NCBI RefSeq assembly: GCF_001469215.1
Contig: NZ_LOFH01000003.1
Span: 310,001 to 374,000, forward strand
Direction: 5' to 3'
DNA length: 64,000 bases
Source of the DNA: Pseudoalteromonas sp. H105
GTDB taxonomy: Bacteria > Pseudomonadota > Gammaproteobacteria > Enterobacterales > Alteromonadaceae
This document shows positions 1 to 64,000 of the stretch, in pieces; positions within the stretch are counted from its first letter, which is position 1; each line of letters begins with the position of its first letter. Both the position numbers and the translations under genes were made by a program. The notes beneath the pieces are model-generated. The model saw nothing but the letters and a program-made list of their open reading frames with translations, ran no database searches and had not been told where the DNA came from.

Positions 1-354
1 TAAGCCTGAAAGATTGTAAAAAGCAGTAGAAACACGATCAAGTAATTCACCTGAAAGCTCAAGCTCGACTAAGGTGTTTGCAAATGTAGCGGGTTCAGGA
101 TTATTTGCAATGGCTGCAATTTGTGCTGTTTGCTCGGCAATACCTGCATCGAAAACAGGCTCGTAGTCTTTAGTGCCAAATTTATCAAATTCTGGCGCCA
201 TATATTGTAGTGGGCTAGGCTTCATCAAAACGTTATCAACACTAACTGTTTGAACTTGAGTTGCTTGTTCAGCTGAATCTTCCACTTTTTGTGAATTACA
301 ACCAGATAATAGTAAAGCGCCAGCAATAGTGCTAGCGATGAGAGATTTGCGCAT
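1..354 (-). CDS. dcp: Peptidyl-dipeptidase Dcp-like M3 metallopeptidase, lipoprotein, N-terminal part
   Basis: This reading frame is open from an ATG at 352-354 to the window edge, giving the first 118 residues. It begins with a lipoprotein signal peptide (MRKSLIASTIAGALLLSGC, lipobox LSGC, lipidated Cys19). The mature part has the typical start of the Dcp branch of the M3 family, with motifs such as YMAPEFDKF, a stretch ending NNPEPATFANTL, and RVSTAFYNLSGL. Dcp enzymes are zinc peptidases that release C-terminal dipeptides; the HExxH active site would lie outside the window. The lipobox suggests an envelope-anchored form, which is common in marine gammaproteobacteria. The family call is from remembered N-terminal conservation only. 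Confidence 0.8.
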   Translation of the reverse strand, partial: MRKSLIASTIAGALLLSGCNSQKVEDSAEQATQVQTVSVDNVLMKPSPLQYMAPEFDKFGTKDYEPVFDAGIAEQTAQIAAIANNPEPATFANTLVELELSGELLDRVSTAFYNLSGL

Positions 355-832
355 AAAAGCTCCAATAAAAGAATTCGCCTTAAAGTGTGATAAAGGCATT
401 AATCAACTACGTTAGCAAATTTTAGATTATATACAATTAAGTTTATCGAAATAATGCGGGAATTGAGCGCAAAATAGTGCAAATTTAGTCAAAATTAACA
501 GTGTAGTTTAAAATTTAACTTAAATAATGTGATTTAAAAGTATTTTAAACACGATATTTCGTTTTAGAACTATTACGAAGCAAGTATTGGTGGGTCTTTC
601 TATTTATTTCTCATCGTGGATACTTTGCTTATGAAAATAGTTTCATAATAGCCTAAACTTAGTTTCACTCGGTAACAAGGCGTTGTTCATTGGCTTGATA
701 ATTTAATTAACGAATCTGGGTATAAAATACGTTTGATAAGGGTGTTTTTTTATAGTCATTAAGCCGTTCATTACATGAGTGAATGACCGTTTTACCTTTA
801 AAGCAAATAGCAGGCTTCGTTTTTGATTTAAT
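355..832. other. Intergenic region upstream of the dcp-like gene
   Basis: This AT-rich stretch lies between the dcp-like start and the left end of MITE copy 1. It must hold the promoter of the dcp-like gene. I see no open frame with a ribosome binding site, no strong hairpin followed by a T run and no recognised RNA family. Confidence 0.5.
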
Positions 833-1100
833 TAGGGTCTGTTGACCTTTGCGGATTAAAATTTGTTCAAACTAGGGGCGGTTTGATCGCGGCGCGAGGT
901 TTGTAACCTAGTGGGCTAAGTCAAAACCGAGCAACAAAGAGTAAATCGCCCCTAGGCAGAACCCGAAGGGCAGCGCCTGTTTGGCATTGATGCTGCGTTA
1001 TCGCCTATTTATGGGGAATAACCACACCACACAGGCTCTGCCTTGCCTAAATACCAAACAGACTGCTGTAAATTTAACCTTGAAAGGTAAACAGACCCTA
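833..1100. mobile_element. MITE-like non-autonomous element, copy 1
   Basis: A 268-bp element without a plausible gene. Its ends are inverted repeats: the left end reads TAGGGTCTGTTGACCTTT and the right end, on the other strand, TAGGGTCTGTTTACCTTT. TA on both sides of the GGGTCTGTT termini fits a TA target duplication, as for IS630/Tc1-mariner relatives. Internal inverted repeats (CTAGGGGCG at 872-880 with CGCCCCTAG at 947-955; CTGTTTGG at 977-984 with CCAAACAG at 1054-1061) would fold the transcript strongly. A second copy in the same orientation lies at 17056-17367. The right end is only 58 bp before the following mscS start, so the element may affect its transcription. Confidence 0.8.
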
Positions 1101-1158
1101 GCAGTACTATGGCGTATTAGACTCACTAAACTCAGAACCTTTGTCATTTTGGATATCT

Positions 1159-2028
1159 ATGAACTTAGACCACATTAATCACTACTTATCTTATGTACTG
1201 TTCACTTATGGTGAGGTCAGTATTACAGTGTCTAAAATAATTCAAGTCCCCCTTATACTGTTTGCCATGTGGTTTGTGGTTACTCGTACTGGGCGCATCA
1301 TAAAGAGTACTTTACTTACTCGTAAAATGAATCCTGATGCAGTGTTATTGTTTACTCGTATTTATTTAGTCCTTAGCATTGCAATTTTAATATTCACCAC
1401 CCTAGAAGTGTTGAATATTCCATTAACTGCATTTGCTTTTGTCTCGGGTGCAATTGCAATTGGTGTTGGCTTTGGTGCGCAAAATATTATTAATAATTTC
1501 ATCAGCGGATGGATATTAATGTGGGAGCGTCCAATTAGAATCGGAGACTTCCTAGAAGTGGGGACCGCCAAAGGCGTTGTCGAAACGATCAATACGCGTT
1601 CAACAAGAATTCGTAGAAATGACGGCGTGCATATGTTGGTACCTAACAGCCAGTTATTAGAAAATACGGTGACAAATTGGACATTAATAGACCGCAACGC
1701 TCGTTCATCTGTTAGTGTTGGTGTGGCTTATGGCTCAGATGTGGTGCTGGTGGAAAAACTAATCAAGCAAGTACTTGACGAAAACACATCAATATTACCC
1801 GCTCCAGCAGCTTCCGTATTTTTTGATGATTTTGGTGAGAGCTCTCTTGTTTTTAACGCTATTTTTTGGGTGTGCGCTGAATCAGAAACCATGCTCAGAC
1901 AAGTTCGCAGTGATATTCGATTCAGCATTTATAAAATATTTGAAGCGCACGATGTGGTCATTTCCTTCCCGCAACGCGATATTCACATTGATGGTGAAAT
2001 TGCATTAATAAGCAAGAAGCATCATTAA
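1159..2028 (+). CDS. Small-conductance mechanosensitive channel, MscS family
   Basis: A 289-residue inner-membrane channel of the MscS family, which opens under membrane tension to release solutes after hypo-osmotic shock. Two or three N-terminal membrane helices are followed by the glycine/alanine-rich pore helix (GAIAIGVGFGAQNI) and the MscS beta domain with the typical RPIRIGDFLEV and TRSTRIRRNDG segments, then the C-terminal cage region. The size is near E. coli MscS (286 residues). I chose the ATG at 1159 (MNLDHINHYL), preceded by GGAT five bases upstream; a TTG at 1141 in the same frame would add six residues. MITE copy 1 ends 58 bp upstream. Confidence 0.88.
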   Translation: MNLDHINHYLSYVLFTYGEVSITVSKIIQVPLILFAMWFVVTRTGRIIKSTLLTRKMNPDAVLLFTRIYLVLSIAILIFTTLEVLNIPLTAFAFVSGAIAIGVGFGAQNIINNFISGWILMWERPIRIGDFLEVGTAKGVVETINTRSTRIRRNDGVHMLVPNSQLLENTVTNWTLIDRNARSSVSVGVAYGSDVVLVEKLIKQVLDENTSILPAPAASVFFDDFGESSLVFNAIFWVCAESETMLRQVRSDIRFSIYKIFEAHDVVISFPQRDIHIDGEIALISKKHH

Positions 2029-2192
2029 ACCTCGGATCAACGCCTTTATTTTAGTTACATTTGTTTACACTTGTTATTTGTGTAAAAGGCAATAATTATC
2101 AATACATTAAAGGAGGCGGTTTTTATTTTAGATAGTTAACAGTCTATACGGCTATTTCAATTGTTTTTTATATCGGTACAATCTGGGTATTA

Positions 2193-3866
2193 ATGAGAGT
2201 TCGCTCTATGTTGTCATTATTTGGAAAAACCATGAAACTGTTAACTAACTGTTTGAATAATTTAAAAGTATCTGCAAAGTTACGCCTCATAATTGCATTC
2301 GCAAGTATTATTATTTTTATGCTGCAAATACACAGCGCTTATGATCTTAAAGATCACATGCTTTTAGAGCGAAAAAACAGTGCAAAACTATTAATTAGTA
2401 ATTTAGAAAGTCAGATACGGGCGTTACAAAATCTACATGTTAATGCGCCTACAAAATTAGAAAGTGAAATTAAACGTACAGTAGAGAGTGCTCGTTATGG
2501 TGAAAATGGGTATTTTTTCTTGTTTGATCTCGATGGAGACATGGTGCTGCATCCGATAAAGCCTCAACTTAACTCACTTTCAATGACAAAACACGCAAAA
2601 CCCTTTATTGCGACTGCATTTACTGAATTTGTAAATACAGCCAAAACATATGACCATGGATTTGTTTATTACCAATGGCCCAAACCCGGTTCAACAGATC
2701 TCGAACAGAAGTCTTCATTTGTGCAGCGCTTAAGTTATGGGCAATGGGTAATTGGAACAGGTATTTATTTAGAAGACATAGAATCAGAGTTTACCTCAAT
2801 GCTCATGGTGAGCGTAATCAGTACACTTGGCTATGTTTTATTACTCATTCTATTGGCTTCATGGGTTGCTCGAAATATTACTAAACCACTGGCCAAATTA
2901 ACGTCGTCGATGAGTGAAATAGCGGCGACTAAAGATTTAACCATAGTTTTAAAAAGCCATGGTAAAGATGAACTTTCTAGTATGGCAAATGCATTTAATG
3001 AGATGAATCAAGATTTTAAGGGAGTATTAAATATTATTAGTAATAATACCAGTACGCTCGCATCTCAAGCTGAGGAGTTAGCCTGTGTCACAAGCCAAAT
3101 ACAAGTGGGAATTGTCGAACAAAAACAACAAACAATGCATGTTGCTAGCAACATTGAAGAGCTTAGTTCACAAGCTCATTCTGTTACCAATCAAACAGCA
3201 CAGAGCTTGACCACAACACAAAAGGTTGAAATGCTCAGTAAACAAGGGTTAGCGCATGTTGCAGATAACCTAAATTCAATTACTCAAGTTGCTAATAATG
3301 TAGAGCATGCTCAATCTGTTGTCCTTGAATTACAGGCTGCATCAGAGCACATTGGCGATATTTTGAATGTGATAAAGCAAGTAGCGGAGCAAACGAATTT
3401 ACTTGCATTAAACGCGGCAATAGAGGCGGCTCGAGCTGGAGAGCAAGGGCGAGGCTTTGCTGTTGTTGCAGATGAAGTGCGCACACTGGCAAAACGAACA
3501 CAAGATTCAACAGGCAGTATTGAAGCCATGATTGAGCAGCTACAGACGCGAGTTCAGGTTACTGTTGAACAAATGCAACAAGCACAAAACGCGACGCAGG
3601 AAGGTCTAAAAATAAGCCAAAAATGCACACAAACATTGCAACATATTGACGAAGCTGTGTTAGTTCTTTTTACTATCAATGAAGAAATAGCTCAAGCAAC
3701 TAACGAACAACAGAGCGCCGTGACAAACATAAGTCAAAATGTTGCTGAGATTGCTGCAATTGCTGAGCAAACACAGTTAGGGGCTAAACATACCCATCAA
3801 TCAAGTGAGCAACTCAGCGAAATGTCTCAACAGCTGAATGTACTGGTTGCTGAGTTTAAATTATAA
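2193..3866 (+). CDS. Methyl-accepting chemotaxis protein with a single Cache sensor
   Basis: A 557-residue chemoreceptor. Membrane helix 1 is at about residues 30-48, followed by a periplasmic single-Cache (sCache_2-like) domain at about 60-200 with the family pattern [20 protein letters not shown] and ending [15 protein letters not shown]. Helix 2 (203-225) leads to a HAMP domain and a long cytoplasmic coiled coil. The hairpin tip is at about 399-435 ([19 protein letters not shown], then [15 protein letters not shown]) and binds CheA and CheW. Small organic acids are frequent ligands of this Cache type, but the ligand cannot be read here. Start is uncertain: an in-frame ATG at 2232 has a GGA upstream and gives a more usual N terminus. 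No CheW-binding or methyltransferase genes are nearby. Confidence 0.9.
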
Positions 3867-3873
3867 GAGATAG

Positions 3874-3910
3874 GCCTTGGCCCCTTAAAACGCCAAGGCT
3901 TGTTAAGGGG
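3874..3910. terminator. Interleaved inverted repeats between convergent genes, possible terminator
   Basis: Two perfect inverted repeats interleave: GCCTTGG (3874-3880) with CCAAGGC (3893-3899), and CCCCTTAA (3881-3888) with TTAAGGGG (3903-3910). Only one hairpin can form comfortably at a time because the connecting loops are 0 and 3 nt. They lie between the convergent chemoreceptor and HdeD-like genes. There is no clear T run on either side, so a terminator role is tentative. Confidence 0.4.
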
Positions 3911-3959
3911 CAGATTAGTTTTTACTGTGGAAAATTAATCCCATAGTAGATTAATCACA

Positions 3960-4502
3960 TTACGCTGCGAGTTTTTTGAGTTTAAGTGAAAACCCCATTA
4001 TTAGTGACCCAAAAATTACTGCGTAGGTTGCAACTAACCAAAGCAATGCGTGAATACCTGCGCTTGGATTAAACACCAAATACACACCAAAAAAGACAGA
4101 AATTGCGCCTGTGATAATTAAAAACCATTCACCTGCTATTTCAGCTTTTAACCTAATAGCGATGATAATTTCAACTGCGCCGATCGCTATTGCCCATGCT
4201 GCAACATAATAAAGTAATAATATGGCGGTGACATTCGGTGCAAATAATGAAACCAGCCCAGCTATAATTGATAAACCCCCTGCGAATAATAACCAGTGCC
4301 AATATGGGTTTTGTTGCTTTGAATTCCATGCGACCCAAACCCTTAATATGCCATCAAATAAAAAGTATCCAGAAAAAAATAGCAACATAATTTTAAGAGA
4401 TACCTCGGGTGCAAACCATGTAATTACGCCAAAAATAACCGCAATGAATCCTCGAACAAAAAGTAAAGACCAATTCTTTGAAAGTGTGTTTTTTAACGTC
4501 AT
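3960..4502 (-). CDS. HdeD family (DUF308) membrane protein
   Basis: A 180-residue integral membrane protein with about six hydrophobic helices, matching the HdeD/DUF308 family in size and in the repeated pattern of GxxAxxFGxxxxxxP-type turns (for example VRGFIAVIFGVITWFAPE near the N terminus and ITGAISVFFGVYLVFNP later). In E. coli HdeD is linked to acid resistance at high cell density; the molecular activity of the family is unknown. The gene is divergent from the larger MscS-like gene across a 192-bp gap holding both promoters, and convergent with the chemoreceptor. Confidence 0.82.
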   Translation of the reverse strand: MTLKNTLSKNWSLLFVRGFIAVIFGVITWFAPEVSLKIMLLFFSGYFLFDGILRVWVAWNSKQQNPYWHWLLFAGGLSIIAGLVSLFAPNVTAILLLYYVAAWAIAIGAVEIIIAIRLKAEIAGEWFLIITGAISVFFGVYLVFNPSAGIHALLWLVATYAVIFGSLIMGFSLKLKKLAA

Positions 4503-4694
4503 TGTGTTCCCCTGATCGCGTGCTTTACTTACCTTTGTGTGTTGACCTTACGTTAGCGTGTGCCATCACGCTGGTCAAATAACACACTTATTTATATGTG
4601 AAATCAATTTATAAAAATGATGATTAACTTTTAAATAAACGCATACCCTCTTATAGTTATTCATGACTACTTTTAAGATATTAAGGATAAATAG

Positions 4695-6389
4695 ATGGGT
4701 GTAAACGTCAGCAGAGTTTACGTTACTTGGATGATAGCTTTTTTTCTCAGTTGTATGAGCATTACTGTGTTTGCTGAGCCAGAAATCACAGTCAAATCAA
4801 TAATGGACAAAGAAAGTAAAGAGCAAGCTCAGTTAAACGCCCTTCCTAAGGAAAATTTAGATCAATCTAAAGAGGCATTGGACACATTTAAGAGCGCTGT
4901 TGATGAGACCACAGGCGTTGGCTTATTGTCTTACGATGAATTTCACCGTTTAACGCCAAGCTCTGCAATGCAGGCTTACTTAAACGCTGCAAGAGCGCGA
5001 GACTTTGAGCTGGCGGCCAAATATTTAGACTTTCGTAATTTACCACCTAAAGTCAAAGCGGTTTCTCCCGCGTTGTTAGCTGAGCAGCTGTTAATGGTAT
5101 TTGACCGTACAGTGTGGATTGATATAGACACATTAAGTCAAAACCCAGAAGGTAAACTAAACGAAGGTGTACCGGATTACCGAGATTTAGTCGCAGAGAT
5201 CGCGACATCAATTGGCCCTATACAAATTCTGCTACAACGTGTGCCAAGCGAGCATGGTGGATCACACATATGGAAAATATCAAATGCAACAGTGAGTAAA
5301 ATTCCGTTTTTAATTAAAGAGTTTGGTTATAATCTTGTTGGTGAATGGCTATATAAACATTTACCTCAAGCTGAGCTATTAGGGGTGATGTTGTGGCAGT
5401 GGGTTTACTTTACTGGGACATTCTTAGGGTTCGTGCTGTTTTCGGTTCTGATAACGCGCATTTTCTCTGCGATTTTACAGCGATTAAGAATTCAAACACC
5501 CACGGACATACTGACCTTTATTAACGGACCTGTGTGTTTACTAATGGCTGTCTATTTGGCGCGTACATTAAATGACACATCTAATATGACACTTGCTGTT
5601 GTTGCTATTTCTCAAGGGGCCACGGTATTGATCATCGCTTGGGTTTGGGTGTTCATACGTGCTGTTGATATTTTTAAGCAACGATTAGCTGCGCGGTTTG
5701 TTGCACAGGACAAGCCTCAAGCTGTGTTTTTACTGCGCCCAGTGAGCAATGTTGTAAAAGTTTTAATTAGTATCATTGCCGTCTTAATTTGGTTTGAAAA
5801 TTTAGGCTTTAATGCAAGCACGCTAATAGCAGGCTTGGGCATTGGCGGCTTAGCCATTGCGCTGGCTGCGCAAAAGACAGTTGAGAATATTATTGGTGCG
5901 ATAACGCTATATATATCAGCACCAGTAAGAATTGGTAGTTTATGTAAGTTTGATAACCATATTGGCACTATTGAAGAGATAGGGTTAAGGGCAACACGCA
6001 TTCGAACACTCGATCGCTCAGTAGTCTATGTTGCGAATGCAAAGTTTGTTGATATGCAGCTAGAAAACATTTCTGAACGAGAGCGTATTTCTTATCGCCC
6101 TCAATTAGTGTTAAGTGCCACAACGCTACAAACCGATCTAAAAGAATTCATGACAGCATGTAAACAGTTGTTAGATGAGCATCAAGAGGTATGTGATGAC
6201 CCTTGTCGTGTTAAATTCAAAGGGTTTACACCTTGGGCATTGCAAGTCGATGTACTGAGCTATGTAAATACCACCGATTTTACCAGGTATTTAGATGTTG
6301 TTGAGGAGCTCAATATGGCCATTTTAGGGTTACTAAATAAACATAACTGTGAACTTGCGAACCCTGAACGTATAAACGTAAGCGGTTAA
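4695..6389 (+). CDS. Large MscS-family mechanosensitive channel with periplasmic N-terminal domain
   Basis: A 564-residue MscS-like channel. A signal peptide (cleavage near VFA|EP, residue 27) precedes a soluble periplasmic domain of about 180 residues, then five or so membrane helices from about 230, and the MscS pore/beta module: GLGIGGLAIALAAQKTVEN is the pore-helix motif and APVRIGSLCKF starts the beta domain. The layout resembles the larger MscS paralogues (YbdG/YnaI type or plant-like MSL). An AAGGA sequence eight bases before the ATG supports the start. It is the second MscS-type gene in this window; the two are not close in sequence, so this is not a recent duplication. Confidence 0.85.
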   Translation: MGVNVSRVYVTWMIAFFLSCMSITVFAEPEITVKSIMDKESKEQAQLNALPKENLDQSKEALDTFKSAVDETTGVGLLSYDEFHRLTPSSAMQAYLNAARARDFELAAKYLDFRNLPPKVKAVSPALLAEQLLMVFDRTVWIDIDTLSQNPEGKLNEGVPDYRDLVAEIATSIGPIQILLQRVPSEHGGSHIWKISNATVSKIPFLIKEFGYNLVGEWLYKHLPQAELLGVMLWQWVYFTGTFLGFVLFSVLITRIFSAILQRLRIQTPTDILTFINGPVCLLMAVYLARTLNDTSNMTLAVVAISQGATVLIIAWVWVFIRAVDIFKQRLAARFVAQDKPQAVFLLRPVSNVVKVLISIIAVLIWFENLGFNASTLIAGLGIGGLAIALAAQKTVENIIGAITLYISAPVRIGSLCKFDNHIGTIEEIGLRATRIRTLDRSVVYVANAKFVDMQLENISERERISYRPQLVLSATTLQTDLKEFMTACKQLLDEHQEVCDDPCRVKFKGFTPWALQVDVLSYVNTTDFTRYLDVVEELNMAILGLLNKHNCELANPERINVSG

Positions 6390-6769
6390 TGTAAGCAAAA
6401 AGGGACAACATGAGTGAAGTGTGAATTATTCTCACTTACAAGCTTTCGCTACAATTTTTGCAATTATTAAATACAGGACATATGTCCGCTAAAGTGTGAA
6501 ATATTTGCATAAATGAGTCTAAAAGTCGTTACTTTGTTGCTAAAAGTTGTAATATATTTGTTTTTTTATACGTATTTATGCAGTAAAAATGTCATGAAGT
6601 GTTATAATCTTGTCCGTTCGTTCAGCCTCTTTACTTCGTTTTGCACTCTCGACAAAGAGGTCCGCGCAGATTATTTCAAGGCGCGAAAAATTGGCCGAAC
6701 CCGCCGAGTGAATTTGGCGCAACACATCAACCGTTGAATAAGAGTGCATTAAAAAGGCTAAACCCCAAC
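6390..6769. promoter_or_regulatory. Leader region of the TonB-dependent receptor gene
   Basis: A 380-bp gap. A good -10 box, TATAAT, lies at 6603-6608, but the matching -35 (GCAGTA at 6580-6585) is poor. If used, the transcript would carry a leader of about 155 nt that is more GC-rich than its surroundings and can pair with itself (for example CCTCTTT near 6628 with AAAGAGG near 6654). I recognise no known riboswitch. An in-frame ATG at 6641 inside this leader would add 43 charged residues before the receptor's signal peptide and is not used. Confidence 0.35.
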
Positions 6770-9031
6770 ATGAAAGCAATGAAACGATCTACGTTAGCAA
6801 CTCTTATCAATGCAACGTTGTTCTCTGCCGTAGCAGGTACTTCATTTTCAAGTGTAGCAGAAGACGCACCTGCTGCAGAAAAAAACAACCAGTTAGAAGT
6901 TATCCAAATTACCGCTCGTAAGCGTGTCGAAAATGCGCAAGAAGTTCCTGTTGCTGTTTCTGCACTTCAAGGTGATAGCTTAGACGCTTACAGCTCAGCG
7001 GGTATGGACATTCGTTTCATGAATGCCAAAATACCAAGCCTGTCTATAGAATCTTCTTTTGGTCGTTCATTTCCACGCTTTTATGTTCGTGGCCTTGGTA
7101 ATACAGATTTCGATTTGAATGCATCACAACCCGTTTCTTTAGTGGTTGATGAAGTCGTTCAAGAAAACGCTATTTTGAAAGGTTTTCCAGTATTTGATGT
7201 GTCACGCGTAGAAGTACTGCGTGGTCCTCAAGGTACTTTGTTTGGTCGAAATACACCGGCAGGTCTTGTTAAGTTTGATACTGTTAAGCCAAGTCAAGAA
7301 TTTGAAGGGTATGGCTCTGTATCTTACGGAAGCTTAGGCGCAGTTGATTTTGAAGGTGCGATAGGTGGAAGTTTAACCGATCGCTTATCAACACGTGTTT
7401 CTGTTCTTTGGCAAAACAAAGACGATTATATTGATAATCGTGCACCCGGTTTCGAACAAAAAGATGCTTTAGGTGGTTACACAGATCAAGCCGCACGTAT
7501 TCAATTCCTTTATGAAGGAAATGATTTTACGGGTTTATTCAACTACCACGTGCGTGATATGGATGGTTCTCCAATTGCGTTTCGTGCGAACGTAATCGAA
7601 AAAGGCTCAAATGACTTAGTTGATAACTATGAGCATGGCGTGGTTTACCATGATGCTGCATCGCGTGCTACACAGCAAGTTGAGTCACAAGGTGCGAGTC
7701 TTAAACTTGAATGGGATTTAGCTAACCACACAATTACGTCGATTTCAGCATGGGAAAGTGCTGAAATTTATTCGCGTGCAGATATCGATGGTGGTTACGG
7801 AGCAAGCTATTTACCAACAATGGGACCTGGTTTTATTCCTTTCTACTCAGAAAGTGCTGATGGTATCCCAGATCATGATCAATTAACGCAAGAACTTCGT
7901 TTATCAAGCAACTTCGCAGGTGATCTAAATTACCAAGTGGGTGTGTTTTATTTTGATGAAGCACTCACGATTGAAAACTATAGTTTTGATACCTATTCAG
8001 CTCAACCTGGCGCGTTAAATGGCTATGTAATCCAACAACAAGATACAACTGCATGGGCTGTATTTGGTTCTGTTGATTACACCGTTACTGATGATTTAAA
8101 AGTAACAGCAGGCCTTCGTTATTCAGACGATGACAAAACGTTTTCTGCAGACCGTACACTTAGTCCAATTGGCGGTGGTGCATTATATTTAACAGAAGAT
8201 CTTGCTGACGATCATATCAGCTGGGACATTTCAACGACTTACAAAGTGAATGACGATGTTAATTGGTATACGCGTGTAGCTAATAGCTTCCGTGCACCAA
8301 GTGTGCAAGGCCGTATCTTGTTCGGAGATGAAGTAACGGTAGCACAATCAGAAACTGTTACGTCGTTTGAAACGGGTATTAAATCAGATGTACTTGACGG
8401 CCGTGGTCGTGTTAATGCAACCGTTTTCTACTTCCAAATGGATGACCAGCAGTTAACGGCTGTAGGGGGAGGCGCTAACTTTAACCGTTTAGTTAATGCT
8501 GATAAAACAACTGGTTATGGTTTTGAGCTAGACACTGAGTGGGTATTAACGGATGAGTTAAATGCCACATTTAACCTTAGCTATAACAAAACAGAGCTTG
8601 ATGATAACGACCTAGCAGTTGCTGTTTGCGCGCAATGTACTGTAAAAGATCCAATTAATGCGAGCGGCTTAGCTGTATTAGATGGTAACAGTTTACCGCA
8701 TGCACCAGAGTGGATATCTAATTTAACGCTTCGTTATACTAAAGAAGTTGCTGAAGGTGACTTCTTTGCATACGCTGACATCTCTTACCGCAGTGAGATT
8801 GATTTCTTCTTATATGAATCAGTTGAATTTGAAGGTAAAGCATTATTAGAGACTGGCCTTCGTGCAGGTTATGCGTGGGCTGAAGGTGATAATGAATATG
8901 AAGTATCAGCGTTTGTGCGCAATATGTTTGATGAGCAACAAGCTATTGGTGCTGTAGACTTCAACAATAATACCGGCATGGTTAACGAAGAGCGTTACAT
9001 TGGTGCTGAATTTAAAGTAAGTTTTTTCTAA
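6770..9031 (+). CDS. TonB-dependent outer-membrane receptor
   Basis: A 753-residue outer-membrane receptor that would take up a large or scarce ligand with energy from TonB-ExbBD. I start at the ATG at 6770, giving a signal peptide of about 30 residues (SVA|ED); the TonB-box-like segment EVIQITARKR follows at about 43-52. The plug domain (about 55-175) has the hallmark LRGPQGTLFGRNTPAG, and the rest is a 22-strand barrel ending in the typical C-terminal phenylalanines (VSFF). The plug resembles the large IucA/FyuA/oxidative-catabolism class seen in Alteromonadales rather than a proven siderophore receptor. There is no adjacent transporter or enzyme to name the substrate. A strong terminator follows at 9057-9083. 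Confidence 0.9.
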   Translation: MKAMKRSTLATLINATLFSAVAGTSFSSVAEDAPAAEKNNQLEVIQITARKRVENAQEVPVAVSALQGDSLDAYSSAGMDIRFMNAKIPSLSIESSFGRSFPRFYVRGLGNTDFDLNASQPVSLVVDEVVQENAILKGFPVFDVSRVEVLRGPQGTLFGRNTPAGLVKFDTVKPSQEFEGYGSVSYGSLGAVDFEGAIGGSLTDRLSTRVSVLWQNKDDYIDNRAPGFEQKDALGGYTDQAARIQFLYEGNDFTGLFNYHVRDMDGSPIAFRANVIEKGSNDLVDNYEHGVVYHDAASRATQQVESQGASLKLEWDLANHTITSISAWESAEIYSRADIDGGYGASYLPTMGPGFIPFYSESADGIPDHDQLTQELRLSSNFAGDLNYQVGVFYFDEALTIENYSFDTYSAQPGALNGYVIQQQDTTAWAVFGSVDYTVTDDLKVTAGLRYSDDDKTFSADRTLSPIGGGALYLTEDLADDHISWDISTTYKVNDDVNWYTRVANSFRAPSVQGRILFGDEVTVAQSETVTSFETGIKSDVLDGRGRVNATVFYFQMDDQQLTAVGGGANFNRLVNADKTTGYGFELDTEWVLTDELNATFNLSYNKTELDDNDLAVAVCAQCTVKDPINASGLAVLDGNSLPHAPEWISNLTLRYTKEVAEGDFFAYADISYRSEIDFFLYESVEFEGKALLETGLRAGYAWAEGDNEYEVSAFVRNMFDEQQAIGAVDFNNNTGMVNEERYIGAEFKVSFF

Positions 9032-9056
9032 ATTCACTTTAAAGTTGTGAAGTATA

Positions 9057-9083
9057 AAAAGCCCGCACATGTTGCGGGCTTTT
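9057..9083 (+). terminator. Rho-independent terminator of the receptor gene
   Basis: GCCCGCA (9061-9067), loop CATGT, TGCGGGC (9073-9079), preceded by an A run and followed by TTTT. It starts 26 bp after the receptor stop codon. Confidence 0.88.
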
Positions 9084-9151
9084 GTATTGTTAAACCCCAT
9101 TTATTACTGCTAAAGTAGCGGTAATTAACTGATAAAGAAAAGAGACGAATA

Positions 9152-9451
9152 ATGGCTGGATTTTGGAACTATCGTGTAATATTTTGTGAAGCAACAAAAG
9201 ATGAAGCAGCGCAATATCAGATACATGAAGTTGAATATAATTTAAATGGTAAAGTAACTAACTGGTCAGAAACCGGCGCTGCACCATTTGGTAACACCGT
9301 TGAAGAGCTACAAGCTGATTGCGAACGGCTTAAAACAGCTTTCGAAAAACCGGTATTAAAAGTGGTTCGTAAAGAGCGTGGCTATGAACTTGTTGACGTT
9401 GAAACAGGTGAGGAAGCATCGGCAGAGCCTCCTGCAGGATTAACGCAGTAG
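9152..9451 (+). CDS. Conserved hypothetical small protein
   Basis: A 99-residue soluble protein without signal peptide or membrane helix. The N-terminal half (WNYRVIF, then YQIHEVEYNLNGKVTNWSE and APFGNTVEELQADCERL) matches a widespread uncharacterised family of short proteins that begin with a WNYRV motif and contain an APFG-type turn. The acidic tail after about residue 78 is poorly conserved. It sits between two terminators (9057-9083 and 9463-9488), so it is probably transcribed alone. Function unknown. Confidence 0.8.
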   Translation: MAGFWNYRVIFCEATKDEAAQYQIHEVEYNLNGKVTNWSETGAAPFGNTVEELQADCERLKTAFEKPVLKVVRKERGYELVDVETGEEASAEPPAGLTQ

Positions 9452-9462
9452 CTAAAATAATG

Positions 9463-9488
9463 AAAAGGTGCCATGTGCGCCTTTTTTT
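9463..9488 (+). terminator. Rho-independent terminator
   Basis: AAAAGGTGC (9463-9471), loop CATGT (9472-9476), GCGCCTTTT (9477-9485), with one G-T pair and a seven-T run at 9482-9488. It follows the WNYRV-type small gene. The loop is identical to that of the terminator at 9057-9083. Confidence 0.85.
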
Positions 9489-9511
9489 AGCGCTTTAAAT
9501 AAGGAATGACG

Positions 9512-10168
9512 ATGACTTTACAGGCAATATTATTTGATATGGACGGCACCTTGGTTGATTCTGAAAGTGCGCACTTTAATTGCTGGAATGACATTTTAAC
9601 CGAGTATGGCATTCGTTATGAAGAAGATGAGTTTTGTCAGCGTTTTTCAGGTAAAGCGACTGTAGAAGCTGCCAAAGAAGTCGTTGTATATTATAACTTA
9701 GCAATTACACCGCAAGCGCTTGCACAAAGAAAGCATGATTATTTTAATGCGTTTGTCACAACCCACTTACCCCCCCTTATGCCATTTGCAAAAGAAACCT
9801 TACTCGCGGTTAAACAAAGTGGTTTAAAGGTGGCATTAGTGACAGGGAGTGCAAGAAATGAAGCCTTACCTATTCTTAAAGGGTATGGTTTCTATGAACT
9901 GTTTGACTGTGTCGTAACGAAGAATGATGTGGTAAACCCAAAACCTGCGGGAGATCCATACCTTTTAGCGTTAAAACAGCTTGGCTTATCAGCTAATGAA
10001 GCTATCGCTGTTGAAGATACTCACACCGGAGTAACCGCGGCATACAACGCAGGTGTTGAAGTGGTAGCGGTGCCTAACAATCATACAATGAAGCATGATT
10101 TTACTCATGCTGCTATGAAGTTACATTCATTAAAAGAGTTTTTGCAATGGGTACAAAGTAAACTATAG
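9512..10168 (+). CDS. HAD-superfamily phosphatase / phosphoglucomutase-like hydrolase
   Basis: A 218-residue cytoplasmic HAD hydrolase of subfamily IA with an alpha-helical cap between motifs I and II, the layout of beta-phosphoglucomutase and phosphosugar phosphatases. Motif I is LFDMDGTLVDS with nucleophile Asp9 and acid/base Asp11; motif II is VTGSARN; motif III Lys lies in KPAGDPY; motif IV is VEDTHTG. Substrate cannot be read. I use the second ATG (9512) because AAGGA at 9501-9505 is then six bases upstream; with the first ATG at 9506 it would touch the start codon. A periplasmic DNA ligase gene follows 30 bp downstream. Confidence 0.88.
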   Translation: MTLQAILFDMDGTLVDSESAHFNCWNDILTEYGIRYEEDEFCQRFSGKATVEAAKEVVVYYNLAITPQALAQRKHDYFNAFVTTHLPPLMPFAKETLLAVKQSGLKVALVTGSARNEALPILKGYGFYELFDCVVTKNDVVNPKPAGDPYLLALKQLGLSANEAIAVEDTHTGVTAAYNAGVEVVAVPNNHTMKHDFTHAAMKLHSLKEFLQWVQSKL

Positions 10169-10198
10169 TTTATTTATCCCAACAGTAAGGACACATCA

Positions 10199-11065
10199 AT
10201 GGATAAAGGATTTATTACATTATTTTATTTAGGGTTATTAGCGGTAAGTTTTAACGTTGTTGCAGACCCTGTATCAGACATTAATACAAAGCCATCAGTG
10301 CAGTTGGCGCATGTTTATGATGACTCAACAGTTGAAAATATCACGGAATATTTGGTGAGTGAAAAATTTGATGGTGTTAGAGCTATTTGGACTGGAACAC
10401 AATTTGTCACGCGTAATGGGAATGCCATCTATGCGCCTCGGTGGTTTAGTGAGGTGCTGCCTAACGTATGGCTTGATGGCGAGTTATGGACTAAGCGTGG
10501 AGATTTTGCCGCGCTGAGCGGCATCGTCAGAACGATAGACCCAGTAGACTCAGATTGGCAAAAAGTGAGATACCGTATATTTGATATGCCCGATCAAACT
10601 AATCCATTCTATATCCGTTATAAAAACTATTTGCATCTTGTACGCACAATAAATAAACCGCATATTAGCGCTGTAGAACAACATCAGTTTACTTCAAACC
10701 AAGCATTAACAGACTATTTTGACGTTATCACACACAAAGGGGGAGAGGGACTGATGCTCCATTTAGCAAATTCGATGCATCAAGCTGGTCGTTCTTCAGC
10801 TCTACTAAAGCTTAAGCCTTATTTTGACGAAGAGGCAACAGTCATTGCTCACCACCCAGGTAAAGGAAAGTACCATGGGATGCTTGGTGCTTTAGAAGTA
10901 AAAAATGACGCGGGGATTGTATTTAAGGTAGGCACAGGGTTTAGTAATAAACAAAGGCAATACCCCCCAGCCATTGGCGCTCGTGTTACCTATCGATATC
11001 ATGGTTATACAAAAAATGGCCTTCCACGCTTTGCCAGTTTTTTACGAGAGCGTTCAAGTGAATAG
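10199..11065 (+). CDS. Periplasmic ATP-dependent DNA ligase, LigE type
   Basis: A 288-residue minimal ATP-dependent DNA ligase with an N-terminal signal peptide (about residues 1-22, VVA|DP). Nucleotidyltransferase motif I is EKFDGVR with the adenylated Lys56; motif III is WLDGELW, motif IV EGLMLH and motif V LLKLKPYFDEEA. A short OB domain ends the protein; there is no DNA-binding or nuclease domain. LigE enzymes of Gram-negative bacteria such as Neisseria and Haemophilus are periplasmic and tied to DNA uptake or extracellular DNA. TAAGGA precedes the ATG. The neighbours (HAD phosphatase, Hsp70-like gene) give no hint of function. Confidence 0.9.
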   Translation: MDKGFITLFYLGLLAVSFNVVADPVSDINTKPSVQLAHVYDDSTVENITEYLVSEKFDGVRAIWTGTQFVTRNGNAIYAPRWFSEVLPNVWLDGELWTKRGDFAALSGIVRTIDPVDSDWQKVRYRIFDMPDQTNPFYIRYKNYLHLVRTINKPHISAVEQHQFTSNQALTDYFDVITHKGGEGLMLHLANSMHQAGRSSALLKLKPYFDEEATVIAHHPGKGKYHGMLGALEVKNDAGIVFKVGTGFSNKQRQYPPAIGARVTYRYHGYTKNGLPRFASFLRERSSE

Positions 11066-11128
11066 TGTTTTATAAAGGTGCTAATTATGCTAAATTGCGC
11101 GGCCTTTTGGTCGTGAATGTGGTGAAGC

Positions 11129-12496
11129 ATGGTAGTTGGTTTTGATTATGGTAGTTCGAATTGTGCAATGGGTGTGATGGGGGAAAGCAACCTTGTTGAA
11201 CTTGTGCCATTAGAGCAAGGTAAGCATTACTTGCCATCAACTCTTTACACTCACCATAGCGCATTGGTCGTTGATTTTGTTGCTAAAAACCTAACTGGCA
11301 CCCCCTTCGAACACGATTATAAAAGCCAACGCCAAGCCTTGCTAAATACATTGCCGCGTATAAAATCAGATCTTGATTTAGCCGTTAATGAGCAAAGTTT
11401 ATTTATTGGCCGTGAAGCTATTAACGAGTATGTGCAATTTCCTGAAGAAGGTTACTTTGTTAAATCACCGAAGTCATTTTTTGGCGCAACGGGCTTAAAG
11501 CAAGGGCAAATCAATTTTTTTGAAGATATTGCAACAGCAATGATTTTAAAAATAAAACAACGCGCTGAAGCTTCCTTGCAACAATCCTTAACACATACGG
11601 TGATAGGCCGCCCAGTTAATTTTCAGGCTGTGGGTGGGGAAGAGTCAAATCAGCAAGCCATTGGTATCCTAGAACGTGCCGCTAAACGTGCAGGATTTAA
11701 AGACGTTGCATTTTTATATGAGCCTTTAGCTGCAGGAATTGATTACGAAAGTAATTTAACGCAAAACCAAAAAGTACTCGTAGTTGATATTGGTGGTGGT
11801 ACGAGTGATTGCTCATTTGTGCAAATGGGCCCTGACTTCCGTGGTAACAGCGATCGCGATAATGACTTTTTAGCCCACAGCGGTAAACGTATCGGTGGAA
11901 ACGACCTTGATATTGCGCTGAGCTATCACGGTTTAATGCCATTATTAGGCCTTGGGAGTGCGTTTAAATCGGGCTTACCATTGCCTAATCAACCTTTTTG
12001 GCAGGCATGTAAAATTAATGATGTTAATTTACAAAGCCAATTTTACGCACAAGCACATACTCGTGAGCTTATAACTGCGCTTCGTGATGTAAACGAACCT
12101 GCTCTTTTCCAACGCTTAATTAATTTACAGCAAAATAAACAGGGGCATCAGTTAGTGCAACAAGGCGAAGCCGCTAAAATAGCTTTATCGTCTGAGCAAA
12201 GCTTTAACTGCAATTTAGACTTTCTAGCGACGGATTTATCTAAAATATTGAATTTAAGTGACCTAGCGTTAGCTGTTGACGACTCCATAAATCAAATAGT
12301 AACCCTAGCTAAAGAGGCGATTAAAGAGGCAGGCGTTGTACCAGACGTAATTTATTTAACCGGGGGCAGTGCGCAGTCACCGCTAATAAAAGCGGCGCTT
12401 AAACAACACTTAGGTGATATTAATCTAGTGAACGGCGATCACTTTGGTAGTGTTACCGCCGGCCTAACCAAATGGGCAAATATGATTTATAAGTAA
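11129..12496 (+). CDS. yegD: YegD-type Hsp70-like chaperone
   Basis: A 455-residue protein of the Hsp70/actin fold, matching the YegD family in length (E. coli about 450). ATP-binding motifs are phosphate-1 GFDYGSSNCAMGV near the N terminus, phosphate-2 VVDIGGGTSDCSF at about residue 215, and the adenosine motif YLTGGSAQSPLI near residue 410. It has only the nucleotide-binding half plus a short insertion and lacks a canonical substrate-binding domain and lid. The biological role of YegD is not established. The last codons and stop lie inside a hairpin shared with the convergent mgsA gene. Confidence 0.88.
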   Translation: MVVGFDYGSSNCAMGVMGESNLVELVPLEQGKHYLPSTLYTHHSALVVDFVAKNLTGTPFEHDYKSQRQALLNTLPRIKSDLDLAVNEQSLFIGREAINEYVQFPEEGYFVKSPKSFFGATGLKQGQINFFEDIATAMILKIKQRAEASLQQSLTHTVIGRPVNFQAVGGEESNQQAIGILERAAKRAGFKDVAFLYEPLAAGIDYESNLTQNQKVLVVDIGGGTSDCSFVQMGPDFRGNSDRDNDFLAHSGKRIGGNDLDIALSYHGLMPLLGLGSAFKSGLPLPNQPFWQACKINDVNLQSQFYAQAHTRELITALRDVNEPALFQRLINLQQNKQGHQLVQQGEAAKIALSSEQSFNCNLDFLATDLSKILNLSDLALAVDDSINQIVTLAKEAIKEAGVVPDVIYLTGGSAQSPLIKAALKQHLGDINLVNGDHFGSVTAGLTKWANMIYK

Positions 12497-12515
12497 GCAG
12501 ATGCTTACTTATAAA
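12486..12515. terminator. Two-way hairpin overlapping the ends of yegD and mgsA
   Basis: A perfect 13-bp inverted repeat, TTTATAAGTAAGC (12486-12498) and GCTTACTTATAAA (12503-12515), with loop AGAT. Both stop codons lie inside the stem (yegD TAA 12494-12496; mgsA TAA on the minus strand at 12509-12511). The stem is AT-rich and no T run follows, so termination strength is uncertain. Confidence 0.55.
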
Positions 12516-12973
12516 TCTACTTGCCGAGTTGCGAGGTATTTTTCGTAATCCGGTAAGGTACGCTCAAGCTCACTATTCATTAACGTTGAGCTTAATAGCA
12601 TATCCGCACTGACTTCATTACAGGCAACGGGAATATTCCATACCGCAGCCAGTCTTAGTAACGCTTTAACATCTGGGTCATGTGGCTGTGATGCAAGTGG
12701 GTCCCAAAAGAAGATAAGCATATGCACTTCATGCTCGGCAATCTTTGCTCCTAACTGTTGATCGCCACCCATAGGACCGCTCAATAGTTTTACAACGTTC
12801 AATCCTGTGGTGCGTTCGATTAAATGTCCTGTGGTGCCTGTGCCATACAATGTATGTTGACTAAGGCTAGCGCGGTGTTTTTTACACCATGCTTGAAGGG
12901 CCGCTTTTTTACCATCATGGGCAACCAAAGCGATATTTTTATGCGCTGGGAGTGACTGTAATTTTTGTTCCAT
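12509..12973 (-). CDS. mgsA: Methylglyoxal synthase
   Basis: A 154-residue cytoplasmic enzyme converting dihydroxyacetone phosphate to methylglyoxal and phosphate, an overflow route when phosphate is scarce or sugar phosphates build up. The conserved blocks are all present: NIALVAHDGKK at the N terminus, TLYGTGTTGHLI, the phosphate-binding LLSGPMGGDQQLGA, and DPLASQPHDPDVKALLR with the catalytic Asp/His region. Length matches E. coli MgsA (152 residues). The gene follows the LysE-type exporter by 17 bp on the same strand and is probably co-transcribed with it; it is convergent with yegD. Confidence 0.95.
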   Translation of the reverse strand: MEQKLQSLPAHKNIALVAHDGKKAALQAWCKKHRASLSQHTLYGTGTTGHLIERTTGLNVVKLLSGPMGGDQQLGAKIAEHEVHMLIFFWDPLASQPHDPDVKALLRLAAVWNIPVACNEVSADMLLSSTLMNSELERTLPDYEKYLATRQVDL

Positions 12974-12990
12974 ATTGACTCTTATTGTTA

Positions 12991-13626
12991 TTACATCAGT
13001 AGATTAATGGCCAGTGCGATAAACACGACGCCTGTTATACGATCAATCCAAACTTGGCTCTGCGGGTGTGATCTAAAATAGTCGGCAATTTTGTCACCAA
13101 AGTAAATATATGTGCAGTCGATAGGAAAAGCAAAAAGCGGGTAGAGTAAGCCAAAAAATGCCAGCTGAAATGTGGTTGAACTCGACAATGTCGGATCAAC
13201 AAACTGCGGTATAAAAGCAATAAAAAACAGCGCCACTTTTGGGTTAAGCACCTCTGTCATCATCGCTTGTAACATTACATTACTTTTCTTCTTTGTATTA
13301 ACGTGAGGCTTATCTTCACTTTCACACGTTGGCTTGCTTAATGTGCTTTTTAGTATGGTGATACCTAAATAGCAAAGATAGGCAGCGCCAGCATACTGCA
13401 CTGTCGCATAGGCTGTCTCAGAGGCTTTTAAGATAGCTGTTAAACCAACTACGGCAAATAGCGTATGTACTACGCCGCCAAGTGCAAAACCAAATGCACT
13501 TTGTAAACCCGCTGCACGACCATTAGCAAAGGTTTGCGCCATAAGAAATGCATTAGAGGGGCCTGGAGCAACAGCAATTAAAAAGCTTGCCGCTAGGAAG
13601 GATAGTAAAAATTCAACGTTTATCAT
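12991..13626 (-). CDS. LysE/RhtB family amino-acid exporter
   Basis: A 211-residue membrane protein with six predicted helices and the RhtB/LysE signature near the N terminus (AVAPGPSNAFLMAQT) and the repeated glycine patterns GFALGGVVHTL and YLCYLGI. Members export amino acids such as threonine, homoserine, leucine or lysine. Substrate cannot be read. A cytoplasmic loop at about 115-130 is rich in lysine and asparagine, variable in this family. The gene is the first of a probable two-gene unit with mgsA. The ribosome binding site before the ATG is weak. Confidence 0.85.
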   Translation of the reverse strand: MINVEFLLSFLAASFLIAVAPGPSNAFLMAQTFANGRAAGLQSAFGFALGGVVHTLFAVVGLTAILKASETAYATVQYAGAAYLCYLGITILKSTLSKPTCESEDKPHVNTKKKSNVMLQAMMTEVLNPKVALFFIAFIPQFVDPTLSSSTTFQLAFFGLLYPLFAFPIDCTYIYFGDKIADYFRSHPQSQVWIDRITGVVFIALAINLLM

Positions 13627-13681
13627 TGCGGCTGTGTGTTATTTTAATGAGCCTTATCTTAACAAGCTTTTAGTAAAAGAA

Positions 13682-13703
13682 AAAGCGAGCCTGAGCTCGC
13701 TTT
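13682..13703 (-). terminator. Rho-independent terminator of the S8 protease gene
   Basis: AAAGCGAGC (13682-13690), loop CTGA, GCTCGCTTT (13695-13703). On the minus strand the stem is followed by TTTTCTTTT, and it lies 20 bp after the protease stop. Confidence 0.85.
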
Positions 13704-13723
13704 ATATGCTTGGATTAACAGTA

Positions 13724-15562
13724 TTAGAAATTAACCGTTGAGTTGTTAGAGCATACGCTAGTGCTTTGCGCTTCACAGACTTGATAAGTGTAGCTGCCGC
13801 CACCTTTGCTTGAAATAACATCTGTGTAACTATTTGCGTTGGCAACAGTCGACACTTTTACACCATTGCTGTATACATCAACTTGGCTTGTGGTTGCTCC
13901 ACTCCAGCTAAGGTCAATGTATTTAGTACCTTTAGATTTATACCCTGAAGCTGATAAGCTAATGTCATCATTACCAGGGGGTGTTACACCCCCCTCGTCA
14001 CCACCCGCACAGCCATTTGCAGTTAAATAAGCATCGGCATCAGCGGCTTTAACAATACCGTGACCAAAGTATACATCGTGACCAGTCGCGCCTTGATCTT
14101 CTGCGGTTGCTTTAAGTGCATCACGAATTTCAGTCCCTGTACACTCAGGATGCAAAGACCAAACGAGCGCAGCAATACCTGAAACAGCAGGAGTGGCCAT
14201 TGATGTACCGCTCATAAATCCATAATCACTCGCACCAATAGTAATGTTAATACTGGCACTGTTAAGTAGAGCATTACGATCCTCAAATGCAGCGCCTACA
14301 GCCGGTATCGATGTGTTATTGGTATCACCCAGCGTCGCATATAACATACCTGCCTCGTTGTTAATGATAACCGCGCCAGTACCACCTGAGTTTTCACAGT
14401 TTGCTACTTTGTCGTAAAAAGAGATGTTACCACGGTCAATTAAGCATATTTTACCGGCTGCGTCAGTATCAATGCTTTCGCCGGTACCCATGAAATAGGC
14501 AGCAGCAGTGGCTTGACCTGAGTTTTCCATTGCTGATGAATCAAATGCAACATTATCAGCAGATAAGTTAGCTGCAGTTGCCATCCCTGCAGGGTAGGTT
14601 GATAACGTATCTACACCTCCTGCAGTGACTTCTACACAGATTGTTTCGTCATTTGTAGCACGTTTCCCTCGGCCAGATGAGCAGCTAGGAAACTGAGAGA
14701 AGTCAGCAATTTGATTATTGGCGTCATTTGCGCCAATCATCATCACAGAAGGGTATCCAGCTGGGTAGGAGCGTACATTGTTACCGTCATTGCCTGCAGC
14801 CGCAACAACTAACCCGCCTGCATTGGTGAAAGCGTCGAATGCATTTGATTCTGTGCTATTTGAACCGCCACCGCCTAAACTCATACTGATGATGTTTGCG
14901 CCAGCTTGCGAGCATAAGTTTGCTGCTTGAGCTAAATCAGATGAGTACCCCCATCCTTCAGCATTAAATACTTTGATTATATGCATAGCAACACCAGGTG
15001 CCATACCCACAACACCCAAATTATTATCAGCAGCACCAATTGTACCGGCTACATGAGTACCATGAGGGCCGCCATTATCAAACCAATTACCAGTACCTGA
15101 ATCATTATCCCCCGTGATATTGCCCCAAATAAAATCAGGGTTTGAGCTATCTAGACCAGAATCAATAACACATACTTTCATACCTGCATTCGCGTCAAAT
15201 GTCAGTTGGTCAGCTTGTGATTGATAAACCGCATAAGGTGTTAGCTGTTGTTGCATTGCATTTCCAGCATCGTCGTTGTAAAACGCTGTTGGGAATCGTT
15301 TTTGATCTTCTTCGATTAATTTAATATGAGGGTTATTGAGTAATCCTTTAACGCTGGCTAAGTCATGGCCAGAAAATTCTGCTGCGATGAAACCATTGCC
15401 ATCAACTTTAAGATCTCCCCCCAGTTTTTTTGCGAGTGCTTTTACTACTCCTTTTTTATTATTATCAACTTGAATGATATATCGCTCGTTTGCTGCAGAT
15501 GCACTGCCTGCAGCAAAAAGGCCACTGATGATTACGGCTAAGGCAAGTTTATTATTTTTCAT
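13724..15562 (-). CDS. Secreted subtilisin-like serine protease (S8) with PA insert and C-terminal domain
   Basis: A 612-residue preproenzyme. Signal peptide 1-23 (SASA|AN); inhibitor-I9-like propeptide about 25-90; catalytic domain from about 110 with the triad Asp134 (VIDSGLD), His167 (HGTHVAGT) and Ser454 (MSGTSMATPAVSG), and oxyanion Asn258 (AAGND). A protease-associated insert occupies about 330-440 between the oxyanion and serine motifs. A glycine/proline linker then leads to a fibronectin/PKD-like C-terminal domain (about 525-612), probably removed on maturation or binding substrate. Such enzymes are typical extracellular proteases of Pseudoalteromonas. The gene is monocistronic, with its own terminator. 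Confidence 0.93.
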   Translation of the reverse strand: MKNNKLALAVIISGLFAAGSASAANERYIIQVDNNKKGVVKALAKKLGGDLKVDGNGFIAAEFSGHDLASVKGLLNNPHIKLIEEDQKRFPTAFYNDDAGNAMQQQLTPYAVYQSQADQLTFDANAGMKVCVIDSGLDSSNPDFIWGNITGDNDSGTGNWFDNGGPHGTHVAGTIGAADNNLGVVGMAPGVAMHIIKVFNAEGWGYSSDLAQAANLCSQAGANIISMSLGGGGSNSTESNAFDAFTNAGGLVVAAAGNDGNNVRSYPAGYPSVMMIGANDANNQIADFSQFPSCSSGRGKRATNDETICVEVTAGGVDTLSTYPAGMATAANLSADNVAFDSSAMENSGQATAAAYFMGTGESIDTDAAGKICLIDRGNISFYDKVANCENSGGTGAVIINNEAGMLYATLGDTNNTSIPAVGAAFEDRNALLNSASINITIGASDYGFMSGTSMATPAVSGIAALVWSLHPECTGTEIRDALKATAEDQGATGHDVYFGHGIVKAADADAYLTANGCAGGDEGGVTPPGNDDISLSASGYKSKGTKYIDLSWSGATTSQVDVYSNGVKVSTVANANSYTDVISSKGGGSYTYQVCEAQSTSVCSNNSTVNF

Positions 15563-15777
15563 ATTTTGTATCCCAAACGTGTATATTAGTTAATGTGTTG
15601 TTAACATTGCTTAACCATAAGTTAATAGTGGCGTAGGTACAAGGGTTATTATGCATAAAAAAGGAATAAAAAAGTCTGTTTTTTTATTTTTTATAATTAA
15701 TAATCATATCGAGATGTCTAAATGGACAAATAAAATTTAATAATTCTTATTTACAAGCTGGCTGTTGAAAATAAGGC

Positions 15778-16959
15778 TTATGATGAGCGCTGTATAAGCT
15801 GTCTAAAAAGAAGATAGCAAAAAGGGATCAGCAATAAAAAGTGAACACTAATTAATTGCGGAGTCGATAAATTAAGATATTGCGTCAAAAATACGAGCAA
15901 ACTTGCACCGCTCATTTGCATAAGTCCAATTAAAGCAGACGCAGTTCCCGCTTGTTTTGGGAATATGCTGAGCGCACCTCCAGCCGCAGAGCCTAATGTT
16001 AAAGCAAAGCCAAATGCCGCAATAAACATAGGTGTCATTAATGCCAAAGGCGTTTTTAGATTACTCAACAGTATCATCAAAAAGCCAGAGCCTATGAGTA
16101 TCAATAAACCACACTTTAACGCTTTAGTTGCATTTTTCTTTATAAATACAGGCATGGTGAAGCTTGCTAAAATACTCAGTACAGCATTGATTGTGAACCA
16201 GAAAGTGAAATCAGCAACACTTCCGCCAAGCTCTGTAATAAGCCAGCCTGGTGCCAGCGTTACAAATACCAAAATTGCAGACATGGCTACCATGCAAATT
16301 AGGCTATTAAAAAGAAAAATAGGGGTTGTTATAATTGGAATAAAGCGCCTTAAGTCGAGGATATGGCCATCGTAAACACTATCAGCAGGGCGGGTTTCCT
16401 TAAACATAAGTAAGGTAACAATAAGACCTATAAACGCAAAGCCAGCTAAAAATAGAAAATTCATGCGCCAGCCAAACTGAACTGTAAGCCAAGCACCCAA
16501 AATAGGTGCTAATGCTGGGATAAAACACACAATACCATTTAAATAAGTGATCATTTGGCCGCTTCGCTCGCTGCCAAACCTATCTCTGACAATTGCAAAG
16601 GCCACTACAAAAGTTGCACATGCTCCAAACCCTTGTACGGCACGTGCTACTAACATGGTATTGAAGTTTGGGGCAAAGTAAGCGCCTAAAGAAGCTATGC
16701 CATAAAGGCTTACGCCAACGAGCGCAACTGGTTTACGGCCAAATTTATCTGCTAGTGGGCCAGCGATTAACTGCCCAAGTCCTACCGTTAGCATGAAAAT
16801 AGCCACGGTTTGCTGAACTTGTTTTTCACCAACTTGAAACTGTTGTGCAATTGTAGGGAATGCGGGTAGATAAATATCAATTGCCAAAGGGCAAAAAATC
16901 ACAAGTAGCGCAAGGATTAATAGCAAGTTAATAGTATGTTTGGACTGGGGTGGGTACAT
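15778..16959 (-). CDS. Bcr/CflA family multidrug efflux MFS transporter
   Basis: A 393-residue major-facilitator protein with 12 predicted helices. The Bcr/CflA signature is seen in helix 1 and the following loop (PLAIDIYLPAFPTIAQQF) and in the loop 2-3 motif GPLADKFGRKPVALVG, followed by helix 4 with VARAVQGFGACA. Members act as drug/H+ antiporters (bicyclomycin, chloramphenicol, sulfonamides). AAAGGAG lies six bases before the ATG. Transcription leads away from MITE copy 2. A role in resistance is inferred from the family only. Confidence 0.87.
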   Translation of the reverse strand: MYPPQSKHTINLLLILALLVIFCPLAIDIYLPAFPTIAQQFQVGEKQVQQTVAIFMLTVGLGQLIAGPLADKFGRKPVALVGVSLYGIASLGAYFAPNFNTMLVARAVQGFGACATFVVAFAIVRDRFGSERSGQMITYLNGIVCFIPALAPILGAWLTVQFGWRMNFLFLAGFAFIGLIVTLLMFKETRPADSVYDGHILDLRRFIPIITTPIFLFNSLICMVAMSAILVFVTLAPGWLITELGGSVADFTFWFTINAVLSILASFTMPVFIKKNATKALKCGLLILIGSGFLMILLSNLKTPLALMTPMFIAAFGFALTLGSAAGGALSIFPKQAGTASALIGLMQMSGASLLVFLTQYLNLSTPQLISVHFLLLIPFCYLLFRQLIQRSS

Positions 16960-17055
16960 TCGAACTCCTTTAAAACAATATTTTAAGTGCCTTGTAGGTA
17001 AATTGAAAGCACTCTATTTATTAAAAGAAGAAAATATCTAAAGTCATCATTGTAT

Positions 17056-17367
17056 TAGGGTCTGTTTATCATTTCGGATTAAAATGTGTTCAGCTATGGG
17101 CGGTTTAATCGCGGCGCGAGGTTTGTAACCTAGTGGGCTAAGTCAAAACCGAGCGAAGCTTACGCGTTCTGATCACGCCCTTTACCACTATTCATGTAGG
17201 CAACAAAGAGTAAATTGCCCCTAGGCAGAACCCAAAGGGTTGCGCCTGTTTGGCATTGATGCTGCGTTATCGCCTATTTACGAGGAATAATCACGCCACA
17301 TAGGCGCTGCCTACCAACTACTAAACAGACTGCTGCAAACTTAACCTTGAAAGGTAAACAGCCCCTA
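17056..17367. mobile_element. MITE-like non-autonomous element, copy 2
   Basis: This 312-bp element is in the same orientation as the copy at 833-1100 and shares most of its length, including a long near-identical block (GCGGCGCGAGGTTTGTAACC onward). Left end TAGGGTCTGTTTATC; right end, read on the other strand, TAGGGGCTGTTTACC, with one change from perfect symmetry. TA flanks both ends. It carries 47 bp (17155-17201) absent from the other copy, bordered by GC dinucleotides, so either a deletion between short repeats in copy 1 or an insertion here. The remaining gap on each side (16960-17055 and 17368-17463) shows nothing else that I recognise beyond promoter-like AT-rich sequence. Confidence 0.8.
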
Positions 17368-17463
17368 ACAGTTTGCTTAACAGAATATGATGTTTTTTAG
17401 CTTTTTATAACTGGTCTGATGTGTTAGCTTTGTGATTATTAAAGCATTCACATGAGAAAAATA

Positions 17464-17937
17464 ATGAGTGAACAATCTGCAGTTTTAAAAACATGGTTAA
17501 GATTAAAGAATATGCCGTTTGGTAATTGGTTATTTACTAAGGCTGTATGTTTTAAAGCCCCTTATTTTGGTTCAATGAAACCCTATATTTTGGATTTGAA
17601 AAAGGGCTATTGTAGTGCAGTAGTAAAAAATAGGCGCAGCGTACATAATCATATCGGTACTATTCATGCGATTGCGCAATGTAATTTAGCTGAGCTATGC
17701 GCTGGCGTTATGGTTGATGCAACCGTCCCATACAAAACCCATCGCTGGATCCCTAAAGGGATGACTGTGAGTTACTTAGCTAAAGTAGATACTGACGTGA
17801 CAGCTATTGCAGAAATTCAAATGCCAAGGCAATGGTTAGATAAAGAAGATTTAGTGGTACCGGTAAGGCTTTATAACACCCGTAACGAGCTAGTTTTTAG
17901 CGCAGATATAACAATGTACATTACAAAAAAGAAATAG
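17464..17937 (+). CDS. DUF4442 hotdog-fold thioesterase-like protein
   Basis: A 157-residue soluble protein with the DUF4442 pattern, a hotdog-fold relative of acyl-CoA thioesterases. Conserved parts are the N-terminal KAPYFGSMKP, the central KNRRSVHNHIGTIHAIAQCNLAELCAG, which forms the hotdog helix with the usual Asn-His-x-Gly-Thr core, and THRWIPKGMTVSYLAKV. The substrate is unknown. I prefer the ATG at 17464 (MSEQSAV) over 17452, which adds only MRKI; neither has a strong ribosome binding site. Its stop codon directly abuts the stop of the convergent bactofilin gene. Confidence 0.8.
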   Translation: MSEQSAVLKTWLRLKNMPFGNWLFTKAVCFKAPYFGSMKPYILDLKKGYCSAVVKNRRSVHNHIGTIHAIAQCNLAELCAGVMVDATVPYKTHRWIPKGMTVSYLAKVDTDVTAIAEIQMPRQWLDKEDLVVPVRLYNTRNELVFSADITMYITKKK

Positions 17938-18429
17938 TTACTTTGTTTTCTCGGCAGATTGTTTATTGAAAAATGACAAGTCACTATCACCTGTATCTAA
18001 CACGGAAGTAAGATCAGGTTTATCATTTTCGGTGCTCTTTAGCTCGACGGTTTCTGCTTCATGGCGTTGTTTTAAGTTTCCTTCAATCGTTGCGCCAGCT
18101 TCGATACTGAGGGTATCTTGGTATATATCGCCATGTAATTCTGCGGTTTGTTCAATAATAACTTTACCCGCATTGAGTGAACCGATGATCTTTCCTTTTA
18201 CAACAACGCTATCAGCAACCACGCTACCTTCAACAACACCAGTAATACCAATCACTAACAGGCTAACACGTACATCACCATCAATTCGGCCATCGAGCTG
18301 AACTTCACCTTGGCTGGTTAAACTACCAGTGAGGCGCATATCTTCAGAAATAATAGAAGGTGTGTTGTTGGTTCTTTTTAATTGGTTACCAGTTAAACCA
18401 GTATTAGTTTGCTTTTTTTTACCGAACAC
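17938..18429 (-). CDS. Bactofilin
   Basis: A 163-residue bactofilin, a nucleotide-independent cytoskeletal protein that forms beta-helical filaments and often recruits cell-wall enzymes to a site. The core (about 27-130) shows the repeating short strands with glycine turns, such as GSLTSQGEVQLDGRIDGDV and IIGSLNAGKVIIEQTAELHG. I start at the GTG at 18429 (reads VFGKKKQ), which has TAAGG nine bases upstream and overlaps the M23 peptidase gene by 11 bp; a longer frame from 18489 would extend deep into that gene and is rejected. The C-terminal 30 residues are acidic and disordered. Overlap with the peptidase indicates coupled translation. Confidence 0.88.
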   Translation of the reverse strand: MFGKKKQTNTGLTGNQLKRTNNTPSIISEDMRLTGSLTSQGEVQLDGRIDGDVRVSLLVIGITGVVEGSVVADSVVVKGKIIGSLNAGKVIIEQTAELHGDIYQDTLSIEAGATIEGNLKQRHEAETVELKSTENDKPDLTSVLDTGDSDLSFFNKQSAEKTK

Positions 18430-19567
18430 GTGCGAGCGCCTTAGTAATTTTAACGGGGTTAACATGCTTGTCATTGAGTAACACTTCATAATGCAAGTGC
18501 GTACTAGTACTTCGACCAGTGCTACCCATCAAGCCAATTACGTCATTTTTAGTGACCGTTTGACCTTTATTAACTTTAATTTTATTAAGGTGGCCAAACC
18601 GAGTTACAAATCCATTCTTATGTTTTAATTCAATAAAATTACCATAACCGCCATTACGGCCAGCACGTAGGACTGTACCATCAGCAGGTGCGAAAATTTC
18701 GGTTTTATGCCAACCAGCTAAATCAACGCCTTTATGAAATGCTCTGCGACCATTCATAGGATCTTTACGTAAACCGTAGCTGCTTGAAATATAATAATCT
18801 GCGGCAGGGAGAGATTGCGGTAACTCATTAAGTAAGCTTTCAAGGCTATTTAGCAGTAATAATTTATCAGCGATGGCTAAAAATTCACTCGGAATTTTTG
18901 ATTCATCAAATACATTGAGTGGGCCACCTTGCGCGGTGTCATTCGAATTGATGAGTAGTCGACTTGAAATGGCATCATCAATTCCCGCCACTTTTAGTGT
19001 TGCTAAAATACGTTGTTGGCGGTTTTCTATGTGTGCTTCCAGTGCGGTAAAATTGTTTTGATAGTGCTCACTTAAAAGAGCGAATCGTTGCTCTGCTGAG
19101 TAGTTGTTTAGGTGCGCCGTATTTTTACCACTAACCGGTTCATCAACAAGAGGCTCATGAAAATCACCTTGTTTTTTCTCTTCAATTTGAACAGCATCAG
19201 TCTCGCCTACTTTGCTAATAGACTCAGGTAACGATTCAATCATGCTTTGCAGTAAAGCATGCTTTTGCTCAAGTGCAGCTAATTGCTCTAATTGTTTTTC
19301 ATGTAGTGCTTGTTGAGTTTGCTGTTGTTGTTGCCATTGTTGTTGCTTTGTTATTTGGCTTTTTTCAATGTCTGAAATTTTATTCGTTTGAGAGTAAACG
19401 TGAACGGTTGTTGTTACCAGCCACACTGTGGCTGCTAAAATAGCTAAAACAATTGAAATTTGTAGCCAAGGCGCTAAAACCACATGTTTAACCTCGCCAT
19501 TTTGACGGATCAATAGCTGTCGGGTAGGAAATAATTTGTGGTAAAAAGACTTAATAAATACTGACAT
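18419..19567 (-). CDS. M23 (LytM) metallopeptidase, membrane-anchored
   Basis: A 382-residue inner-membrane protein facing the periplasm. A cytoplasmic N terminus, one helix at about 34-54, a Gln-rich coiled coil at about 65-110, a linker, then a C-terminal LytM/M23 domain (about 255-370). The zinc site is complete: His278 and Asp282 (FHKGVDL), His357 and His359 (THLHYEV), plus His326 (RFGHL). It would cut peptide crosslinks in peptidoglycan. Its gene overlaps that of the bactofilin, a pairing known from bacteria where the filament places an M23 peptidase to shape the cell (for example Helicobacter and Caulobacter relatives). Confidence 0.92.
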   Translation of the reverse strand: MSVFIKSFYHKLFPTRQLLIRQNGEVKHVVLAPWLQISIVLAILAATVWLVTTTVHVYSQTNKISDIEKSQITKQQQWQQQQQTQQALHEKQLEQLAALEQKHALLQSMIESLPESISKVGETDAVQIEEKKQGDFHEPLVDEPVSGKNTAHLNNYSAEQRFALLSEHYQNNFTALEAHIENRQQRILATLKVAGIDDAISSRLLINSNDTAQGGPLNVFDESKIPSEFLAIADKLLLLNSLESLLNELPQSLPAADYYISSSYGLRKDPMNGRRAFHKGVDLAGWHKTEIFAPADGTVLRAGRNGGYGNFIELKHKNGFVTRFGHLNKIKVNKGQTVTKNDVIGLMGSTGRSTSTHLHYEVLLNDKHVNPVKITKALARVR

Positions 19568-19660
19568 GGCTCATAAATACTGGCTATTAACTGGTCCACG
19601 ATAGCAATTTGAAATAAAAAAGCCAGAAAAAAATTGTAATTCTTACTCATTTATATGTAA

Positions 19661-19682
19661 AAAGCGCCCAGTTGGGCGCTTT
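19661..19682 (-). terminator. Rho-independent terminator of the fumarylacetoacetase gene
   Basis: AAAGCGCCC (19661-19669), loop AGTT, GGGCGCTTT (19674-19682). Read on the minus strand the stem ends in TTTTTAC. It lies 38 bp after the gene. Confidence 0.87.
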
Positions 19683-19720
19683 AATTTGTTAACTTTTTAT
19701 TAAAAATATTGGTTAATTAA

Positions 19721-21034
19721 TCACTTAGCTGGCAGGATAGTGCCTTCAACTGAGCCAAAACCAATTCGTGCAAAACCTTCTTTTTCACACCAACCACGCA
19801 TGATTACATTATCGCCATCTTCTAAGAAGCTACGTTGCTCACCGTTACTCAGGGTAATCTTTTCTTTACCACCGCGCGATAACTCAAGTAATGAACCGGC
19901 TTCTTCATGTGTTGGGCCTGATTGTGTACCAGAACCAAGCATATCACCTGGCATAAAGTTACAGCCATTTACAGTGTGGTGAGTAACCATTTGCGCTACT
20001 GTCCAGTATGAATGTTTGAAGCTAGACTTAGATACTTGCTCTGGTGTGTGTTTTTCATCACGCATTTTTTGCGTTTCGATTTGTACATCCATCTGAATAT
20101 CAAATGCGCCTAGTTCACGGTTTTGTGAAGACTCGAGGTAATCCATTGGTTGTGGATCATTCTCATCGCGTGTCCATGATGTTCTGTATGGAGCAAGCGC
20201 TTCAGTAGTGACGATCCAAGGCGAAACGGTAGAAGCAAAGTTTTTCGCAAGGAAAGGCCCTAGTGGTTGATATTCCCACGCTTGTAAGTCACGTGCAGAC
20301 CAATCATTGAAAACACAGAAACCAAATACGTGGTTTTCAGCGTTTTCGATAGCAATCGCATCGCCAAGTTCATTGCCTTTACCTAGATAGATACCTAGTT
20401 CTAATTCATAATCCAAGCGTTTACACGGACCAAATGATGGCACTTCTGCATCTGGTGCTTTAGTTTGGCCATTAGGGCGATGGAAAGTTTGTCCTGATAC
20501 ATCGATTGATGATGAACGACCATGGTAACCAATTGGCACCCATTTGTAGTTTGGCAGTAATGGGTTATCTGGGCGAAATAAGCTACCCACGGCTGTAGCG
20601 TGGTAAATTGACGTATAAAAATCAGTGTAATCGCCAATACGACACGGTAATGCGAATTCGATATCTGCTTGGGCAATTAACGCTTCAGATAATAAAGCTT
20701 GCTCCGATGCACCTTCACGAAGTGCTTTTGAAAGCGCTAAACGTAGTGCTGACCAATATTGTTGGCCCAAGCCCATAAACTCATTAAGTGTCGGTTGGCT
20801 TGCCGCTGCAACAGCAGTTTGCGCATCACCTGAAAAAATAGCTAATTCGTTTACTTTTGCAAGGTCTATAACTTGATCGCCAATAGCAACAGCACCACGG
20901 AAAGCTTCGTCAGCGTTCTTACGACGTACTTCTGCAAATGGTAAGTTTTGAATAGGGAAGTCACAGTTTGCAACATTCGCTGAGGCTACCCAGCTAGTTA
21001 AATTTATATCATGGGTTTCGTTAATTAAACTCAT
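19721..21034 (-). CDS. fahA: Fumarylacetoacetase
   Basis: A 437-residue cytoplasmic enzyme, the last step of tyrosine degradation, splitting fumarylacetoacetate into fumarate and acetoacetate. N-terminal SH3-like domain about 15-125, catalytic domain from about 130. Active-site residues match the characterised family: Asp138 (YTDFYTS), His145, Glu210 and Glu212 (DYELELG), Asp244 (VFNDWSARD), and the QAWEYQPLGP and GDMLGSGTQSG loops. AAAGGAAA precedes the ATG. It follows hppD on the same strand across a 152-bp gap that holds a terminator, so readthrough or a separate promoter is needed. Homogentisate dioxygenase and maleylacetoacetate isomerase genes are not in the window. Confidence 0.96.
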   Translation of the reverse strand: MSLINETHDINLTSWVASANVANCDFPIQNLPFAEVRRKNADEAFRGAVAIGDQVIDLAKVNELAIFSGDAQTAVAAASQPTLNEFMGLGQQYWSALRLALSKALREGASEQALLSEALIAQADIEFALPCRIGDYTDFYTSIYHATAVGSLFRPDNPLLPNYKWVPIGYHGRSSSIDVSGQTFHRPNGQTKAPDAEVPSFGPCKRLDYELELGIYLGKGNELGDAIAIENAENHVFGFCVFNDWSARDLQAWEYQPLGPFLAKNFASTVSPWIVTTEALAPYRTSWTRDENDPQPMDYLESSQNRELGAFDIQMDVQIETQKMRDEKHTPEQVSKSSFKHSYWTVAQMVTHHTVNGCNFMPGDMLGSGTQSGPTHEEAGSLLELSRGGKEKITLSNGEQRSFLEDGDNVIMRGWCEKEGFARIGFGSVEGTILPAK

Positions 21035-21142
21035 TACATTTCCTTTGGTTTAGTCAGTCGCGCTTTACAGTGGATATGGTGATGATTAGCGCGATTTAAA
21101 CAGTGAAAATCAGATTGTGATTTATAAAATAGATTAAACGAC

Positions 21143-21168
21143 AAAAAGCAGCGAGTTCGCTGCTTTTT
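21143..21168 (-). terminator. Rho-independent terminator between hppD and fahA
   Basis: A near-perfect palindrome: AAAAAGCAGCGA (21143-21154), GT, TCGCTGCTTTTT (21157-21168). It lies 18 bp after hppD, with a T run on the minus strand. It would uncouple hppD from fahA. Confidence 0.85.
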
Positions 21169-21186
21169 AATTTTATAGTCTAAAGC

Positions 21187-22233
21187 TTAAAGAACGCCGC
21201 GACGCTCTTGATCACGCTCAATCGATTCAAACAGTGCTTGGAAGTTACCTTCACCAAAACCACCGTCATCCACACGTTGGATCATCTCAATAAAGATTGG
21301 ACCAAATAAGTTTTTAGAGAAAATCTGTAATAAGTAACAGTCTTCACTTTGGCTATCTACCAAAATTTGATGCTCACGGATTTTTTCTTTGTCTTCTTTA
21401 ACCCACGGTACACGGTCAAAAATTGTCTCGTAGTACTCAGGGATAATATCAAGAGTTGCAATCGTTGATTTATCTAGCTTATCAAGCGAGCCTACAAGAT
21501 CATCAGTCAAAAATGCTAAATGTTGTACACCTGGTCCATTGTATTCACCTAGGTATTCATCAATTTGGTTGTTATCGTTGCCTTTACCTTCATTGATTGG
21601 AATTGAGAAGGTGCCACATGGCGATTTAAGTGCATAAGATAACAAGGCTGTTTTTTGGCCTTTAATGTCAAAATAACGTACTTCAGTGAAACCAAATACA
21701 TCTTTATAAAAGTTAGCCCATGTTTCCATTGTGCCTTTATAAACGTTATTGGTTAAATGGTCGATACGAAGGAAACCTTTGTCAGCCACAACATTTTGCT
21801 CAGCCAGTTCTTCAAAATCGTTATCGTAGATAGACCCTTTATCACCAAATTGTTCGATGAAATATATTAAGCTATCACCGATACCGTAAATTGCAGGGTA
21901 AGGTAAGTCTTTATGTGTTGAATCTGTTGCTGGTTTTGCACCGCGTGCTACAGCAGTTTCAAATGCGTGTTGAGCGTTTTCTACACGCCAGCCCATTGAG
22001 CAAATTGCAGGGCCATGACTTTTAGCAAACTCGGCAGAAAAACCGCCGCGTTCGTTATTTAGTAAAAAGTGAATATCGTTTTGGTTGTAGTAAACGATGT
22101 CTTTACCTTTAAATGTTTTTAACTTAGAAAAACCAAAATCGGTAAATACTTTATCCATGTAGTCAGCATCTGGTGTTGCGTATTCTGTAAACTCGATACC
22201 AACTAAACCTAGAGGGTTCTTTTCATCACTCAT
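21187..22233 (-). CDS. hppD: 4-hydroxyphenylpyruvate dioxygenase
   Basis: A 348-residue Fe(II) dioxygenase converting 4-hydroxyphenylpyruvate to homogentisate, in tyrosine catabolism and pyomelanin formation. Two vicinal-oxygen-chelate domains; the iron ligands are His159 (RIDHLTN), His238 (GVQHLAF) and Glu316 (FIEMIQR). The C-terminal gate helix (GNFQALFESIERDQ) is present. I start at MSDEKNPLG (22233), which has GGGAGAA just upstream, rather than the 8-residue longer frame. Length is close to bacterial homologues (about 350-360). If homogentisate dioxygenase is absent from the genome, homogentisate would accumulate as pigment; this window alone cannot tell. Confidence 0.96.
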   Translation of the reverse strand: MSDEKNPLGLVGIEFTEYATPDADYMDKVFTDFGFSKLKTFKGKDIVYYNQNDIHFLLNNERGGFSAEFAKSHGPAICSMGWRVENAQHAFETAVARGAKPATDSTHKDLPYPAIYGIGDSLIYFIEQFGDKGSIYDNDFEELAEQNVVADKGFLRIDHLTNNVYKGTMETWANFYKDVFGFTEVRYFDIKGQKTALLSYALKSPCGTFSIPINEGKGNDNNQIDEYLGEYNGPGVQHLAFLTDDLVGSLDKLDKSTIATLDIIPEYYETIFDRVPWVKEDKEKIREHQILVDSQSEDCYLLQIFSKNLFGPIFIEMIQRVDDGGFGEGNFQALFESIERDQERRGVL

Positions 22234-22531
22234 TTCAATTCTCCCGCAATTAAGCACTGCGTTTAGTGTTGTTTATTGGGGAGATGATTAACTATAAATT
22301 CGATTAGGGGAAGAGGTGGCATTTATTTAGCTCAGCGCTAAATTGTAAATTAAATGGGACGGCGTTTTTGAAATGGGAGAGTACTAGAAGAGTAAGCTGT
22401 GTAGCATGAATGCTGCGATCATTATATTGAAAATTGATTGTGTATAACACTATGTAAAATAATGCTTTATTCACATAATGCGGCAAGTAAGTAAGGGCTG
22501 ATTTTTCTTAACTTACTCACCGCACTTGTAA

Positions 22532-25273
22532 TTAATTGTTTACACTTGGTTGTTTTTTGTTGAAAAACAGGCTTCGCTGCTGTAACCACACATTAGGTTT
22601 TATAGTTGGTGCGTTTTGGTAATGGCGTTCTACCCTTTGATTTAGCGCGCGGATTGATTGGGTGAATGATAATGATTGCTTGGCTTCACCAAGCGATGCA
22701 ATTTCATTGTCTGTCATCGTGCGCCCTGCAAATAGCATTGCGTTTAAGAAACCAGGTTTCGTTTCATAATCATTTTCAGTTAATAGCAAGGCGGCTTGGT
22801 CAATCGCCCAGCGACTGTTTATTTCACCTTCATCTTTAACCCCGACGAGCTCACCATTAATGTATATTTTCAACACACCATTAGAAGGAGCAGCGTAAAA
22901 TACAAACGCAATGCGATTCCATTCATTACTATTTAGCTCACCAAAGTAGCCGCTATCAGTGGTTGTTATACCGATACCGTTACTTGTATTGTAGTATAGT
23001 TCAGCATCAGTTAGGTTGGTTAAATCAGTTTGTAATAACGAACGCCAGCTTTTGTCGCTGTCTTCAGGCCATAAAACATCCATTACGAGCGTATAGTCTG
23101 CAATAAGGTTTTGTTCTTTAAAATCACCATTTGCTGGTGTATTTGGTGTTAATCTAATGCCTTCAGTGGGGCTATGGCGTGCAAATGCCATCACACCAGA
23201 AGGACCTCCGTTTAGTTCTGAAATGTTTAATTCGGTGGTTGTTTTAAACTGTGTTTTCTCATCGCCCCAATTATCAGATTCGGGATCATAGTAGCTGAGA
23301 ACCCCAGGACCGCTATCTGCTTCAAATGGCGCGATTGGATTGTCAAAGTTCCAGATAGTAATACTATCATCGACCTTACACGCGTTTAGTATGTCATCAG
23401 AGTCGATATACATGCACTGAGTGGTTCGAAATCGTGCATAATTATCAAGCACAGCCCAGGCTTCAGCTAACAAAGTCGGATTCATTAAGTTCGCACTACC
23501 AAAAAATAACTCTCCATTAAATGCAGGCCCTTTTTGTAAAGCAAGCGTATAGACCTGTGTGTCATCAATATTTTCAGGCGCTATATAAACCCAGTCAGGC
23601 TGGCTTATTGCCATAGTTTTAAGGTCTTCACCGCTGACAGATACTTGGTAAATAGCATTAAAGCCAGGTGTATTTGAAGGCTGCCTTTCTACTTGAAATA
23701 CATTGTGAAAGTCTTCTTGCGTCAATGTGCCAGGGATCCATCTATCTTGTACTTGCATGGGATCAAACAACACCGCGTCGACAGTTTGAAATTGATGCTG
23801 TGTGGCTAATGCGGTTATTTCACTGATCTGTTCGTTTGTAGGGTAGTTTTGTGAAAGTGCAATTTCAGTTTGCGCATCGGGTGCGTACTTACCCATTATT
23901 AAATCGATTTGGCGTTGTGTATCAGAATCAATGGATGAAATAGAGTTTGTTGTTACTGTGTTATAGTCAATATTTGTCACTGTTTTTGCTTGGGCGTCAA
24001 AAGTGAGCGTTAGGTCTGTCAGCCCTTGCGCAAAAAAGTTTGGCTGAATAACAATCGTCCCGTTTTCCAGCTCTTGATAGCTCTCGCCACCATGTGTATG
24101 GCCACCTAATACTAAATCGATTCCAGGTACATTTTGAGCAACTCGTGTATCAGACCCTTCACCTAAATGGCTAACCATGACGATATAATCAACATCTTGT
24201 CGATACTTATTGACTAACTCTTGGGCAACATCTTGCCACAGCCAATTCATTTTAAAATTCGCGATAAAATCAGGGATTGGATCGGTTTCAAGTGGCTCGT
24301 CCAACTCATTCCAAGGCACCGATGTCATGCCAAAGAAGCCAACTTTTAAGCACCCAACCTGCACAACAGAGAAATCTACCCCGGCAAAAGTTTTATCTTC
24401 TGAGCCTTCATACTGAGTGTTACTGGCAAGCACGATGGCGTTGTCGTCATTGGCATAATCAAGCAGCTGCTCTGGCCCCCACGCGTAATCGTGATTTCCA
24501 ACAACCCTAACATCAAAAGACATCGCTTTGATTGCCTCAACAGTAGCCTGTCCCATGGATATTTGTTCTGCAACAGTGCCTTTCTCATAATCATCGCCCC
24601 CATTAGTAAAAAGGGTATAAGGCTGTTCGGCTAAGGCTGCTTTATAATAGCTTTTAATACGGCTGAAATATTGTTCTTTAAAGCCAAACCGAGAGTGTAG
24701 ATCAGCGACATGAATAAACCGTAATGTTTGTTCGCTTTGGTTATCAACGCATGAAGGTCCAATGCTTTTGGTTATCGCAGGCAAAGTGCGTGCTTGAACT
24801 GCAAATGTACCAAACTCAGTTATTTGTGCGCTAACACGGTTTGATTCATCCGTTGTACTGGTTAACGGCTGCCACGTGCCTTCAACGAGTTGAACAATGG
24901 TAAAGGCTTGCAATGGTGTTGTATCGGTAACCATGATCGTTAATGTAATAGGGGTATTGAATACGATGTCCTGCGGAGTAAACGTATAACTGGCAGATAC
25001 AATACTCTGTGCTTTATTTGTATCATCCAGATCTGTTTTACTAAAAACAAAGCTCGTGTCTGTAGATACAGCATCAGCAGGGGCATCAAGTTCAACTAAG
25101 TTACTATCATAAAGCTCAGACAACCCTGTACTTTTATAAATAATCAGGTTTGATTTTTCGACTATAAAGTTGGTGTCTTTTTGTGAGCTATCACCACCGC
25201 AAGCACTGATTAAAAGAGCCAGCGCACTGATTAAGCATAACTTAATGCTTGAATAAAAAGTCATAATATCCAT
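22532..25273 (-). CDS. 5'-nucleotidase/metallophosphoesterase lipoprotein with C-terminal LamG-like domain
   Basis: A 913-residue envelope protein. A lipobox (LLISAC, Cys25) predicts a lipoprotein. An N-terminal beta domain of about 150 residues is followed by a calcineurin-like phosphoesterase with the dinuclear-metal motifs VADLHSRFG, NGGDDYEKG, VVGNHDYAWG, SHLGEGSD and VLGGHTHGGE, and then the 5'-nucleotidase C-terminal substrate domain (about 470-610). The last 260 residues look like a concanavalin/LamG jelly roll (LVMDVLWPEDSD, IAFVFYA, KIYINGELVG). The enzyme probably hydrolyses nucleotides or similar phosphoesters outside the inner membrane for phosphate salvage. An ATG nine bases further in (25264) is an equally good start. 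Confidence 0.88.
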   Translation of the reverse strand: MDIMTFYSSIKLCLISALALLISACGGDSSQKDTNFIVEKSNLIIYKSTGLSELYDSNLVELDAPADAVSTDTSFVFSKTDLDDTNKAQSIVSASYTFTPQDIVFNTPITLTIMVTDTTPLQAFTIVQLVEGTWQPLTSTTDESNRVSAQITEFGTFAVQARTLPAITKSIGPSCVDNQSEQTLRFIHVADLHSRFGFKEQYFSRIKSYYKAALAEQPYTLFTNGGDDYEKGTVAEQISMGQATVEAIKAMSFDVRVVGNHDYAWGPEQLLDYANDDNAIVLASNTQYEGSEDKTFAGVDFSVVQVGCLKVGFFGMTSVPWNELDEPLETDPIPDFIANFKMNWLWQDVAQELVNKYRQDVDYIVMVSHLGEGSDTRVAQNVPGIDLVLGGHTHGGESYQELENGTIVIQPNFFAQGLTDLTLTFDAQAKTVTNIDYNTVTTNSISSIDSDTQRQIDLIMGKYAPDAQTEIALSQNYPTNEQISEITALATQHQFQTVDAVLFDPMQVQDRWIPGTLTQEDFHNVFQVERQPSNTPGFNAIYQVSVSGEDLKTMAISQPDWVYIAPENIDDTQVYTLALQKGPAFNGELFFGSANLMNPTLLAEAWAVLDNYARFRTTQCMYIDSDDILNACKVDDSITIWNFDNPIAPFEADSGPGVLSYYDPESDNWGDEKTQFKTTTELNISELNGGPSGVMAFARHSPTEGIRLTPNTPANGDFKEQNLIADYTLVMDVLWPEDSDKSWRSLLQTDLTNLTDAELYYNTSNGIGITTTDSGYFGELNSNEWNRIAFVFYAAPSNGVLKIYINGELVGVKDEGEINSRWAIDQAALLLTENDYETKPGFLNAMLFAGRTMTDNEIASLGEAKQSLSFTQSIRALNQRVERHYQNAPTIKPNVWLQQRSLFFNKKQPSVNN

Positions 25274-25464
25274 CTTACCACTAAATTTAGAGAGATAATG
25301 ATAGCAGTTATAAAAGCAAGGTTATAGGCGCTTTGAACAGAAAATATTCGCAATAAAATAACGAGTTATACCAATTCGCTTAATTAAGAGTTCTATTTTG
25401 AGGATTGGTATTATTAAGCGTTAAGTGCAGAGAGGCAGTGGCCAATATTTTTTAGGAGTAATAA

Positions 25465-25494
25465 AAAAGGCAGGGTATTGCTACCATGCCTTTT
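25465..25494 (-). terminator. Rho-independent terminator of the POT transporter gene
   Basis: AAAAGGCA (25465-25472) pairs with TGCCTTTT (25487-25494), with GGTA/TACC continuing the stem after one mismatch. On the minus strand the stem is followed by TTTTTTATT. It lies 48 bp after the transporter stop. Confidence 0.82.
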
Positions 25495-25541
25495 AAAGGG
25501 AAGGTAATCGACATGTATGGGTCGACTACGCAGTATTAGAT

Positions 25542-27038
25542 TTACTGTGCGCTGGTATCAGTTAAACCCTGTTTTTCCCATATTTTAGCTTTGAAGCTCA
25601 TTAGTACCAGTATAATACCTACGCCAATACTAAATAATGCAATTTGTAGGTAAAGATACGGAATCTCTTCCATATTGTTCGGATCGAAACCACCAGCAAG
25701 TAAGCCTGCAATGATATTACCGATAGAGTAAGTTAAAACGAATACCCCCATCATTTGGCCTGAGAAACGCTGTGGTGATAAACGGCTTACTGCACTTAAT
25801 GCGACAGGGCTTAAACAAAGCTCACCAACAGTGTGTAAGAAATAAGTAGTGACTAACCAGTAAGGTGCCACCTTTAAACCTTCAGCTGCATAATGGGCTG
25901 CCATAAACATAACTAAGAAACCCGAAGCCATGATGATCAAGCCAAGTGCACATTTCACACTATACGATGGCGAAATCATCTTTTTAGAAAGGTTAATCCA
26001 CAGTGCTGCAAAAAATGGAGAAAGTACAATAATGAAAATTGCATTCAATGATTGGAACCACGCCGTTGGGATTTCAAATGATCCTACTAGGCGATCGGTA
26101 TAATCACGAGCGAATAAGTTTAGTGAAGAACCTGCTTGCTCGAAGCCAGACCAGAAACACGCAGAGGCGACACAGACTAAAAAGAGTGCCCACATGCGAC
26201 GCTTTTCAGCTTCAGTTAGTTTGCCTTTGAAGTAAATAATACCAAAGTAAGCAAAGAAAATAAGTGTAAATACAATTGCAACGTAACCTGCAATAACAAC
26301 AGGGTCAATAACTAGGTTACCTGTCATGGCTGCAGCAACAACGCTTGCAACAATAATAACAAAGGCAGCGATGGCAAACCAAGTACGCGTAATTCCTTGA
26401 GGAGTTAGCGGGTTTGCAGGCAACGCGCTGTGGCTTGGTAAATGTTTAGTTGTTAGTTGGTACTGAATTAAACCAATCCCCATACCTACGGCTGCAGCAC
26501 CAAATGCCCAGTGCCAACCTACGTTTTCCATAAAGTAACCACATACATAGTAACCAATGATTGAGCCTAAGTTGATACCCATGTAATAGATTGCATAACC
26601 ACTGTCGCGACGTTCATCTTCGCTGGTATATAGCTGGCCCACCATTGCGCTGATATTTGGTTTTAATAAACCTGTACCCGATGCAACAAAAATGAGACCA
26701 ATGAAAAACGAGTATTCATGCGGTACAGCCAAGATAATATGGCCTATCATAATAATGATACCGCCGTACCACACTGCTTTTTGACCACCGAATAAACGGT
26801 CAGCTAGCCAACCACCGGGTAAACCTAAAAAGTACACCGCACCAGTATATAAACCATAAATAGCTGCTGCAGAAGCAACCGTAAAACCTAACCCTTCTTC
26901 TTGCAAGCTGGCAGTCATGAAAAGTACTAATAAAGCACGCATGCCGTAGTAGCTCATTCGCTCCCACATTTCAGTGAAGAACAGTGTCGAAAGTCCTTTC
27001 GGGTGACCAAAGAAGCCCCCAGTTGAAGATGAACTCAT
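25542..27038 (-). CDS. POT/PTR family proton-coupled peptide transporter
   Basis: A 498-residue inner-membrane transporter with about 14 helices. The POT signature is at the N terminus (FTEMWERMSYYGMRALL, the ExxER proton-coupling motif) and in the later blocks GGWLADRLFGGQKAV and FYMGINLGSIIG-like sequence (YYMGINLGSIIGYYVCGY). Members import di- and tripeptides. A second family mark is the SxxPQRFSGQMMG-like segment near residue 405. The nearby secreted protease could supply peptides, but the genes are not linked by transcription. AGGAAAG precedes the ATG. Confidence 0.93.
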   Translation of the reverse strand: MSSSSTGGFFGHPKGLSTLFFTEMWERMSYYGMRALLVLFMTASLQEEGLGFTVASAAAIYGLYTGAVYFLGLPGGWLADRLFGGQKAVWYGGIIIMIGHIILAVPHEYSFFIGLIFVASGTGLLKPNISAMVGQLYTSEDERRDSGYAIYYMGINLGSIIGYYVCGYFMENVGWHWAFGAAAVGMGIGLIQYQLTTKHLPSHSALPANPLTPQGITRTWFAIAAFVIIVASVVAAAMTGNLVIDPVVIAGYVAIVFTLIFFAYFGIIYFKGKLTEAEKRRMWALFLVCVASACFWSGFEQAGSSLNLFARDYTDRLVGSFEIPTAWFQSLNAIFIIVLSPFFAALWINLSKKMISPSYSVKCALGLIIMASGFLVMFMAAHYAAEGLKVAPYWLVTTYFLHTVGELCLSPVALSAVSRLSPQRFSGQMMGVFVLTYSIGNIIAGLLAGGFDPNNMEEIPYLYLQIALFSIGVGIILVLMSFKAKIWEKQGLTDTSAQ

Positions 27039-27294
27039 ATTTCTTTCCTAACTTATATTATTATTGAGGCCTTATATTTATTGCTTTATTCGTTCGTGCT
27101 TTTAAGCACTTTTTGAACGGGCGGCCATGTGTGTTTTCAATGCAGCTAAGGTAATGGTTTGCTAACTAAGCGATAACTTAGTGGTAAGAGTCACACCCTT
27201 ATCCTAGCTACAATTGCGGCTAAGTATACATAGACCTTATGGTCAGGGGAAGTGATTGCGATAGTTAGTCTAGCTTGTACCTTGATGCTAAACG

Positions 27295-30200
27295 TTAATA
27301 GTTAGCATAAGGTACAACAGGGGTTCCAGGGAATATCATTTCAGTGTAAACCGGTTTGAAGTAATATCTAAAATAAAGCTGGCCATAATTTGGTTCATAA
27401 AAATCCGCACGGTCGAGGTTAAAAAATCCGCCAAAAAACCAGTGAGGGGTAAATCGGTATTCAAAGCTTCCACCTAAGTTATATGAAATGCCTGAACTTT
27501 TATCACCTTCAAAGAACGGGTTGACACCCGTAATAGCTTCCCTTTGTATTGCTTGAGCTTGTAATAGAGAGTCATTTGGGAAAAACTCATTGCCATCATT
27601 GGTGGTTGTTGACCACGACACACCTGCACGTAACCTATAGATAAAATCATTTGTTAAACGATGATCGAAGGTAATAGGCACAGAAGCGCCAATATAGCTT
27701 TGTGGACTGTAGTAGCCACCATGGCCGTAGGTCTCTTCACTTAAATTGTACTTATATGACCAATGTAATAAGCTGGCACCGATGGTTAATTCAACATCTT
27801 TTTCTTGTATGTAGCGATTATATGCTCCACCCATAATGCTGTACTGCTGGTTATCTTTAACATTTTGCCCCTGCAGAAGCTGAAAATCGGTAGAGCCCCA
27901 AAACCCCCACTCTAATCCGAGATCGTGTGATACATTTAAGCGCAAGCTGGTTGCTCTAACGCCCCCCCAAACTTGGTTTGTAAATACATCTTCAAGGCCT
28001 GCGTAAGATAAAACAGAACTTGTCACTGGGCGTTTATTGAATGTTACACTGTAGCCGATGTCGCCAATACTATTTTTATAATCGATGCCCCAGACAAGAT
28101 CTTCAACTAAAAACCCCAGCGGAGTCGACCCAATGTCAAACCGCCATGTCTCATTTTCCCATGCGAGACCTATATCAATCCCTTCTTGCGCTGGTTTAAT
28201 ACTGTTTAAGGGGCAGTCTAAAATACATAATGCGCCCTGACCGTAACGGCTACCTGAGAATGTCTCATCAAACCGCGTTTCTTGGCTGGTGACTTTGACA
28301 GGATCGAGTTTAATTATTGCCAATCCATCCCATAATGGAAAGCCTGCTTCAATAGGGATAGAGCCTGCGCCAAAGGTCGATTCATTTTGTGTACTTGTTT
28401 GGCTACTAAAGTTAATACCAGCTGTGATATAAGCTTGGTTTCGTTGCACCATAGAGGCTAATTCGCGTTTAGCGTTATTTACATACCAAGGTGAATCATC
28501 ATCTAACGCATACAGCTTATAGTTAAGATCAGGGTCATTGGTTGCTTTTATACTGCTATGCGGCTCAATAGCCTCTTTGTACCAAGTTTCAGCATAAAAA
28601 GGCTGTGATTTACTTTGCGCAACTTGCGCGGCTTGATAATACATTTCTTGATTATAGTCAGATTTAACCAATAAGTTTTTTGCCAAATCAATGGCATTGC
28701 TTTTATCATCTAAGTCGATGAGTGCTGTCATTAAAATTTGTTGCTGATAGGTCTGATCCGCTTGAACATTATTGACTAATGACGAAATGATATTATCAGA
28801 TAACGCAGTTTCACCTTGTTCCCGGCTAATTTGCGCGACTGCAAGCTGAGTGTCTGAGGATAACGTAGTGCCTTCTTGACGTTGCTGTAAATATAAATCA
28901 ATCGCTGCTCTAGGTTGATTGAGTTCTATATTTGTCGCAATGATAGCTTCTATCACTTCAGGGTTGTTTGATGAGTTTATGGCTAGTTGATTTAACTTAT
29001 CAAGTCGTTGTTGTGTTGGATTGAATTTATTAATGTATGCAACTTGCAATGATAACCAGCGAGCCTGCTCATCGGCTGTTGCAGGTTGAGGTAACTGATA
29101 ATCAGCAAACCATTGTTTTGTTTGTGCCTCGTTATCATTATCTAGCAGCCACTCCCCATAAGTCATATGCCAGTATGGGCTTAACGAAGTATCTCGTTCT
29201 AAAGCTGTTTTTAGCTGCTTGGTGGCATAGTGCAACTCATTTATTTGTTGCCACTGCACGGCAAGTTCAGCTTGCATGAGTGGCGTTAATGGTTGAGCCC
29301 CTAACTCTGTTAGGTTATAAATTATGGTGCTTCTAGCAATACCGTTATTATTTTCAAGCTGATTAATTTTTGCGTTAACGTTGAGCTGTTGAGCAAATTG
29401 TTCAACTTCGTCAGTTCTTGCATTGTTTGGAATATACTGAAGGGTATTTAACGCGCCTTCATAATCATTAAGAGAACTGAGAAATATCGCGTGGCTGTAT
29501 CGCAACTCTGCATCAAGCGGGAATTGCCATAAAGTTCTATTATATAAAGCTCTTGCGTGGGTATTTAAACCTTGTTGTTGGTACACATTTGCTAAGTCAT
29601 AGTATAACCAGCTTTCTCTAGGTGTTTGCTTAATAGCCACAAGCAACAGTTCAACGGCTTCATCTAACAGCCCTTGCTCGGTTAGTGTGGTTGCTCTTTG
29701 TCGCAACTGTTGGCTTTGAAATGCCGTGTACTCTTGGGCAATTGCTTGTTGTTGAGCTCGTGAAAGTTGGTAATAGAATTGATTAATTCGTTCAAAATTA
29801 TTATCAACACTTAACACTTCTAACATACCACGCAGTGCTGAATTACTTGTAGGGTCATTCGCTAACACCTTGTTGTAATAATTCATGGCTTGTTGGTAGT
29901 TACCTTGTGCTTTAAACACTTCAGCTCGGTAGTAATTAACGGTATCAGGGCTTTCAGCTAAAGTGTCAGCAAGGTCAAGCTTAAGTCGGGCACGTTTAAA
30001 CTGCTGCATATTTAAAGCGAGTTGTGTTTGTTCTATGTATTGCCAAAATTTGGCTGTTTTAGCTAAGTTTCTATAAACAGAGACAAAATCAACTTCTAAT
30101 GTACTACGTTGTGCTTGTTTGAAGTATTTATAGGCTTTTTCATTTCTACCTTGGCGAAGGTTCAGTAAGCCTAAACTATTCAATATTTCGTGATCATTAG

Positions 30201-31131
30201 GCCTTCCCTTATTAGCCCTAAGTAGTAAGCGCTCAGCCTTTATGTATTGCTTCTTTTCAAGTGCATCAGCACCTCGTACCCAAAGCTTGTAGGCGGGATC
30301 GGCTTGTTTTATTAACTCGTTTTTTAAATCATTCTTAAAATCAGAAAACTGCAATTTCCCTTTGCTGCTATTAGGGTAGTGGCTTATGTAGTCGCGATAG
30401 GCCAATAGCGTTTTTTCATTTATTGGCATATTTCTTAACGCATCTAGCCAAGCAAACTCTGCTGCAACACTGTACTGATTACTGTGAGAGTAGTGAGTAT
30501 AGATATCAAACGCTTCTTGATTATATGGGTCACGTTTTAATAAATGTCTTGCATAGGCAATATCATACCGGCCAATACTCGGATAACGACTGCGCAATGA
30601 CCTGTAGCCTCTGAGTGTCTGCTGCCAATTATTTGAATCAATTGCAAGCCAGCCAATATGTTCGAATTCATATTCAGAATTTGGATAAACAGATGAAAAC
30701 AAACTATCGTATATTTTAATTGCGGCAGGGTATTGACCAGCCTTAGCTAATAAGCGGGCTTCTTGGACTCGTTGCTTATCTTGGGTGCTTATTTTAGCAA
30801 ATACTTTCAACTGCTTAACGCAATGTTGGGTATTATCCAAGGCACTAAACTGGTCTATGATAGTGCGTGCTTTGCTTGGCTTATTTAACGTTAAATAGAC
30901 ACGAGCCTGAGCACACTTTGCCAATACGTTATTGGGCGCGATACTCATTAGCTTATCTAAACTGTCTGTCATGAGTAATGTGTTCTGCTGAATTTCGCCT
31001 AACTCTATTTGACTCACTAACCAGTTAATTGATTGCGTATCTAAATCTTTTTTTGGCTGTGCAAGCACAGCCGATGATGCGAAATAAAAGGTACTTAACA
31101 GTGAAACACCCAGCAACCTTTTTAGCGACAT
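27295..31131 (-). CDS. bcsC: Cellulose synthase outer-membrane component BcsC
   Basis: A 1278-residue outer-membrane exporter for cellulose. Signal peptide 1-24 (AVLA|Q); then some 850 residues of TPR repeats that form the periplasmic scaffold (for example NSLGLLNLRQGRNEKAYKYFKQA and SWLYYDLANVYQQQGLNTHA); then a C-terminal BcsC barrel of about 340 residues starting near DDSPWYVNNAKRELASMV and ending with tyrosine. Length is close to E. coli BcsC (about 1150) but longer in the TPR part. Its start overlaps bcsZ by 10 bp. It closes the bcsRQABZC operon, and no strong terminator follows; the 256-bp gap to the POT gene is otherwise featureless. Confidence 0.95.
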   Translation of the reverse strand: MSLKRLLGVSLLSTFYFASSAVLAQPKKDLDTQSINWLVSQIELGEIQQNTLLMTDSLDKLMSIAPNNVLAKCAQARVYLTLNKPSKARTIIDQFSALDNTQHCVKQLKVFAKISTQDKQRVQEARLLAKAGQYPAAIKIYDSLFSSVYPNSEYEFEHIGWLAIDSNNWQQTLRGYRSLRSRYPSIGRYDIAYARHLLKRDPYNQEAFDIYTHYSHSNQYSVAAEFAWLDALRNMPINEKTLLAYRDYISHYPNSSKGKLQFSDFKNDLKNELIKQADPAYKLWVRGADALEKKQYIKAERLLLRANKGRPNDHEILNSLGLLNLRQGRNEKAYKYFKQAQRSTLEVDFVSVYRNLAKTAKFWQYIEQTQLALNMQQFKRARLKLDLADTLAESPDTVNYYRAEVFKAQGNYQQAMNYYNKVLANDPTSNSALRGMLEVLSVDNNFERINQFYYQLSRAQQQAIAQEYTAFQSQQLRQRATTLTEQGLLDEAVELLLVAIKQTPRESWLYYDLANVYQQQGLNTHARALYNRTLWQFPLDAELRYSHAIFLSSLNDYEGALNTLQYIPNNARTDEVEQFAQQLNVNAKINQLENNNGIARSTIIYNLTELGAQPLTPLMQAELAVQWQQINELHYATKQLKTALERDTSLSPYWHMTYGEWLLDNDNEAQTKQWFADYQLPQPATADEQARWLSLQVAYINKFNPTQQRLDKLNQLAINSSNNPEVIEAIIATNIELNQPRAAIDLYLQQRQEGTTLSSDTQLAVAQISREQGETALSDNIISSLVNNVQADQTYQQQILMTALIDLDDKSNAIDLAKNLLVKSDYNQEMYYQAAQVAQSKSQPFYAETWYKEAIEPHSSIKATNDPDLNYKLYALDDDSPWYVNNAKRELASMVQRNQAYITAGINFSSQTSTQNESTFGAGSIPIEAGFPLWDGLAIIKLDPVKVTSQETRFDETFSGSRYGQGALCILDCPLNSIKPAQEGIDIGLAWENETWRFDIGSTPLGFLVEDLVWGIDYKNSIGDIGYSVTFNKRPVTSSVLSYAGLEDVFTNQVWGGVRATSLRLNVSHDLGLEWGFWGSTDFQLLQGQNVKDNQQYSIMGGAYNRYIQEKDVELTIGASLLHWSYKYNLSEETYGHGGYYSPQSYIGASVPITFDHRLTNDFIYRLRAGVSWSTTTNDGNEFFPNDSLLQAQAIQREAITGVNPFFEGDKSSGISYNLGGSFEYRFTPHWFFGGFFNLDRADFYEPNYGQLYFRYYFKPVYTEMIFPGTPVVPYANY

Positions 31132-32255
31132 TCAGTGCTCCAATGAGGCATCAATTTCCCCATTTCATCAATAGTGAATTGCTTGTTGATGGCACTTGTA
31201 CCGAATAAGTAAAGTACACTATCGTAATAACGCTTTGTGGTAAATGAGGTGTCAATCATTAGTTTTTGCTGAAGTGCAGTAACGGTCTCATTTTCGTTAT
31301 AAATAGCTAATAGTGGCAATAATGCAGCATCAAACCCACGAGGGCCATACTTTTTTACTTCCCCTGTCTTAGCAAATGTATTTAATGGGGAACCAGAAAG
31401 CCGAACTACATGGTCTGACATTGGTTTAAATTGCTCAATTAACTCGTTTCTGTACGGTGCGTCTTCAGCCATCATACTGGCCCATAAATAAACGCGAATA
31501 GCATTATAGCTACCTAAGTCAGGCGTGGCCTTGTCATAATAAAATCCCTTAGCTGGTTGATACATTACCCAGTCAGGGCTAACGCCTTCTTTGCTCGTAT
31601 CAAGAATCAGCTTTGCAGAGTTATCATGTAATTGCTGCCAAGGTGAGTGTGGGTACAACTGACTTAGCTGACGTAAGATAAACAAAGGTGCGTAACTAGG
31701 ATTGAACTTGTATTGGTCATTTGGATATTCAAAACCATTTGGTGCAGGTAATAAAGATAGCCCTAAATTAGGTATATAAGCTGTTTCTTCACGCATAATG
31801 CGTTTCGCCATTACCGCTGCGAGAACACTATAACGCCTATCTTGCCAAAGCAGAGCGGCTTGAGAAAGTGTGTAAGCAATCCATAAGTCTGAGTCTGATG
31901 CAGGGTTAGAATCTAAAATTGATTCTTGGCCAAGTTCATTAATACCCCATTGCCAAGCTGGAAGACGGGTGCTTAAGTCTCCTTCAGCGAGGTTTACCTC
32001 TGTCCAATTGAGCAATTTATCAAACGTTAAACGATCATTGGCAATTAATGCAAAAAATAATGCGTAAGATTGCCCTTCTGATGTTGTAATTGATTGTTTA
32101 CTGCCCAGGTCAATAACGCGACCTTCTGCAGTGATAAAATGCTTTTTAAACGTTTGCCATTGCATCCAGGGCTCGCATACCGTTTGTGCAAAGCTGGTTG
32201 TTGAAAGCAATAAAAAAGCCAATAATGAATAAATTTTAATGCACGTACTTTTCAT
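31122..32255 (-). CDS. bcsZ: Cellulose-synthesis endoglucanase BcsZ (GH8)
   Basis: A 377-residue periplasmic endo-beta-1,4-glucanase of family GH8 that trims or edits nascent cellulose. Signal peptide ends near SFA|QT (residue 23). The catalytic acid Glu60 lies in TTSEGQSYALFFAL, and the ASDSDLWIAY segment carries the conserved Asp pair; NPSYAPLF is another family block. Mature length agrees with E. coli BcsZ (about 350). The start codon overlaps the bcsB stop by one base and its own end overlaps bcsC by 10 bp, so translation is coupled through the operon. Confidence 0.95.
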   Translation of the reverse strand: MKSTCIKIYSLLAFLLLSTTSFAQTVCEPWMQWQTFKKHFITAEGRVIDLGSKQSITTSEGQSYALFFALIANDRLTFDKLLNWTEVNLAEGDLSTRLPAWQWGINELGQESILDSNPASDSDLWIAYTLSQAALLWQDRRYSVLAAVMAKRIMREETAYIPNLGLSLLPAPNGFEYPNDQYKFNPSYAPLFILRQLSQLYPHSPWQQLHDNSAKLILDTSKEGVSPDWVMYQPAKGFYYDKATPDLGSYNAIRVYLWASMMAEDAPYRNELIEQFKPMSDHVVRLSGSPLNTFAKTGEVKKYGPRGFDAALLPLLAIYNENETVTALQQKLMIDTSFTTKRYYDSVLYLFGTSAINKQFTIDEMGKLMPHWSTECR

Positions 32256-34501
32256 TATTCGTCTCCTTCAGATAAACGTTTTTGAGTTAAAATACCGAGT
32301 AAGCGCCAAAGTAAAAAGGAGATAAGCAGTAAAATAAAGATGGATAAAAAGGCCAACACAAATGGGTGATCTGAGAAGTGGAACCAAATTAAAGTGTGTA
32401 TAGGGACTTGACCAATATAATAAAGATCATCTGTGTTGACTGTTTTTATTCCTTTAATACTTATCACCGTGGCACTGCCTTTTATTTGCGCCGTAATACT
32501 GTCGTTGATAAGAGAATCACTCAGTAGTTTATAAGCATTATCGGTGGTTGCAATCATTGATACGACGGAACGATCGGAATTGAACGGTGATTGATAACCC
32601 GAGATGATGCCTAATTGGCCTCTACTATTGATACTTACATTTATTTTATCGGGCTCATTATCATTGTAAGCACCATTATAAAGTGCTTGATTAACGATAC
32701 GTTGGTTATTTTTCAGTAGTACACTAATAGCGGTATCTTTTGGTAGCTCAGAGTTAAGTGCATCTGGCTTACCAATAATGATCAAATCTTTGTCTGACAG
32801 GTCTAGGCGACTCGCTGGAAATTCAATGTTCAAGCGGTGTGCTGGGTACCCCGTTATTTGCCCCAAGTGTCCTGAGAAATTGAGCAGTAACTCTATTGCT
32901 TGTGCTGAACTATTTGGTTCTATAATGAGGGTTGTTTGATGTAAATCTGCATACTTTGTAAATGGAAAGCCGCTATTTGCAAACACCTTTAGATTAGGCA
33001 TGGCAATGTAATGATGAAAACCACTCACGTCTATTGTAGAGCTGCCATCAATAACACCATACTCTCCACCTGCAGGAATTGCGCTGCACTTACCGGCTTT
33101 AACAACACCAAAGTTAAAATCATAAGTAAGTTGATTTTTCTTGCTGAGGTCTAAGCCCGTTAATTCAAAATCGCGCTGGGTATGAGCCATATTTTTATCA
33201 CTAAGCAATGGCATAAACCCGTTTGACTCAACCATTTGTGAACTATCCGTCGCTAATACGAAACCATTAATAAACTTACCGTTAATAAGCATGTTTAAAC
33301 GCGAAAGTAATGCGTCATCGGCAGGCGCATTACGATAGTGTAAGTCAATCGGAATACCTTCCTTACGCCATGTAAATAGGTCTGGGGCAAAGCGAACATC
33401 AAGATTGACAGGGCGTCCCTGAATACCTTGAGATTGAAGTTGATTAGGGTATTCAACGAATTCTTCAAACGCAACGGGTCTATCAGAGCGAACCCATCTA
33501 GGGGCATCATAAGCCTTTCTCAGTGGCAACTCGTTGATTGCGTTAACGCTGGCTGTTCGCCCCGTCATTACTTTATGGCCGAATGCTAAACCAATCGCCG
33601 CTTCTTTTAACTGACTCGTATCTTTACCTAAAATAAGCAAAATCTTTGCGTAGCGATTAATTGGACTCGAAATAATTTCTACGGTTGGTTTTTCTACATC
33701 AGGGTAATCGAGCAAAAAGTCTGGTTTGTTAGCATTAGTAGCAAAGACGACGCTGTGCTGAGTCGGTGTTTTATTAAACGCTACTGGGAATGTTGCTTTT
33801 CGCCAATCAGCTTTCGCTGAAAACCAACTAGACAATGTAGCCGCTGCCTCTAGGGTGTTTTTATCTGTTTTGGAAGTAAAAATAAACGGCAGCTTTAATT
33901 GCGTATAATCCCGCTCATCAAAAAATGGGGCTGGGAGATATTCCAGCAAACTCTCAAGTGCTAATGCTTGTTGATCGAGCGTTATAGAGCTATTTTGGCT
34001 CAGCTCTGTCCAAATTGTTTTGCTAAAATCATCTTGGCAAATCAAATCGTAATAGCCCACTAATTCAAAACGCACTTGGTTGAAATCTTTTATGTATTTT
34101 GGGTTTAGTTCAATGCTATGTGTTGCTAATGATTCTATCTTTTTATTGTGGTCATTAATTGGCATGACCGTTATTAGATTTTCGTTAAAATAAATTTTTA
34201 AATGTGAAACTCGACTAATTAATGCCGGGGAATGACTATAAGAAAAGTTGAGCGCTAACTTTTTCCCAATTTTGTCTAGACGGTTTGTAAAATCAACCGT
34301 TGTTTTGTTATTGATACCATCTAGTTTATATTTATTGACCCCCAAACGCTTAAAGCTAAGAGTAAGGCTTTGTGTTGGTGATTGCTCAGGATACCCTGCA
34401 TCAAAAATGCTTTTATCTGCGAGCGGTTCTGATGCGCCAGCAAAAAGAGCACTGCATAATGCGAAGAGTAGGAAAACAGGTTTAAATATAAATTTAGTCA
34501 T
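32255..34501 (-). CDS. bcsB: Cellulose synthase periplasmic subunit BcsB
   Basis: A 748-residue periplasmic protein anchored by a C-terminal helix (about 708-738), the partner needed for BcsA activity and guidance of the glucan across the periplasm. Signal peptide of about 23 residues (LFAGA|SEP). The middle holds the repeated carbohydrate-binding and flavodoxin-like domains of the family, including VELVGYYDLICQDDFSKTIW-like and GKCSAIPAGGEYGVIDGSS-like segments (only partly quoted here). Overlaps bcsA by 8 bp and bcsZ by 1 bp. Length is slightly under that of E. coli BcsB (779). Confidence 0.94.
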   Translation of the reverse strand: MTKFIFKPVFLLFALCSALFAGASEPLADKSIFDAGYPEQSPTQSLTLSFKRLGVNKYKLDGINNKTTVDFTNRLDKIGKKLALNFSYSHSPALISRVSHLKIYFNENLITVMPINDHNKKIESLATHSIELNPKYIKDFNQVRFELVGYYDLICQDDFSKTIWTELSQNSSITLDQQALALESLLEYLPAPFFDERDYTQLKLPFIFTSKTDKNTLEAAATLSSWFSAKADWRKATFPVAFNKTPTQHSVVFATNANKPDFLLDYPDVEKPTVEIISSPINRYAKILLILGKDTSQLKEAAIGLAFGHKVMTGRTASVNAINELPLRKAYDAPRWVRSDRPVAFEEFVEYPNQLQSQGIQGRPVNLDVRFAPDLFTWRKEGIPIDLHYRNAPADDALLSRLNMLINGKFINGFVLATDSSQMVESNGFMPLLSDKNMAHTQRDFELTGLDLSKKNQLTYDFNFGVVKAGKCSAIPAGGEYGVIDGSSTIDVSGFHHYIAMPNLKVFANSGFPFTKYADLHQTTLIIEPNSSAQAIELLLNFSGHLGQITGYPAHRLNIEFPASRLDLSDKDLIIIGKPDALNSELPKDTAISVLLKNNQRIVNQALYNGAYNDNEPDKINVSINSRGQLGIISGYQSPFNSDRSVVSMIATTDNAYKLLSDSLINDSITAQIKGSATVISIKGIKTVNTDDLYYIGQVPIHTLIWFHFSDHPFVLAFLSIFILLLISFLLWRLLGILTQKRLSEGDE

Positions 34502-37160
34502 ATTGGTTATAATACTTTATTGGTTTTTTTGGTAATAACGACACTACAAAGTTAATTATGTTGGCCATTAAAATTATAAATGGTTTGAATTGACTTGGCG
34601 CATGGTAAATCAAATTAGTAAAGCCTCTCAAGCTGGTAATAAAGACGTGTTTAAAGCTATATGAGGGTCTATCGTGTTTAAAGTTTTCTTGCCAATCTAT
34701 CCATGCATCAGCTCTTGAGAAAGTACACTGGATAAATGCTTTTTGTTTAGCTAAATCAAGATCTCGCAAGGTTAAACCTATTTGGGTTTTTCGAGTGTTA
34801 CAAATAAACGTTGGGAATGAAAATTGTTTTTTGCCTCGGCTCATCAAGAGCTCTACTTTATCATTCTCTCGGCAGGGGTGCTCACTAATAGTTTCAATGC
34901 CAACGCCACTGTCAGAGTAATCTGTAATTTTAACCTTAATTGTTCGACCATTCTCTAACCTAATAGCGGCAGGGAAATTGGCTTTTATTCGATGAGAACT
35001 ACGTACTTGTTTTGCTTCTGCTGCAACGGCAACTGCCGCCCCTAAAATGATGATGTTATAGCTAACCCAAATCATGCTAATAAGTAACACGCCTATTTGT
35101 GACACATCACCAAAAAGTAAGCGAAAAATAGCGTAACACATGCCAATGACATTAATTAATAATAGCACGATATAGGGCTTGGATATTAGCCAGTCATAAC
35201 GGGCGGTATCGTTTAAACCGCCTTTTTCAGTAACATTAAACTTTCCTTTATTCGGGTTTATTAACGCCACTGTGGTCGGTTTTAATATGTACCATGCCAA
35301 AACAGACTCATAAACTTCTCCCCAAAACGAATATCGGTACTTACCCTGCACTCTGGAGTTGGTTATTTTTACTTGCATTAAAGTGGGGACAATGTATAAA
35401 AATATAGCAAAAAATGGTGCGTAAATAATGTAAGCGTTGAAATAGATTAATGCCAGCGGGGCTGTTAAAAATACAATGCGAGGAATACCTGATAAAAAGT
35501 GAAGCATCGCATTTATGTAGCATAGACGTTGTACTAAACTGAGCCCTTTGCCGAGTAGTGGGTTATCAAGTCTAAAAATTTGCGCCATGCCTCGGGCCCA
35601 TCTAATACGTTGGCCAACATGAGCGGATAAGCTATCAGTCGCAAGCCCTGCAGCTTGTGGGATATTGATGTAGGCTGTTTTATAGCCTTCCCGTTGCATG
35701 CGCAATGCTGTATGGGCATCTTCGGTAACCGTTTCTACCGCGAAACCACCAATATCATCTAGCGCTTTGCGCTTTAAAACGGCGCACGAACCGCAGAAAA
35801 AGGTCGCATCCCACATGTCATTACCATCTTGAATTAATCCATAAAACAGCATGTTTTCATTTGGGATTTTGCGATGATTATCAAGGTTTCTTTCAAAGGG
35901 GTCTGCAGAGAAAAAGTGATGGGGCGTTTGCACCAAACATACTTTTTCATCAGCCATAAACTGACCCATGGTCATTTGCAAAAATGAGCGGGCAGGGATG
36001 TGGTCACAATCAAAAATAGCAATGTACTCACCATCAGTGTATTCCATTGCATGGTTCATATTGCCTGCTTTTGCGTGACTATTATCAGGCCTATCTAGGT
36101 ACCCAACCCCAATTTCTTTTGCTAACTGTGCAAACTCAGGGCGTTTACCGTCATCTAATATATAAATGTTAAGCTTATCTGCAGGCCAGTCAATACTTTG
36201 CGCGGCAATTGCGGTGGGTTTGACAACACTTAACGGTTCATTATAGGTTGGAATATATATATCCACAGTCGGCCACTTAGCCGTGTCACCGTCCATCGGT
36301 ATTGGTTTTCGTTGCAGTGGGTTTATTGTTTGGAAAAAACCTAAAATAAGGACTAACCATGCATACGTTTCTGCAAGTAAAAGTCCCATACCTAAAGCTA
36401 GCGCTAAGGGGTCTCCCCAGTTAAGTGTATCGGTATAACGCCACCATAAATAGCGTGTTGAGGTGGTGACCGATAGGGTGATCATGGTGATTGTGGCTAT
36501 TTGCCCTTTAACTCGCCTTAATGAGTACGCAACAATTAATATCAGGCTAATATAAATAGCTTGTGCTTCAAGGCTAAAAGGGACTGTAATAAAAACAAAA
36601 ACGGTAAAGGCGATAGTAAAGTACAACGTGATTTTAAGCAGTTTACTGTTCCAGATTGTGGCGCGTCTTACGCGTTGATAAGATTGGTTTTTTGAGCCAA
36701 TTCGAAGCTTCAACCAGAGTTTTTTAAACAAACGCGTCAGCTTCTTATCTATTAAGCGTACAAATCGAACTATTTTACTGATTAACTTGGTACTTTTTTT
36801 TATGGCCGTCTCAGGAGGTTGGTGCTTTGTGGACACTTGAAATATTGCTAAGTAGATGCTTTGTAATAAAACTCTAATAATATTAGCGGGTGTTGAAATC
36901 GGCTCTGAAACGTGAGGGTATAAGTGTTTCAATTTGTTTTTTAAGCGTTTTTTATTGCTGTTATCAAGTTTAAGGAATAACGAAGTGAACAACAAAATAA
37001 AAGGCATTAACATAGCGCCAATCGCACTGACTTTGTGGTGATTAAAATAACTATGAAATTTAAACAAAATAAAGCGCACTATTTTTTTTGTAAAAAATAG
37101 GCTTAAGATAGCAGTAAAGAGCTTTTCCGTTAGGCTTACTTTGTTATGGCGCTTAGTCAT
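34494..37160 (-). CDS. bcsA: Cellulose synthase catalytic subunit BcsA with PilZ domain
   Basis: An 888-residue inner-membrane GT2 glycosyltransferase that polymerises UDP-glucose into beta-1,4-glucan and extrudes it. Catalytic marks: VDIYIPTYNEP near 300, DCD at 384-386 (IFDCDHIPA), TED at 479-481 and QRIRW at 517-521. The C-terminal PilZ domain binds c-di-GMP through RSSHR (720-724) and DYSDSG (747-752). Membrane helices flank the catalytic domain, and an N-terminal basic stretch of about 170 residues precedes the first canonical helices, as in the type II (E. coli) form. It is the core of the locus; neighbours supply assembly and regulation. Overlaps bcsQ by 8 bp and bcsB by 8 bp. Confidence 0.96.
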   Translation of the reverse strand: MTKRHNKVSLTEKLFTAILSLFFTKKIVRFILFKFHSYFNHHKVSAIGAMLMPFILLFTSLFLKLDNSNKKRLKNKLKHLYPHVSEPISTPANIIRVLLQSIYLAIFQVSTKHQPPETAIKKSTKLISKIVRFVRLIDKKLTRLFKKLWLKLRIGSKNQSYQRVRRATIWNSKLLKITLYFTIAFTVFVFITVPFSLEAQAIYISLILIVAYSLRRVKGQIATITMITLSVTTSTRYLWWRYTDTLNWGDPLALALGMGLLLAETYAWLVLILGFFQTINPLQRKPIPMDGDTAKWPTVDIYIPTYNEPLSVVKPTAIAAQSIDWPADKLNIYILDDGKRPEFAQLAKEIGVGYLDRPDNSHAKAGNMNHAMEYTDGEYIAIFDCDHIPARSFLQMTMGQFMADEKVCLVQTPHHFFSADPFERNLDNHRKIPNENMLFYGLIQDGNDMWDATFFCGSCAVLKRKALDDIGGFAVETVTEDAHTALRMQREGYKTAYINIPQAAGLATDSLSAHVGQRIRWARGMAQIFRLDNPLLGKGLSLVQRLCYINAMLHFLSGIPRIVFLTAPLALIYFNAYIIYAPFFAIFLYIVPTLMQVKITNSRVQGKYRYSFWGEVYESVLAWYILKPTTVALINPNKGKFNVTEKGGLNDTARYDWLISKPYIVLLLINVIGMCYAIFRLLFGDVSQIGVLLISMIWVSYNIIILGAAVAVAAEAKQVRSSHRIKANFPAAIRLENGRTIKVKITDYSDSGVGIETISEHPCRENDKVELLMSRGKKQFSFPTFICNTRKTQIGLTLRDLDLAKQKAFIQCTFSRADAWIDWQENFKHDRPSYSFKHVFITSLRGFTNLIYHAPSQFKPFIILMANIINFVVSLLPKKPIKYYNQYD

Positions 37161-37872
37161 TATCAGCCGCTCTCGTGACTAACCAACTAGCGAGCGTTTC
37201 GAAGTCATCATGGGCGACGCTGAAAGGAGCACAGTTTACAGCGACATTTCTAAAAGCGGTGGATTCTTTTACAACTTCATCTTTGTTAACATGAACAGGC
37301 GCAAGTAAGGGGGTTTCAGATTGCCATACTTGAAGTAAATCTGACTCGAGCTCACAGGCAGAGTTGTAGTTATTTACTAAAAAGTAATGTTGCCATTTTT
37401 TTGGTGATTGGTTTAATTGAAGCAGACGTCTGTAAATAAGGCTGTGACAAATCGCATCACAATTTATAACTTCTAAAACAATATCATGGGATGATAAGTT
37501 ATAATTTTGTATATCTTGATGTGAAGGGCAATCAAATAAAAGCCAAGCGCTGTCATTTATTTCAAGCTGCTGAACGGATTCAATCGTCTTTTGAGTACGT
37601 TGTGTGCTGGCAGATAATGTACCGAAGGGTAAAAATATGACGCCGTCATCATCAATGTGAAACTCATCCAGTGCACTTTCAAACGACAGATAATTACTCC
37701 AACCAGAAGTGTGTTCCCACGATAGACCGAAATGAAGCCCTAAGTCACTTTTAGGATCGAGGTCAATAGCAATGACATCTTCATCTGATTTTCTCAATGC
37801 GCAAGCAAGGTTTGCAACAATCGATGTTGCGCCAGTACCGCCTTTAATACCTTTTATAAATATTTTCTTCAT
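37153..37872 (-). CDS. bcsQ: BcsQ, ParA/MinD-like ATPase of cellulose synthesis
   Basis: A 239-residue deviant P-loop ATPase of the ParA/MinD class, needed with BcsR for assembly and polar placement of the synthase. The N terminus MKKIFIKGIKGGTGATSIV has the deviant Walker A with the signature Lys, but the later Lys-Ser/Thr is replaced by Ala-Thr-Ser; E. coli BcsQ is similarly unusual in this loop. VIAIDLDPKSDLGLHFGL and a switch segment WLLFDCPSH follow. Length agrees with E. coli BcsQ (about 250). It begins 14 bp after bcsR and overlaps bcsA by 8 bp. Confidence 0.9.
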   Translation of the reverse strand: MKKIFIKGIKGGTGATSIVANLACALRKSDEDVIAIDLDPKSDLGLHFGLSWEHTSGWSNYLSFESALDEFHIDDDGVIFLPFGTLSASTQRTQKTIESVQQLEINDSAWLLFDCPSHQDIQNYNLSSHDIVLEVINCDAICHSLIYRRLLQLNQSPKKWQHYFLVNNYNSACELESDLLQVWQSETPLLAPVHVNKDEVVKESTAFRNVAVNCAPFSVAHDDFETLASWLVTRAADND

Positions 37873-37886
37873 GATTTATATAACAG

Positions 37887-38090
37887 TCATTTCGAAATCA
37901 TGTTTAAGTCGAACATAGCACTAGAGCGCGATACATCACTTAATAAAGGGTATTTCTCAATTATTTGGTTATTTTTTTGCACATCAACAATTTCAATATA
38001 AGATGAAGTTTTGCCGCCAAATCGATTTAATAAATTATCAATATCATATTGTGTAAGGATATTTGACTTTTTAACTGCAAACACATTCAT
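37887..38090 (-). CDS. bcsR: BcsR-like small regulator of cellulose synthase
   Basis: A 67-residue protein at the head of the operon. It matches the BcsR layout: a helical DIDNLLNRFGG segment, a middle YIEIVDVQ motif like the family's YxDIS, and a KYPLLSDVS segment matching the WPLLAE-type C-terminal block. In E. coli BcsR binds BcsQ and stabilises the secretion complex. The similarity is short, so the call leans on position directly upstream of bcsQ. The ATG at 38090 is preceded by GAGA. The 117-bp gap to bcsE carries promoters for both divergent units. Confidence 0.82.
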   Translation of the reverse strand: MNVFAVKKSNILTQYDIDNLLNRFGGKTSSYIEIVDVQKNNQIIEKYPLLSDVSRSSAMFDLNMISK

Positions 38091-38207
38091 TAATACTGTC
38101 TCTTGTAAATAAAACGCTATAAATTTTGTTTCAATATGGACTTAGTTAACATTATATATAGAATGTTGGACAAAACTAGTTAAAAGTATTTTTTATAGGA
38201 TAATCAC

Positions 38208-39827
38208 GTGCCTAATTTCGATATAGAGGGGTTGCCCAGCTCATTTTCTGAGCTCAAAAACAGTGCAACATACATATTTTTATCCCCTCTCGATAATCAA
38301 GTAATAGAGTTTGCCTTACAGGCTATCTCGAGCACTTCGTCAGCGCATATGTTTATTTTATCATCCCAAATCGAGCTGTTTTATGAATCGCCTTATGCCA
38401 TTAATTTAAATACTTTGCATGAGAGAGGTAAAGTACACTCTTTTTCGTTTGACTACGCAGTAGCACAAAAAAAGAAACTTAACTTTACGAACAACTTGCT
38501 CAATGAGCTTAAAGTGTATGATGAACTAGTTGGCTCTTCGGTGATTCTACACATTCATACCGATTTATTTACTCGCCACACTCAGGCACAGTTAGCTGAA
38601 CGCTTGAAACATTATGAAAAGTTCGCAAAAAAATATCAATTGACATTTATTTTCATTATTACAGGGATTGAAGTAGCACAAGTACGTAGAGATGTGCAGG
38701 TCTTGAATAAGTATTTTGATGGCATTATTTATATTTCGAATGACGCAGCTGTACGCAGTCTTGAGTATGACTATTGGAGCTACAACGAAGGGGTAAAGGC
38801 CGGTGAATCTGTTCAGCTAGAAGTATATGGTGAACGGTTCAGAGCGGTTAATAAAACCGAGTTGGCCGAACAAAACCCTCACCAAAATTTTGATGAGGAC
38901 GACGTTTGGTTAGTTAAAACAGCCGTACCAGAGGGCACTAAGTTACCTGTGTTTTATAAAACACTCGCTGATAACGAAGCGCTTTTTAAACATGGTAAAA
39001 AAGTGAAGGCTGCTACATTGGTGTTTGCTGTTACGCGTTACACCGATTTAGCAACTTTAGCGAGCCAGTGTTTTTCGTTAAGAAATCATTGTGGTAAAAA
39101 ACTGAAATTAGTGGTGCAAAATGTAGACGGTATTATTCGGCACCAAGACGAGTGTTTGTTCTTGACGTTAGGTGTTAACCTTATTTTATATAGCTTCTCG
39201 GAGCCTTCTCGTTTGTTGTCACAGATTCAGTCAATTCAGGGTTTCCAATTTTCAAGGCCTTTGCCTAGTTCGATTGAAGAGGTCTTAAAGTACTCCGAAA
39301 GCTCGCTCGCGAAAGGGTTTTTACCGCTCAATGAGTTTGCAAAGCAGGTATTAAATTACAGTGACTCAGCTTCGAATATGGGGGTTAGTGGTGTATTAGT
39401 CGTCTTGCGATTATTACCTCGTATTGATGCGATTCACCCATTGCAACTTTTCCATGTAAAACGAGAGGGGGATGTATTTAGTACCGTTGATGATCAAGTT
39501 TATTTATATTTGCATGCATGTCGTGAACACGATGTTGAAAACGCGATTAAACATTTGTTTAAGTTAAAAGTGGCTGATTTTTTTGATTCAAAAATAGTTA
39601 TCGCCGATCACTTTTTTATACAGCAAGAATGTAGACGTCTAAAAAATAAGTATGCGGCAGTCGAAGTACCAGATTATACAATGCAGTTACAGGATAATAC
39701 CCGCCATATATTCGATAAGCGTCCCGCAGATACTGCAAAAGCAAAGGTTGATTCACCCGAATTTAGAAAAGTGACTCGGCCTTTTGCAACCCGTTGCCTA
39801 ATGAGTTTGAAGGATTCAACGAAATGA
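38208..39827 (+). CDS. bcsE: BcsE, c-di-GMP-binding cellulose regulator
   Basis: A 539-residue cytoplasmic protein with a degenerate receiver-like/ATPase-like N-terminal region and a C-terminal degenerate GGDEF domain holding the I-site. Here the c-di-GMP site RxxD is RHQD (residues 311-314), in the context IIRHQDECLFLTLGVNLILYS that matches the E. coli protein well. BcsE binds c-di-GMP and docks on BcsR/BcsQ and BcsF. GTG start with AGGA nine bases upstream. It heads the divergent bcsEFG unit and overlaps bcsF by four bases (ATGA). E. coli BcsE is of similar length (523). Confidence 0.92.
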   Translation: MPNFDIEGLPSSFSELKNSATYIFLSPLDNQVIEFALQAISSTSSAHMFILSSQIELFYESPYAINLNTLHERGKVHSFSFDYAVAQKKKLNFTNNLLNELKVYDELVGSSVILHIHTDLFTRHTQAQLAERLKHYEKFAKKYQLTFIFIITGIEVAQVRRDVQVLNKYFDGIIYISNDAAVRSLEYDYWSYNEGVKAGESVQLEVYGERFRAVNKTELAEQNPHQNFDEDDVWLVKTAVPEGTKLPVFYKTLADNEALFKHGKKVKAATLVFAVTRYTDLATLASQCFSLRNHCGKKLKLVVQNVDGIIRHQDECLFLTLGVNLILYSFSEPSRLLSQIQSIQGFQFSRPLPSSIEEVLKYSESSLAKGFLPLNEFAKQVLNYSDSASNMGVSGVLVVLRLLPRIDAIHPLQLFHVKREGDVFSTVDDQVYLYLHACREHDVENAIKHLFKLKVADFFDSKIVIADHFFIQQECRRLKNKYAAVEVPDYTMQLQDNTRHIFDKRPADTAKAKVDSPEFRKVTRPFATRCLMSLKDSTK

Positions 39828-40000
39828 ATTTAAATCAGTTTTTCATTACTTTTTGTGTGGCACTAATTGTTGGGGTTATTTTAAGTAACATAGCAAAAAT
39901 AGTGTTTACGCACTTTATGAAATTTTATCGAAAATTAACATTCAGGCATGTACTACTTAAGCCCTATAAACCAAGTATTAAAAAGAAGGATAAAACGTGA
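39824..40000 (+). CDS. bcsF: BcsF-like small membrane protein
   Basis: A 58-residue protein with one membrane helix (about residues 6-24) and a basic cytoplasmic tail (KKKDKT at the end). E. coli BcsF (63 residues) has the same layout and anchors BcsE to the membrane, helping to deliver c-di-GMP-loaded BcsE to the synthase. I use the ATG at 39824 because it forms ATGA with the bcsE stop; a start 30 bp earlier would overlap bcsE without reason. The stop overlaps the GTG of bcsG (GTGA). Confidence 0.85.
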   Translation: MNLNQFFITFCVALIVGVILSNIAKIVFTHFMKFYRKLTFRHVLLKPYKPSIKKKDKT

Positions 40001-41571
40001 AGATAACAGGGTTAGGTATTTGGAATGTCTATTTTTTAATTAAAATAGCGCTCTTTACTCGCGGTGAAATTTCATTTCATTTTTTAGAGAACTTAGCGTT
40101 TTTTACTTTTCTAGCATTGTCATTTAACCACACACTATTACAGCGTATTCAGCAGGTGCTGGCAGGTGTATTTGCTGTTGTATTGTTTTACTACGATTCA
40201 TGGTTACCGCCAATTTCTCGATTATTAAAGCAAGTTGGTAATGTGCAAGACTTTAGCTTAGATTATTTTATTGAAATAAGCGCACGTGTGGTCAGCCTTG
40301 AGTTGTTTTTAAGTCTCTTCATAGTGTGTGTATTTTACCGATACACTCATCAATGGTTACGCTATACCACGCTTTCATTAGTCGGGTTTGGCTATGCTTA
40401 TTGGCTGGCTTCTGCCAGTGTTGATATCGAACCTGTTTTACATCAAGTATCACAAAAGCAATTACGGGCTCCTGCTAAGGAAGTGGTTGATGTGGGTGAT
40501 TCACTTTCACCTCAACAACAGCTTACACGTTTCTATCAAGAGCAAAGCCAATTAACCAGTGTGTTCCCTGAGCAATTACCAGAAAACCCCTTTGACGTAT
40601 TGATCCTTAACGTTTGCTCTTTATCAACCGCAGATTTAAATGCAATTGATGTGGCGCCACGCGATCTATTTAGTAACTTTGATGTACTGTTTAGTGATTT
40701 TAATTCAGCGACTTCATACAGTGGACCAGCTGCAATAAGATTATTAAGGGCAAGCTGTGGGCAAACCAGTCAGCCACAACTTTTTGAACCGGTCCCAGAA
40801 CAGTGCTACCTATTTGATAATTTAGCAGAACTAGGTTTTGACACCTCTGTTGCAATGAATCACGATGGCCACTTTGATGATTTTAAAGGATTGATCAATG
40901 CATATGGTGGCATTAATATTCCGACATTAAATTTTGCGAATTATTCACCTTTTCAATTTGGGTTTGATGGTAAACCAATTTATTCAGATCAAGAAGTATT
41001 AACCAATTGGCTTTCCTCTCAGACTGAAAGCATTACACCACGTGCGCTTTATTACAATACGATTAGCTTGCATGATGGTAATCAAATTGCTGGTTACGAT
41101 CGCATGAGTAGCCCGCAAAGCTATCCTATCAGGCAAAAGCAGCTGTTTAGAGATATTAATCAGTTTATTAATAAACTTGAGAATTCAAAGCGCAATACCT
41201 TATTGGTACTTGTGCCAGAGCATGGTGCAGCGCTTGAGGGCGATAAAGTTCAATTTTCTGGCTTACGAGAGATTCCAACTCCCAAGATAGTGTCAGTCCC
41301 AAGTGCGATTAAGTTTATTGGGCCTAATATATCTCATACAGGTCTAATAGAAATAACTGATTCAACTAGTTATTTTGCTTTGTCAGAAATTATTAGTCGT
41401 GCACTGCGAAGTAATGTATTTTCAGGAAACACATCAATTAGATCTTTACTTGAGGATTTACCTCTTGCTCCTAAAGTGGCTGAGAATGAAGACACAATAA
41501 TGATGTATATCAACAAGCGACCGTATATTCAGCTCGATGGTGGAGAATGGACCTTGTATCCCCAGGGCTAA
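39997..41571 (+). CDS. bcsG: BcsG, cellulose phosphoethanolamine transferase
   Basis: A 524-residue inner-membrane enzyme that moves phosphoethanolamine from phosphatidylethanolamine to cellulose. N-terminal membrane helices to about residue 145, then a periplasmic alkaline-phosphatase-fold domain. The nucleophile serine is Ser242 in ATSYSGPAAIRLLRASCGQ, which lines up with E. coli Ser278; Cys207 (NVCSLS) matches Cys243, and zinc-ligand region residues lie in SLHDGN (His359) and VPEHGAA (Glu408-His409). GTG start after AGAAGGA, overlapping bcsF by four bases. It predicts that the cellulose here is pEtN-modified. Confidence 0.95.
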   Translation: MKITGLGIWNVYFLIKIALFTRGEISFHFLENLAFFTFLALSFNHTLLQRIQQVLAGVFAVVLFYYDSWLPPISRLLKQVGNVQDFSLDYFIEISARVVSLELFLSLFIVCVFYRYTHQWLRYTTLSLVGFGYAYWLASASVDIEPVLHQVSQKQLRAPAKEVVDVGDSLSPQQQLTRFYQEQSQLTSVFPEQLPENPFDVLILNVCSLSTADLNAIDVAPRDLFSNFDVLFSDFNSATSYSGPAAIRLLRASCGQTSQPQLFEPVPEQCYLFDNLAELGFDTSVAMNHDGHFDDFKGLINAYGGINIPTLNFANYSPFQFGFDGKPIYSDQEVLTNWLSSQTESITPRALYYNTISLHDGNQIAGYDRMSSPQSYPIRQKQLFRDINQFINKLENSKRNTLLVLVPEHGAALEGDKVQFSGLREIPTPKIVSVPSAIKFIGPNISHTGLIEITDSTSYFALSEIISRALRSNVFSGNTSIRSLLEDLPLAPKVAENEDTIMMYINKRPYIQLDGGEWTLYPQG

Positions 41572-41657
41572 CCTGTTCTATCTTACAGAGTCAGGCGTTT
41601 TATTCAGTGTGGTCTGTAAGGTATGAACAATAAGGAATGAAGGGGGTTATTTAAAAA

Positions 41658-41684
41658 AATCGGGCAATGAAGCATTGCCCGATT
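41658..41684 (-). terminator. Rho-independent terminator after the secreted DUF642-like gene
   Basis: AATCGGGCAATG (41658-41669), loop AAG, CATTGCCCGATT (41673-41684). On the minus strand it is followed by TTTTTTTAA. It ends the 41702-42916 gene and may also stop bcsG from the other side, though no plus-strand T run is present. Confidence 0.82.
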
Positions 41685-41701
41685 AATTATGTTAGTCACT
41701 A

Positions 41702-42916
41702 TTAATTACAATAGTTACCGTCAACAAATGTTAAATCGTTTAAATGTGATGGCCCTTCCATGACGAAAGTTGCCTCAGCGGTGTTCTGGTTTAACTGATA
41801 GATTCTCGCATTTTCGCCACTTTCGCGACCTGATATATAAATCGCACCATCATCTGCGATAGCGATACCTGATGCCCAATTTACATTATGTTCACCAATT
41901 AAAGACAGCTCCAACGATCCCTGATCAACAGTGTATAGTGCTTTACCTGTTAACACATACAGCACATTATTATCTGCAGAATATGCAATATCACCATGAG
42001 AGAAAGAATCACCCGGGTAAGTTAATTTTCCTAAAACTGTTTTATCACCCGTCGCTAAATCAAAATCATACATGTATGTTTTACTCGTCGCGCGAAGGGT
42101 CAGGCCATCAGCGCTCATTGCAGAGCGATAAATCGGGTATGATGTAGCAGGAGACACTAACGTTTGCTGGTTGCTAGCAAGATCAAGCGATAGAATTTGC
42201 GATGTTCTTGTCGATTTGTCTAACTGCTCCATAAAATAAAGCACGCCGTTATGTGAGGCGATATTCGAGGCTGTGTTATTTAAACCTGCCACTTTAGAGT
42301 AAGTGTGCGTGTCTGTGTTGAAAAAGTAGACATAACCTTCCTCGTTAGACCCAAAGTTATTTATGCCATATAAGCCTGAGGCACAAGCCGTTGATACTTT
42401 AACATCATCAATAAAGGCACCGTAAGAATCAGATTTCCCAGCACCAACAAACTTAAGTTCTGAGCTATTTGAGTTCGCTTTTACAGTGTAAGTATACTTC
42501 TGCCAGCCTCGGCTTGTTGCGTTTAATGTATCAAGCAGTTCACCATTCCAGTAAACTTCAGCTTTATTTGTTGTTTCATTACCATCCCAACGCGCAGAAT
42601 AGTAAAAGCTTACTTCATAGTTTTGTTGGGCTTGCGTTTCAAGTGTTTGGTACACACTATAATTAGCCGTTGAATCGAGTTCGATATACTGGGTACCATC
42701 TTGTGAAGGAACGATGTTAAGTGCTGTTGTTTGAATTTCAAACTTTGCATTATTAGAACGTTGCCAGCCTGGTACTTTGTTGAATAAGCTCCAAGTTCCT
42801 GAAACTTTTGCTGTATCTTCAAATGAACCATTTACAACTAAGTTGCTGCTGGCCATTGAAAAGCTAGATGCTAGGAGCAAAGGAAGAGCAGCAAGCTTAA
42901 AGGTTGAGTTTTTCAT
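41702..42916 (-). CDS. Secreted protein with DUF642-like carbohydrate-binding domain and beta-propeller-like repeats
   Basis: A 404-residue secreted protein. Signal peptide 1-22 (SMA|SS). Residues about 24-180 match the DUF642/galactose-binding-like fold seen in secreted and plant cell-wall proteins: NLVVNGSFE at the start, VPGWQRS, the DGTQYIELDS strand, and GAFIDDVKVS at the end. Residues about 185-404 form repeated short strands with aromatic/Asp turns (for example YGINNFGSNEEGYVYFFNT, SGIAIADDGAIYISG), like a propeller. AGGAG precedes the ATG. It lies between the cellulose and polyamide loci with its own terminator. A role in binding the matrix polymer is inferred, not shown. Confidence 0.75.
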   Translation of the reverse strand: MKNSTFKLAALPLLLASSFSMASSNLVVNGSFEDTAKVSGTWSLFNKVPGWQRSNNAKFEIQTTALNIVPSQDGTQYIELDSTANYSVYQTLETQAQQNYEVSFYYSARWDGNETTNKAEVYWNGELLDTLNATSRGWQKYTYTVKANSNSSELKFVGAGKSDSYGAFIDDVKVSTACASGLYGINNFGSNEEGYVYFFNTDTHTYSKVAGLNNTASNIASHNGVLYFMEQLDKSTRTSQILSLDLASNQQTLVSPATSYPIYRSAMSADGLTLRATSKTYMYDFDLATGDKTVLGKLTYPGDSFSHGDIAYSADNNVLYVLTGKALYTVDQGSLELSLIGEHNVNWASGIAIADDGAIYISGRESGENARIYQLNQNTAEATFVMEGPSHLNDLTFVDGNYCN

Positions 42917-43304
42917 AACGTATCTCCTACAAGATAACTAGTAATGCGTTTGTTAACATAATGTTTAACTTAATATACTACTATTTTGCTATTTTTTGGC
43001 GCTTTGGTCAAATATAGCGGACTCGGAATTTTCGTATTATTGTGTTGGATTTTTCTCTTATAGGTATTAGTTTACGCGAATCATGGGCTTAGAAATTATT
43101 GGCAAAGTAGCACGGTACTTACCGTTTATTTAACAGAAATTTAGTGATGGTTATATTTAACCTGAACTCAGGTTAAAAGATGTACTAATAAATTGATATT
43201 ACATCACAAATATATTTATTATCCAGAATTTAGGTTGTTTAATGAAAAAAGTATAGGTGGTTGCAAAAAACCTAATGATAAAAGCGTTAAATAATGCATA
43301 AGCG
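42917..43304. promoter_or_regulatory. Intergenic region with a 22-bp palindrome
   Basis: A 388-bp AT-rich gap upstream of the DUF642-like gene and downstream of the pgsB-like gene. The only marked structure is TTTAACCTGA, AC, TCAGGTTAAA at 43156-43177, a perfect palindrome with 10-bp arms typical of a dimeric regulator's operator. It lies about 240 bp from the DUF642-like start. No terminator of the polyamide operon is evident. Confidence 0.4.
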
Positions 43305-46300
43305 TTATTTATTTTTTTTATTTGAGAAAGAAAGCCACCCAGGTTTCTGGTTTCGGTTTAGCTTACCAAGAATTTCAATCGCTTTTTCCAGCGTTATACG
43401 GTTATTGGCAATATCTTTATAAACACGAGTTGCAATTTTTTTACGTTTCACTGCAGCGCCCGCCTCAAGGAAGGACTCAGCGACTTGAGTAGCGAACCGT
43501 TTAATTGCACTTTTTTGTTTTCTGACTGATTGGTCATTCTTTGTGTGCGCGCGTTTACTTAAGCGCTCAGTAATATGCTGAAGTTCAGCCTGGCTATACT
43601 CATTTTGTGCGTGATGGGCTTTTTTGATCTGACTAATTGCATTATTTAAATAGGTGGCTTCAAGTTCTGAAAATTGATTAATGAGTGACAGACGCGTTAA
43701 CGCTTGCCTAAATTGATCCGTTGAGCAGCTTTCATCAAGTAATGTTGCAATATTGTCGTAAATGCGTTGCCATTGCTGCCAGCTATAAACGTAACCGAGG
43801 CCTGTCCCTTTAATGTTCTGCATCCCTACAATAACTTGATGGCAATTGGGCCTAGCATATGTCGATAATTCAACAGTCAATTCGTCGGCAGTAATGTGAG
43901 AGTCATCTATGAGTACACATTTACTTTGTGCAAGGCTGAGCAATGCCTGTTTTAATTGGTGCTGACTCTTTTCAATGTTTTCTAATAAAGGCTGGATTGT
44001 GTGATAGCAAAGATAATGCTCAAATACATCTTTTAAGCTTGCTTTGCGCTCTGAGTTCAAGTCAAAACCGTGTTCTTTAAACCATGTATCTAATAGGGTT
44101 TGGTTGGTTACTCCTGCAAGATCATCTGCTGTTAAAGTCGATTGTAATGCACTATTAAATAACGCAATAAGTGAATCTAAGTGTTTAATACAATGCAGTT
44201 GAGTGCATATAGACTCTAGTTCTTGGCAATCGTTATTTTTTATTACACGCTCTAAACGCGCAGTCAATGCTTGAATATAGTAACTATAAAAACCATCTAC
44301 GTTTGTGCCTATCACGACCATTTTATCAAATGGTAAATCGTTAGCGAGAATTTCGGCAAACACTTTAGAGCGAGCAACACGGTCATTGCGATTATTTATA
44401 AGGGCTATGGTTTGTTTTGTTGGGTCGTTTGATAATTCAAATAAGTTCAAACGTTTCCAATTTTCAAGTGTCGCTAAACGTTCATTGGCAGACATACTAT
44501 TAACAAAAGACATACTGAAATCATTAAATGGTGTTGCTGTAAAATGCTGTAATACACCGATGTCAGGGACGATACGTTCAGATGTTTCCTTAAATACAAA
44601 GTCTTTATCTAAGCCAATATGTGCCGCCATTTTGCACACTAATGCAATATTGTCAGGGTGCTCTTCGTAAGGATAAAGTGCTTTAATATCAGGGGTTATT
44701 TGATAACCATCCCCCCAATGTACTTGGACAAGGGTACTTTTCTTTGTCGTTGCATCTTTTTCAAGTATGGGCATCATCGTTTGCTCACTGGTAAATACCA
44801 GATTATTTGGTGCAATAAAGTTAGCCATTTCTTTAGCAACATCGATACCTGTAGGCCCTAAAATGTCTTCGTGGTCAGGGTATGCATTGGTAATAGTCGA
44901 AAAATTATCTTGCATCCATTGGCGTAAAATTCTCACGTATCGTGGTGTTAATCCCATGCATTCCCATAAAAAAACATCGGCTTTTACATTTTTAGCAAAA
45001 TGTAAAATATCGCTTTGCTCCCAAATACTCGCTTTATCAAAAGGCCGAAATATAGGCACTTCAAATTGTTCGCCATTTGAACGCGCAAAAATCATAGTGG
45101 CTTCACAACCCGTTGTTTTAGTGATAACTTTAAGTGCTAAGCCGCTAAAAAGAGCTGCTTTGAGTCTTTCAGTGCCTGACTTGCCTCGTGTTCCCCAACC
45201 TCCGATGCTAACGGGTATTGCTTTACGATCTCTTTTTATACGTTGACTAACGCGAGCATGGCGCCCCCAAAAATACAAGATAAAGCCCACAACAAAGAAT
45301 ATTAGCTGGCCAATACTATTTTGATAAATAGAATATAAATATTCTTTAAAGCTAATCCATACATTTACAAGTAATGGGGAAACGCTTAACTTTTTATAAA
45401 AGCGGCTTATGCCTTCTTCAACTACAAAGTGACAACCAAGTTGTTCACCATACGCCTTAAACTCGAATTTGAAGCCATTTCTCTCGAGCGTCGTTAAGTA
45501 GTTTTTCTGTTCAATATCGTTACCTTTTCGCAAATTATCGAGTTGTTCAACGTTGAGTGACAACCAAATGTACGTCTTTAAGCGTCGAAAAATCGTTGTA
45601 GGAGGGGTCACGCATAAGATACCGTCAGGTGTGTATGTTTTAGCTGCTTGTTTAATATCGTCTTGACTTAAAACGGATAATAAAAAATCAGGTAAGGGAA
45701 GGTGTGGACGTGTTGAGTGCTCTTTATCATTAAATAGCGGCTCACCCGGAACTGCGGTTGTGCTTATTTCAGCAACCGTGCAGCTAGGAACGTGCATGAA
45801 TGCAGAGGGCTTTCGCGCTACACTGTGGTTAAAGCTTTGACGTTTATCAGTACTTGGGTTTCGCCATTCATGAACAAGCCGCCAAATGCGAAACGCGCTG
45901 TGATAACCATGACTAATGTGCCAATGATGTTTTTTATGACTAACATTATAGCCTTCATTTTGCTGCGCCTTACGGCTTAGTAAGCGCCCTAATAACTCTT
46001 CATCTAATGCCTTTTGGTCAATCATTGTTTTATCAGATTGCGGGAATGATTGTTCGAGAAAGGTCATCATATTTTGGTGTGAAAATGCAACCAGTTGTTC
46101 GCGCGTGCGTGTGATGTATCGACGAACAGCTAGACTTGGTTCTTGGTTTAGTTGATCATTTAAACACGTTATAAACTGTTTGAAGATTACGTCTGGCTCA
46201 GTTGTCTCAAGCTGTAGATTAAGCATTATTCTAGCACTGAGCTCTAAGGTTAAACGTTTAATGTGTATGCTGTGTTTGGACCTTAATAATGTTTTCCATA

Positions 46301-47417
46301 ACGTGAAGGCGAGGCCATCTGAAGTCATGCGTGCACTGCTTAATTGTTTTACTAACGTAAAACGGACTGAATCTTCAGTTTCGTGCTTGAGTCGCTCAGA
46401 GATCAGTTTTTGTAAAAATGGGAGATCAAAATACAGTGATTGTTCAACAACACTTTGCCTTACTCTTGGATAAGTGTGCCAAGCAAGCCGCTGCAGTAAA
46501 TCTTCACAATGCTTTGTTAAGTTTAATTGGCTGACTAATATTTTTGGTAGAGCGGCTAATATAAATAAACGTTGCCCATCTTTGAGCTGAAATTGATCTT
46601 GGTTTTTGATGATTTGTGCCATAAACGCACGAATGTAAGTGGGTCGTTGGTGAATCAAAATTTCTAAGATATCTAAGCGAGCTAAATGAGGCGTATTTGG
46701 TTGCTCTAGCGCTAAGACGAGTGTTTCCACTAAATTTGCACTCAGTTCATGTTCATCCACCGTGTTATGAATAAGTTGTACTTGATTGGCTAGCGCGCGA
46801 TATAACGCATTCTTTACATGCTCGCTTTTTGTTTGTGACAAAATATGGAGAAAAAAGCCTTCTAAACCGAGGGATTGCCATGCACTTGAAATATTTTTTT
46901 CATCGTTTAGTAGGTAGCGATTACTCAAATCGCCTAACTTACCAATTAAAAACTTTAACGTTTGTTCAATATCGGCAATGCTGTCTTGGTAACGGTTAAT
47001 GACCGCGCCTTCGTCAAACCAACGAGAGAATGCTTGTTTGTCTTGTTTTAGTTGCTCTGCGGTTGCGCCCAACTGTTTTGCGTAATCAAGAATATGGAAC
47101 TCCCGCTCAGCACGTATTTCAGCGTGATTAATCCGTTCAATAAATAACAGATAGCCAGCATCAAGTTGTTGAAGGCTTTGTTGCTTTTGCTCAACTTGGT
47201 GACGCAGAAATCCAATGGATTGGCGCAGTAACCAATCGTTCTCATTTTCTTGCTCAGGAATATTTTGTAGTAGCTCCCATTGTGCTAAATCATCAACAAG
47301 CTGGCGGTATTTTTGGCGATACAGATCGAGCCAAAAATTGGCAATATCAGCAAACAGCAAATGCTCTAAACGCTGCTTTAATTCTTGTTTGTTCATTTTT
47401 TTATTTACAGATGCCAT
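43305..47417 (-). CDS. PgsB/CapB-like amide ligase with long N-terminal helical extension
   Basis: A 1370-residue protein, the last gene of the operon. Residues about 702-718 form a single membrane helix followed by a Mur-ligase-type ATP-grasping region of the PgsB/CapB class: P-loop WGTRGKSGTERL (Lys746), ITKTTGCEATMI, WECMGLTPRY, TNAYPDHEDILGPTG, NNRNDRVARS and VGMQNIKGTG, each of which lines up with B. subtilis PgsB (393 residues). PgsB activates the terminal carboxyl of the growing chain by phosphorylation and joins the next amino acid. The first 700 residues are extra: helical, HEAT-like in part (about 245-360). Another 150 helical residues extend the C terminus. The gene begins one base after the upstream stop codon. 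Confidence 0.88.
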   Translation of the reverse strand: MASVNKKMNKQELKQRLEHLLFADIANFWLDLYRQKYRQLVDDLAQWELLQNIPEQENENDWLLRQSIGFLRHQVEQKQQSLQQLDAGYLLFIERINHAEIRAEREFHILDYAKQLGATAEQLKQDKQAFSRWFDEGAVINRYQDSIADIEQTLKFLIGKLGDLSNRYLLNDEKNISSAWQSLGLEGFFLHILSQTKSEHVKNALYRALANQVQLIHNTVDEHELSANLVETLVLALEQPNTPHLARLDILEILIHQRPTYIRAFMAQIIKNQDQFQLKDGQRLFILAALPKILVSQLNLTKHCEDLLQRLAWHTYPRVRQSVVEQSLYFDLPFLQKLISERLKHETEDSVRFTLVKQLSSARMTSDGLAFTLWKTLLRSKHSIHIKRLTLELSARIMLNLQLETTEPDVIFKQFITCLNDQLNQEPSLAVRRYITRTREQLVAFSHQNMMTFLEQSFPQSDKTMIDQKALDEELLGRLLSRKAQQNEGYNVSHKKHHWHISHGYHSAFRIWRLVHEWRNPSTDKRQSFNHSVARKPSAFMHVPSCTVAEISTTAVPGEPLFNDKEHSTRPHLPLPDFLLSVLSQDDIKQAAKTYTPDGILCVTPPTTIFRRLKTYIWLSLNVEQLDNLRKGNDIEQKNYLTTLERNGFKFEFKAYGEQLGCHFVVEEGISRFYKKLSVSPLLVNVWISFKEYLYSIYQNSIGQLIFFVVGFILYFWGRHARVSQRIKRDRKAIPVSIGGWGTRGKSGTERLKAALFSGLALKVITKTTGCEATMIFARSNGEQFEVPIFRPFDKASIWEQSDILHFAKNVKADVFLWECMGLTPRYVRILRQWMQDNFSTITNAYPDHEDILGPTGIDVAKEMANFIAPNNLVFTSEQTMMPILEKDATTKKSTLVQVHWGDGYQITPDIKALYPYEEHPDNIALVCKMAAHIGLDKDFVFKETSERIVPDIGVLQHFTATPFNDFSMSFVNSMSANERLATLENWKRLNLFELSNDPTKQTIALINNRNDRVARSKVFAEILANDLPFDKMVVIGTNVDGFYSYYIQALTARLERVIKNNDCQELESICTQLHCIKHLDSLIALFNSALQSTLTADDLAGVTNQTLLDTWFKEHGFDLNSERKASLKDVFEHYLCYHTIQPLLENIEKSQHQLKQALLSLAQSKCVLIDDSHITADELTVELSTYARPNCHQVIVGMQNIKGTGLGYVYSWQQWQRIYDNIATLLDESCSTDQFRQALTRLSLINQFSELEATYLNNAISQIKKAHHAQNEYSQAELQHITERLSKRAHTKNDQSVRKQKSAIKRFATQVAESFLEAGAAVKRKKIATRVYKDIANNRITLEKAIEILGKLNRNQKPGWLSFSNKKNK

Positions 47418-47418
47418 G

Positions 47419-50400
47419 CTAATTTTGCTCTAAAAAATGATTGAGTTGCAGTGACTCAAAGATGATTTCATCATGAGAGAAAACACTGAAACCAGTGTCA
47501 GCTATATTGCCGGTGGAGAACTCTAAGCTCACATTATGACCATTTCTAAACCAATCTTGATCCCAGCGTAATTTTATCCAGCCTTGCGAAAAGTGGCCTA
47601 AATGTACTTGCTTACGCCAACCTACACTGGTGATATATTGCCATGTGCTATTGGGCCTATCATCATCTGCAAACTTATAATAACTGGTAAAGCCTGCCTG
47701 AAAAATGTGACCACGGTAGTATTGATTCCATGAGGTTCCAAAGCGTAACAAGTCGAGGCTCGTCCAATCAGTGTTACTGGTGCTGCCTGCCAAAAAGTTA
47801 AGATAACTATCGACCCAAGGTTGGTATCGATACTGATATTCTCCTCGCCAACCATGAGGGTGATCTTCACGGTAAAAATTATAGATGTCTGAGTTTAAGC
47901 TCGAATCAAACAAAAAGTCATCGAGCGAGGCACTACTGTAGCTATAAAAAGGGCTCACTTGCCATTGATGGCGATGGCTTTGATCAAATCGCCAAATTTG
48001 ACCAATTTGTACGTAGGCATTTATGCCGTATTGACTCGATAGGGCCCCTTGACTGGACTGCCAAGATGTTTGCAATGCGCTGTCGATATACCATGGACTG
48101 TCATGATCTTGCCACGCGTGGTAGCCATCAATAGATAGTATGTCTGCGTCTTGCTCACTTATTGAATACGTTAAGTCGACGCGGTACCAGTTTTCATCAT
48201 CGACTAAACGAAATCGCGCGCCGAGGTCTAAACTATGGCGAGTAGGAATGTCTTCACTGGTTTCAAATATGCCACGGCGATTATACGCAATGAACGCTTG
48301 CCAGCTTAAATCTTCCGATTGAAACTTAGCGACTTCGCTCTGCATTGTTTGCACTTGCTCAGGCAACACATAGGTCAACGTATCCGTTTTAAGTTGAGGA
48401 AGTGGTTGGTAGCTTGAAATCTTATGGTTTGATTCATTTAGTTGCCACGTGTACAACCTGGCATATTTTAGTTTATCAGTGGTGACTTCAATTTTTCCTG
48501 CTGGGTGGAAAAAAGTACGTTCTATTCGTCGATCATACTCATGGTTGTTATTACCTTTAAGCATTTGCTCTAATTTTACTAATCTATCGGCAGGCAATTT
48601 AGCAATTAAATGTTTGTTAGGCAGTACGGTGTAAAAAAGTAACTTGTTAGGCAAGGGTAGGTCATACCAACGACCATTACGATATTCCTGTGCACTTAGT
48701 GTTATCACCTGTGATAAATACGGATTGAGCCAATGTAATGAAACGACACTATCAACCAATTCTGATTTGTTAAACCCAAATGCAGTGATTTTATCCGGCT
48801 CAACAGACCATGTTTTAGTGGTATCTTTTAAATTAATTGCAATATTGGCTACGTTGCCTTGCGATAATTCCGCATCGGAAAAGTGAAAGTTCAAGCGTAT
48901 TTGGTTTGAGCGAGTTTGCGATAAGTCAAGGTTTAGGCTGTGCAACGGGCGCAGCAGTAACCCATTTTTGAAGTCATGCCTGCTACTGCTGCGCGATAAC
49001 TGATCGCTCACACTCGTTTCGCTGAGAGAATCAACTGTCAGCAGTTGGGTACCAGCAAAATCAACGTATTCGTCAATGGGTGTCCATTGGCCATAACTTT
49101 GAACCCGAGACAGCAGCGACTCAAGGCGTTCAGGCAAGGTTATAGAGCCTAATTTAGCTAACACCTGTGTATATTCATTAATACCAAGGGTGTTGTCAGA
49201 TAACTTAAACAAGGCATTGTTCAATAACGTTTTTTCACTTATTGACTGGTCATACAGTAAATTAATAAATGGCTGTTGCCAGTAATGCGGTGTTGCCATA
49301 TCTTGATATGTAAAGTCATTTAATAAAGACGCTTGCACAACCTGTAGGCTTATATATACGGTGTTATCACTATGAAGCCGAACAGACTCACCAGGTTGTA
49401 AAGTGATTAAACTGTCACTGGCAATAGAAAGTAATTGGCTGCTGTCCGCGAGTGCTGTCGTTGAGTTTATATCTGAATAAATAGGCAGTATGTTTTGTTG
49501 TTGGTCTTTGGTGGCGAACACCCAGCTCATTTTATATTGACCATTTTGCACACTCTTACTGCGTGCCCGTATTGAGAATGTAATCGGTTGACTCGTAGCT
49601 GTTAATGTAATCCCTTGTTGGTTGTTTAGCATGTAAGCCTGAAATAAATCACTTGGGTTAACTAAGGTGTTGCTGCCTGCATGCGCTAAGGAATAAACAG
49701 CATAATGTTTATCTGCTTCAGTCCCTTCACGCCAATTTAAACGCGCATAGCTGCTTTTTAATTTTGGCTCTTTTGTTAAGTCATGGCTAAGCCACACTGC
49801 AAGAAGGTGTTTTTGCTGCTTAATCGCAAGCTCTATCATGAACTGTTGACAAGTGTTTAGTATTTTAGCTGCGTCAGCACACAAGCCGAGTAGTTTATAA
49901 TCCAGCTCTAGATTAGTGTATTTTTCTAAAAGTGCCTGAGCGGCATACTTTTTAAGCTCAGGAATTGGGGAGCTGTTATATAACCCTTCAAGGTAGCTTT
50001 TAGCCAGCACACGTCTACCTTGTTGCGATAATAGCTCGATACGCAGTTGCCATGCTTTCATTGCAATAGGAGAGGTCGCTGAATTTACTAATGATTTGAG
50101 TAATTGAAGTGATTTTAAAGGGTCGCTTTTTCTCAAGTCATGTGCTTTTGCATATTGATTATGCCAGTGGATTAGTTGCTGTTGTGTCTCTTTTACGTTT
50201 ATAGATTGCGGGTTGTACGGGACTAAACTATTGGTATACTCATTGCCTATTAAAGTAAGCTTATCGCTAAGAAGTTGGCTGATAACAGGGCTTTTTTTAA
50301 TTAGCTTACCAGGTTGCAAGTAAAGTAGTTCATTGTTTGGGAAGTCCAACAATTGTGAACTTTGCAATACATATTCTATAGGCTGTCGCTTTGGGTCCAG

Positions 50401-51720
50401 GTTTTGAATCGTTAATGAGCTTGAAGCTAAAGGTATCGCCAATTCAAACGCAGAAAAATTTTCGCTTTTTAATAGGCTTAAATGCCATTGTTGATTGCCA
50501 CTACTGACCAATATGTGTGTGTCAACGTGACTGCGCGCGTGTAATGTGATTGTTGACTTAACGCGTTGTTTGGTTTTAAGGTCAAAGTGATGAGGAAACG
50601 TCTTTAAAGAATGTATTTGAGCGTATTCCTCTGAAAGCACAGGGTAGCCAACATCATCAACGAGACGCATACCACTTAAGCTATCGAAATGTTCAAATCG
50701 GCTATTGAAAAAGACGTTTTTATGGGCCGCGGGAGTTAAGTAATGACTCGTTGAAATCGTCTTTAATAGATCTTGATAGCGCCGCTGGGTAAGCAAGTCA
50801 CCATTTTGATAAACGTTAGAGTCAATAATAGATAAGTCTTGATTCAGGAAAACCTGTTTGAGTGTTTCATTTAGGTTGTTGACCCAGTAGGGTTGGAAAT
50901 GCTTTTCCTGCTGTTTATCAAGGGCCTGATCGTCATATATTGCGCGATGGCTTTGCTCTATTTTAATATAGGCGTCTGTTTTGCTACTTAGCGTTAAATA
51001 TTCACCTTTGTCAATTGCGATATAGTCAGTATTGGCTAACCCGATGTGCTTTGATGGGTATTCACTTGCTCTACTTGCAAGCACACTAATAATTGCAGCT
51101 GGCTGCTCATTGATATAGGCGTATACTTTACCGTTGATATCTTTATTGAGTAAATCTTTTCGTACAGTTACCTTTAGCTTTCTAGCGTGCTGAAAATATA
51201 ACTTAATTTGCTCACCCGCTTTGAAGTGGTAATAATTTTCAACGTCTTGACCATATTTAAGCCGTGTCACTTGGCGTGGCAATTTCAAGGCACGACGAAA
51301 GCTGTCGCGGTGACGCAAGTTTTCACCGACCATCGCATTGAAGGTTTTACCTGTATCTAAATGATTCGTTATTTTTATTATGCGGTTGTATGGCTGACTC
51401 GTTAATTGACAGTGCGATTGCCGACAGATGAAATCACGATGTTGGTTTAATCTTTGTTGGGCAAGGTGGCTGCTACCCGCACTCAGAATAAAAATATTAA
51501 AGTGACTACTTTCAAGCTCAAGCCACTGTCCCTTAGGTAACCATAAATATTCGCTTTGCTTAGCTTTGATATAATTTGAATGCTTACTGCCTTCTAGTAA
51601 TAGCTTTGAATCAATACTCACCCATTTTGGAGAACTTAAAACGTTGTCGTTACTAGCAAAAGCGGATGAGTCAACTAAAGAAACAAAGCTGAGAAAAAAA
51701 ACAATCAGAGCGTAATACAT
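47419..51720 (-). CDS. Large outer-membrane helical-repeat plus beta-barrel protein, exporter candidate
   Basis: A 1433-residue secreted protein of unknown family. Signal peptide about 1-22 (SAFA|SN). The N-terminal 500 residues are beta-rich. Residues about 520-670 are helical with TPR-like spacing (SPIAMKAWQLRIELLSQQG, ELKKYAAQALLEKY). The last 270 residues (from about 1160) consist of alternating amphipathic strands rich in Trp and Tyr (YRVDLTYSISEQDADILS, HIFQAGFTSYYKFADDDRP), as in a 16-strand-class outer-membrane barrel. The layout, periplasmic repeats plus barrel, echoes BcsC, PgaA and AlgK/E. Placed between the hydrolase and pgsB-like genes, it is the best candidate for polymer export. 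Overlaps the hydrolase gene by 16 bp. Sequence similarity to known porins was not recognised. Confidence 0.72.
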   Translation of the reverse strand: MYYALIVFFLSFVSLVDSSAFASNDNVLSSPKWVSIDSKLLLEGSKHSNYIKAKQSEYLWLPKGQWLELESSHFNIFILSAGSSHLAQQRLNQHRDFICRQSHCQLTSQPYNRIIKITNHLDTGKTFNAMVGENLRHRDSFRRALKLPRQVTRLKYGQDVENYYHFKAGEQIKLYFQHARKLKVTVRKDLLNKDINGKVYAYINEQPAAIISVLASRASEYPSKHIGLANTDYIAIDKGEYLTLSSKTDAYIKIEQSHRAIYDDQALDKQQEKHFQPYWVNNLNETLKQVFLNQDLSIIDSNVYQNGDLLTQRRYQDLLKTISTSHYLTPAAHKNVFFNSRFEHFDSLSGMRLVDDVGYPVLSEEYAQIHSLKTFPHHFDLKTKQRVKSTITLHARSHVDTHILVSSGNQQWHLSLLKSENFSAFELAIPLASSSLTIQNLDPKRQPIEYVLQSSQLLDFPNNELLYLQPGKLIKKSPVISQLLSDKLTLIGNEYTNSLVPYNPQSINVKETQQQLIHWHNQYAKAHDLRKSDPLKSLQLLKSLVNSATSPIAMKAWQLRIELLSQQGRRVLAKSYLEGLYNSSPIPELKKYAAQALLEKYTNLELDYKLLGLCADAAKILNTCQQFMIELAIKQQKHLLAVWLSHDLTKEPKLKSSYARLNWREGTEADKHYAVYSLAHAGSNTLVNPSDLFQAYMLNNQQGITLTATSQPITFSIRARSKSVQNGQYKMSWVFATKDQQQNILPIYSDINSTTALADSSQLLSIASDSLITLQPGESVRLHSDNTVYISLQVVQASLLNDFTYQDMATPHYWQQPFINLLYDQSISEKTLLNNALFKLSDNTLGINEYTQVLAKLGSITLPERLESLLSRVQSYGQWTPIDEYVDFAGTQLLTVDSLSETSVSDQLSRSSSRHDFKNGLLLRPLHSLNLDLSQTRSNQIRLNFHFSDAELSQGNVANIAINLKDTTKTWSVEPDKITAFGFNKSELVDSVVSLHWLNPYLSQVITLSAQEYRNGRWYDLPLPNKLLFYTVLPNKHLIAKLPADRLVKLEQMLKGNNNHEYDRRIERTFFHPAGKIEVTTDKLKYARLYTWQLNESNHKISSYQPLPQLKTDTLTYVLPEQVQTMQSEVAKFQSEDLSWQAFIAYNRRGIFETSEDIPTRHSLDLGARFRLVDDENWYRVDLTYSISEQDADILSIDGYHAWQDHDSPWYIDSALQTSWQSSQGALSSQYGINAYVQIGQIWRFDQSHRHQWQVSPFYSYSSASLDDFLFDSSLNSDIYNFYREDHPHGWRGEYQYRYQPWVDSYLNFLAGSTSNTDWTSLDLLRFGTSWNQYYRGHIFQAGFTSYYKFADDDRPNSTWQYITSVGWRKQVHLGHFSQGWIKLRWDQDWFRNGHNVSLEFSTGNIADTGFSVFSHDEIIFESLQLNHFLEQN

Positions 51721-52472
51721 TTTTTAAATCCACTCATTAAGTTAGGCTGTTGAATAAGGTTTTTACGTAAGGCATAGCTAAGTTCAATGTGAAAAAACTC
51801 ATTTTTTGGTAGTTCAATGCTATTTAAAATATTTTTAGTGCCCCCCAACTCGGATACTTCCAACGGGTAAATGGCACTCTTGAGTTTTAAGTTATTAATT
51901 AAACAATGGCTTATCTTTTTTACTTGTGTTGAGGGTGGCCGTGCGCCCTGACTGATAATTACATCAAGTGATTGGGCTTGTTTAGTGCGACGCTTCTTAG
52001 CATTAAAACCATGAATTTGGTAAATACGAGTCGCCGGCACAGTATTGGCATATGCTTCAATAAATGCATTTGCAACACTGTAGCGCGATTTACCTAAGTC
52101 GGCTTTTTGACCCTGCTTATTTAGCGTATTTCGGTGTTTTGTATTGGCTATAAATACTTGGCATTGCGCAGATAAAGATTCGGCAATGTCGAAAGTATGC
52201 TTATCAAAAAAACGATGAGGTGCATAAATAATACATGGCTTCTCATGCATGCTATAGCGTATGAGGGCGCCAGAGATTAATTCATTTTTATCATCAAGGG
52301 TTATCTCTGCGTTGAGGTGATAATTTAATTGCATGATTTTTTGATTCGTTAGCCATTGGCTAAACTGTTGTTTCAGCATGGCATAATTATCGGTAACGCT
52401 AGGCTCTGCTGCATTTAAAGTAAAGCTCAAAAGGAAGCTTAAAAGTAGGGTTGGTCTAAAGAGCCTCATCAT
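51705..52472 (-). CDS. Secreted zinc amidohydrolase-like protein (N-formylglutamate amidohydrolase / PGA hydrolase-like)
   Basis: A 255-residue protein with a signal peptide (about 1-21, LNA|AE). The mature part shows the arrangement of metal-dependent amidohydrolases acting on N-acyl-glutamate or poly-gamma-glutamate: an APHRFFDKHT segment with His86 and Asp90, ANTKHR with His113, QIHGF with His154 and HIELSYALR with Glu230. I infer a Zn peptidase that trims or releases the polymer in the periplasm, the role that PgsS/CapD/PgdS play in Bacillus. The exact family is not certain. Related degenerate segments occur twice in the PgsC-like protein. Overlaps both neighbouring genes by about 16 bp. 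Confidence 0.62.
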   Translation of the reverse strand: MMRLFRPTLLLSFLLSFTLNAAEPSVTDNYAMLKQQFSQWLTNQKIMQLNYHLNAEITLDDKNELISGALIRYSMHEKPCIIYAPHRFFDKHTFDIAESLSAQCQVFIANTKHRNTLNKQGQKADLGKSRYSVANAFIEAYANTVPATRIYQIHGFNAKKRRTKQAQSLDVIISQGARPPSTQVKKISHCLINNLKLKSAIYPLEVSELGGTKNILNSIELPKNEFFHIELSYALRKNLIQQPNLMSGFKKCITL

Positions 52473-54726
52473 TCCACCACCTTATTTTTTGTTCTTCACT
52501 TGGATACTCTTCGAGTATGGCAATCCAAATCGTTTTATCACTGCTCAGCTTTATATTATTAATAGCCTTTATATCACTGGTAATTTGGTTTGTGATAGCA
52601 GGGTAAGCATATAACGTGCTGTCTTTTGGGTGTATAAGAAATGCATCAATTAAAGGACTAGGTAATAAACGTAAACGCTTGTTTTCAATACTGTACTCAT
52701 TTGTTAAACCGCGGTGATAGCGAGCATTCTGTGAGATATTAAGTATGATAGGCTGGTCTATTTTTGAGCTATAAGCCTTCACAACAACACTTTTTAGGCG
52801 TAGTGATGGGAATTCCAATGTGAGTGTGTTGTTGGCGACTAACTTATACACACGCTGTTTAACCCATGGCCTTTGGCCTTGCCAATTTTGGTAAATAGCT
52901 TTAGCCGTGTCTTCGATATGCGCTAACTTTTTATAATCAGTGTCTTTTAAATCAATATCTTGGGCACTGTTGTTATTCTCTTGATACACAATGTTTGCGG
53001 CAGCATTATCGGGAGTGTGTGCTGATATTTGTAGTAACTGCCGTGGTTGCACTTTTGCAAAGTTAAAAGGGGTTGGCTCAGTTAGAGGTGTAAAATACGT
53101 GTTAGGACTCTTTACCAATGCGACATTAGAAATTGGTAAAAGAGAGAACAATTCTTTTGATTGATAAAAGGTGTCTTCAATAATTACTTCAGGTGGTTCT
53201 GCAAAGACACGAATATTAATGTAAGCGTCGTTCTCCGTGAAGCTATAATGGTTATCTGCTTGTTGCTCATACCAAGCAGCGATATCGTAAAAGTCAGGGG
53301 TTTCTTTGCAAACGGTATGACACACAGAACGTTGGTAATTAAAACCACTATTACGTGACTTTACATTTATTAGAGCAGGTTGATTTGAAAAAACTTCAAG
53401 GCTGGCCGCTTTTTCACCAACACGTAAAAATAACGCTTTGGCTTTTTTAGTTAGTTGGCGCTGTGTTGTATCAAGAATGATTCGGTCAAAATGTGATGTT
53501 TCACCGTCATAAAATACGTTGAACCTATCTATTTCTACTTTGTTTATATCATACACCACGACTATCGCTTGGCTGTTTCGGGGGGCCCGCAATTCAATAT
53601 TAATATCACTGTTCGCTTCAAGGGTGAAGCGAGCGTTAATCGTTTCGCTGATTTTATAAAAACCATCTTGCGATGTGAGGAGTGGCTGCATTGATTTAAA
53701 TGACCAGTTAGTCAATGTACTTTGATCGCTACAAATAGTCACTAAGCCTGGGAGTAGAGGTTCGGTAATGAACTGTGTTGTTTGCTCATACTCTCCAAAG
53801 CTAACCGTTTTTGGTGCTACAAATTGACGTAAATCGTACCAAACTAGACTGATATTTGCCGTGTTGTTTTGCGTGAAAATTAAACTATCTGGTTGTTCTA
53901 TTTTTATGCTTGCGCAAAGGTGTTGATCGGTATAATAGTCATCTAAATTTAGTTGCTGTTGGCTAAAATCATACGTTACAACATTGTAAGGCAGAGTCTC
54001 GTACAAAATATCTGATTTAAAATCAATACTTGGTATTCCTTGTGGCGCAAGCTTTAACCACTTAAACGCAACTGCATTAGTGATCTCTGACTCTGATAAA
54101 GCATTAACACCAAGACTTAAGTAATTTGTCGCCCGTTCGCGGCGTTCCAAAGGCAGTTTTAACCAAGCGCTATCTTTATCTTGGGCATCATTGATGGTTT
54201 TTGCATGCACTCTGACAACAACGCCTTTTATGTTCGGATCCTCTGGGGTTAATTTTAGGGAAACTGCAAAAACACCCTCAAGTTGTTTTGGGCTAATATA
54301 AAATGATTGCCCAGAGGAAACGAGTAAAGCCTTACGTTGTTCGATAATTTGTTTTATTTGCAGTTCGTCATTGGCTGGCGTTAACTTCGTTGCGTGGTGG
54401 TAAATGTTGGTTTTAATTGGTTTGTTTTGCTCATCAAGCAATGAGTACTCAATTGCATAATTGATAGGTGTATCGAGATTGAGTTGTTGTTCGAAAATGG
54501 CATTGGAAAGCACGCGAATAGCACGGGTACGTGATGGTGAGTATGCGTAAATCAAGGGTTTACTCGTTGATAACCATTGTACATTAGAACGAGTTTCATC
54601 CTCGGAGCGAGCTGTTATAGGCTCTGCAGAATTCAACCAAAGATAAAAGCTAAACAGTGGAAAGCCAGTTGCAATTAGCAAAGCTATTAAAACAATAAGT
54701 TTAAAAAAGCGCTTAATAAATTGCAT
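52456..54726 (-). CDS. Unknown single-helix periplasmic protein of the polyamide operon
   Basis: A 756-residue protein with one N-terminal helix (about 9-31), then 720 residues expected in the periplasm. I do not recognise the family. The chain is beta-rich, with repeated short strands around RAPRNSQAIVVVYD and LFLRVGEKAASLEVFSNQ, and a Cys pair (CHTVCKE) near residue 485 that could form a disulfide. Its position between the PgsC-like and hydrolase genes, with overlaps of 14 and 17 bp, argues for a subunit of the synthesis or transport machine, perhaps a bridge from the inner-membrane complex to the outer-membrane protein. That is inference from place and topology only. AAGG precedes the ATG. 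Confidence 0.68.
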   Translation of the reverse strand: MQFIKRFFKLIVLIALLIATGFPLFSFYLWLNSAEPITARSEDETRSNVQWLSTSKPLIYAYSPSRTRAIRVLSNAIFEQQLNLDTPINYAIEYSLLDEQNKPIKTNIYHHATKLTPANDELQIKQIIEQRKALLVSSGQSFYISPKQLEGVFAVSLKLTPEDPNIKGVVVRVHAKTINDAQDKDSAWLKLPLERRERATNYLSLGVNALSESEITNAVAFKWLKLAPQGIPSIDFKSDILYETLPYNVVTYDFSQQQLNLDDYYTDQHLCASIKIEQPDSLIFTQNNTANISLVWYDLRQFVAPKTVSFGEYEQTTQFITEPLLPGLVTICSDQSTLTNWSFKSMQPLLTSQDGFYKISETINARFTLEANSDINIELRAPRNSQAIVVVYDINKVEIDRFNVFYDGETSHFDRIILDTTQRQLTKKAKALFLRVGEKAASLEVFSNQPALINVKSRNSGFNYQRSVCHTVCKETPDFYDIAAWYEQQADNHYSFTENDAYINIRVFAEPPEVIIEDTFYQSKELFSLLPISNVALVKSPNTYFTPLTEPTPFNFAKVQPRQLLQISAHTPDNAAANIVYQENNNSAQDIDLKDTDYKKLAHIEDTAKAIYQNWQGQRPWVKQRVYKLVANNTLTLEFPSLRLKSVVVKAYSSKIDQPIILNISQNARYHRGLTNEYSIENKRLRLLPSPLIDAFLIHPKDSTLYAYPAITNQITSDIKAINNIKLSSDKTIWIAILEEYPSEEQKIRWWNDEAL

Positions 54727-57700
54727 AAGAGCCTTCCATCATCATAGTGTTAAAACGTAATTGATCTGTTAACTGATTCGTAATCGGGTTAAAAATAGCC
54801 AGTAACTTGGCATTTAATTGGATAGCTAAGGCATACTCTTGTTGGTCTTCAAACTCTATAGTTTGCAAAGTACAGTTATCAAAAGGTTCACATAGTTGTG
54901 CCAGTACAGTTAAGCGTTGTGAACTGGCATATTGTTGCAATACATCATTAAAATGTAGTGCGTGAGTAGGGAGCAAAACGGCCCAGTCATTCGGTGATAG
55001 TGTGCTGATATTTATTGTTTTTACATCGGGTTGAACAGATATAGCAAGCAAACGTTGCAATAAACTTTGCTGATTAACAGAAAACTGTTGTTTAAAATCA
55101 GATGCTAACCAGAGTGTTGCAAGTTCACTTTGTGACGTAAATACTTGATAACCAGATTGTGGCGAAGTACCTAGTTCTAGCCCCCTCGTGGCGGTTTGAC
55201 CTTGCACTGTTTGATAATTCACAGACAACGTGCTTAAACCACTATCAAGTGCATCTATAAGCGGTTTATGATTATTGCCTGCTTGAGTATATTGAAATGC
55301 CAATGCAGTGGGTCTGATCCATGATGGGGCACTGTGACTACGAATTTGTAAATTAAGAACATTCTGATCCATTGCAACCCGGAGGTAGCTTTGATGAACA
55401 ACATTAAAAAGTGCATCAACATTATTTGGCGCTAACACATTCGATTGCGGATGCGCATACGGATGAGCACCGGCAATCATAAGTTGTTCAGCTTTACTGG
55501 CAATAAATAACTCAGTCGCAAACTTAAGAGTATTGCTTTCAAATAACGGCCGAGGTACTTGAATATTTAATCGCTCACTGTTATTGAGACTTAAAACATA
55601 AATCCCTTGCCCATGGCTAAGTGCAGAGCTTTCTAAACTTGGCGCGACCAATAAAAAACGACCTTGGCTATTACGCACCAAGCTTAATTGATAGCCCATT
55701 AATCTGGCCGTTGTATTAACTTGGTTGAGTAAATTGACAATATCGTCATCAACCGTTTTTTCACTTAAGCTTGCTTTTAACCTGTACAGAGGACGTAAAA
55801 TCTCAAACTCCCATAATGCGGCTTGATTAGGTGATAATGTTTTATAGTGGCCACTGCCTTTTGCCGTAATATAACCTGAATAGAAATTAACTAATTCGTT
55901 TAAAGGTCTATTTACAAAGTCAATTTCGTTTTTCTGTTCACCTTGATTGTTACGAGCAATATTAGCCAATAAAGTGGTGTAGTTTTTACGATTTAGAAAA
56001 GCCTCAAACAACTGACCTTCAAAATTACTATCGGGCAAAGAGCTTTTCGTAGCTAAACCAAAAAATGTTTCCTGGTAACCGAGTAGTTGCTGGACTAATC
56101 GTTGGGTCAATTCGCTAGGTAACTGGTTATAAATCCAATATTGGCTTGACGCACCTAGAGTGGTTTTTGCTAGTAAACGGCTGGTGCGATTGTTTACCTC
56201 ACGTACTTGAAATATTTGTTCAAGTTCCATGGCCTCAATAAATGCATAATAGTAATCGCTTTGTTGATTATTTTGAGAAAGCTTTGCACTGGGCGTCAAG
56301 CTAGTACCAAAGACCATAGCGTGAGCTGAAAAGTATTTAAAAATATGGCCTGCAGAATCACTCGCAAGGCTTTCCGATGTTGGATAAGGCACTGTGACTA
56401 TAAATTTTGCTTTAGGTTGACGGGCAATAACAAATAAACCGCGTTGAGAGGTCTTTCTCGCATCACGTATATAAATAAACTGTTCATCAAATTGAAGCTG
56501 GAAATCTAGTTGAGCCAAACGTGGTTGAATATGTTTGATGTATTCTAAATTGTCGGGTGATTTATTAATGTCATAAATTGCACGTTTAAAATTATTTATG
56601 TCTTGGTTTACTTGGTAACTACTGAGTTCTATCGTGCTTTTATTGTCAGTATATAAATAGCTTTTATATTCACTGATTTGTTGACTTAAGGAGCTCGTTT
56701 TTTGAATTGGGCTCACACTGTTAACACCCGTTTCTATAAATAATGAAGGGATAAACATAATAAAAAAACCAATGGCTATCGCAAGTGAGCCACCGACAAT
56801 AGAGGTTTGAAACGTCGCTCTGATCACCAGACCTAACGCACTTTTTTGGTAAATTTTTAAAGCTAACAAAGTAGATAACATATAACCAAAGGCAAAGGTG
56901 TCAGTTACTTTTATCTCAGGGTAATAATGAACGACAAAATAGTTTAAAAAAAGCTTATAAATGAAACCAATATTAAAGAAAAACAATAATAGCCTAGCAC
57001 CTTCAATATTGGCATTCTTTAACCTCGTATAGTGCAGCAATGATGCCCCAATAATTAATATAATGGCCGTTTCAGCAAAAGAGGTAAGTAATTTGGTTGG
57101 TTGCATTAGCTGTAAAGCCAGTAATGCTGGCAGCATGATGCCATTAAACTCCCAGCCGTATTTTATATTCGCCCGAGATGCAAAAAAGGCCGTTATTACC
57201 AGAATAATATACGCTTTCGGTGCAGCAATAATTGAGGCCGCAACCGCCTCATACATGATTGCAAGATTAGCGATACTAAAATTGGTCATTGGCATAAGCG
57301 CATAGCGCACTAGTAAATAGGTGATCGCGAGCTGAATAATGGTCACTTTCATGCCGTATTTAAAGCCGCCGTTCCACATAACGTTTGCGGTTAACGCGAT
57401 AATAACTAAGCCAAGAGAATATAGCTGCGAAGAGTAATCAAAGGTAATATCCCAACCGCTCAGAATATTGGCAATTAATGGCCAAAAGAGGGTATCCATG
57501 ATTACTCGCACTAAAATACTTATTAAGATAATAGCGAAGAAGCGGTCTCGACCGAACATTTCGGCATAACCGAACTTCTCCATAATGTATTTTGCACTAA
57601 AGCGCATTAAGCCGTAAACAACGATAGACTCAATAATGATAACGACTGCTGAAGTTGGGCTTACAATAAGCAGTGGTACAAGATAACCTGGGACAACTAA

Positions 57701-57829
57701 ACCCGTTAAAGGAAAACCAAAGCGTAAGTTGAGTAAACAAACAACGGTTATACCAATCCACACAGTAGTAATAACCGATTGACCAAGGCCACCTCCAGAT
57801 GGAAATAATTGTAAAATCAAATCGCCCAA
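54713..57829 (-). CDS. PgsC/CapC-like membrane protein, duplicated, with a long soluble tail
   Basis: A 1038-residue protein. The membrane part holds two PgsC-like units. Unit 1 (about 18-178) has the signature GFPLTGLVVPGYL and the RDRFFAIILISILV segment matching the RRKFAAMLITG region of B. subtilis PgsC (149 residues). Unit 2 (about 203-360) repeats the pattern with FNGIMLPALLALQLMQP and EGARLLLFFFNIGF. The soluble tail (about 380-1038) contains two segments (about 440-545 and 705-835) resembling the secreted hydrolase of the operon but without its histidines. PgsC is the membrane partner of PgsB. TTG start (57829), seven bases after the sensor gene stop, with GGAG in the overlap. Side of the membrane for the tail is uncertain. 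Confidence 0.85.
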   Translation of the reverse strand: MGDLILQLFPSGGGLGQSVITTVWIGITVVCLLNLRFGFPLTGLVVPGYLVPLLIVSPTSAVVIIIESIVVYGLMRFSAKYIMEKFGYAEMFGRDRFFAIILISILVRVIMDTLFWPLIANILSGWDITFDYSSQLYSLGLVIIALTANVMWNGGFKYGMKVTIIQLAITYLLVRYALMPMTNFSIANLAIMYEAVAASIIAAPKAYIILVITAFFASRANIKYGWEFNGIMLPALLALQLMQPTKLLTSFAETAIILIIGASLLHYTRLKNANIEGARLLLFFFNIGFIYKLFLNYFVVHYYPEIKVTDTFAFGYMLSTLLALKIYQKSALGLVIRATFQTSIVGGSLAIAIGFFIMFIPSLFIETGVNSVSPIQKTSSLSQQISEYKSYLYTDNKSTIELSSYQVNQDINNFKRAIYDINKSPDNLEYIKHIQPRLAQLDFQLQFDEQFIYIRDARKTSQRGLFVIARQPKAKFIVTVPYPTSESLASDSAGHIFKYFSAHAMVFGTSLTPSAKLSQNNQQSDYYYAFIEAMELEQIFQVREVNNRTSRLLAKTTLGASSQYWIYNQLPSELTQRLVQQLLGYQETFFGLATKSSLPDSNFEGQLFEAFLNRKNYTTLLANIARNNQGEQKNEIDFVNRPLNELVNFYSGYITAKGSGHYKTLSPNQAALWEFEILRPLYRLKASLSEKTVDDDIVNLLNQVNTTARLMGYQLSLVRNSQGRFLLVAPSLESSALSHGQGIYVLSLNNSERLNIQVPRPLFESNTLKFATELFIASKAEQLMIAGAHPYAHPQSNVLAPNNVDALFNVVHQSYLRVAMDQNVLNLQIRSHSAPSWIRPTALAFQYTQAGNNHKPLIDALDSGLSTLSVNYQTVQGQTATRGLELGTSPQSGYQVFTSQSELATLWLASDFKQQFSVNQQSLLQRLLAISVQPDVKTINISTLSPNDWAVLLPTHALHFNDVLQQYASSQRLTVLAQLCEPFDNCTLQTIEFEDQQEYALAIQLNAKLLAIFNPITNQLTDQLRFNTMMMEGSYAIY

Positions 57830-57836
57830 GGTTATT

Positions 57837-59801
57837 TTACTCCATTAAATCTTTTGTTAATGGTTGCTGTTCATTAAGGAAATCACATAATTGTTTGCTA
57901 GGCATTTTCCCTATTAATAAAGCGATATCTATAAATTCAAATAATATACCAGATACTTGGAATGGCTCCCCTGATGCGCTTTGTATACTGGCTGAGTCCA
58001 CGGCTCTTACATTAAGAACATAAACTTGAGTATCAAGCTTGGCCTCAAGGTAAATCTCTCCTTTTTGTAGTGTGATGTAGCGTAACTTTCCTTTTGCAGT
58101 TTCAATGTCAAGGTTAGTTATTTGGCAAAGTAAATCTAATGCTGTCATATCAAAGATTGAAAATTGATGATGTGAGGCTAATTCTTCTAATGCCTTATTT
58201 ATTTGTACGACTTGTCCAAATAAATTAAAGAGCACAGTTGCAGAGCGAATATGGTTAAATACATGCTCCAACGTTGTTAACTTTTGCTCCATTTCAGTAA
58301 TCGATGTTTTTACTTTTTGGCTTAAAGGCTCTTGAAGCGTCATCGTCAGAAATCGCGATAAGCTACTATTATTAGCAATCGTTTGTGATTCATATATTCG
58401 ATGATGAAAGAGTAATTCACCGACTTGACCTGCAAAGGCATTTACATTTTTCTCAAAGGCTTGTTGATTAAAACGCTCATCAGGGGTAATTGTCATTGCC
58501 CAAAAGCCGCGTACATCGCCTGCGTAAGTTAAGGGTACTATGTACTGGATTTCGCCTTCATCTAGCCCTTCAAAAAATGGCCTTTCTATGACGATTACGT
58601 TAAATGCTTTTAATGCATCAGAGTAAGGAGGGCGTTTGTAATCACGTCGCATCTCTTGTATATCAGAGAGTTGGCAGTTTATAGCTCTGATTTCTGTCAG
58701 TCGATGGTCGCCTTCCTTACGGGCTAGAAAAATTGATTTATTCAGTGCCAATTGTTGATTAATTAAACGGGTGATTGAGTCCCAAGGTGAACTTTGTGAT
58801 GTAAATGATTGGGGTAAATACCGGCCAATCATTTTTTGTTGTATGTCACCAATCAGATTTACAAGCTCATATTCTTCATTTAGCTTTCTGATAATAATAA
58901 CCCAGAGCAGGGTGTAAAATGTTAATATAATCATTTGGCCCACAGGAAGATAAATCTGCTGCGAAATTAACATTAAATAACTTAACCCAAACCAAGTAAC
59001 ACTAAGTGAAGTAGCTAAAATTAGGCTGTAGATACTTGATAGCTTTTGAAAAGCAAATAACAGAGCGATTGACAGTAATAGAAATAACAATGTGCTTTGC
59101 CATTTATTAACAATGAATATTGCCTGTTCTTTTTGCAGTGTGTCTGCGATATAGGCCACTAGTAAAAGGTAATTCGTGCTTTGTGATAGCTTAGGTGCAT
59201 TGAGTGAAACCCCTAATCCTGCATTCTTTTGTCCTAAAATTATTATTCTATTCTGCAATTGGCTGGCCATAATATCCATCGCCATCAAACGTGCAGCTGA
59301 AAACTTAGGTAATGCAGCTGGGGACAATTCAAAATTAATTAATGCAGCGGTATCATCACTCTCAAATAGCATTGGCCAAATAGAATTACAGCGATGCTTA
59401 TCTGAGTATTTAAGTTCAATATTATATCCCGCCCAATCATTTAAAGAGGGCAGGCAGTAGTCATTATTAGGGTGCGGATAAAAAACAGTCTCTTGATTAT
59501 CTTTTATTACGTTGGTATTTAATTGTAGCCGCTCATTTGAAACAACAATAATATGACTTGGCTCATATGTTTGTAACTGTTTAATTAAATCAGTGTGCTC
59601 GCGACTTAGATGCTCGCTTTCAATGAGCACGACCTCACTTTGCTGGCTCTGTGTTAAATGCGCAAGTTGGCTATAAAACAAAGCATTCACAGAGTGAAAA
59701 AGCGATATTGAGTTAGCAACAATAATGGTGCTAAACAACGCTAATATTAACCAGAAGTTTTTTTGACGCTGCAAAAGAGTTAGTTGGTGCTTTAAAGCCA
59801 C
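57837..59801 (-). CDS. CHASE2-type membrane sensor without output domain
   Basis: A 654-residue protein. A short cytoplasmic start and helix (about 15-34) lead to a periplasmic CHASE2-like domain (about 45-230, with the family-like NRIIILGQKNAGLGVSL region), then three helices (about 236-304) typical of CHASE2 proteins. The cytoplasmic part has a GAF-like domain (about 340-480) and a PAS-like domain (about 500-630) but no kinase, cyclase or GGDEF domain, so it would signal through protein contact, perhaps controlling the synthase. GTG start with GGAT eight bases upstream. It lies second in the operon, 21 bp after the pgsA-like gene. Domain calls are from hydropathy and pattern, not from a profile search. 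Confidence 0.7.
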   Translation of the reverse strand: MALKHQLTLLQRQKNFWLILALFSTIIVANSISLFHSVNALFYSQLAHLTQSQQSEVVLIESEHLSREHTDLIKQLQTYEPSHIIVVSNERLQLNTNVIKDNQETVFYPHPNNDYCLPSLNDWAGYNIELKYSDKHRCNSIWPMLFESDDTAALINFELSPAALPKFSAARLMAMDIMASQLQNRIIILGQKNAGLGVSLNAPKLSQSTNYLLLVAYIADTLQKEQAIFIVNKWQSTLLFLLLSIALLFAFQKLSSIYSLILATSLSVTWFGLSYLMLISQQIYLPVGQMIILTFYTLLWVIIIRKLNEEYELVNLIGDIQQKMIGRYLPQSFTSQSSPWDSITRLINQQLALNKSIFLARKEGDHRLTEIRAINCQLSDIQEMRRDYKRPPYSDALKAFNVIVIERPFFEGLDEGEIQYIVPLTYAGDVRGFWAMTITPDERFNQQAFEKNVNAFAGQVGELLFHHRIYESQTIANNSSLSRFLTMTLQEPLSQKVKTSITEMEQKLTTLEHVFNHIRSATVLFNLFGQVVQINKALEELASHHQFSIFDMTALDLLCQITNLDIETAKGKLRYITLQKGEIYLEAKLDTQVYVLNVRAVDSASIQSASGEPFQVSGILFEFIDIALLIGKMPSKQLCDFLNEQQPLTKDLME

Positions 59802-59822
59802 AGAAGATCCAATGAAAGTACG

Positions 59823-62048
59823 TTAGTTAAAAGTGCTAAATGTAAGCTTGTATGTTACAGATGTAGCGGAGTCGGCATACAAAAAATCAAACCCATGCAT
59901 TTTTTCTGTTTGCCAAACGCCCTCATCAATCACGAGTTTATCTTGCCAAAGTACGACTGCAATATCATCTAATGCTAAACTGGCTTCATCGTTGCTGGGA
60001 GGAAAATGTCTAAAGGTTACTTTCACCCCGCGTGCTGGCAGATTTTCTGGACCCAATGTAGTTGTGTCTGGGGGTAACGTAAAATTGTATTTAAATGCTT
60101 GCCATGAGTATGTTCCTGCTTGCGCGATATCGCTATACTCTGTAGAGAACTCTAACGCATCTTCTGCAGTAGTCGTGACTAACTTTAGCTCTAATCTACC
60201 TGCGTTTTCGCCTTTAATATAACCAATTAAACTAAAGTCTTTAAATGATTGTGGTTGGTCATTCTCGTCGTAAAAATCTATTGTGCGTACCGTTTGTCTG
60301 AACGGAATGATTGAAGGCGTATTATCAAACTGCGTTCGTGATGAGCACAATGCTTGAAGGCCGCTTCGTACATTACTTATACAGGGTGTGACGCTTTCAC
60401 CGGTGTGATCCCATCTCGCAACTTCAAGTTGGTCATCATCATTATCCCAATCTTCAAAGTCGCCAAATATCATCATGTCACGGCCGAACTTAATAGATGT
60501 AGGGGTTTCGCCTTCTATTATTTCTATTTTAGATAAAAATGCAGCTGTTGAAGGTGCATAATTGCGTAAATCAATCAGGCTTTGATCTGCGCTTAGCGTT
60601 ATTGTTTTTGTGTGCTGGGTCACTTGCATTTGGTTTTTACTAAAATATAAATCAGCATAGCCATCTCTAGGGATTAAAGTGATGTTATCGTCCGAAAGGC
60701 TTGCGAGTCGGCGGATTAAATAGTTACTTAAAAATCCATGTGTGAATTTAGGTTGATACCCTTCTACATAAACAGGATAAACTACCCCACGTTTTGTCGG
60801 GGTACTACTGTCTGTGTCAACCTTAACCATCACGGCAACACCCAATAAGGTTTCCAATCGGTCTTGATCAAACATAAAGTTACCAAGGCCTAAAATAGCA
60901 GGTACACCATCATACATTGCAAAGCCTTGAGCAACGTGCGGGTGGTGTGCGATCAAAAGATTAACGCCGTATTTAGCAATTGTTTCAAATCGACTTTCAA
61001 TATAAGGGGTAGGAGAGTAAGAATACTCATCGCCGCCATGCATTTGTACAATTGAGAAATCGCTGTTGGTTATCGTATCTTTAACCGCATTAATCACTAA
61101 TGGTGTATTGGTTAAATCAGCAGCCCCTCCTTTCGTTTCGCTGGAAACATAGTTTATTTCATGTTCATCACCGGGGATTGATGTAGCTGAAAATAGACCC
61201 AATGTTATCGTACCAACATCAAGTAATTTTGGCGCATAAGATTCTTGATTATTTTTACCAGCACCACTGTGAGCAAACCCTGCGTTATTGACTTCAATGA
61301 TTGTGTCATCGAGTCCGTCTTCTAAAAAGTCATAGACGTGATTATTGCCAAGGGCTACATAGTCAATTCCAATACTAGTTAGGCCTTCCAGCGTTTCTGG
61401 TAACGAGAAGAAAGCAAACTCTTTGGTTGGGTGCACTGTTTGTGGTGTGCCAGTAACAGGACTTTCTAAATTAACCGATGCAAAGTCAGCGGCTAAAAAT
61501 AACGGTGCCACATATTGAGATAGCTTTTTAGCATCTTCACTTGCGCTAGAAGGTCTAATTAACGCTTCATCAATATTTGGAATATCAGCTGACATTGTCG
61601 TGAGAGAAGGGTCGAGGTAACGACGCCCAAACATAGTGTCTCCAGCAAAGAGTAGCTCTACTTCATTTGTTTTTTTGCTTAGGAGTTTGATTACTTTTGA
61701 ATTGGAAGTGTTATTTATACTCAGTGTTTCAATATGTGGTAAGTAATTAGCGGCATTTATATCTAACCGATAATTCCCAAACGGCATATCATTAAATGAG
61801 ATGTTACCCGCATTGTCACTTGTATATATAGTCCCATTTAATTTTACGGAAACATTACTAGCAACTTCATTATTTTCATTCAAAATAGTGACAGTGGCGG
61901 AGTTCGTGCTTTGAAAGTATTGCTCGCGTAGTTGAGTTTCAGTCTGTTGGCTTTGAGTTTCACCCGTCTCGTAAGGGTCTTCAACCTTACATGCGCTGAT
62001 ATAAAAAATGAAAAAAATAGGGAGAATTAAAGTTCGTATTGTGTGCAA
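59823..62048 (-). CDS. CapA/PgsA-like polyamide synthesis lipoprotein with extra N- and C-terminal domains
   Basis: A 741-residue lipoprotein (lipobox YISAC, Cys20). A carboxypeptidase-regulatory/CnaB-like beta domain (about 50-130; GNISFNDMPFGNYRLDINA) precedes the CapA/PgsA domain (about 133-480), a calcineurin-like fold with LLFAGDTMFGRRY, VNLESPVTG, VALGNNHVYDF, MHGGDEY, HHPHVAQGF and LGLGNFMFDQD. The C-terminal 200 residues look like a jelly-roll carbohydrate-binding domain. In Bacillus CapA/PgsA is needed for export or capsule retention. TTG start with AAAGAGA upstream. First gene of the operon and divergent from tyrR across 266 bp. Confidence 0.87.
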   Translation of the reverse strand: MHTIRTLILPIFFIFYISACKVEDPYETGETQSQQTETQLREQYFQSTNSATVTILNENNEVASNVSVKLNGTIYTSDNAGNISFNDMPFGNYRLDINAANYLPHIETLSINNTSNSKVIKLLSKKTNEVELLFAGDTMFGRRYLDPSLTTMSADIPNIDEALIRPSSASEDAKKLSQYVAPLFLAADFASVNLESPVTGTPQTVHPTKEFAFFSLPETLEGLTSIGIDYVALGNNHVYDFLEDGLDDTIIEVNNAGFAHSGAGKNNQESYAPKLLDVGTITLGLFSATSIPGDEHEINYVSSETKGGAADLTNTPLVINAVKDTITNSDFSIVQMHGGDEYSYSPTPYIESRFETIAKYGVNLLIAHHPHVAQGFAMYDGVPAILGLGNFMFDQDRLETLLGVAVMVKVDTDSSTPTKRGVVYPVYVEGYQPKFTHGFLSNYLIRRLASLSDDNITLIPRDGYADLYFSKNQMQVTQHTKTITLSADQSLIDLRNYAPSTAAFLSKIEIIEGETPTSIKFGRDMMIFGDFEDWDNDDDQLEVARWDHTGESVTPCISNVRSGLQALCSSRTQFDNTPSIIPFRQTVRTIDFYDENDQPQSFKDFSLIGYIKGENAGRLELKLVTTTAEDALEFSTEYSDIAQAGTYSWQAFKYNFTLPPDTTTLGPENLPARGVKVTFRHFPPSNDEASLALDDIAVVLWQDKLVIDEGVWQTEKMHGFDFLYADSATSVTYKLTFSTFN

Positions 62049-62314
62049 GCTGGTCTCTTTAACATTAATAATACAGTTGTTATTTGCTTTTTAAGTGTAT
62101 GTGCTTTTAGTTTACATTAGCAACAAGCCTAAAATATGAAATATTATCTTTAAGATTAGTACTAAATTACATGAAACTGACAAGAAACCTATAGGAAATG
62201 GCTTAATTTAAAAAATAAAGTGTAATCGTCCAAAAATCTTTACAATATACTATCCACATTTGCTTTGTTCGCGTATTATTCGCGGAATATTGATTTTCTC
62301 TTTTTGAGGGTGAA

Positions 62315-63871
62315 ATGCGTTTAGATATACACTGTGCAGACCGTATCGGTATTGCTCAAGAAATACTGAATATTTTAGTTAACTATCAGGTTGACCTAAA
62401 AGGGATTGAGGTTGATTCAGTTAACTGCCGTATGTATGTAAGTTTTCCGCCTATTGAGTTTGAGCAATTTCAAAAAATCATGCCTTCCATTCGTTTAATT
62501 GACGGCGTTATGGATGTTCGAACTACGGCATTCTTACCCTCTGAACGTGAGCATAACGAGTTAAATACCTTATTAAGGGCATTACCTGATGGGGTCATTT
62601 CAATTGATGCTAAAGGGTGGGTTCGATTGTGCAATGATGCTGCATGTAAAGATTTGCAATTAAGTGAAAAAGAAGTCATCGGCTCAAATATTAATAACCT
62701 GCTAAAAGGGTTTAATTTTACTCGTTGGTTAGAAAGTAAAGAAGTACTTGGCCAAACAACACGCGTTGAGGTTGCCGGTGAAGATTTTATTGCGGATATT
62801 TTGCCAATTTCAGTGCCGCAAGGTGCTGAAGGCGATGTGCTTGCAGGTGCGGTTATTAATATTAAATCTCAGAGTCGTTTAGGTCAGCAGGTTAGTGCCT
62901 TTAGACGTTATGGCCAAGAAAGCTTCGCAACCATTCATAACTTTAGTACAGCGATGCGCAGAGTTGTCCGAGAAGCGCGTAAAATGGCGCAGCTCGAAGC
63001 CCCTATTTTGATCACCGGAGAAACAGGCACAGGGAAGGAGCTGTTAGCGCGTGCGTGTCATTATGCTTCAAATCGTTCAGTGAAGCCTTTTATTGCCTTA
63101 TCGTGTGCGTCATTACCAGATGATGTAGCGGAGTCTGAGCTATTTGGTTACGCGGGCTATGAAGAAAATGCGGCGCCTAAACGTGGTGTGCTAGAACAAG
63201 CTGATGGTGGCACGGTGTTTTTAGATGAAGTCGGAGAAATGTCGACCCAACTGCAAACTAAATTGTTACGATTTTTGCAAGATGGTACGTTTAGAAAAGT
63301 AGGCGATGAGAACGAAGTAAAAGTAAATGTGCGGATCATTGCTGCGACGCAAAAGGATTTGCCCGCGATGGTTCAAGAAGGCGCTTTTAGAGAAGATTTA
63401 TATTACCGGATAAATGTATTAACTCTTGAAATTGCCCCATTGCGTGACAGAAAAGCCGATGTTGGACCATTAGCTGAACACTTTATACAAAAGTATGCAC
63501 AGCAAAATGGTCATGCTACACCAGAATTGTCAGCAGAATGTTTAACGTTTTTACAAGATTACCCGTGGCCTGGTAATGTACGTCAACTTGAAAATGCTAT
63601 TTATAGAGCTGTATCACTTTTAGATGATAATGAACTCAGAGTTGAGCATTTGCAGTTACCTACATTTACGCATGATCTTGGGTATTTAGAATCGGACTTT
63701 GAGGGGTCGCTTGATCAAGCTGTCAAACGCTTTGAGGCCACACTGCTTCGTAAATTATATCCAGCTTACCCTAGCTCTCGTCAGCTTGCTAAGCGTTTGG
63801 GTTTGAGCCACACCGCTGTTGCCAATAAGTTGCGTGACTATGGAATTAATCGTAAAACCGTCAAAGTTTAA
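62315..63871 (+). CDS. tyrR: TyrR/PhhR-type aromatic amino-acid regulator
   Basis: A 518-residue transcription regulator with an ACT domain (about 1-72), PAS domain (78-190), AAA+ domain (about 205-430) with Walker A GETGTGKE (235-242) and Walker B VFLDEVGE (301-308), and a Fis-type helix-turn-helix (about 475-515). The GAFTGA loop that contacts sigma54 is replaced by AGYEENA near 280-286, as in E. coli TyrR, so it likely acts on sigma70 promoters. In relatives PhhR/TyrR activates phenylalanine and tyrosine catabolism, so hppD and fahA in this window are plausible targets. GAGGGTGAA precedes the ATG. A terminator-like hairpin follows. Confidence 0.93.
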   Translation: MRLDIHCADRIGIAQEILNILVNYQVDLKGIEVDSVNCRMYVSFPPIEFEQFQKIMPSIRLIDGVMDVRTTAFLPSEREHNELNTLLRALPDGVISIDAKGWVRLCNDAACKDLQLSEKEVIGSNINNLLKGFNFTRWLESKEVLGQTTRVEVAGEDFIADILPISVPQGAEGDVLAGAVINIKSQSRLGQQVSAFRRYGQESFATIHNFSTAMRRVVREARKMAQLEAPILITGETGTGKELLARACHYASNRSVKPFIALSCASLPDDVAESELFGYAGYEENAAPKRGVLEQADGGTVFLDEVGEMSTQLQTKLLRFLQDGTFRKVGDENEVKVNVRIIAATQKDLPAMVQEGAFREDLYYRINVLTLEIAPLRDRKADVGPLAEHFIQKYAQQNGHATPELSAECLTFLQDYPWPGNVRQLENAIYRAVSLLDDNELRVEHLQLPTFTHDLGYLESDFEGSLDQAVKRFEATLLRKLYPAYPSSRQLAKRLGLSHTAVANKLRDYGINRKTVKV

Positions 63872-63880
63872 CTTTAAATT

Positions 63881-63901
63881 GGGCGCTATTGCTTAGTGCC
63901 C
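63881..63901. terminator. Hairpin between convergent genes
   Basis: GGGCGCTA (63881-63888), loop TTGCT, TAGTGCCC (63894-63901), with one G-T pair. It follows tyrR by 9 bp and overlaps the stop codon of the convergent partial gene (63886-63888). A weak T run (ATATCTTTT) follows on the plus strand. Confidence 0.55.
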
Positions 63902-64000
63902 ATATCTTTTGTCACACCATCAATCGCTATTCTATCAATGCCTTCGTTGTTAAATTTAACTGTAATACTGATGTTATTTCTGGCAAAAAAGTAGTCTTTG
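63886..64000 (-). CDS. Unrecognised protein, C-terminal end only
   Basis: An open frame that enters at the window edge and ends at a TAG (63886-63888 on the minus strand). The last 37 residues end in ITVKFNNEGIDRIAIDGVTKDMGTKQ-like sequence (quoted in part: NNEGIDRIAIDGVTKDMG), with alternating strand-like hydrophobic residues. No family recognised. It is convergent with tyrR. Confidence 0.55.
   Translation of the reverse strand, partial: KDYFFARNNISITVKFNNEGIDRIAIDGVTKDMGTKQ

Follow-up and report, generated by a model that had tools for sequence, protein, structure and literature searches.

A Conserved Gene Unit of Gram-Negative Bacteria Predicted to Make and Export a Polyglutamate-like Polyamide

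The cellulose (Bcs), alginate (Alg), PNAG (Pga), and Pel systems each combine an inner-membrane synthase, a periplasmic hydrolase, and a helical-repeat scaffold with a barrel, all encoded in one operon. Helical repeats are fused ahead of the barrel in BcsC, PgaA, and PelB, and the barrel has 16 strands in BcsC and PgaA and 18 in AlgE. The unit described here is predicted to have the same set of parts, but its synthase is an amide ligase and not a glycosyltransferase, its hydrolase is modelled as a PghP-like amidohydrolase, its barrel is predicted to have 14 strands, and no sequence similarity to the exopolysaccharide systems was detected. Because its synthase subunits are of the PgsB/PgsC type, the unit would work like these systems without being a member of them.

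Synthase subunits of this type are known from PgsBCA/CapBCA of Bacillus and from capBCA of Francisella, whose product is called unclear in one account (PMC2897883). The unit shares with these systems a CapB-type ATP-dependent ligase and the membrane subunit CapC, to which Pseudoalteromonas adds a PGA_cap protein of the CapA type; CapA/PgsA is accessory in the CapsuleFinder polyglutamate model (PMC5542703). It differs from them in the N-terminal extension of about 700 aa on CapB, in a CapC that consists of a duplicated membrane domain and two pseudo-hydrolase domains, in four more core proteins, one of which is predicted to form an outer-membrane barrel, and in the absence of CapA outside Pseudoalteromonas. 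The open-licence literature, as searched and as far as its text was available, yielded no description of this gene set and none of the passage of polyglutamate across a Gram-negative outer membrane.

The window that we analyzed is a stretch of 64,000 nucleotides from Pseudoalteromonas sp. H105. The first-pass annotation had claimed a tightly packed, seven-gene, minus-strand unit in it, and all seven ORFs and their junctions were recovered (Table 1). From CapA to CapB, the successive junctions are a gap of 21 bp, a gap of 7 bp, overlaps of 14, 17, and 16 bp, and a gap of 1 bp. The true start of CapB probably lies 21 bp further in, because its homologues begin there, and the gap between the helical-repeat/barrel protein (OMP) and CapB would then be 22 bp. 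Scans of the locus for promoters and terminators gave no more matches than shuffled sequence gives.

Table 1. Genes and domains of the unit at 43305-62048 (-); positions are those of the window
Feature	Position	Strand	Details
CapA/PgsA-like lipoprotein	59823..62048	-	741 aa; lipobox ISAC near N terminus by eye
CHASE2 membrane sensor	57837..59801	-	654 aa; without the kinase region of distant orthologues
CapC/PgsC-type membrane subunit, enlarged	54713..57829	-	1038 aa; PF14102, TIGR04011
CapC membrane half, aa 1-385	56675..57829	-	PF14102 in two stretches; halves align
CapC periplasmic half, aa 385-1038	54716..56677	-	two degenerate hydrolase-domain copies (hhalign)
One-helix protein	52456..54726	-	756 aa; N-terminal membrane helix and periplasmic part of ~720 aa
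Secreted poly-gamma-glutamate-hydrolase-like zinc amidohydrolase (modelled)	51705..52472	-	255 aa
Helical-repeat/barrel protein (OMP), exported, candidate outer-membrane exporter	47419..51720	-	1433 aa
OMP predicted 14-strand outer-membrane barrel, aa 1139-1404	47509..48306	-	structure model
OMP alpha-helical repeat region, aa 481-660	49741..50280	-	structure model; ahead of beta domains and barrel
CapB/PgsB-type amide ligase	43305..47417	-	1370 aa; N-terminal extension of ~700 aa
PgsB ligase domain, aa 725-1054	44256..45245	-	TIGR04012 5.7e-63; P-loop GGWGTRGKSGTERL

For counts of gene order, loci were gathered by CapC alone, and only those with enough sequence were counted. The order CapC, one-helix protein, hydrolase, OMP, CapB was unbroken in 69 of the 70 eligible loci from Pseudomonadota, Campylobacterota, and Desulfobacterota, and CHASE2 preceded CapC in every eligible locus (73/73). 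Outside Pseudoalteromonas, the order was kept in 22 of 23 loci. CapA was found in 42 of the 47 Pseudoalteromonas loci but in none of the 20 other loci with enough upstream sequence. The conserved unit is CHASE2-CapC-one-helix protein-hydrolase-OMP-CapB, six genes and not seven, because CapA is a Pseudoalteromonas addition; the condition under which the first-pass annotation would have been refuted, homologous loci that never keep the genes together, is not fulfilled, although CapA belongs to the unit only within Pseudoalteromonas. The same gene order recurs in unrelated bacteria at about 30% protein identity, which is far beyond chance, and the six core proteins show correlated pairwise distances (0.68-0.97). 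Within the order Enterobacterales, OMP was found in only 5 of 248 genomes, all five of which carry CapB. The PgsB profile matched 94 genomes of the order, strongly in 7 (E below 1e-60) and weakly in the rest (E above 1e-8); the weak matches were taken as ligases of the Mur/FolC kind and were not tested one by one. A search of plasmids for CapC gave no match. The gene system is widespread among Gram-negative bacteria and is not particular to the source genome.

The match of CapB to TIGR04012 (PgsB) scored 212.9 bits and missed the equivalog cut-off of 222.7, and the P-loop GTRGKS was invariant in 7 homologues. CapB has a single hydrophobic segment, which lies after the N-terminal extension; the topology of the extension is unresolved. 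The CapB profile had no significant sequence match among solved structures. CapC matched PF14102 in two stretches (E 2.2e-30; 105.9 bits, with the cut-off at 27) and TIGR04011 (PgsC) at E 3.7e-14 (53.2 bits, under the equivalog cut-off of 96.45). PgsB and PgsC motifs had been claimed from the first reading, with their failure in profile searches named as a refutation; the profiles match strongly, and the claim survives. The CapA/PgsA-type protein called in the same annotation matched PF09587 (PGA_cap) at E 8e-50 over aa 132-395. The two parts of the CapC membrane half align to each other (hhalign E 5e-5, probability 67%), and this half probably arose when the CapC domain was duplicated in tandem. 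The periplasmic half of CapC contains two domain copies that align to the unit's hydrolase (hhalign 98.2% and 98.0%) and to each other (99.6%). CapC sequences had been drawn into the first hydrolase alignment; on retesting with a hydrolase profile cleared of them, this turned out to reflect real homology. The putative zinc histidines are replaced in both copies, mostly by arginine, and R543, R760, and R830 are conserved at positions where the hydrolase has His.

The hydrolase itself was modelled with a pLDDT of 84.7. The first two Foldseek matches of the model are the poly-gamma-glutamate hydrolases 21dc (8.0e-6) and 5onj (9.7e-6), and VIA gave Z scores of 11.9-12.3 against 21dc, 5onj, and 3a9l and of 11.9-14.1 over poly-gamma-glutamate hydrolases and N-formylglutamate-amidohydrolase-like chains, the former making up 3 of the best 5 VIA rows. 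H86, D90, H154, and E230, which form the putative active site, are invariant in 24 homologues, and the motifs PH..D / HG / ELS..R line up with PghP. By sequence alone the similarity to PghP is weak (profile E 0.0065, hhalign probability 5.8%), and the inferred homology rests on the predicted fold and the motifs. The hydrolase had no hit in Pfam and fell below PF05908 detection, a search of its own genome with PF05908 found no match, and its profile matched no solved structure significantly by sequence. The predicted fold and the pattern PH..[DE] / HG / ELS..R are common to PghP of Bacillus phages and to bacterial homologues such as YndL; the unit's hydrolase differs in that it is encoded beside a synthase, is conserved across the cluster, and has a conserved cysteine pair. 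This fold also serves other substrates, namely N-formylglutamate and peptidoglycan. The model, with its poly-gamma-glutamate-hydrolase fold and putative active site, agrees with the earlier inference of a secreted hydrolase and indicates a PghP-like zinc amidohydrolase; that it cuts the polymer of the unit is inferred.

The OMP, earlier described as a helical-repeat plus barrel protein, does model as helical repeats followed by an outer-membrane barrel (pLDDT 87.2; repeats at model residues 2-181, then beta domains, then 14 long barrel strands, with most blocks above 90). The barrel is most like OmpG/CymA (VIA Z 17.7-19.4), followed by PelB (15.2), BcsC (14.7), and PgaA; 4y25, a polysaccharide outer-membrane secretin, scored 13.9. 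In two other lineages (L100 and L108), the OMP is split into a periplasmic gene and a barrel gene. Its sequence conservation is low (mean 24%), and the charge of the modelled lumen is modestly positive (mean of 16 basic versus 11 acidic, without a control). Neither the OMP nor the one-helix protein matched any Pfam or NCBIfam family, no consistent Pfam family emerged from 38 homologues of the barrel region or 25 of the one-helix protein, and the profiles of both gave no significant match to solved structures by sequence.

The CHASE2 match is weak in the source protein (Pfam E 0.003) and clear in orthologues. In several other lineages, CHASE2 lies within a sensor kinase, often with a receiver protein encoded alongside. 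Pseudoalteromonas lacks the kinase part, and all 47 of its orthologues have 630-683 aa; most of the complete distant ones have 846-1106 aa.

Computation shows which genes the unit contains, that their order is conserved, how the domains are predicted to fold, that the putative active site is conserved, and that domains have been duplicated; the polymer chemistry, the export or transport step, and what each periplasmic part does are our inferences. The unit probably makes a polyamide resembling gamma-linked polyglutamate and exports it across both membranes; for gamma-polyglutamate as the product, the predicted hydrolase fold is indirect support. At the inner membrane, chain extension would fall to CapB, acting as an ATP-dependent amide ligase, and passage through that membrane to the membrane domains of CapC. 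In the periplasm, the two CapC pseudo-hydrolase domains, with Arg for the zinc His, and the one-helix protein may hold or guide the acidic chain, and the secreted hydrolase may trim, release, or clear it, as BcsZ and AlgL do for cellulose and alginate. The helical-repeat/barrel protein would dock the complex and provide the outer-membrane pore. CHASE2 may sense an envelope signal, its output passing probably through a kinase and receiver in several other lineages and probably by direct contact in Pseudoalteromonas. We counted against this reading the sub-cut-off TIGR04012 and TIGR04011 scores, the weak sequence homology to PghP, the other substrates served by the hydrolase fold, the only modestly positive and uncontrolled lumen charge, the unresolved topology of the CapB extension, and the lack of any chemistry or phenotype.

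The same machine might handle a different monomer, giving a polyamide built from some other amino acid, or else a mixed gamma-glutamyl polymer, with a hydrolase matched to its bond. The PgsB and PgsC scores under their equivalog cut-offs allow for this, as does a hydrolase fold that also serves N-formylglutamate and related amides, but the ligase is of the PgsB type in both profile and P-loop, and poly-gamma-glutamate hydrolases take the first two Foldseek places and 3 of the best 5 VIA rows; we consider this unlikely, with some room left for it. A polymer could also be made while the barrel protein serves to anchor or display it, or as a scaffold for assembly, and not as the pore. That the barrel is small and OmpG-like, with 14 strands, and poorly conserved in sequence would suit such a role, yet the BcsC, PgaA, and PelB layout, the near-constant presence of the OMP in the unit, and its split form as two separate proteins make it improbable.

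Less credible again is a unit without free polymer, in which the ligase and CapC put short polyglutamyl chains on a protein, a lipid, or peptidoglycan in the periplasm or outer membrane. The large periplasmic domains of CapC and a hydrolase fold common to peptidoglycan amidases fit this idea, but short modifications would hardly seem to call for a barrel of their own and a separate hydrolase. We give scarcely any credence to an intracellular storage compound, the category applied to CapB and CapC of Thiodiazotropha symbionts in one report (PMC11168628), since four of the six core proteins carry either an export signal or a large region predicted to be periplasmic, and the OMP is predicted to form an outer-membrane barrel.

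Export of a polyglutamate-like polyamide across both membranes remains our preferred reading. Whether the unit further represents a separate, widespread diderm class of trans-envelope polyamide secretion, in which the pseudo-hydrolase domains of CapC, their zinc histidines replaced by arginines, grip the acidic polymer and pass it to a helical-repeat/barrel exporter, is a proposal that could equally well prove right or wrong. If our reading is right, diderm bacteria would have a complete polyamide set as a counterpart to the cellulose and alginate systems, and its genes, predicted folds, and testable residues would be at hand in culturable marine bacteria.

All seven genes that the first-pass annotation had placed in one tightly packed operon (43305-62048) were found there, each on the minus strand, and the successive junctions measured 21, 7, -14, -17, -16, and 1 bp. 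Judged by its closest relatives, the genome belongs to Pseudoalteromonas. Profile searches upheld the three family assignments that it had made by reading alone: CapA matched PF09587 (8e-50), CapC matched PF14102 (2.2e-30), and CapB, the PgsB-type protein, matched TIGR04012 (5.7e-63). The NCBIfam equivalog cut-offs were missed, slightly by CapB and widely by CapC, and the CHASE2 profile was weak in the protein encoded here (0.003) but clear in its orthologues. The unit is adjoined by a cellulose (bcs) operon at 27295-41571. A gene for a secreted DUF642 protein lies after CapB, and homologues of that protein also follow CapB in L031 and L033, two homologous loci in other genomes.

Positions of genes in the unit and its surroundings, and of the split outer-membrane protein genes in two homologous loci
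Feature	Position	Basis or source
BcsQ, A, B, Z, C	27295-37872	translations read
BcsE	38208-39827	Pfam
BcsG	39997-41571	Pfam
Secreted DUF642 protein, after CapB	41702-42916	
CapB, 1370 aa	43305-47417 (-)	
Predicted outer-membrane barrel protein (OMP), 1433 aa	47419-51720 (-)	
Secreted hydrolase, 255 aa	51705-52472 (-)	
CapC, 1038 aa	54713-57829 (-)	
Split OMP	L100:16495-21842	Legionella yabuuchiae
Split OMP	L108:16567-22100	Methylococcaceae MAG

Conservation of the unit was assessed in the best 80 of 249 relatives, which were collected by searching genome contigs with CapC only. The sample included Pseudoalteromonas, Pseudidiomarina, Thiodiazotropha, Legionella, Lysobacter, Zhongshania, Methylococcaceae, Desulfobacter, Sulfurovum, Mariprofundus, and others, and many of the genomes were metagenome bins. 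Among these 80, the CHASE2 gene preceded CapC in all 73 loci with at least 2 kb of upstream sequence, and CapC was followed by the one-helix protein, the hydrolase, the OMP, and CapB, in that order, in 69 of the 70 loci whose downstream sequence reached 9 kb or more. In the loci of the same best 80 that come from outside Pseudoalteromonas, this order downstream of CapC held in 22/23; the sole exception there was L105, in which a CapB sits upstream of CHASE2. L105 is a Desulfobacteraceae locus, and no OMP was found within the stretch of it that was covered. CapA was encoded in 42 of the 47 loci from Pseudoalteromonas; none of the 20 loci from elsewhere that had enough sequence carried it (both counts from the best 80 of 249 relatives).

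The distance matrices of the six proteins from CHASE2 to CapB in 27 loci showed pairwise correlations of 0.68-0.97, as expected for genes that are inherited together. In two further, small samples, all seven PgsB-type matches in 398 genomes of the phylum lay within long open frames (1109-1431 aa), and the OMP profile matched five of 248 genomes of the order, all five of which carry CapB. The accessible parts of the open-licence literature searched yielded no earlier description of the cluster. CapB and CapC of Thiodiazotropha symbionts are classed under storage compounds (PMC11168628), PGA capsules are reported by CapsuleFinder in most phyla (PMC5542703), and the role of Francisella capBCA is termed unclear (PMC2897883).

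The predicted model of the secreted 255-aa protein was good (pLDDT 84.7), and its first two Foldseek matches were poly-gamma-glutamate hydrolases; other matches were relatives of aspartoacylase, carboxypeptidase, and amidohydrolase. Comparison by VIA gave Z scores of 14.1 against 2odf, 12.7 against N-formylglutamate amidohydrolase, 12.3 against PghP, 12.1 against YndL, and 11.9 against the PM1 enzyme. Phage PghP homologues line up with the unit's hydrolase in the motifs PH..D, HG, and ELS..R, and profile comparison alone linked the hydrolase to PghP only weakly (E 0.0065). Residues H86, D90, H154, and E230 were invariant in 24 homologues; their assignment as zinc ligands is an inference. A strict motif was satisfied in 67 of 73 cases, and of the six that failed it, five had ligand positions that read as intact and the sixth was cut by a contig end. 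In one relative (L142, genome G006), an open frame of 440 aa includes a hydrolase homologue (7e-18); searches detected neither CapB nor CapC nor OMP there.

The CapC protein consists of duplicated domains. Two CapC domains, probable tandem duplicates, are recognized in the membrane half, whose own two halves align with each other (E 5e-5), and the periplasmic half comprises two copies of the hydrolase domain. By hhalign, these copies scored 98.2% and 98.0% against the hydrolase and 99.6% against each other, and the hydrolase profile matched 86 proteins of more than 900 aa; the ones among the matches listed were CapC. The PH histidine is replaced in both copies, mostly by A or Y in copy 1 and by R760 in copy 2 (48/52 sequences), and the HG histidine is replaced by R543 (47/52) and R830 (52/52). 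The two copies look like binding domains rather than enzymes; that they bind the polymer is inferred.

In genomes other than Pseudoalteromonas, most CHASE2 orthologues have a length of 846-1106 aa. Three orthologues were scanned, and a HATPase region was detected in both of the long ones, one of which also has a receiver domain; several loci encode a separate receiver-like protein between CHASE2 and CapC. Each of the 47 orthologues from Pseudoalteromonas measures 630-683 aa, and the kinase part therefore appears to have been lost in that genus. A second CHASE2-type gene was seen upstream of the unit in L085, L092, and L095.

The model of OMP residues 480-1433 (pLDDT 87.2) contains helical repeats and beta domains, with 14 long strands at residues 1139-1404. 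The modeled barrel resembled OmpG/CymA (Z 17.7-19.4), PelB (15.2), BcsC (14.7), and 4y25 (13.9), the polysaccharide outer-membrane secretin PgaA. On the face assigned to the lumen, the net charge was positive or zero in 38/38 sequences (on average 16 basic to 11 acidic residues, with no control set). In two unrelated lineages (L100 and L108), the OMP is encoded by two overlapping genes, one for the periplasmic part and one for the barrel, a layout that resembles that of AlgK and AlgE; by eye, a signal-like stretch lies close to the N terminus of both products. The parts played by the one-helix protein, by the hydrolase, and by CHASE2 are inferred, as are the identity of the monomer as glutamate and the passage of the chain through CapC and the barrel.
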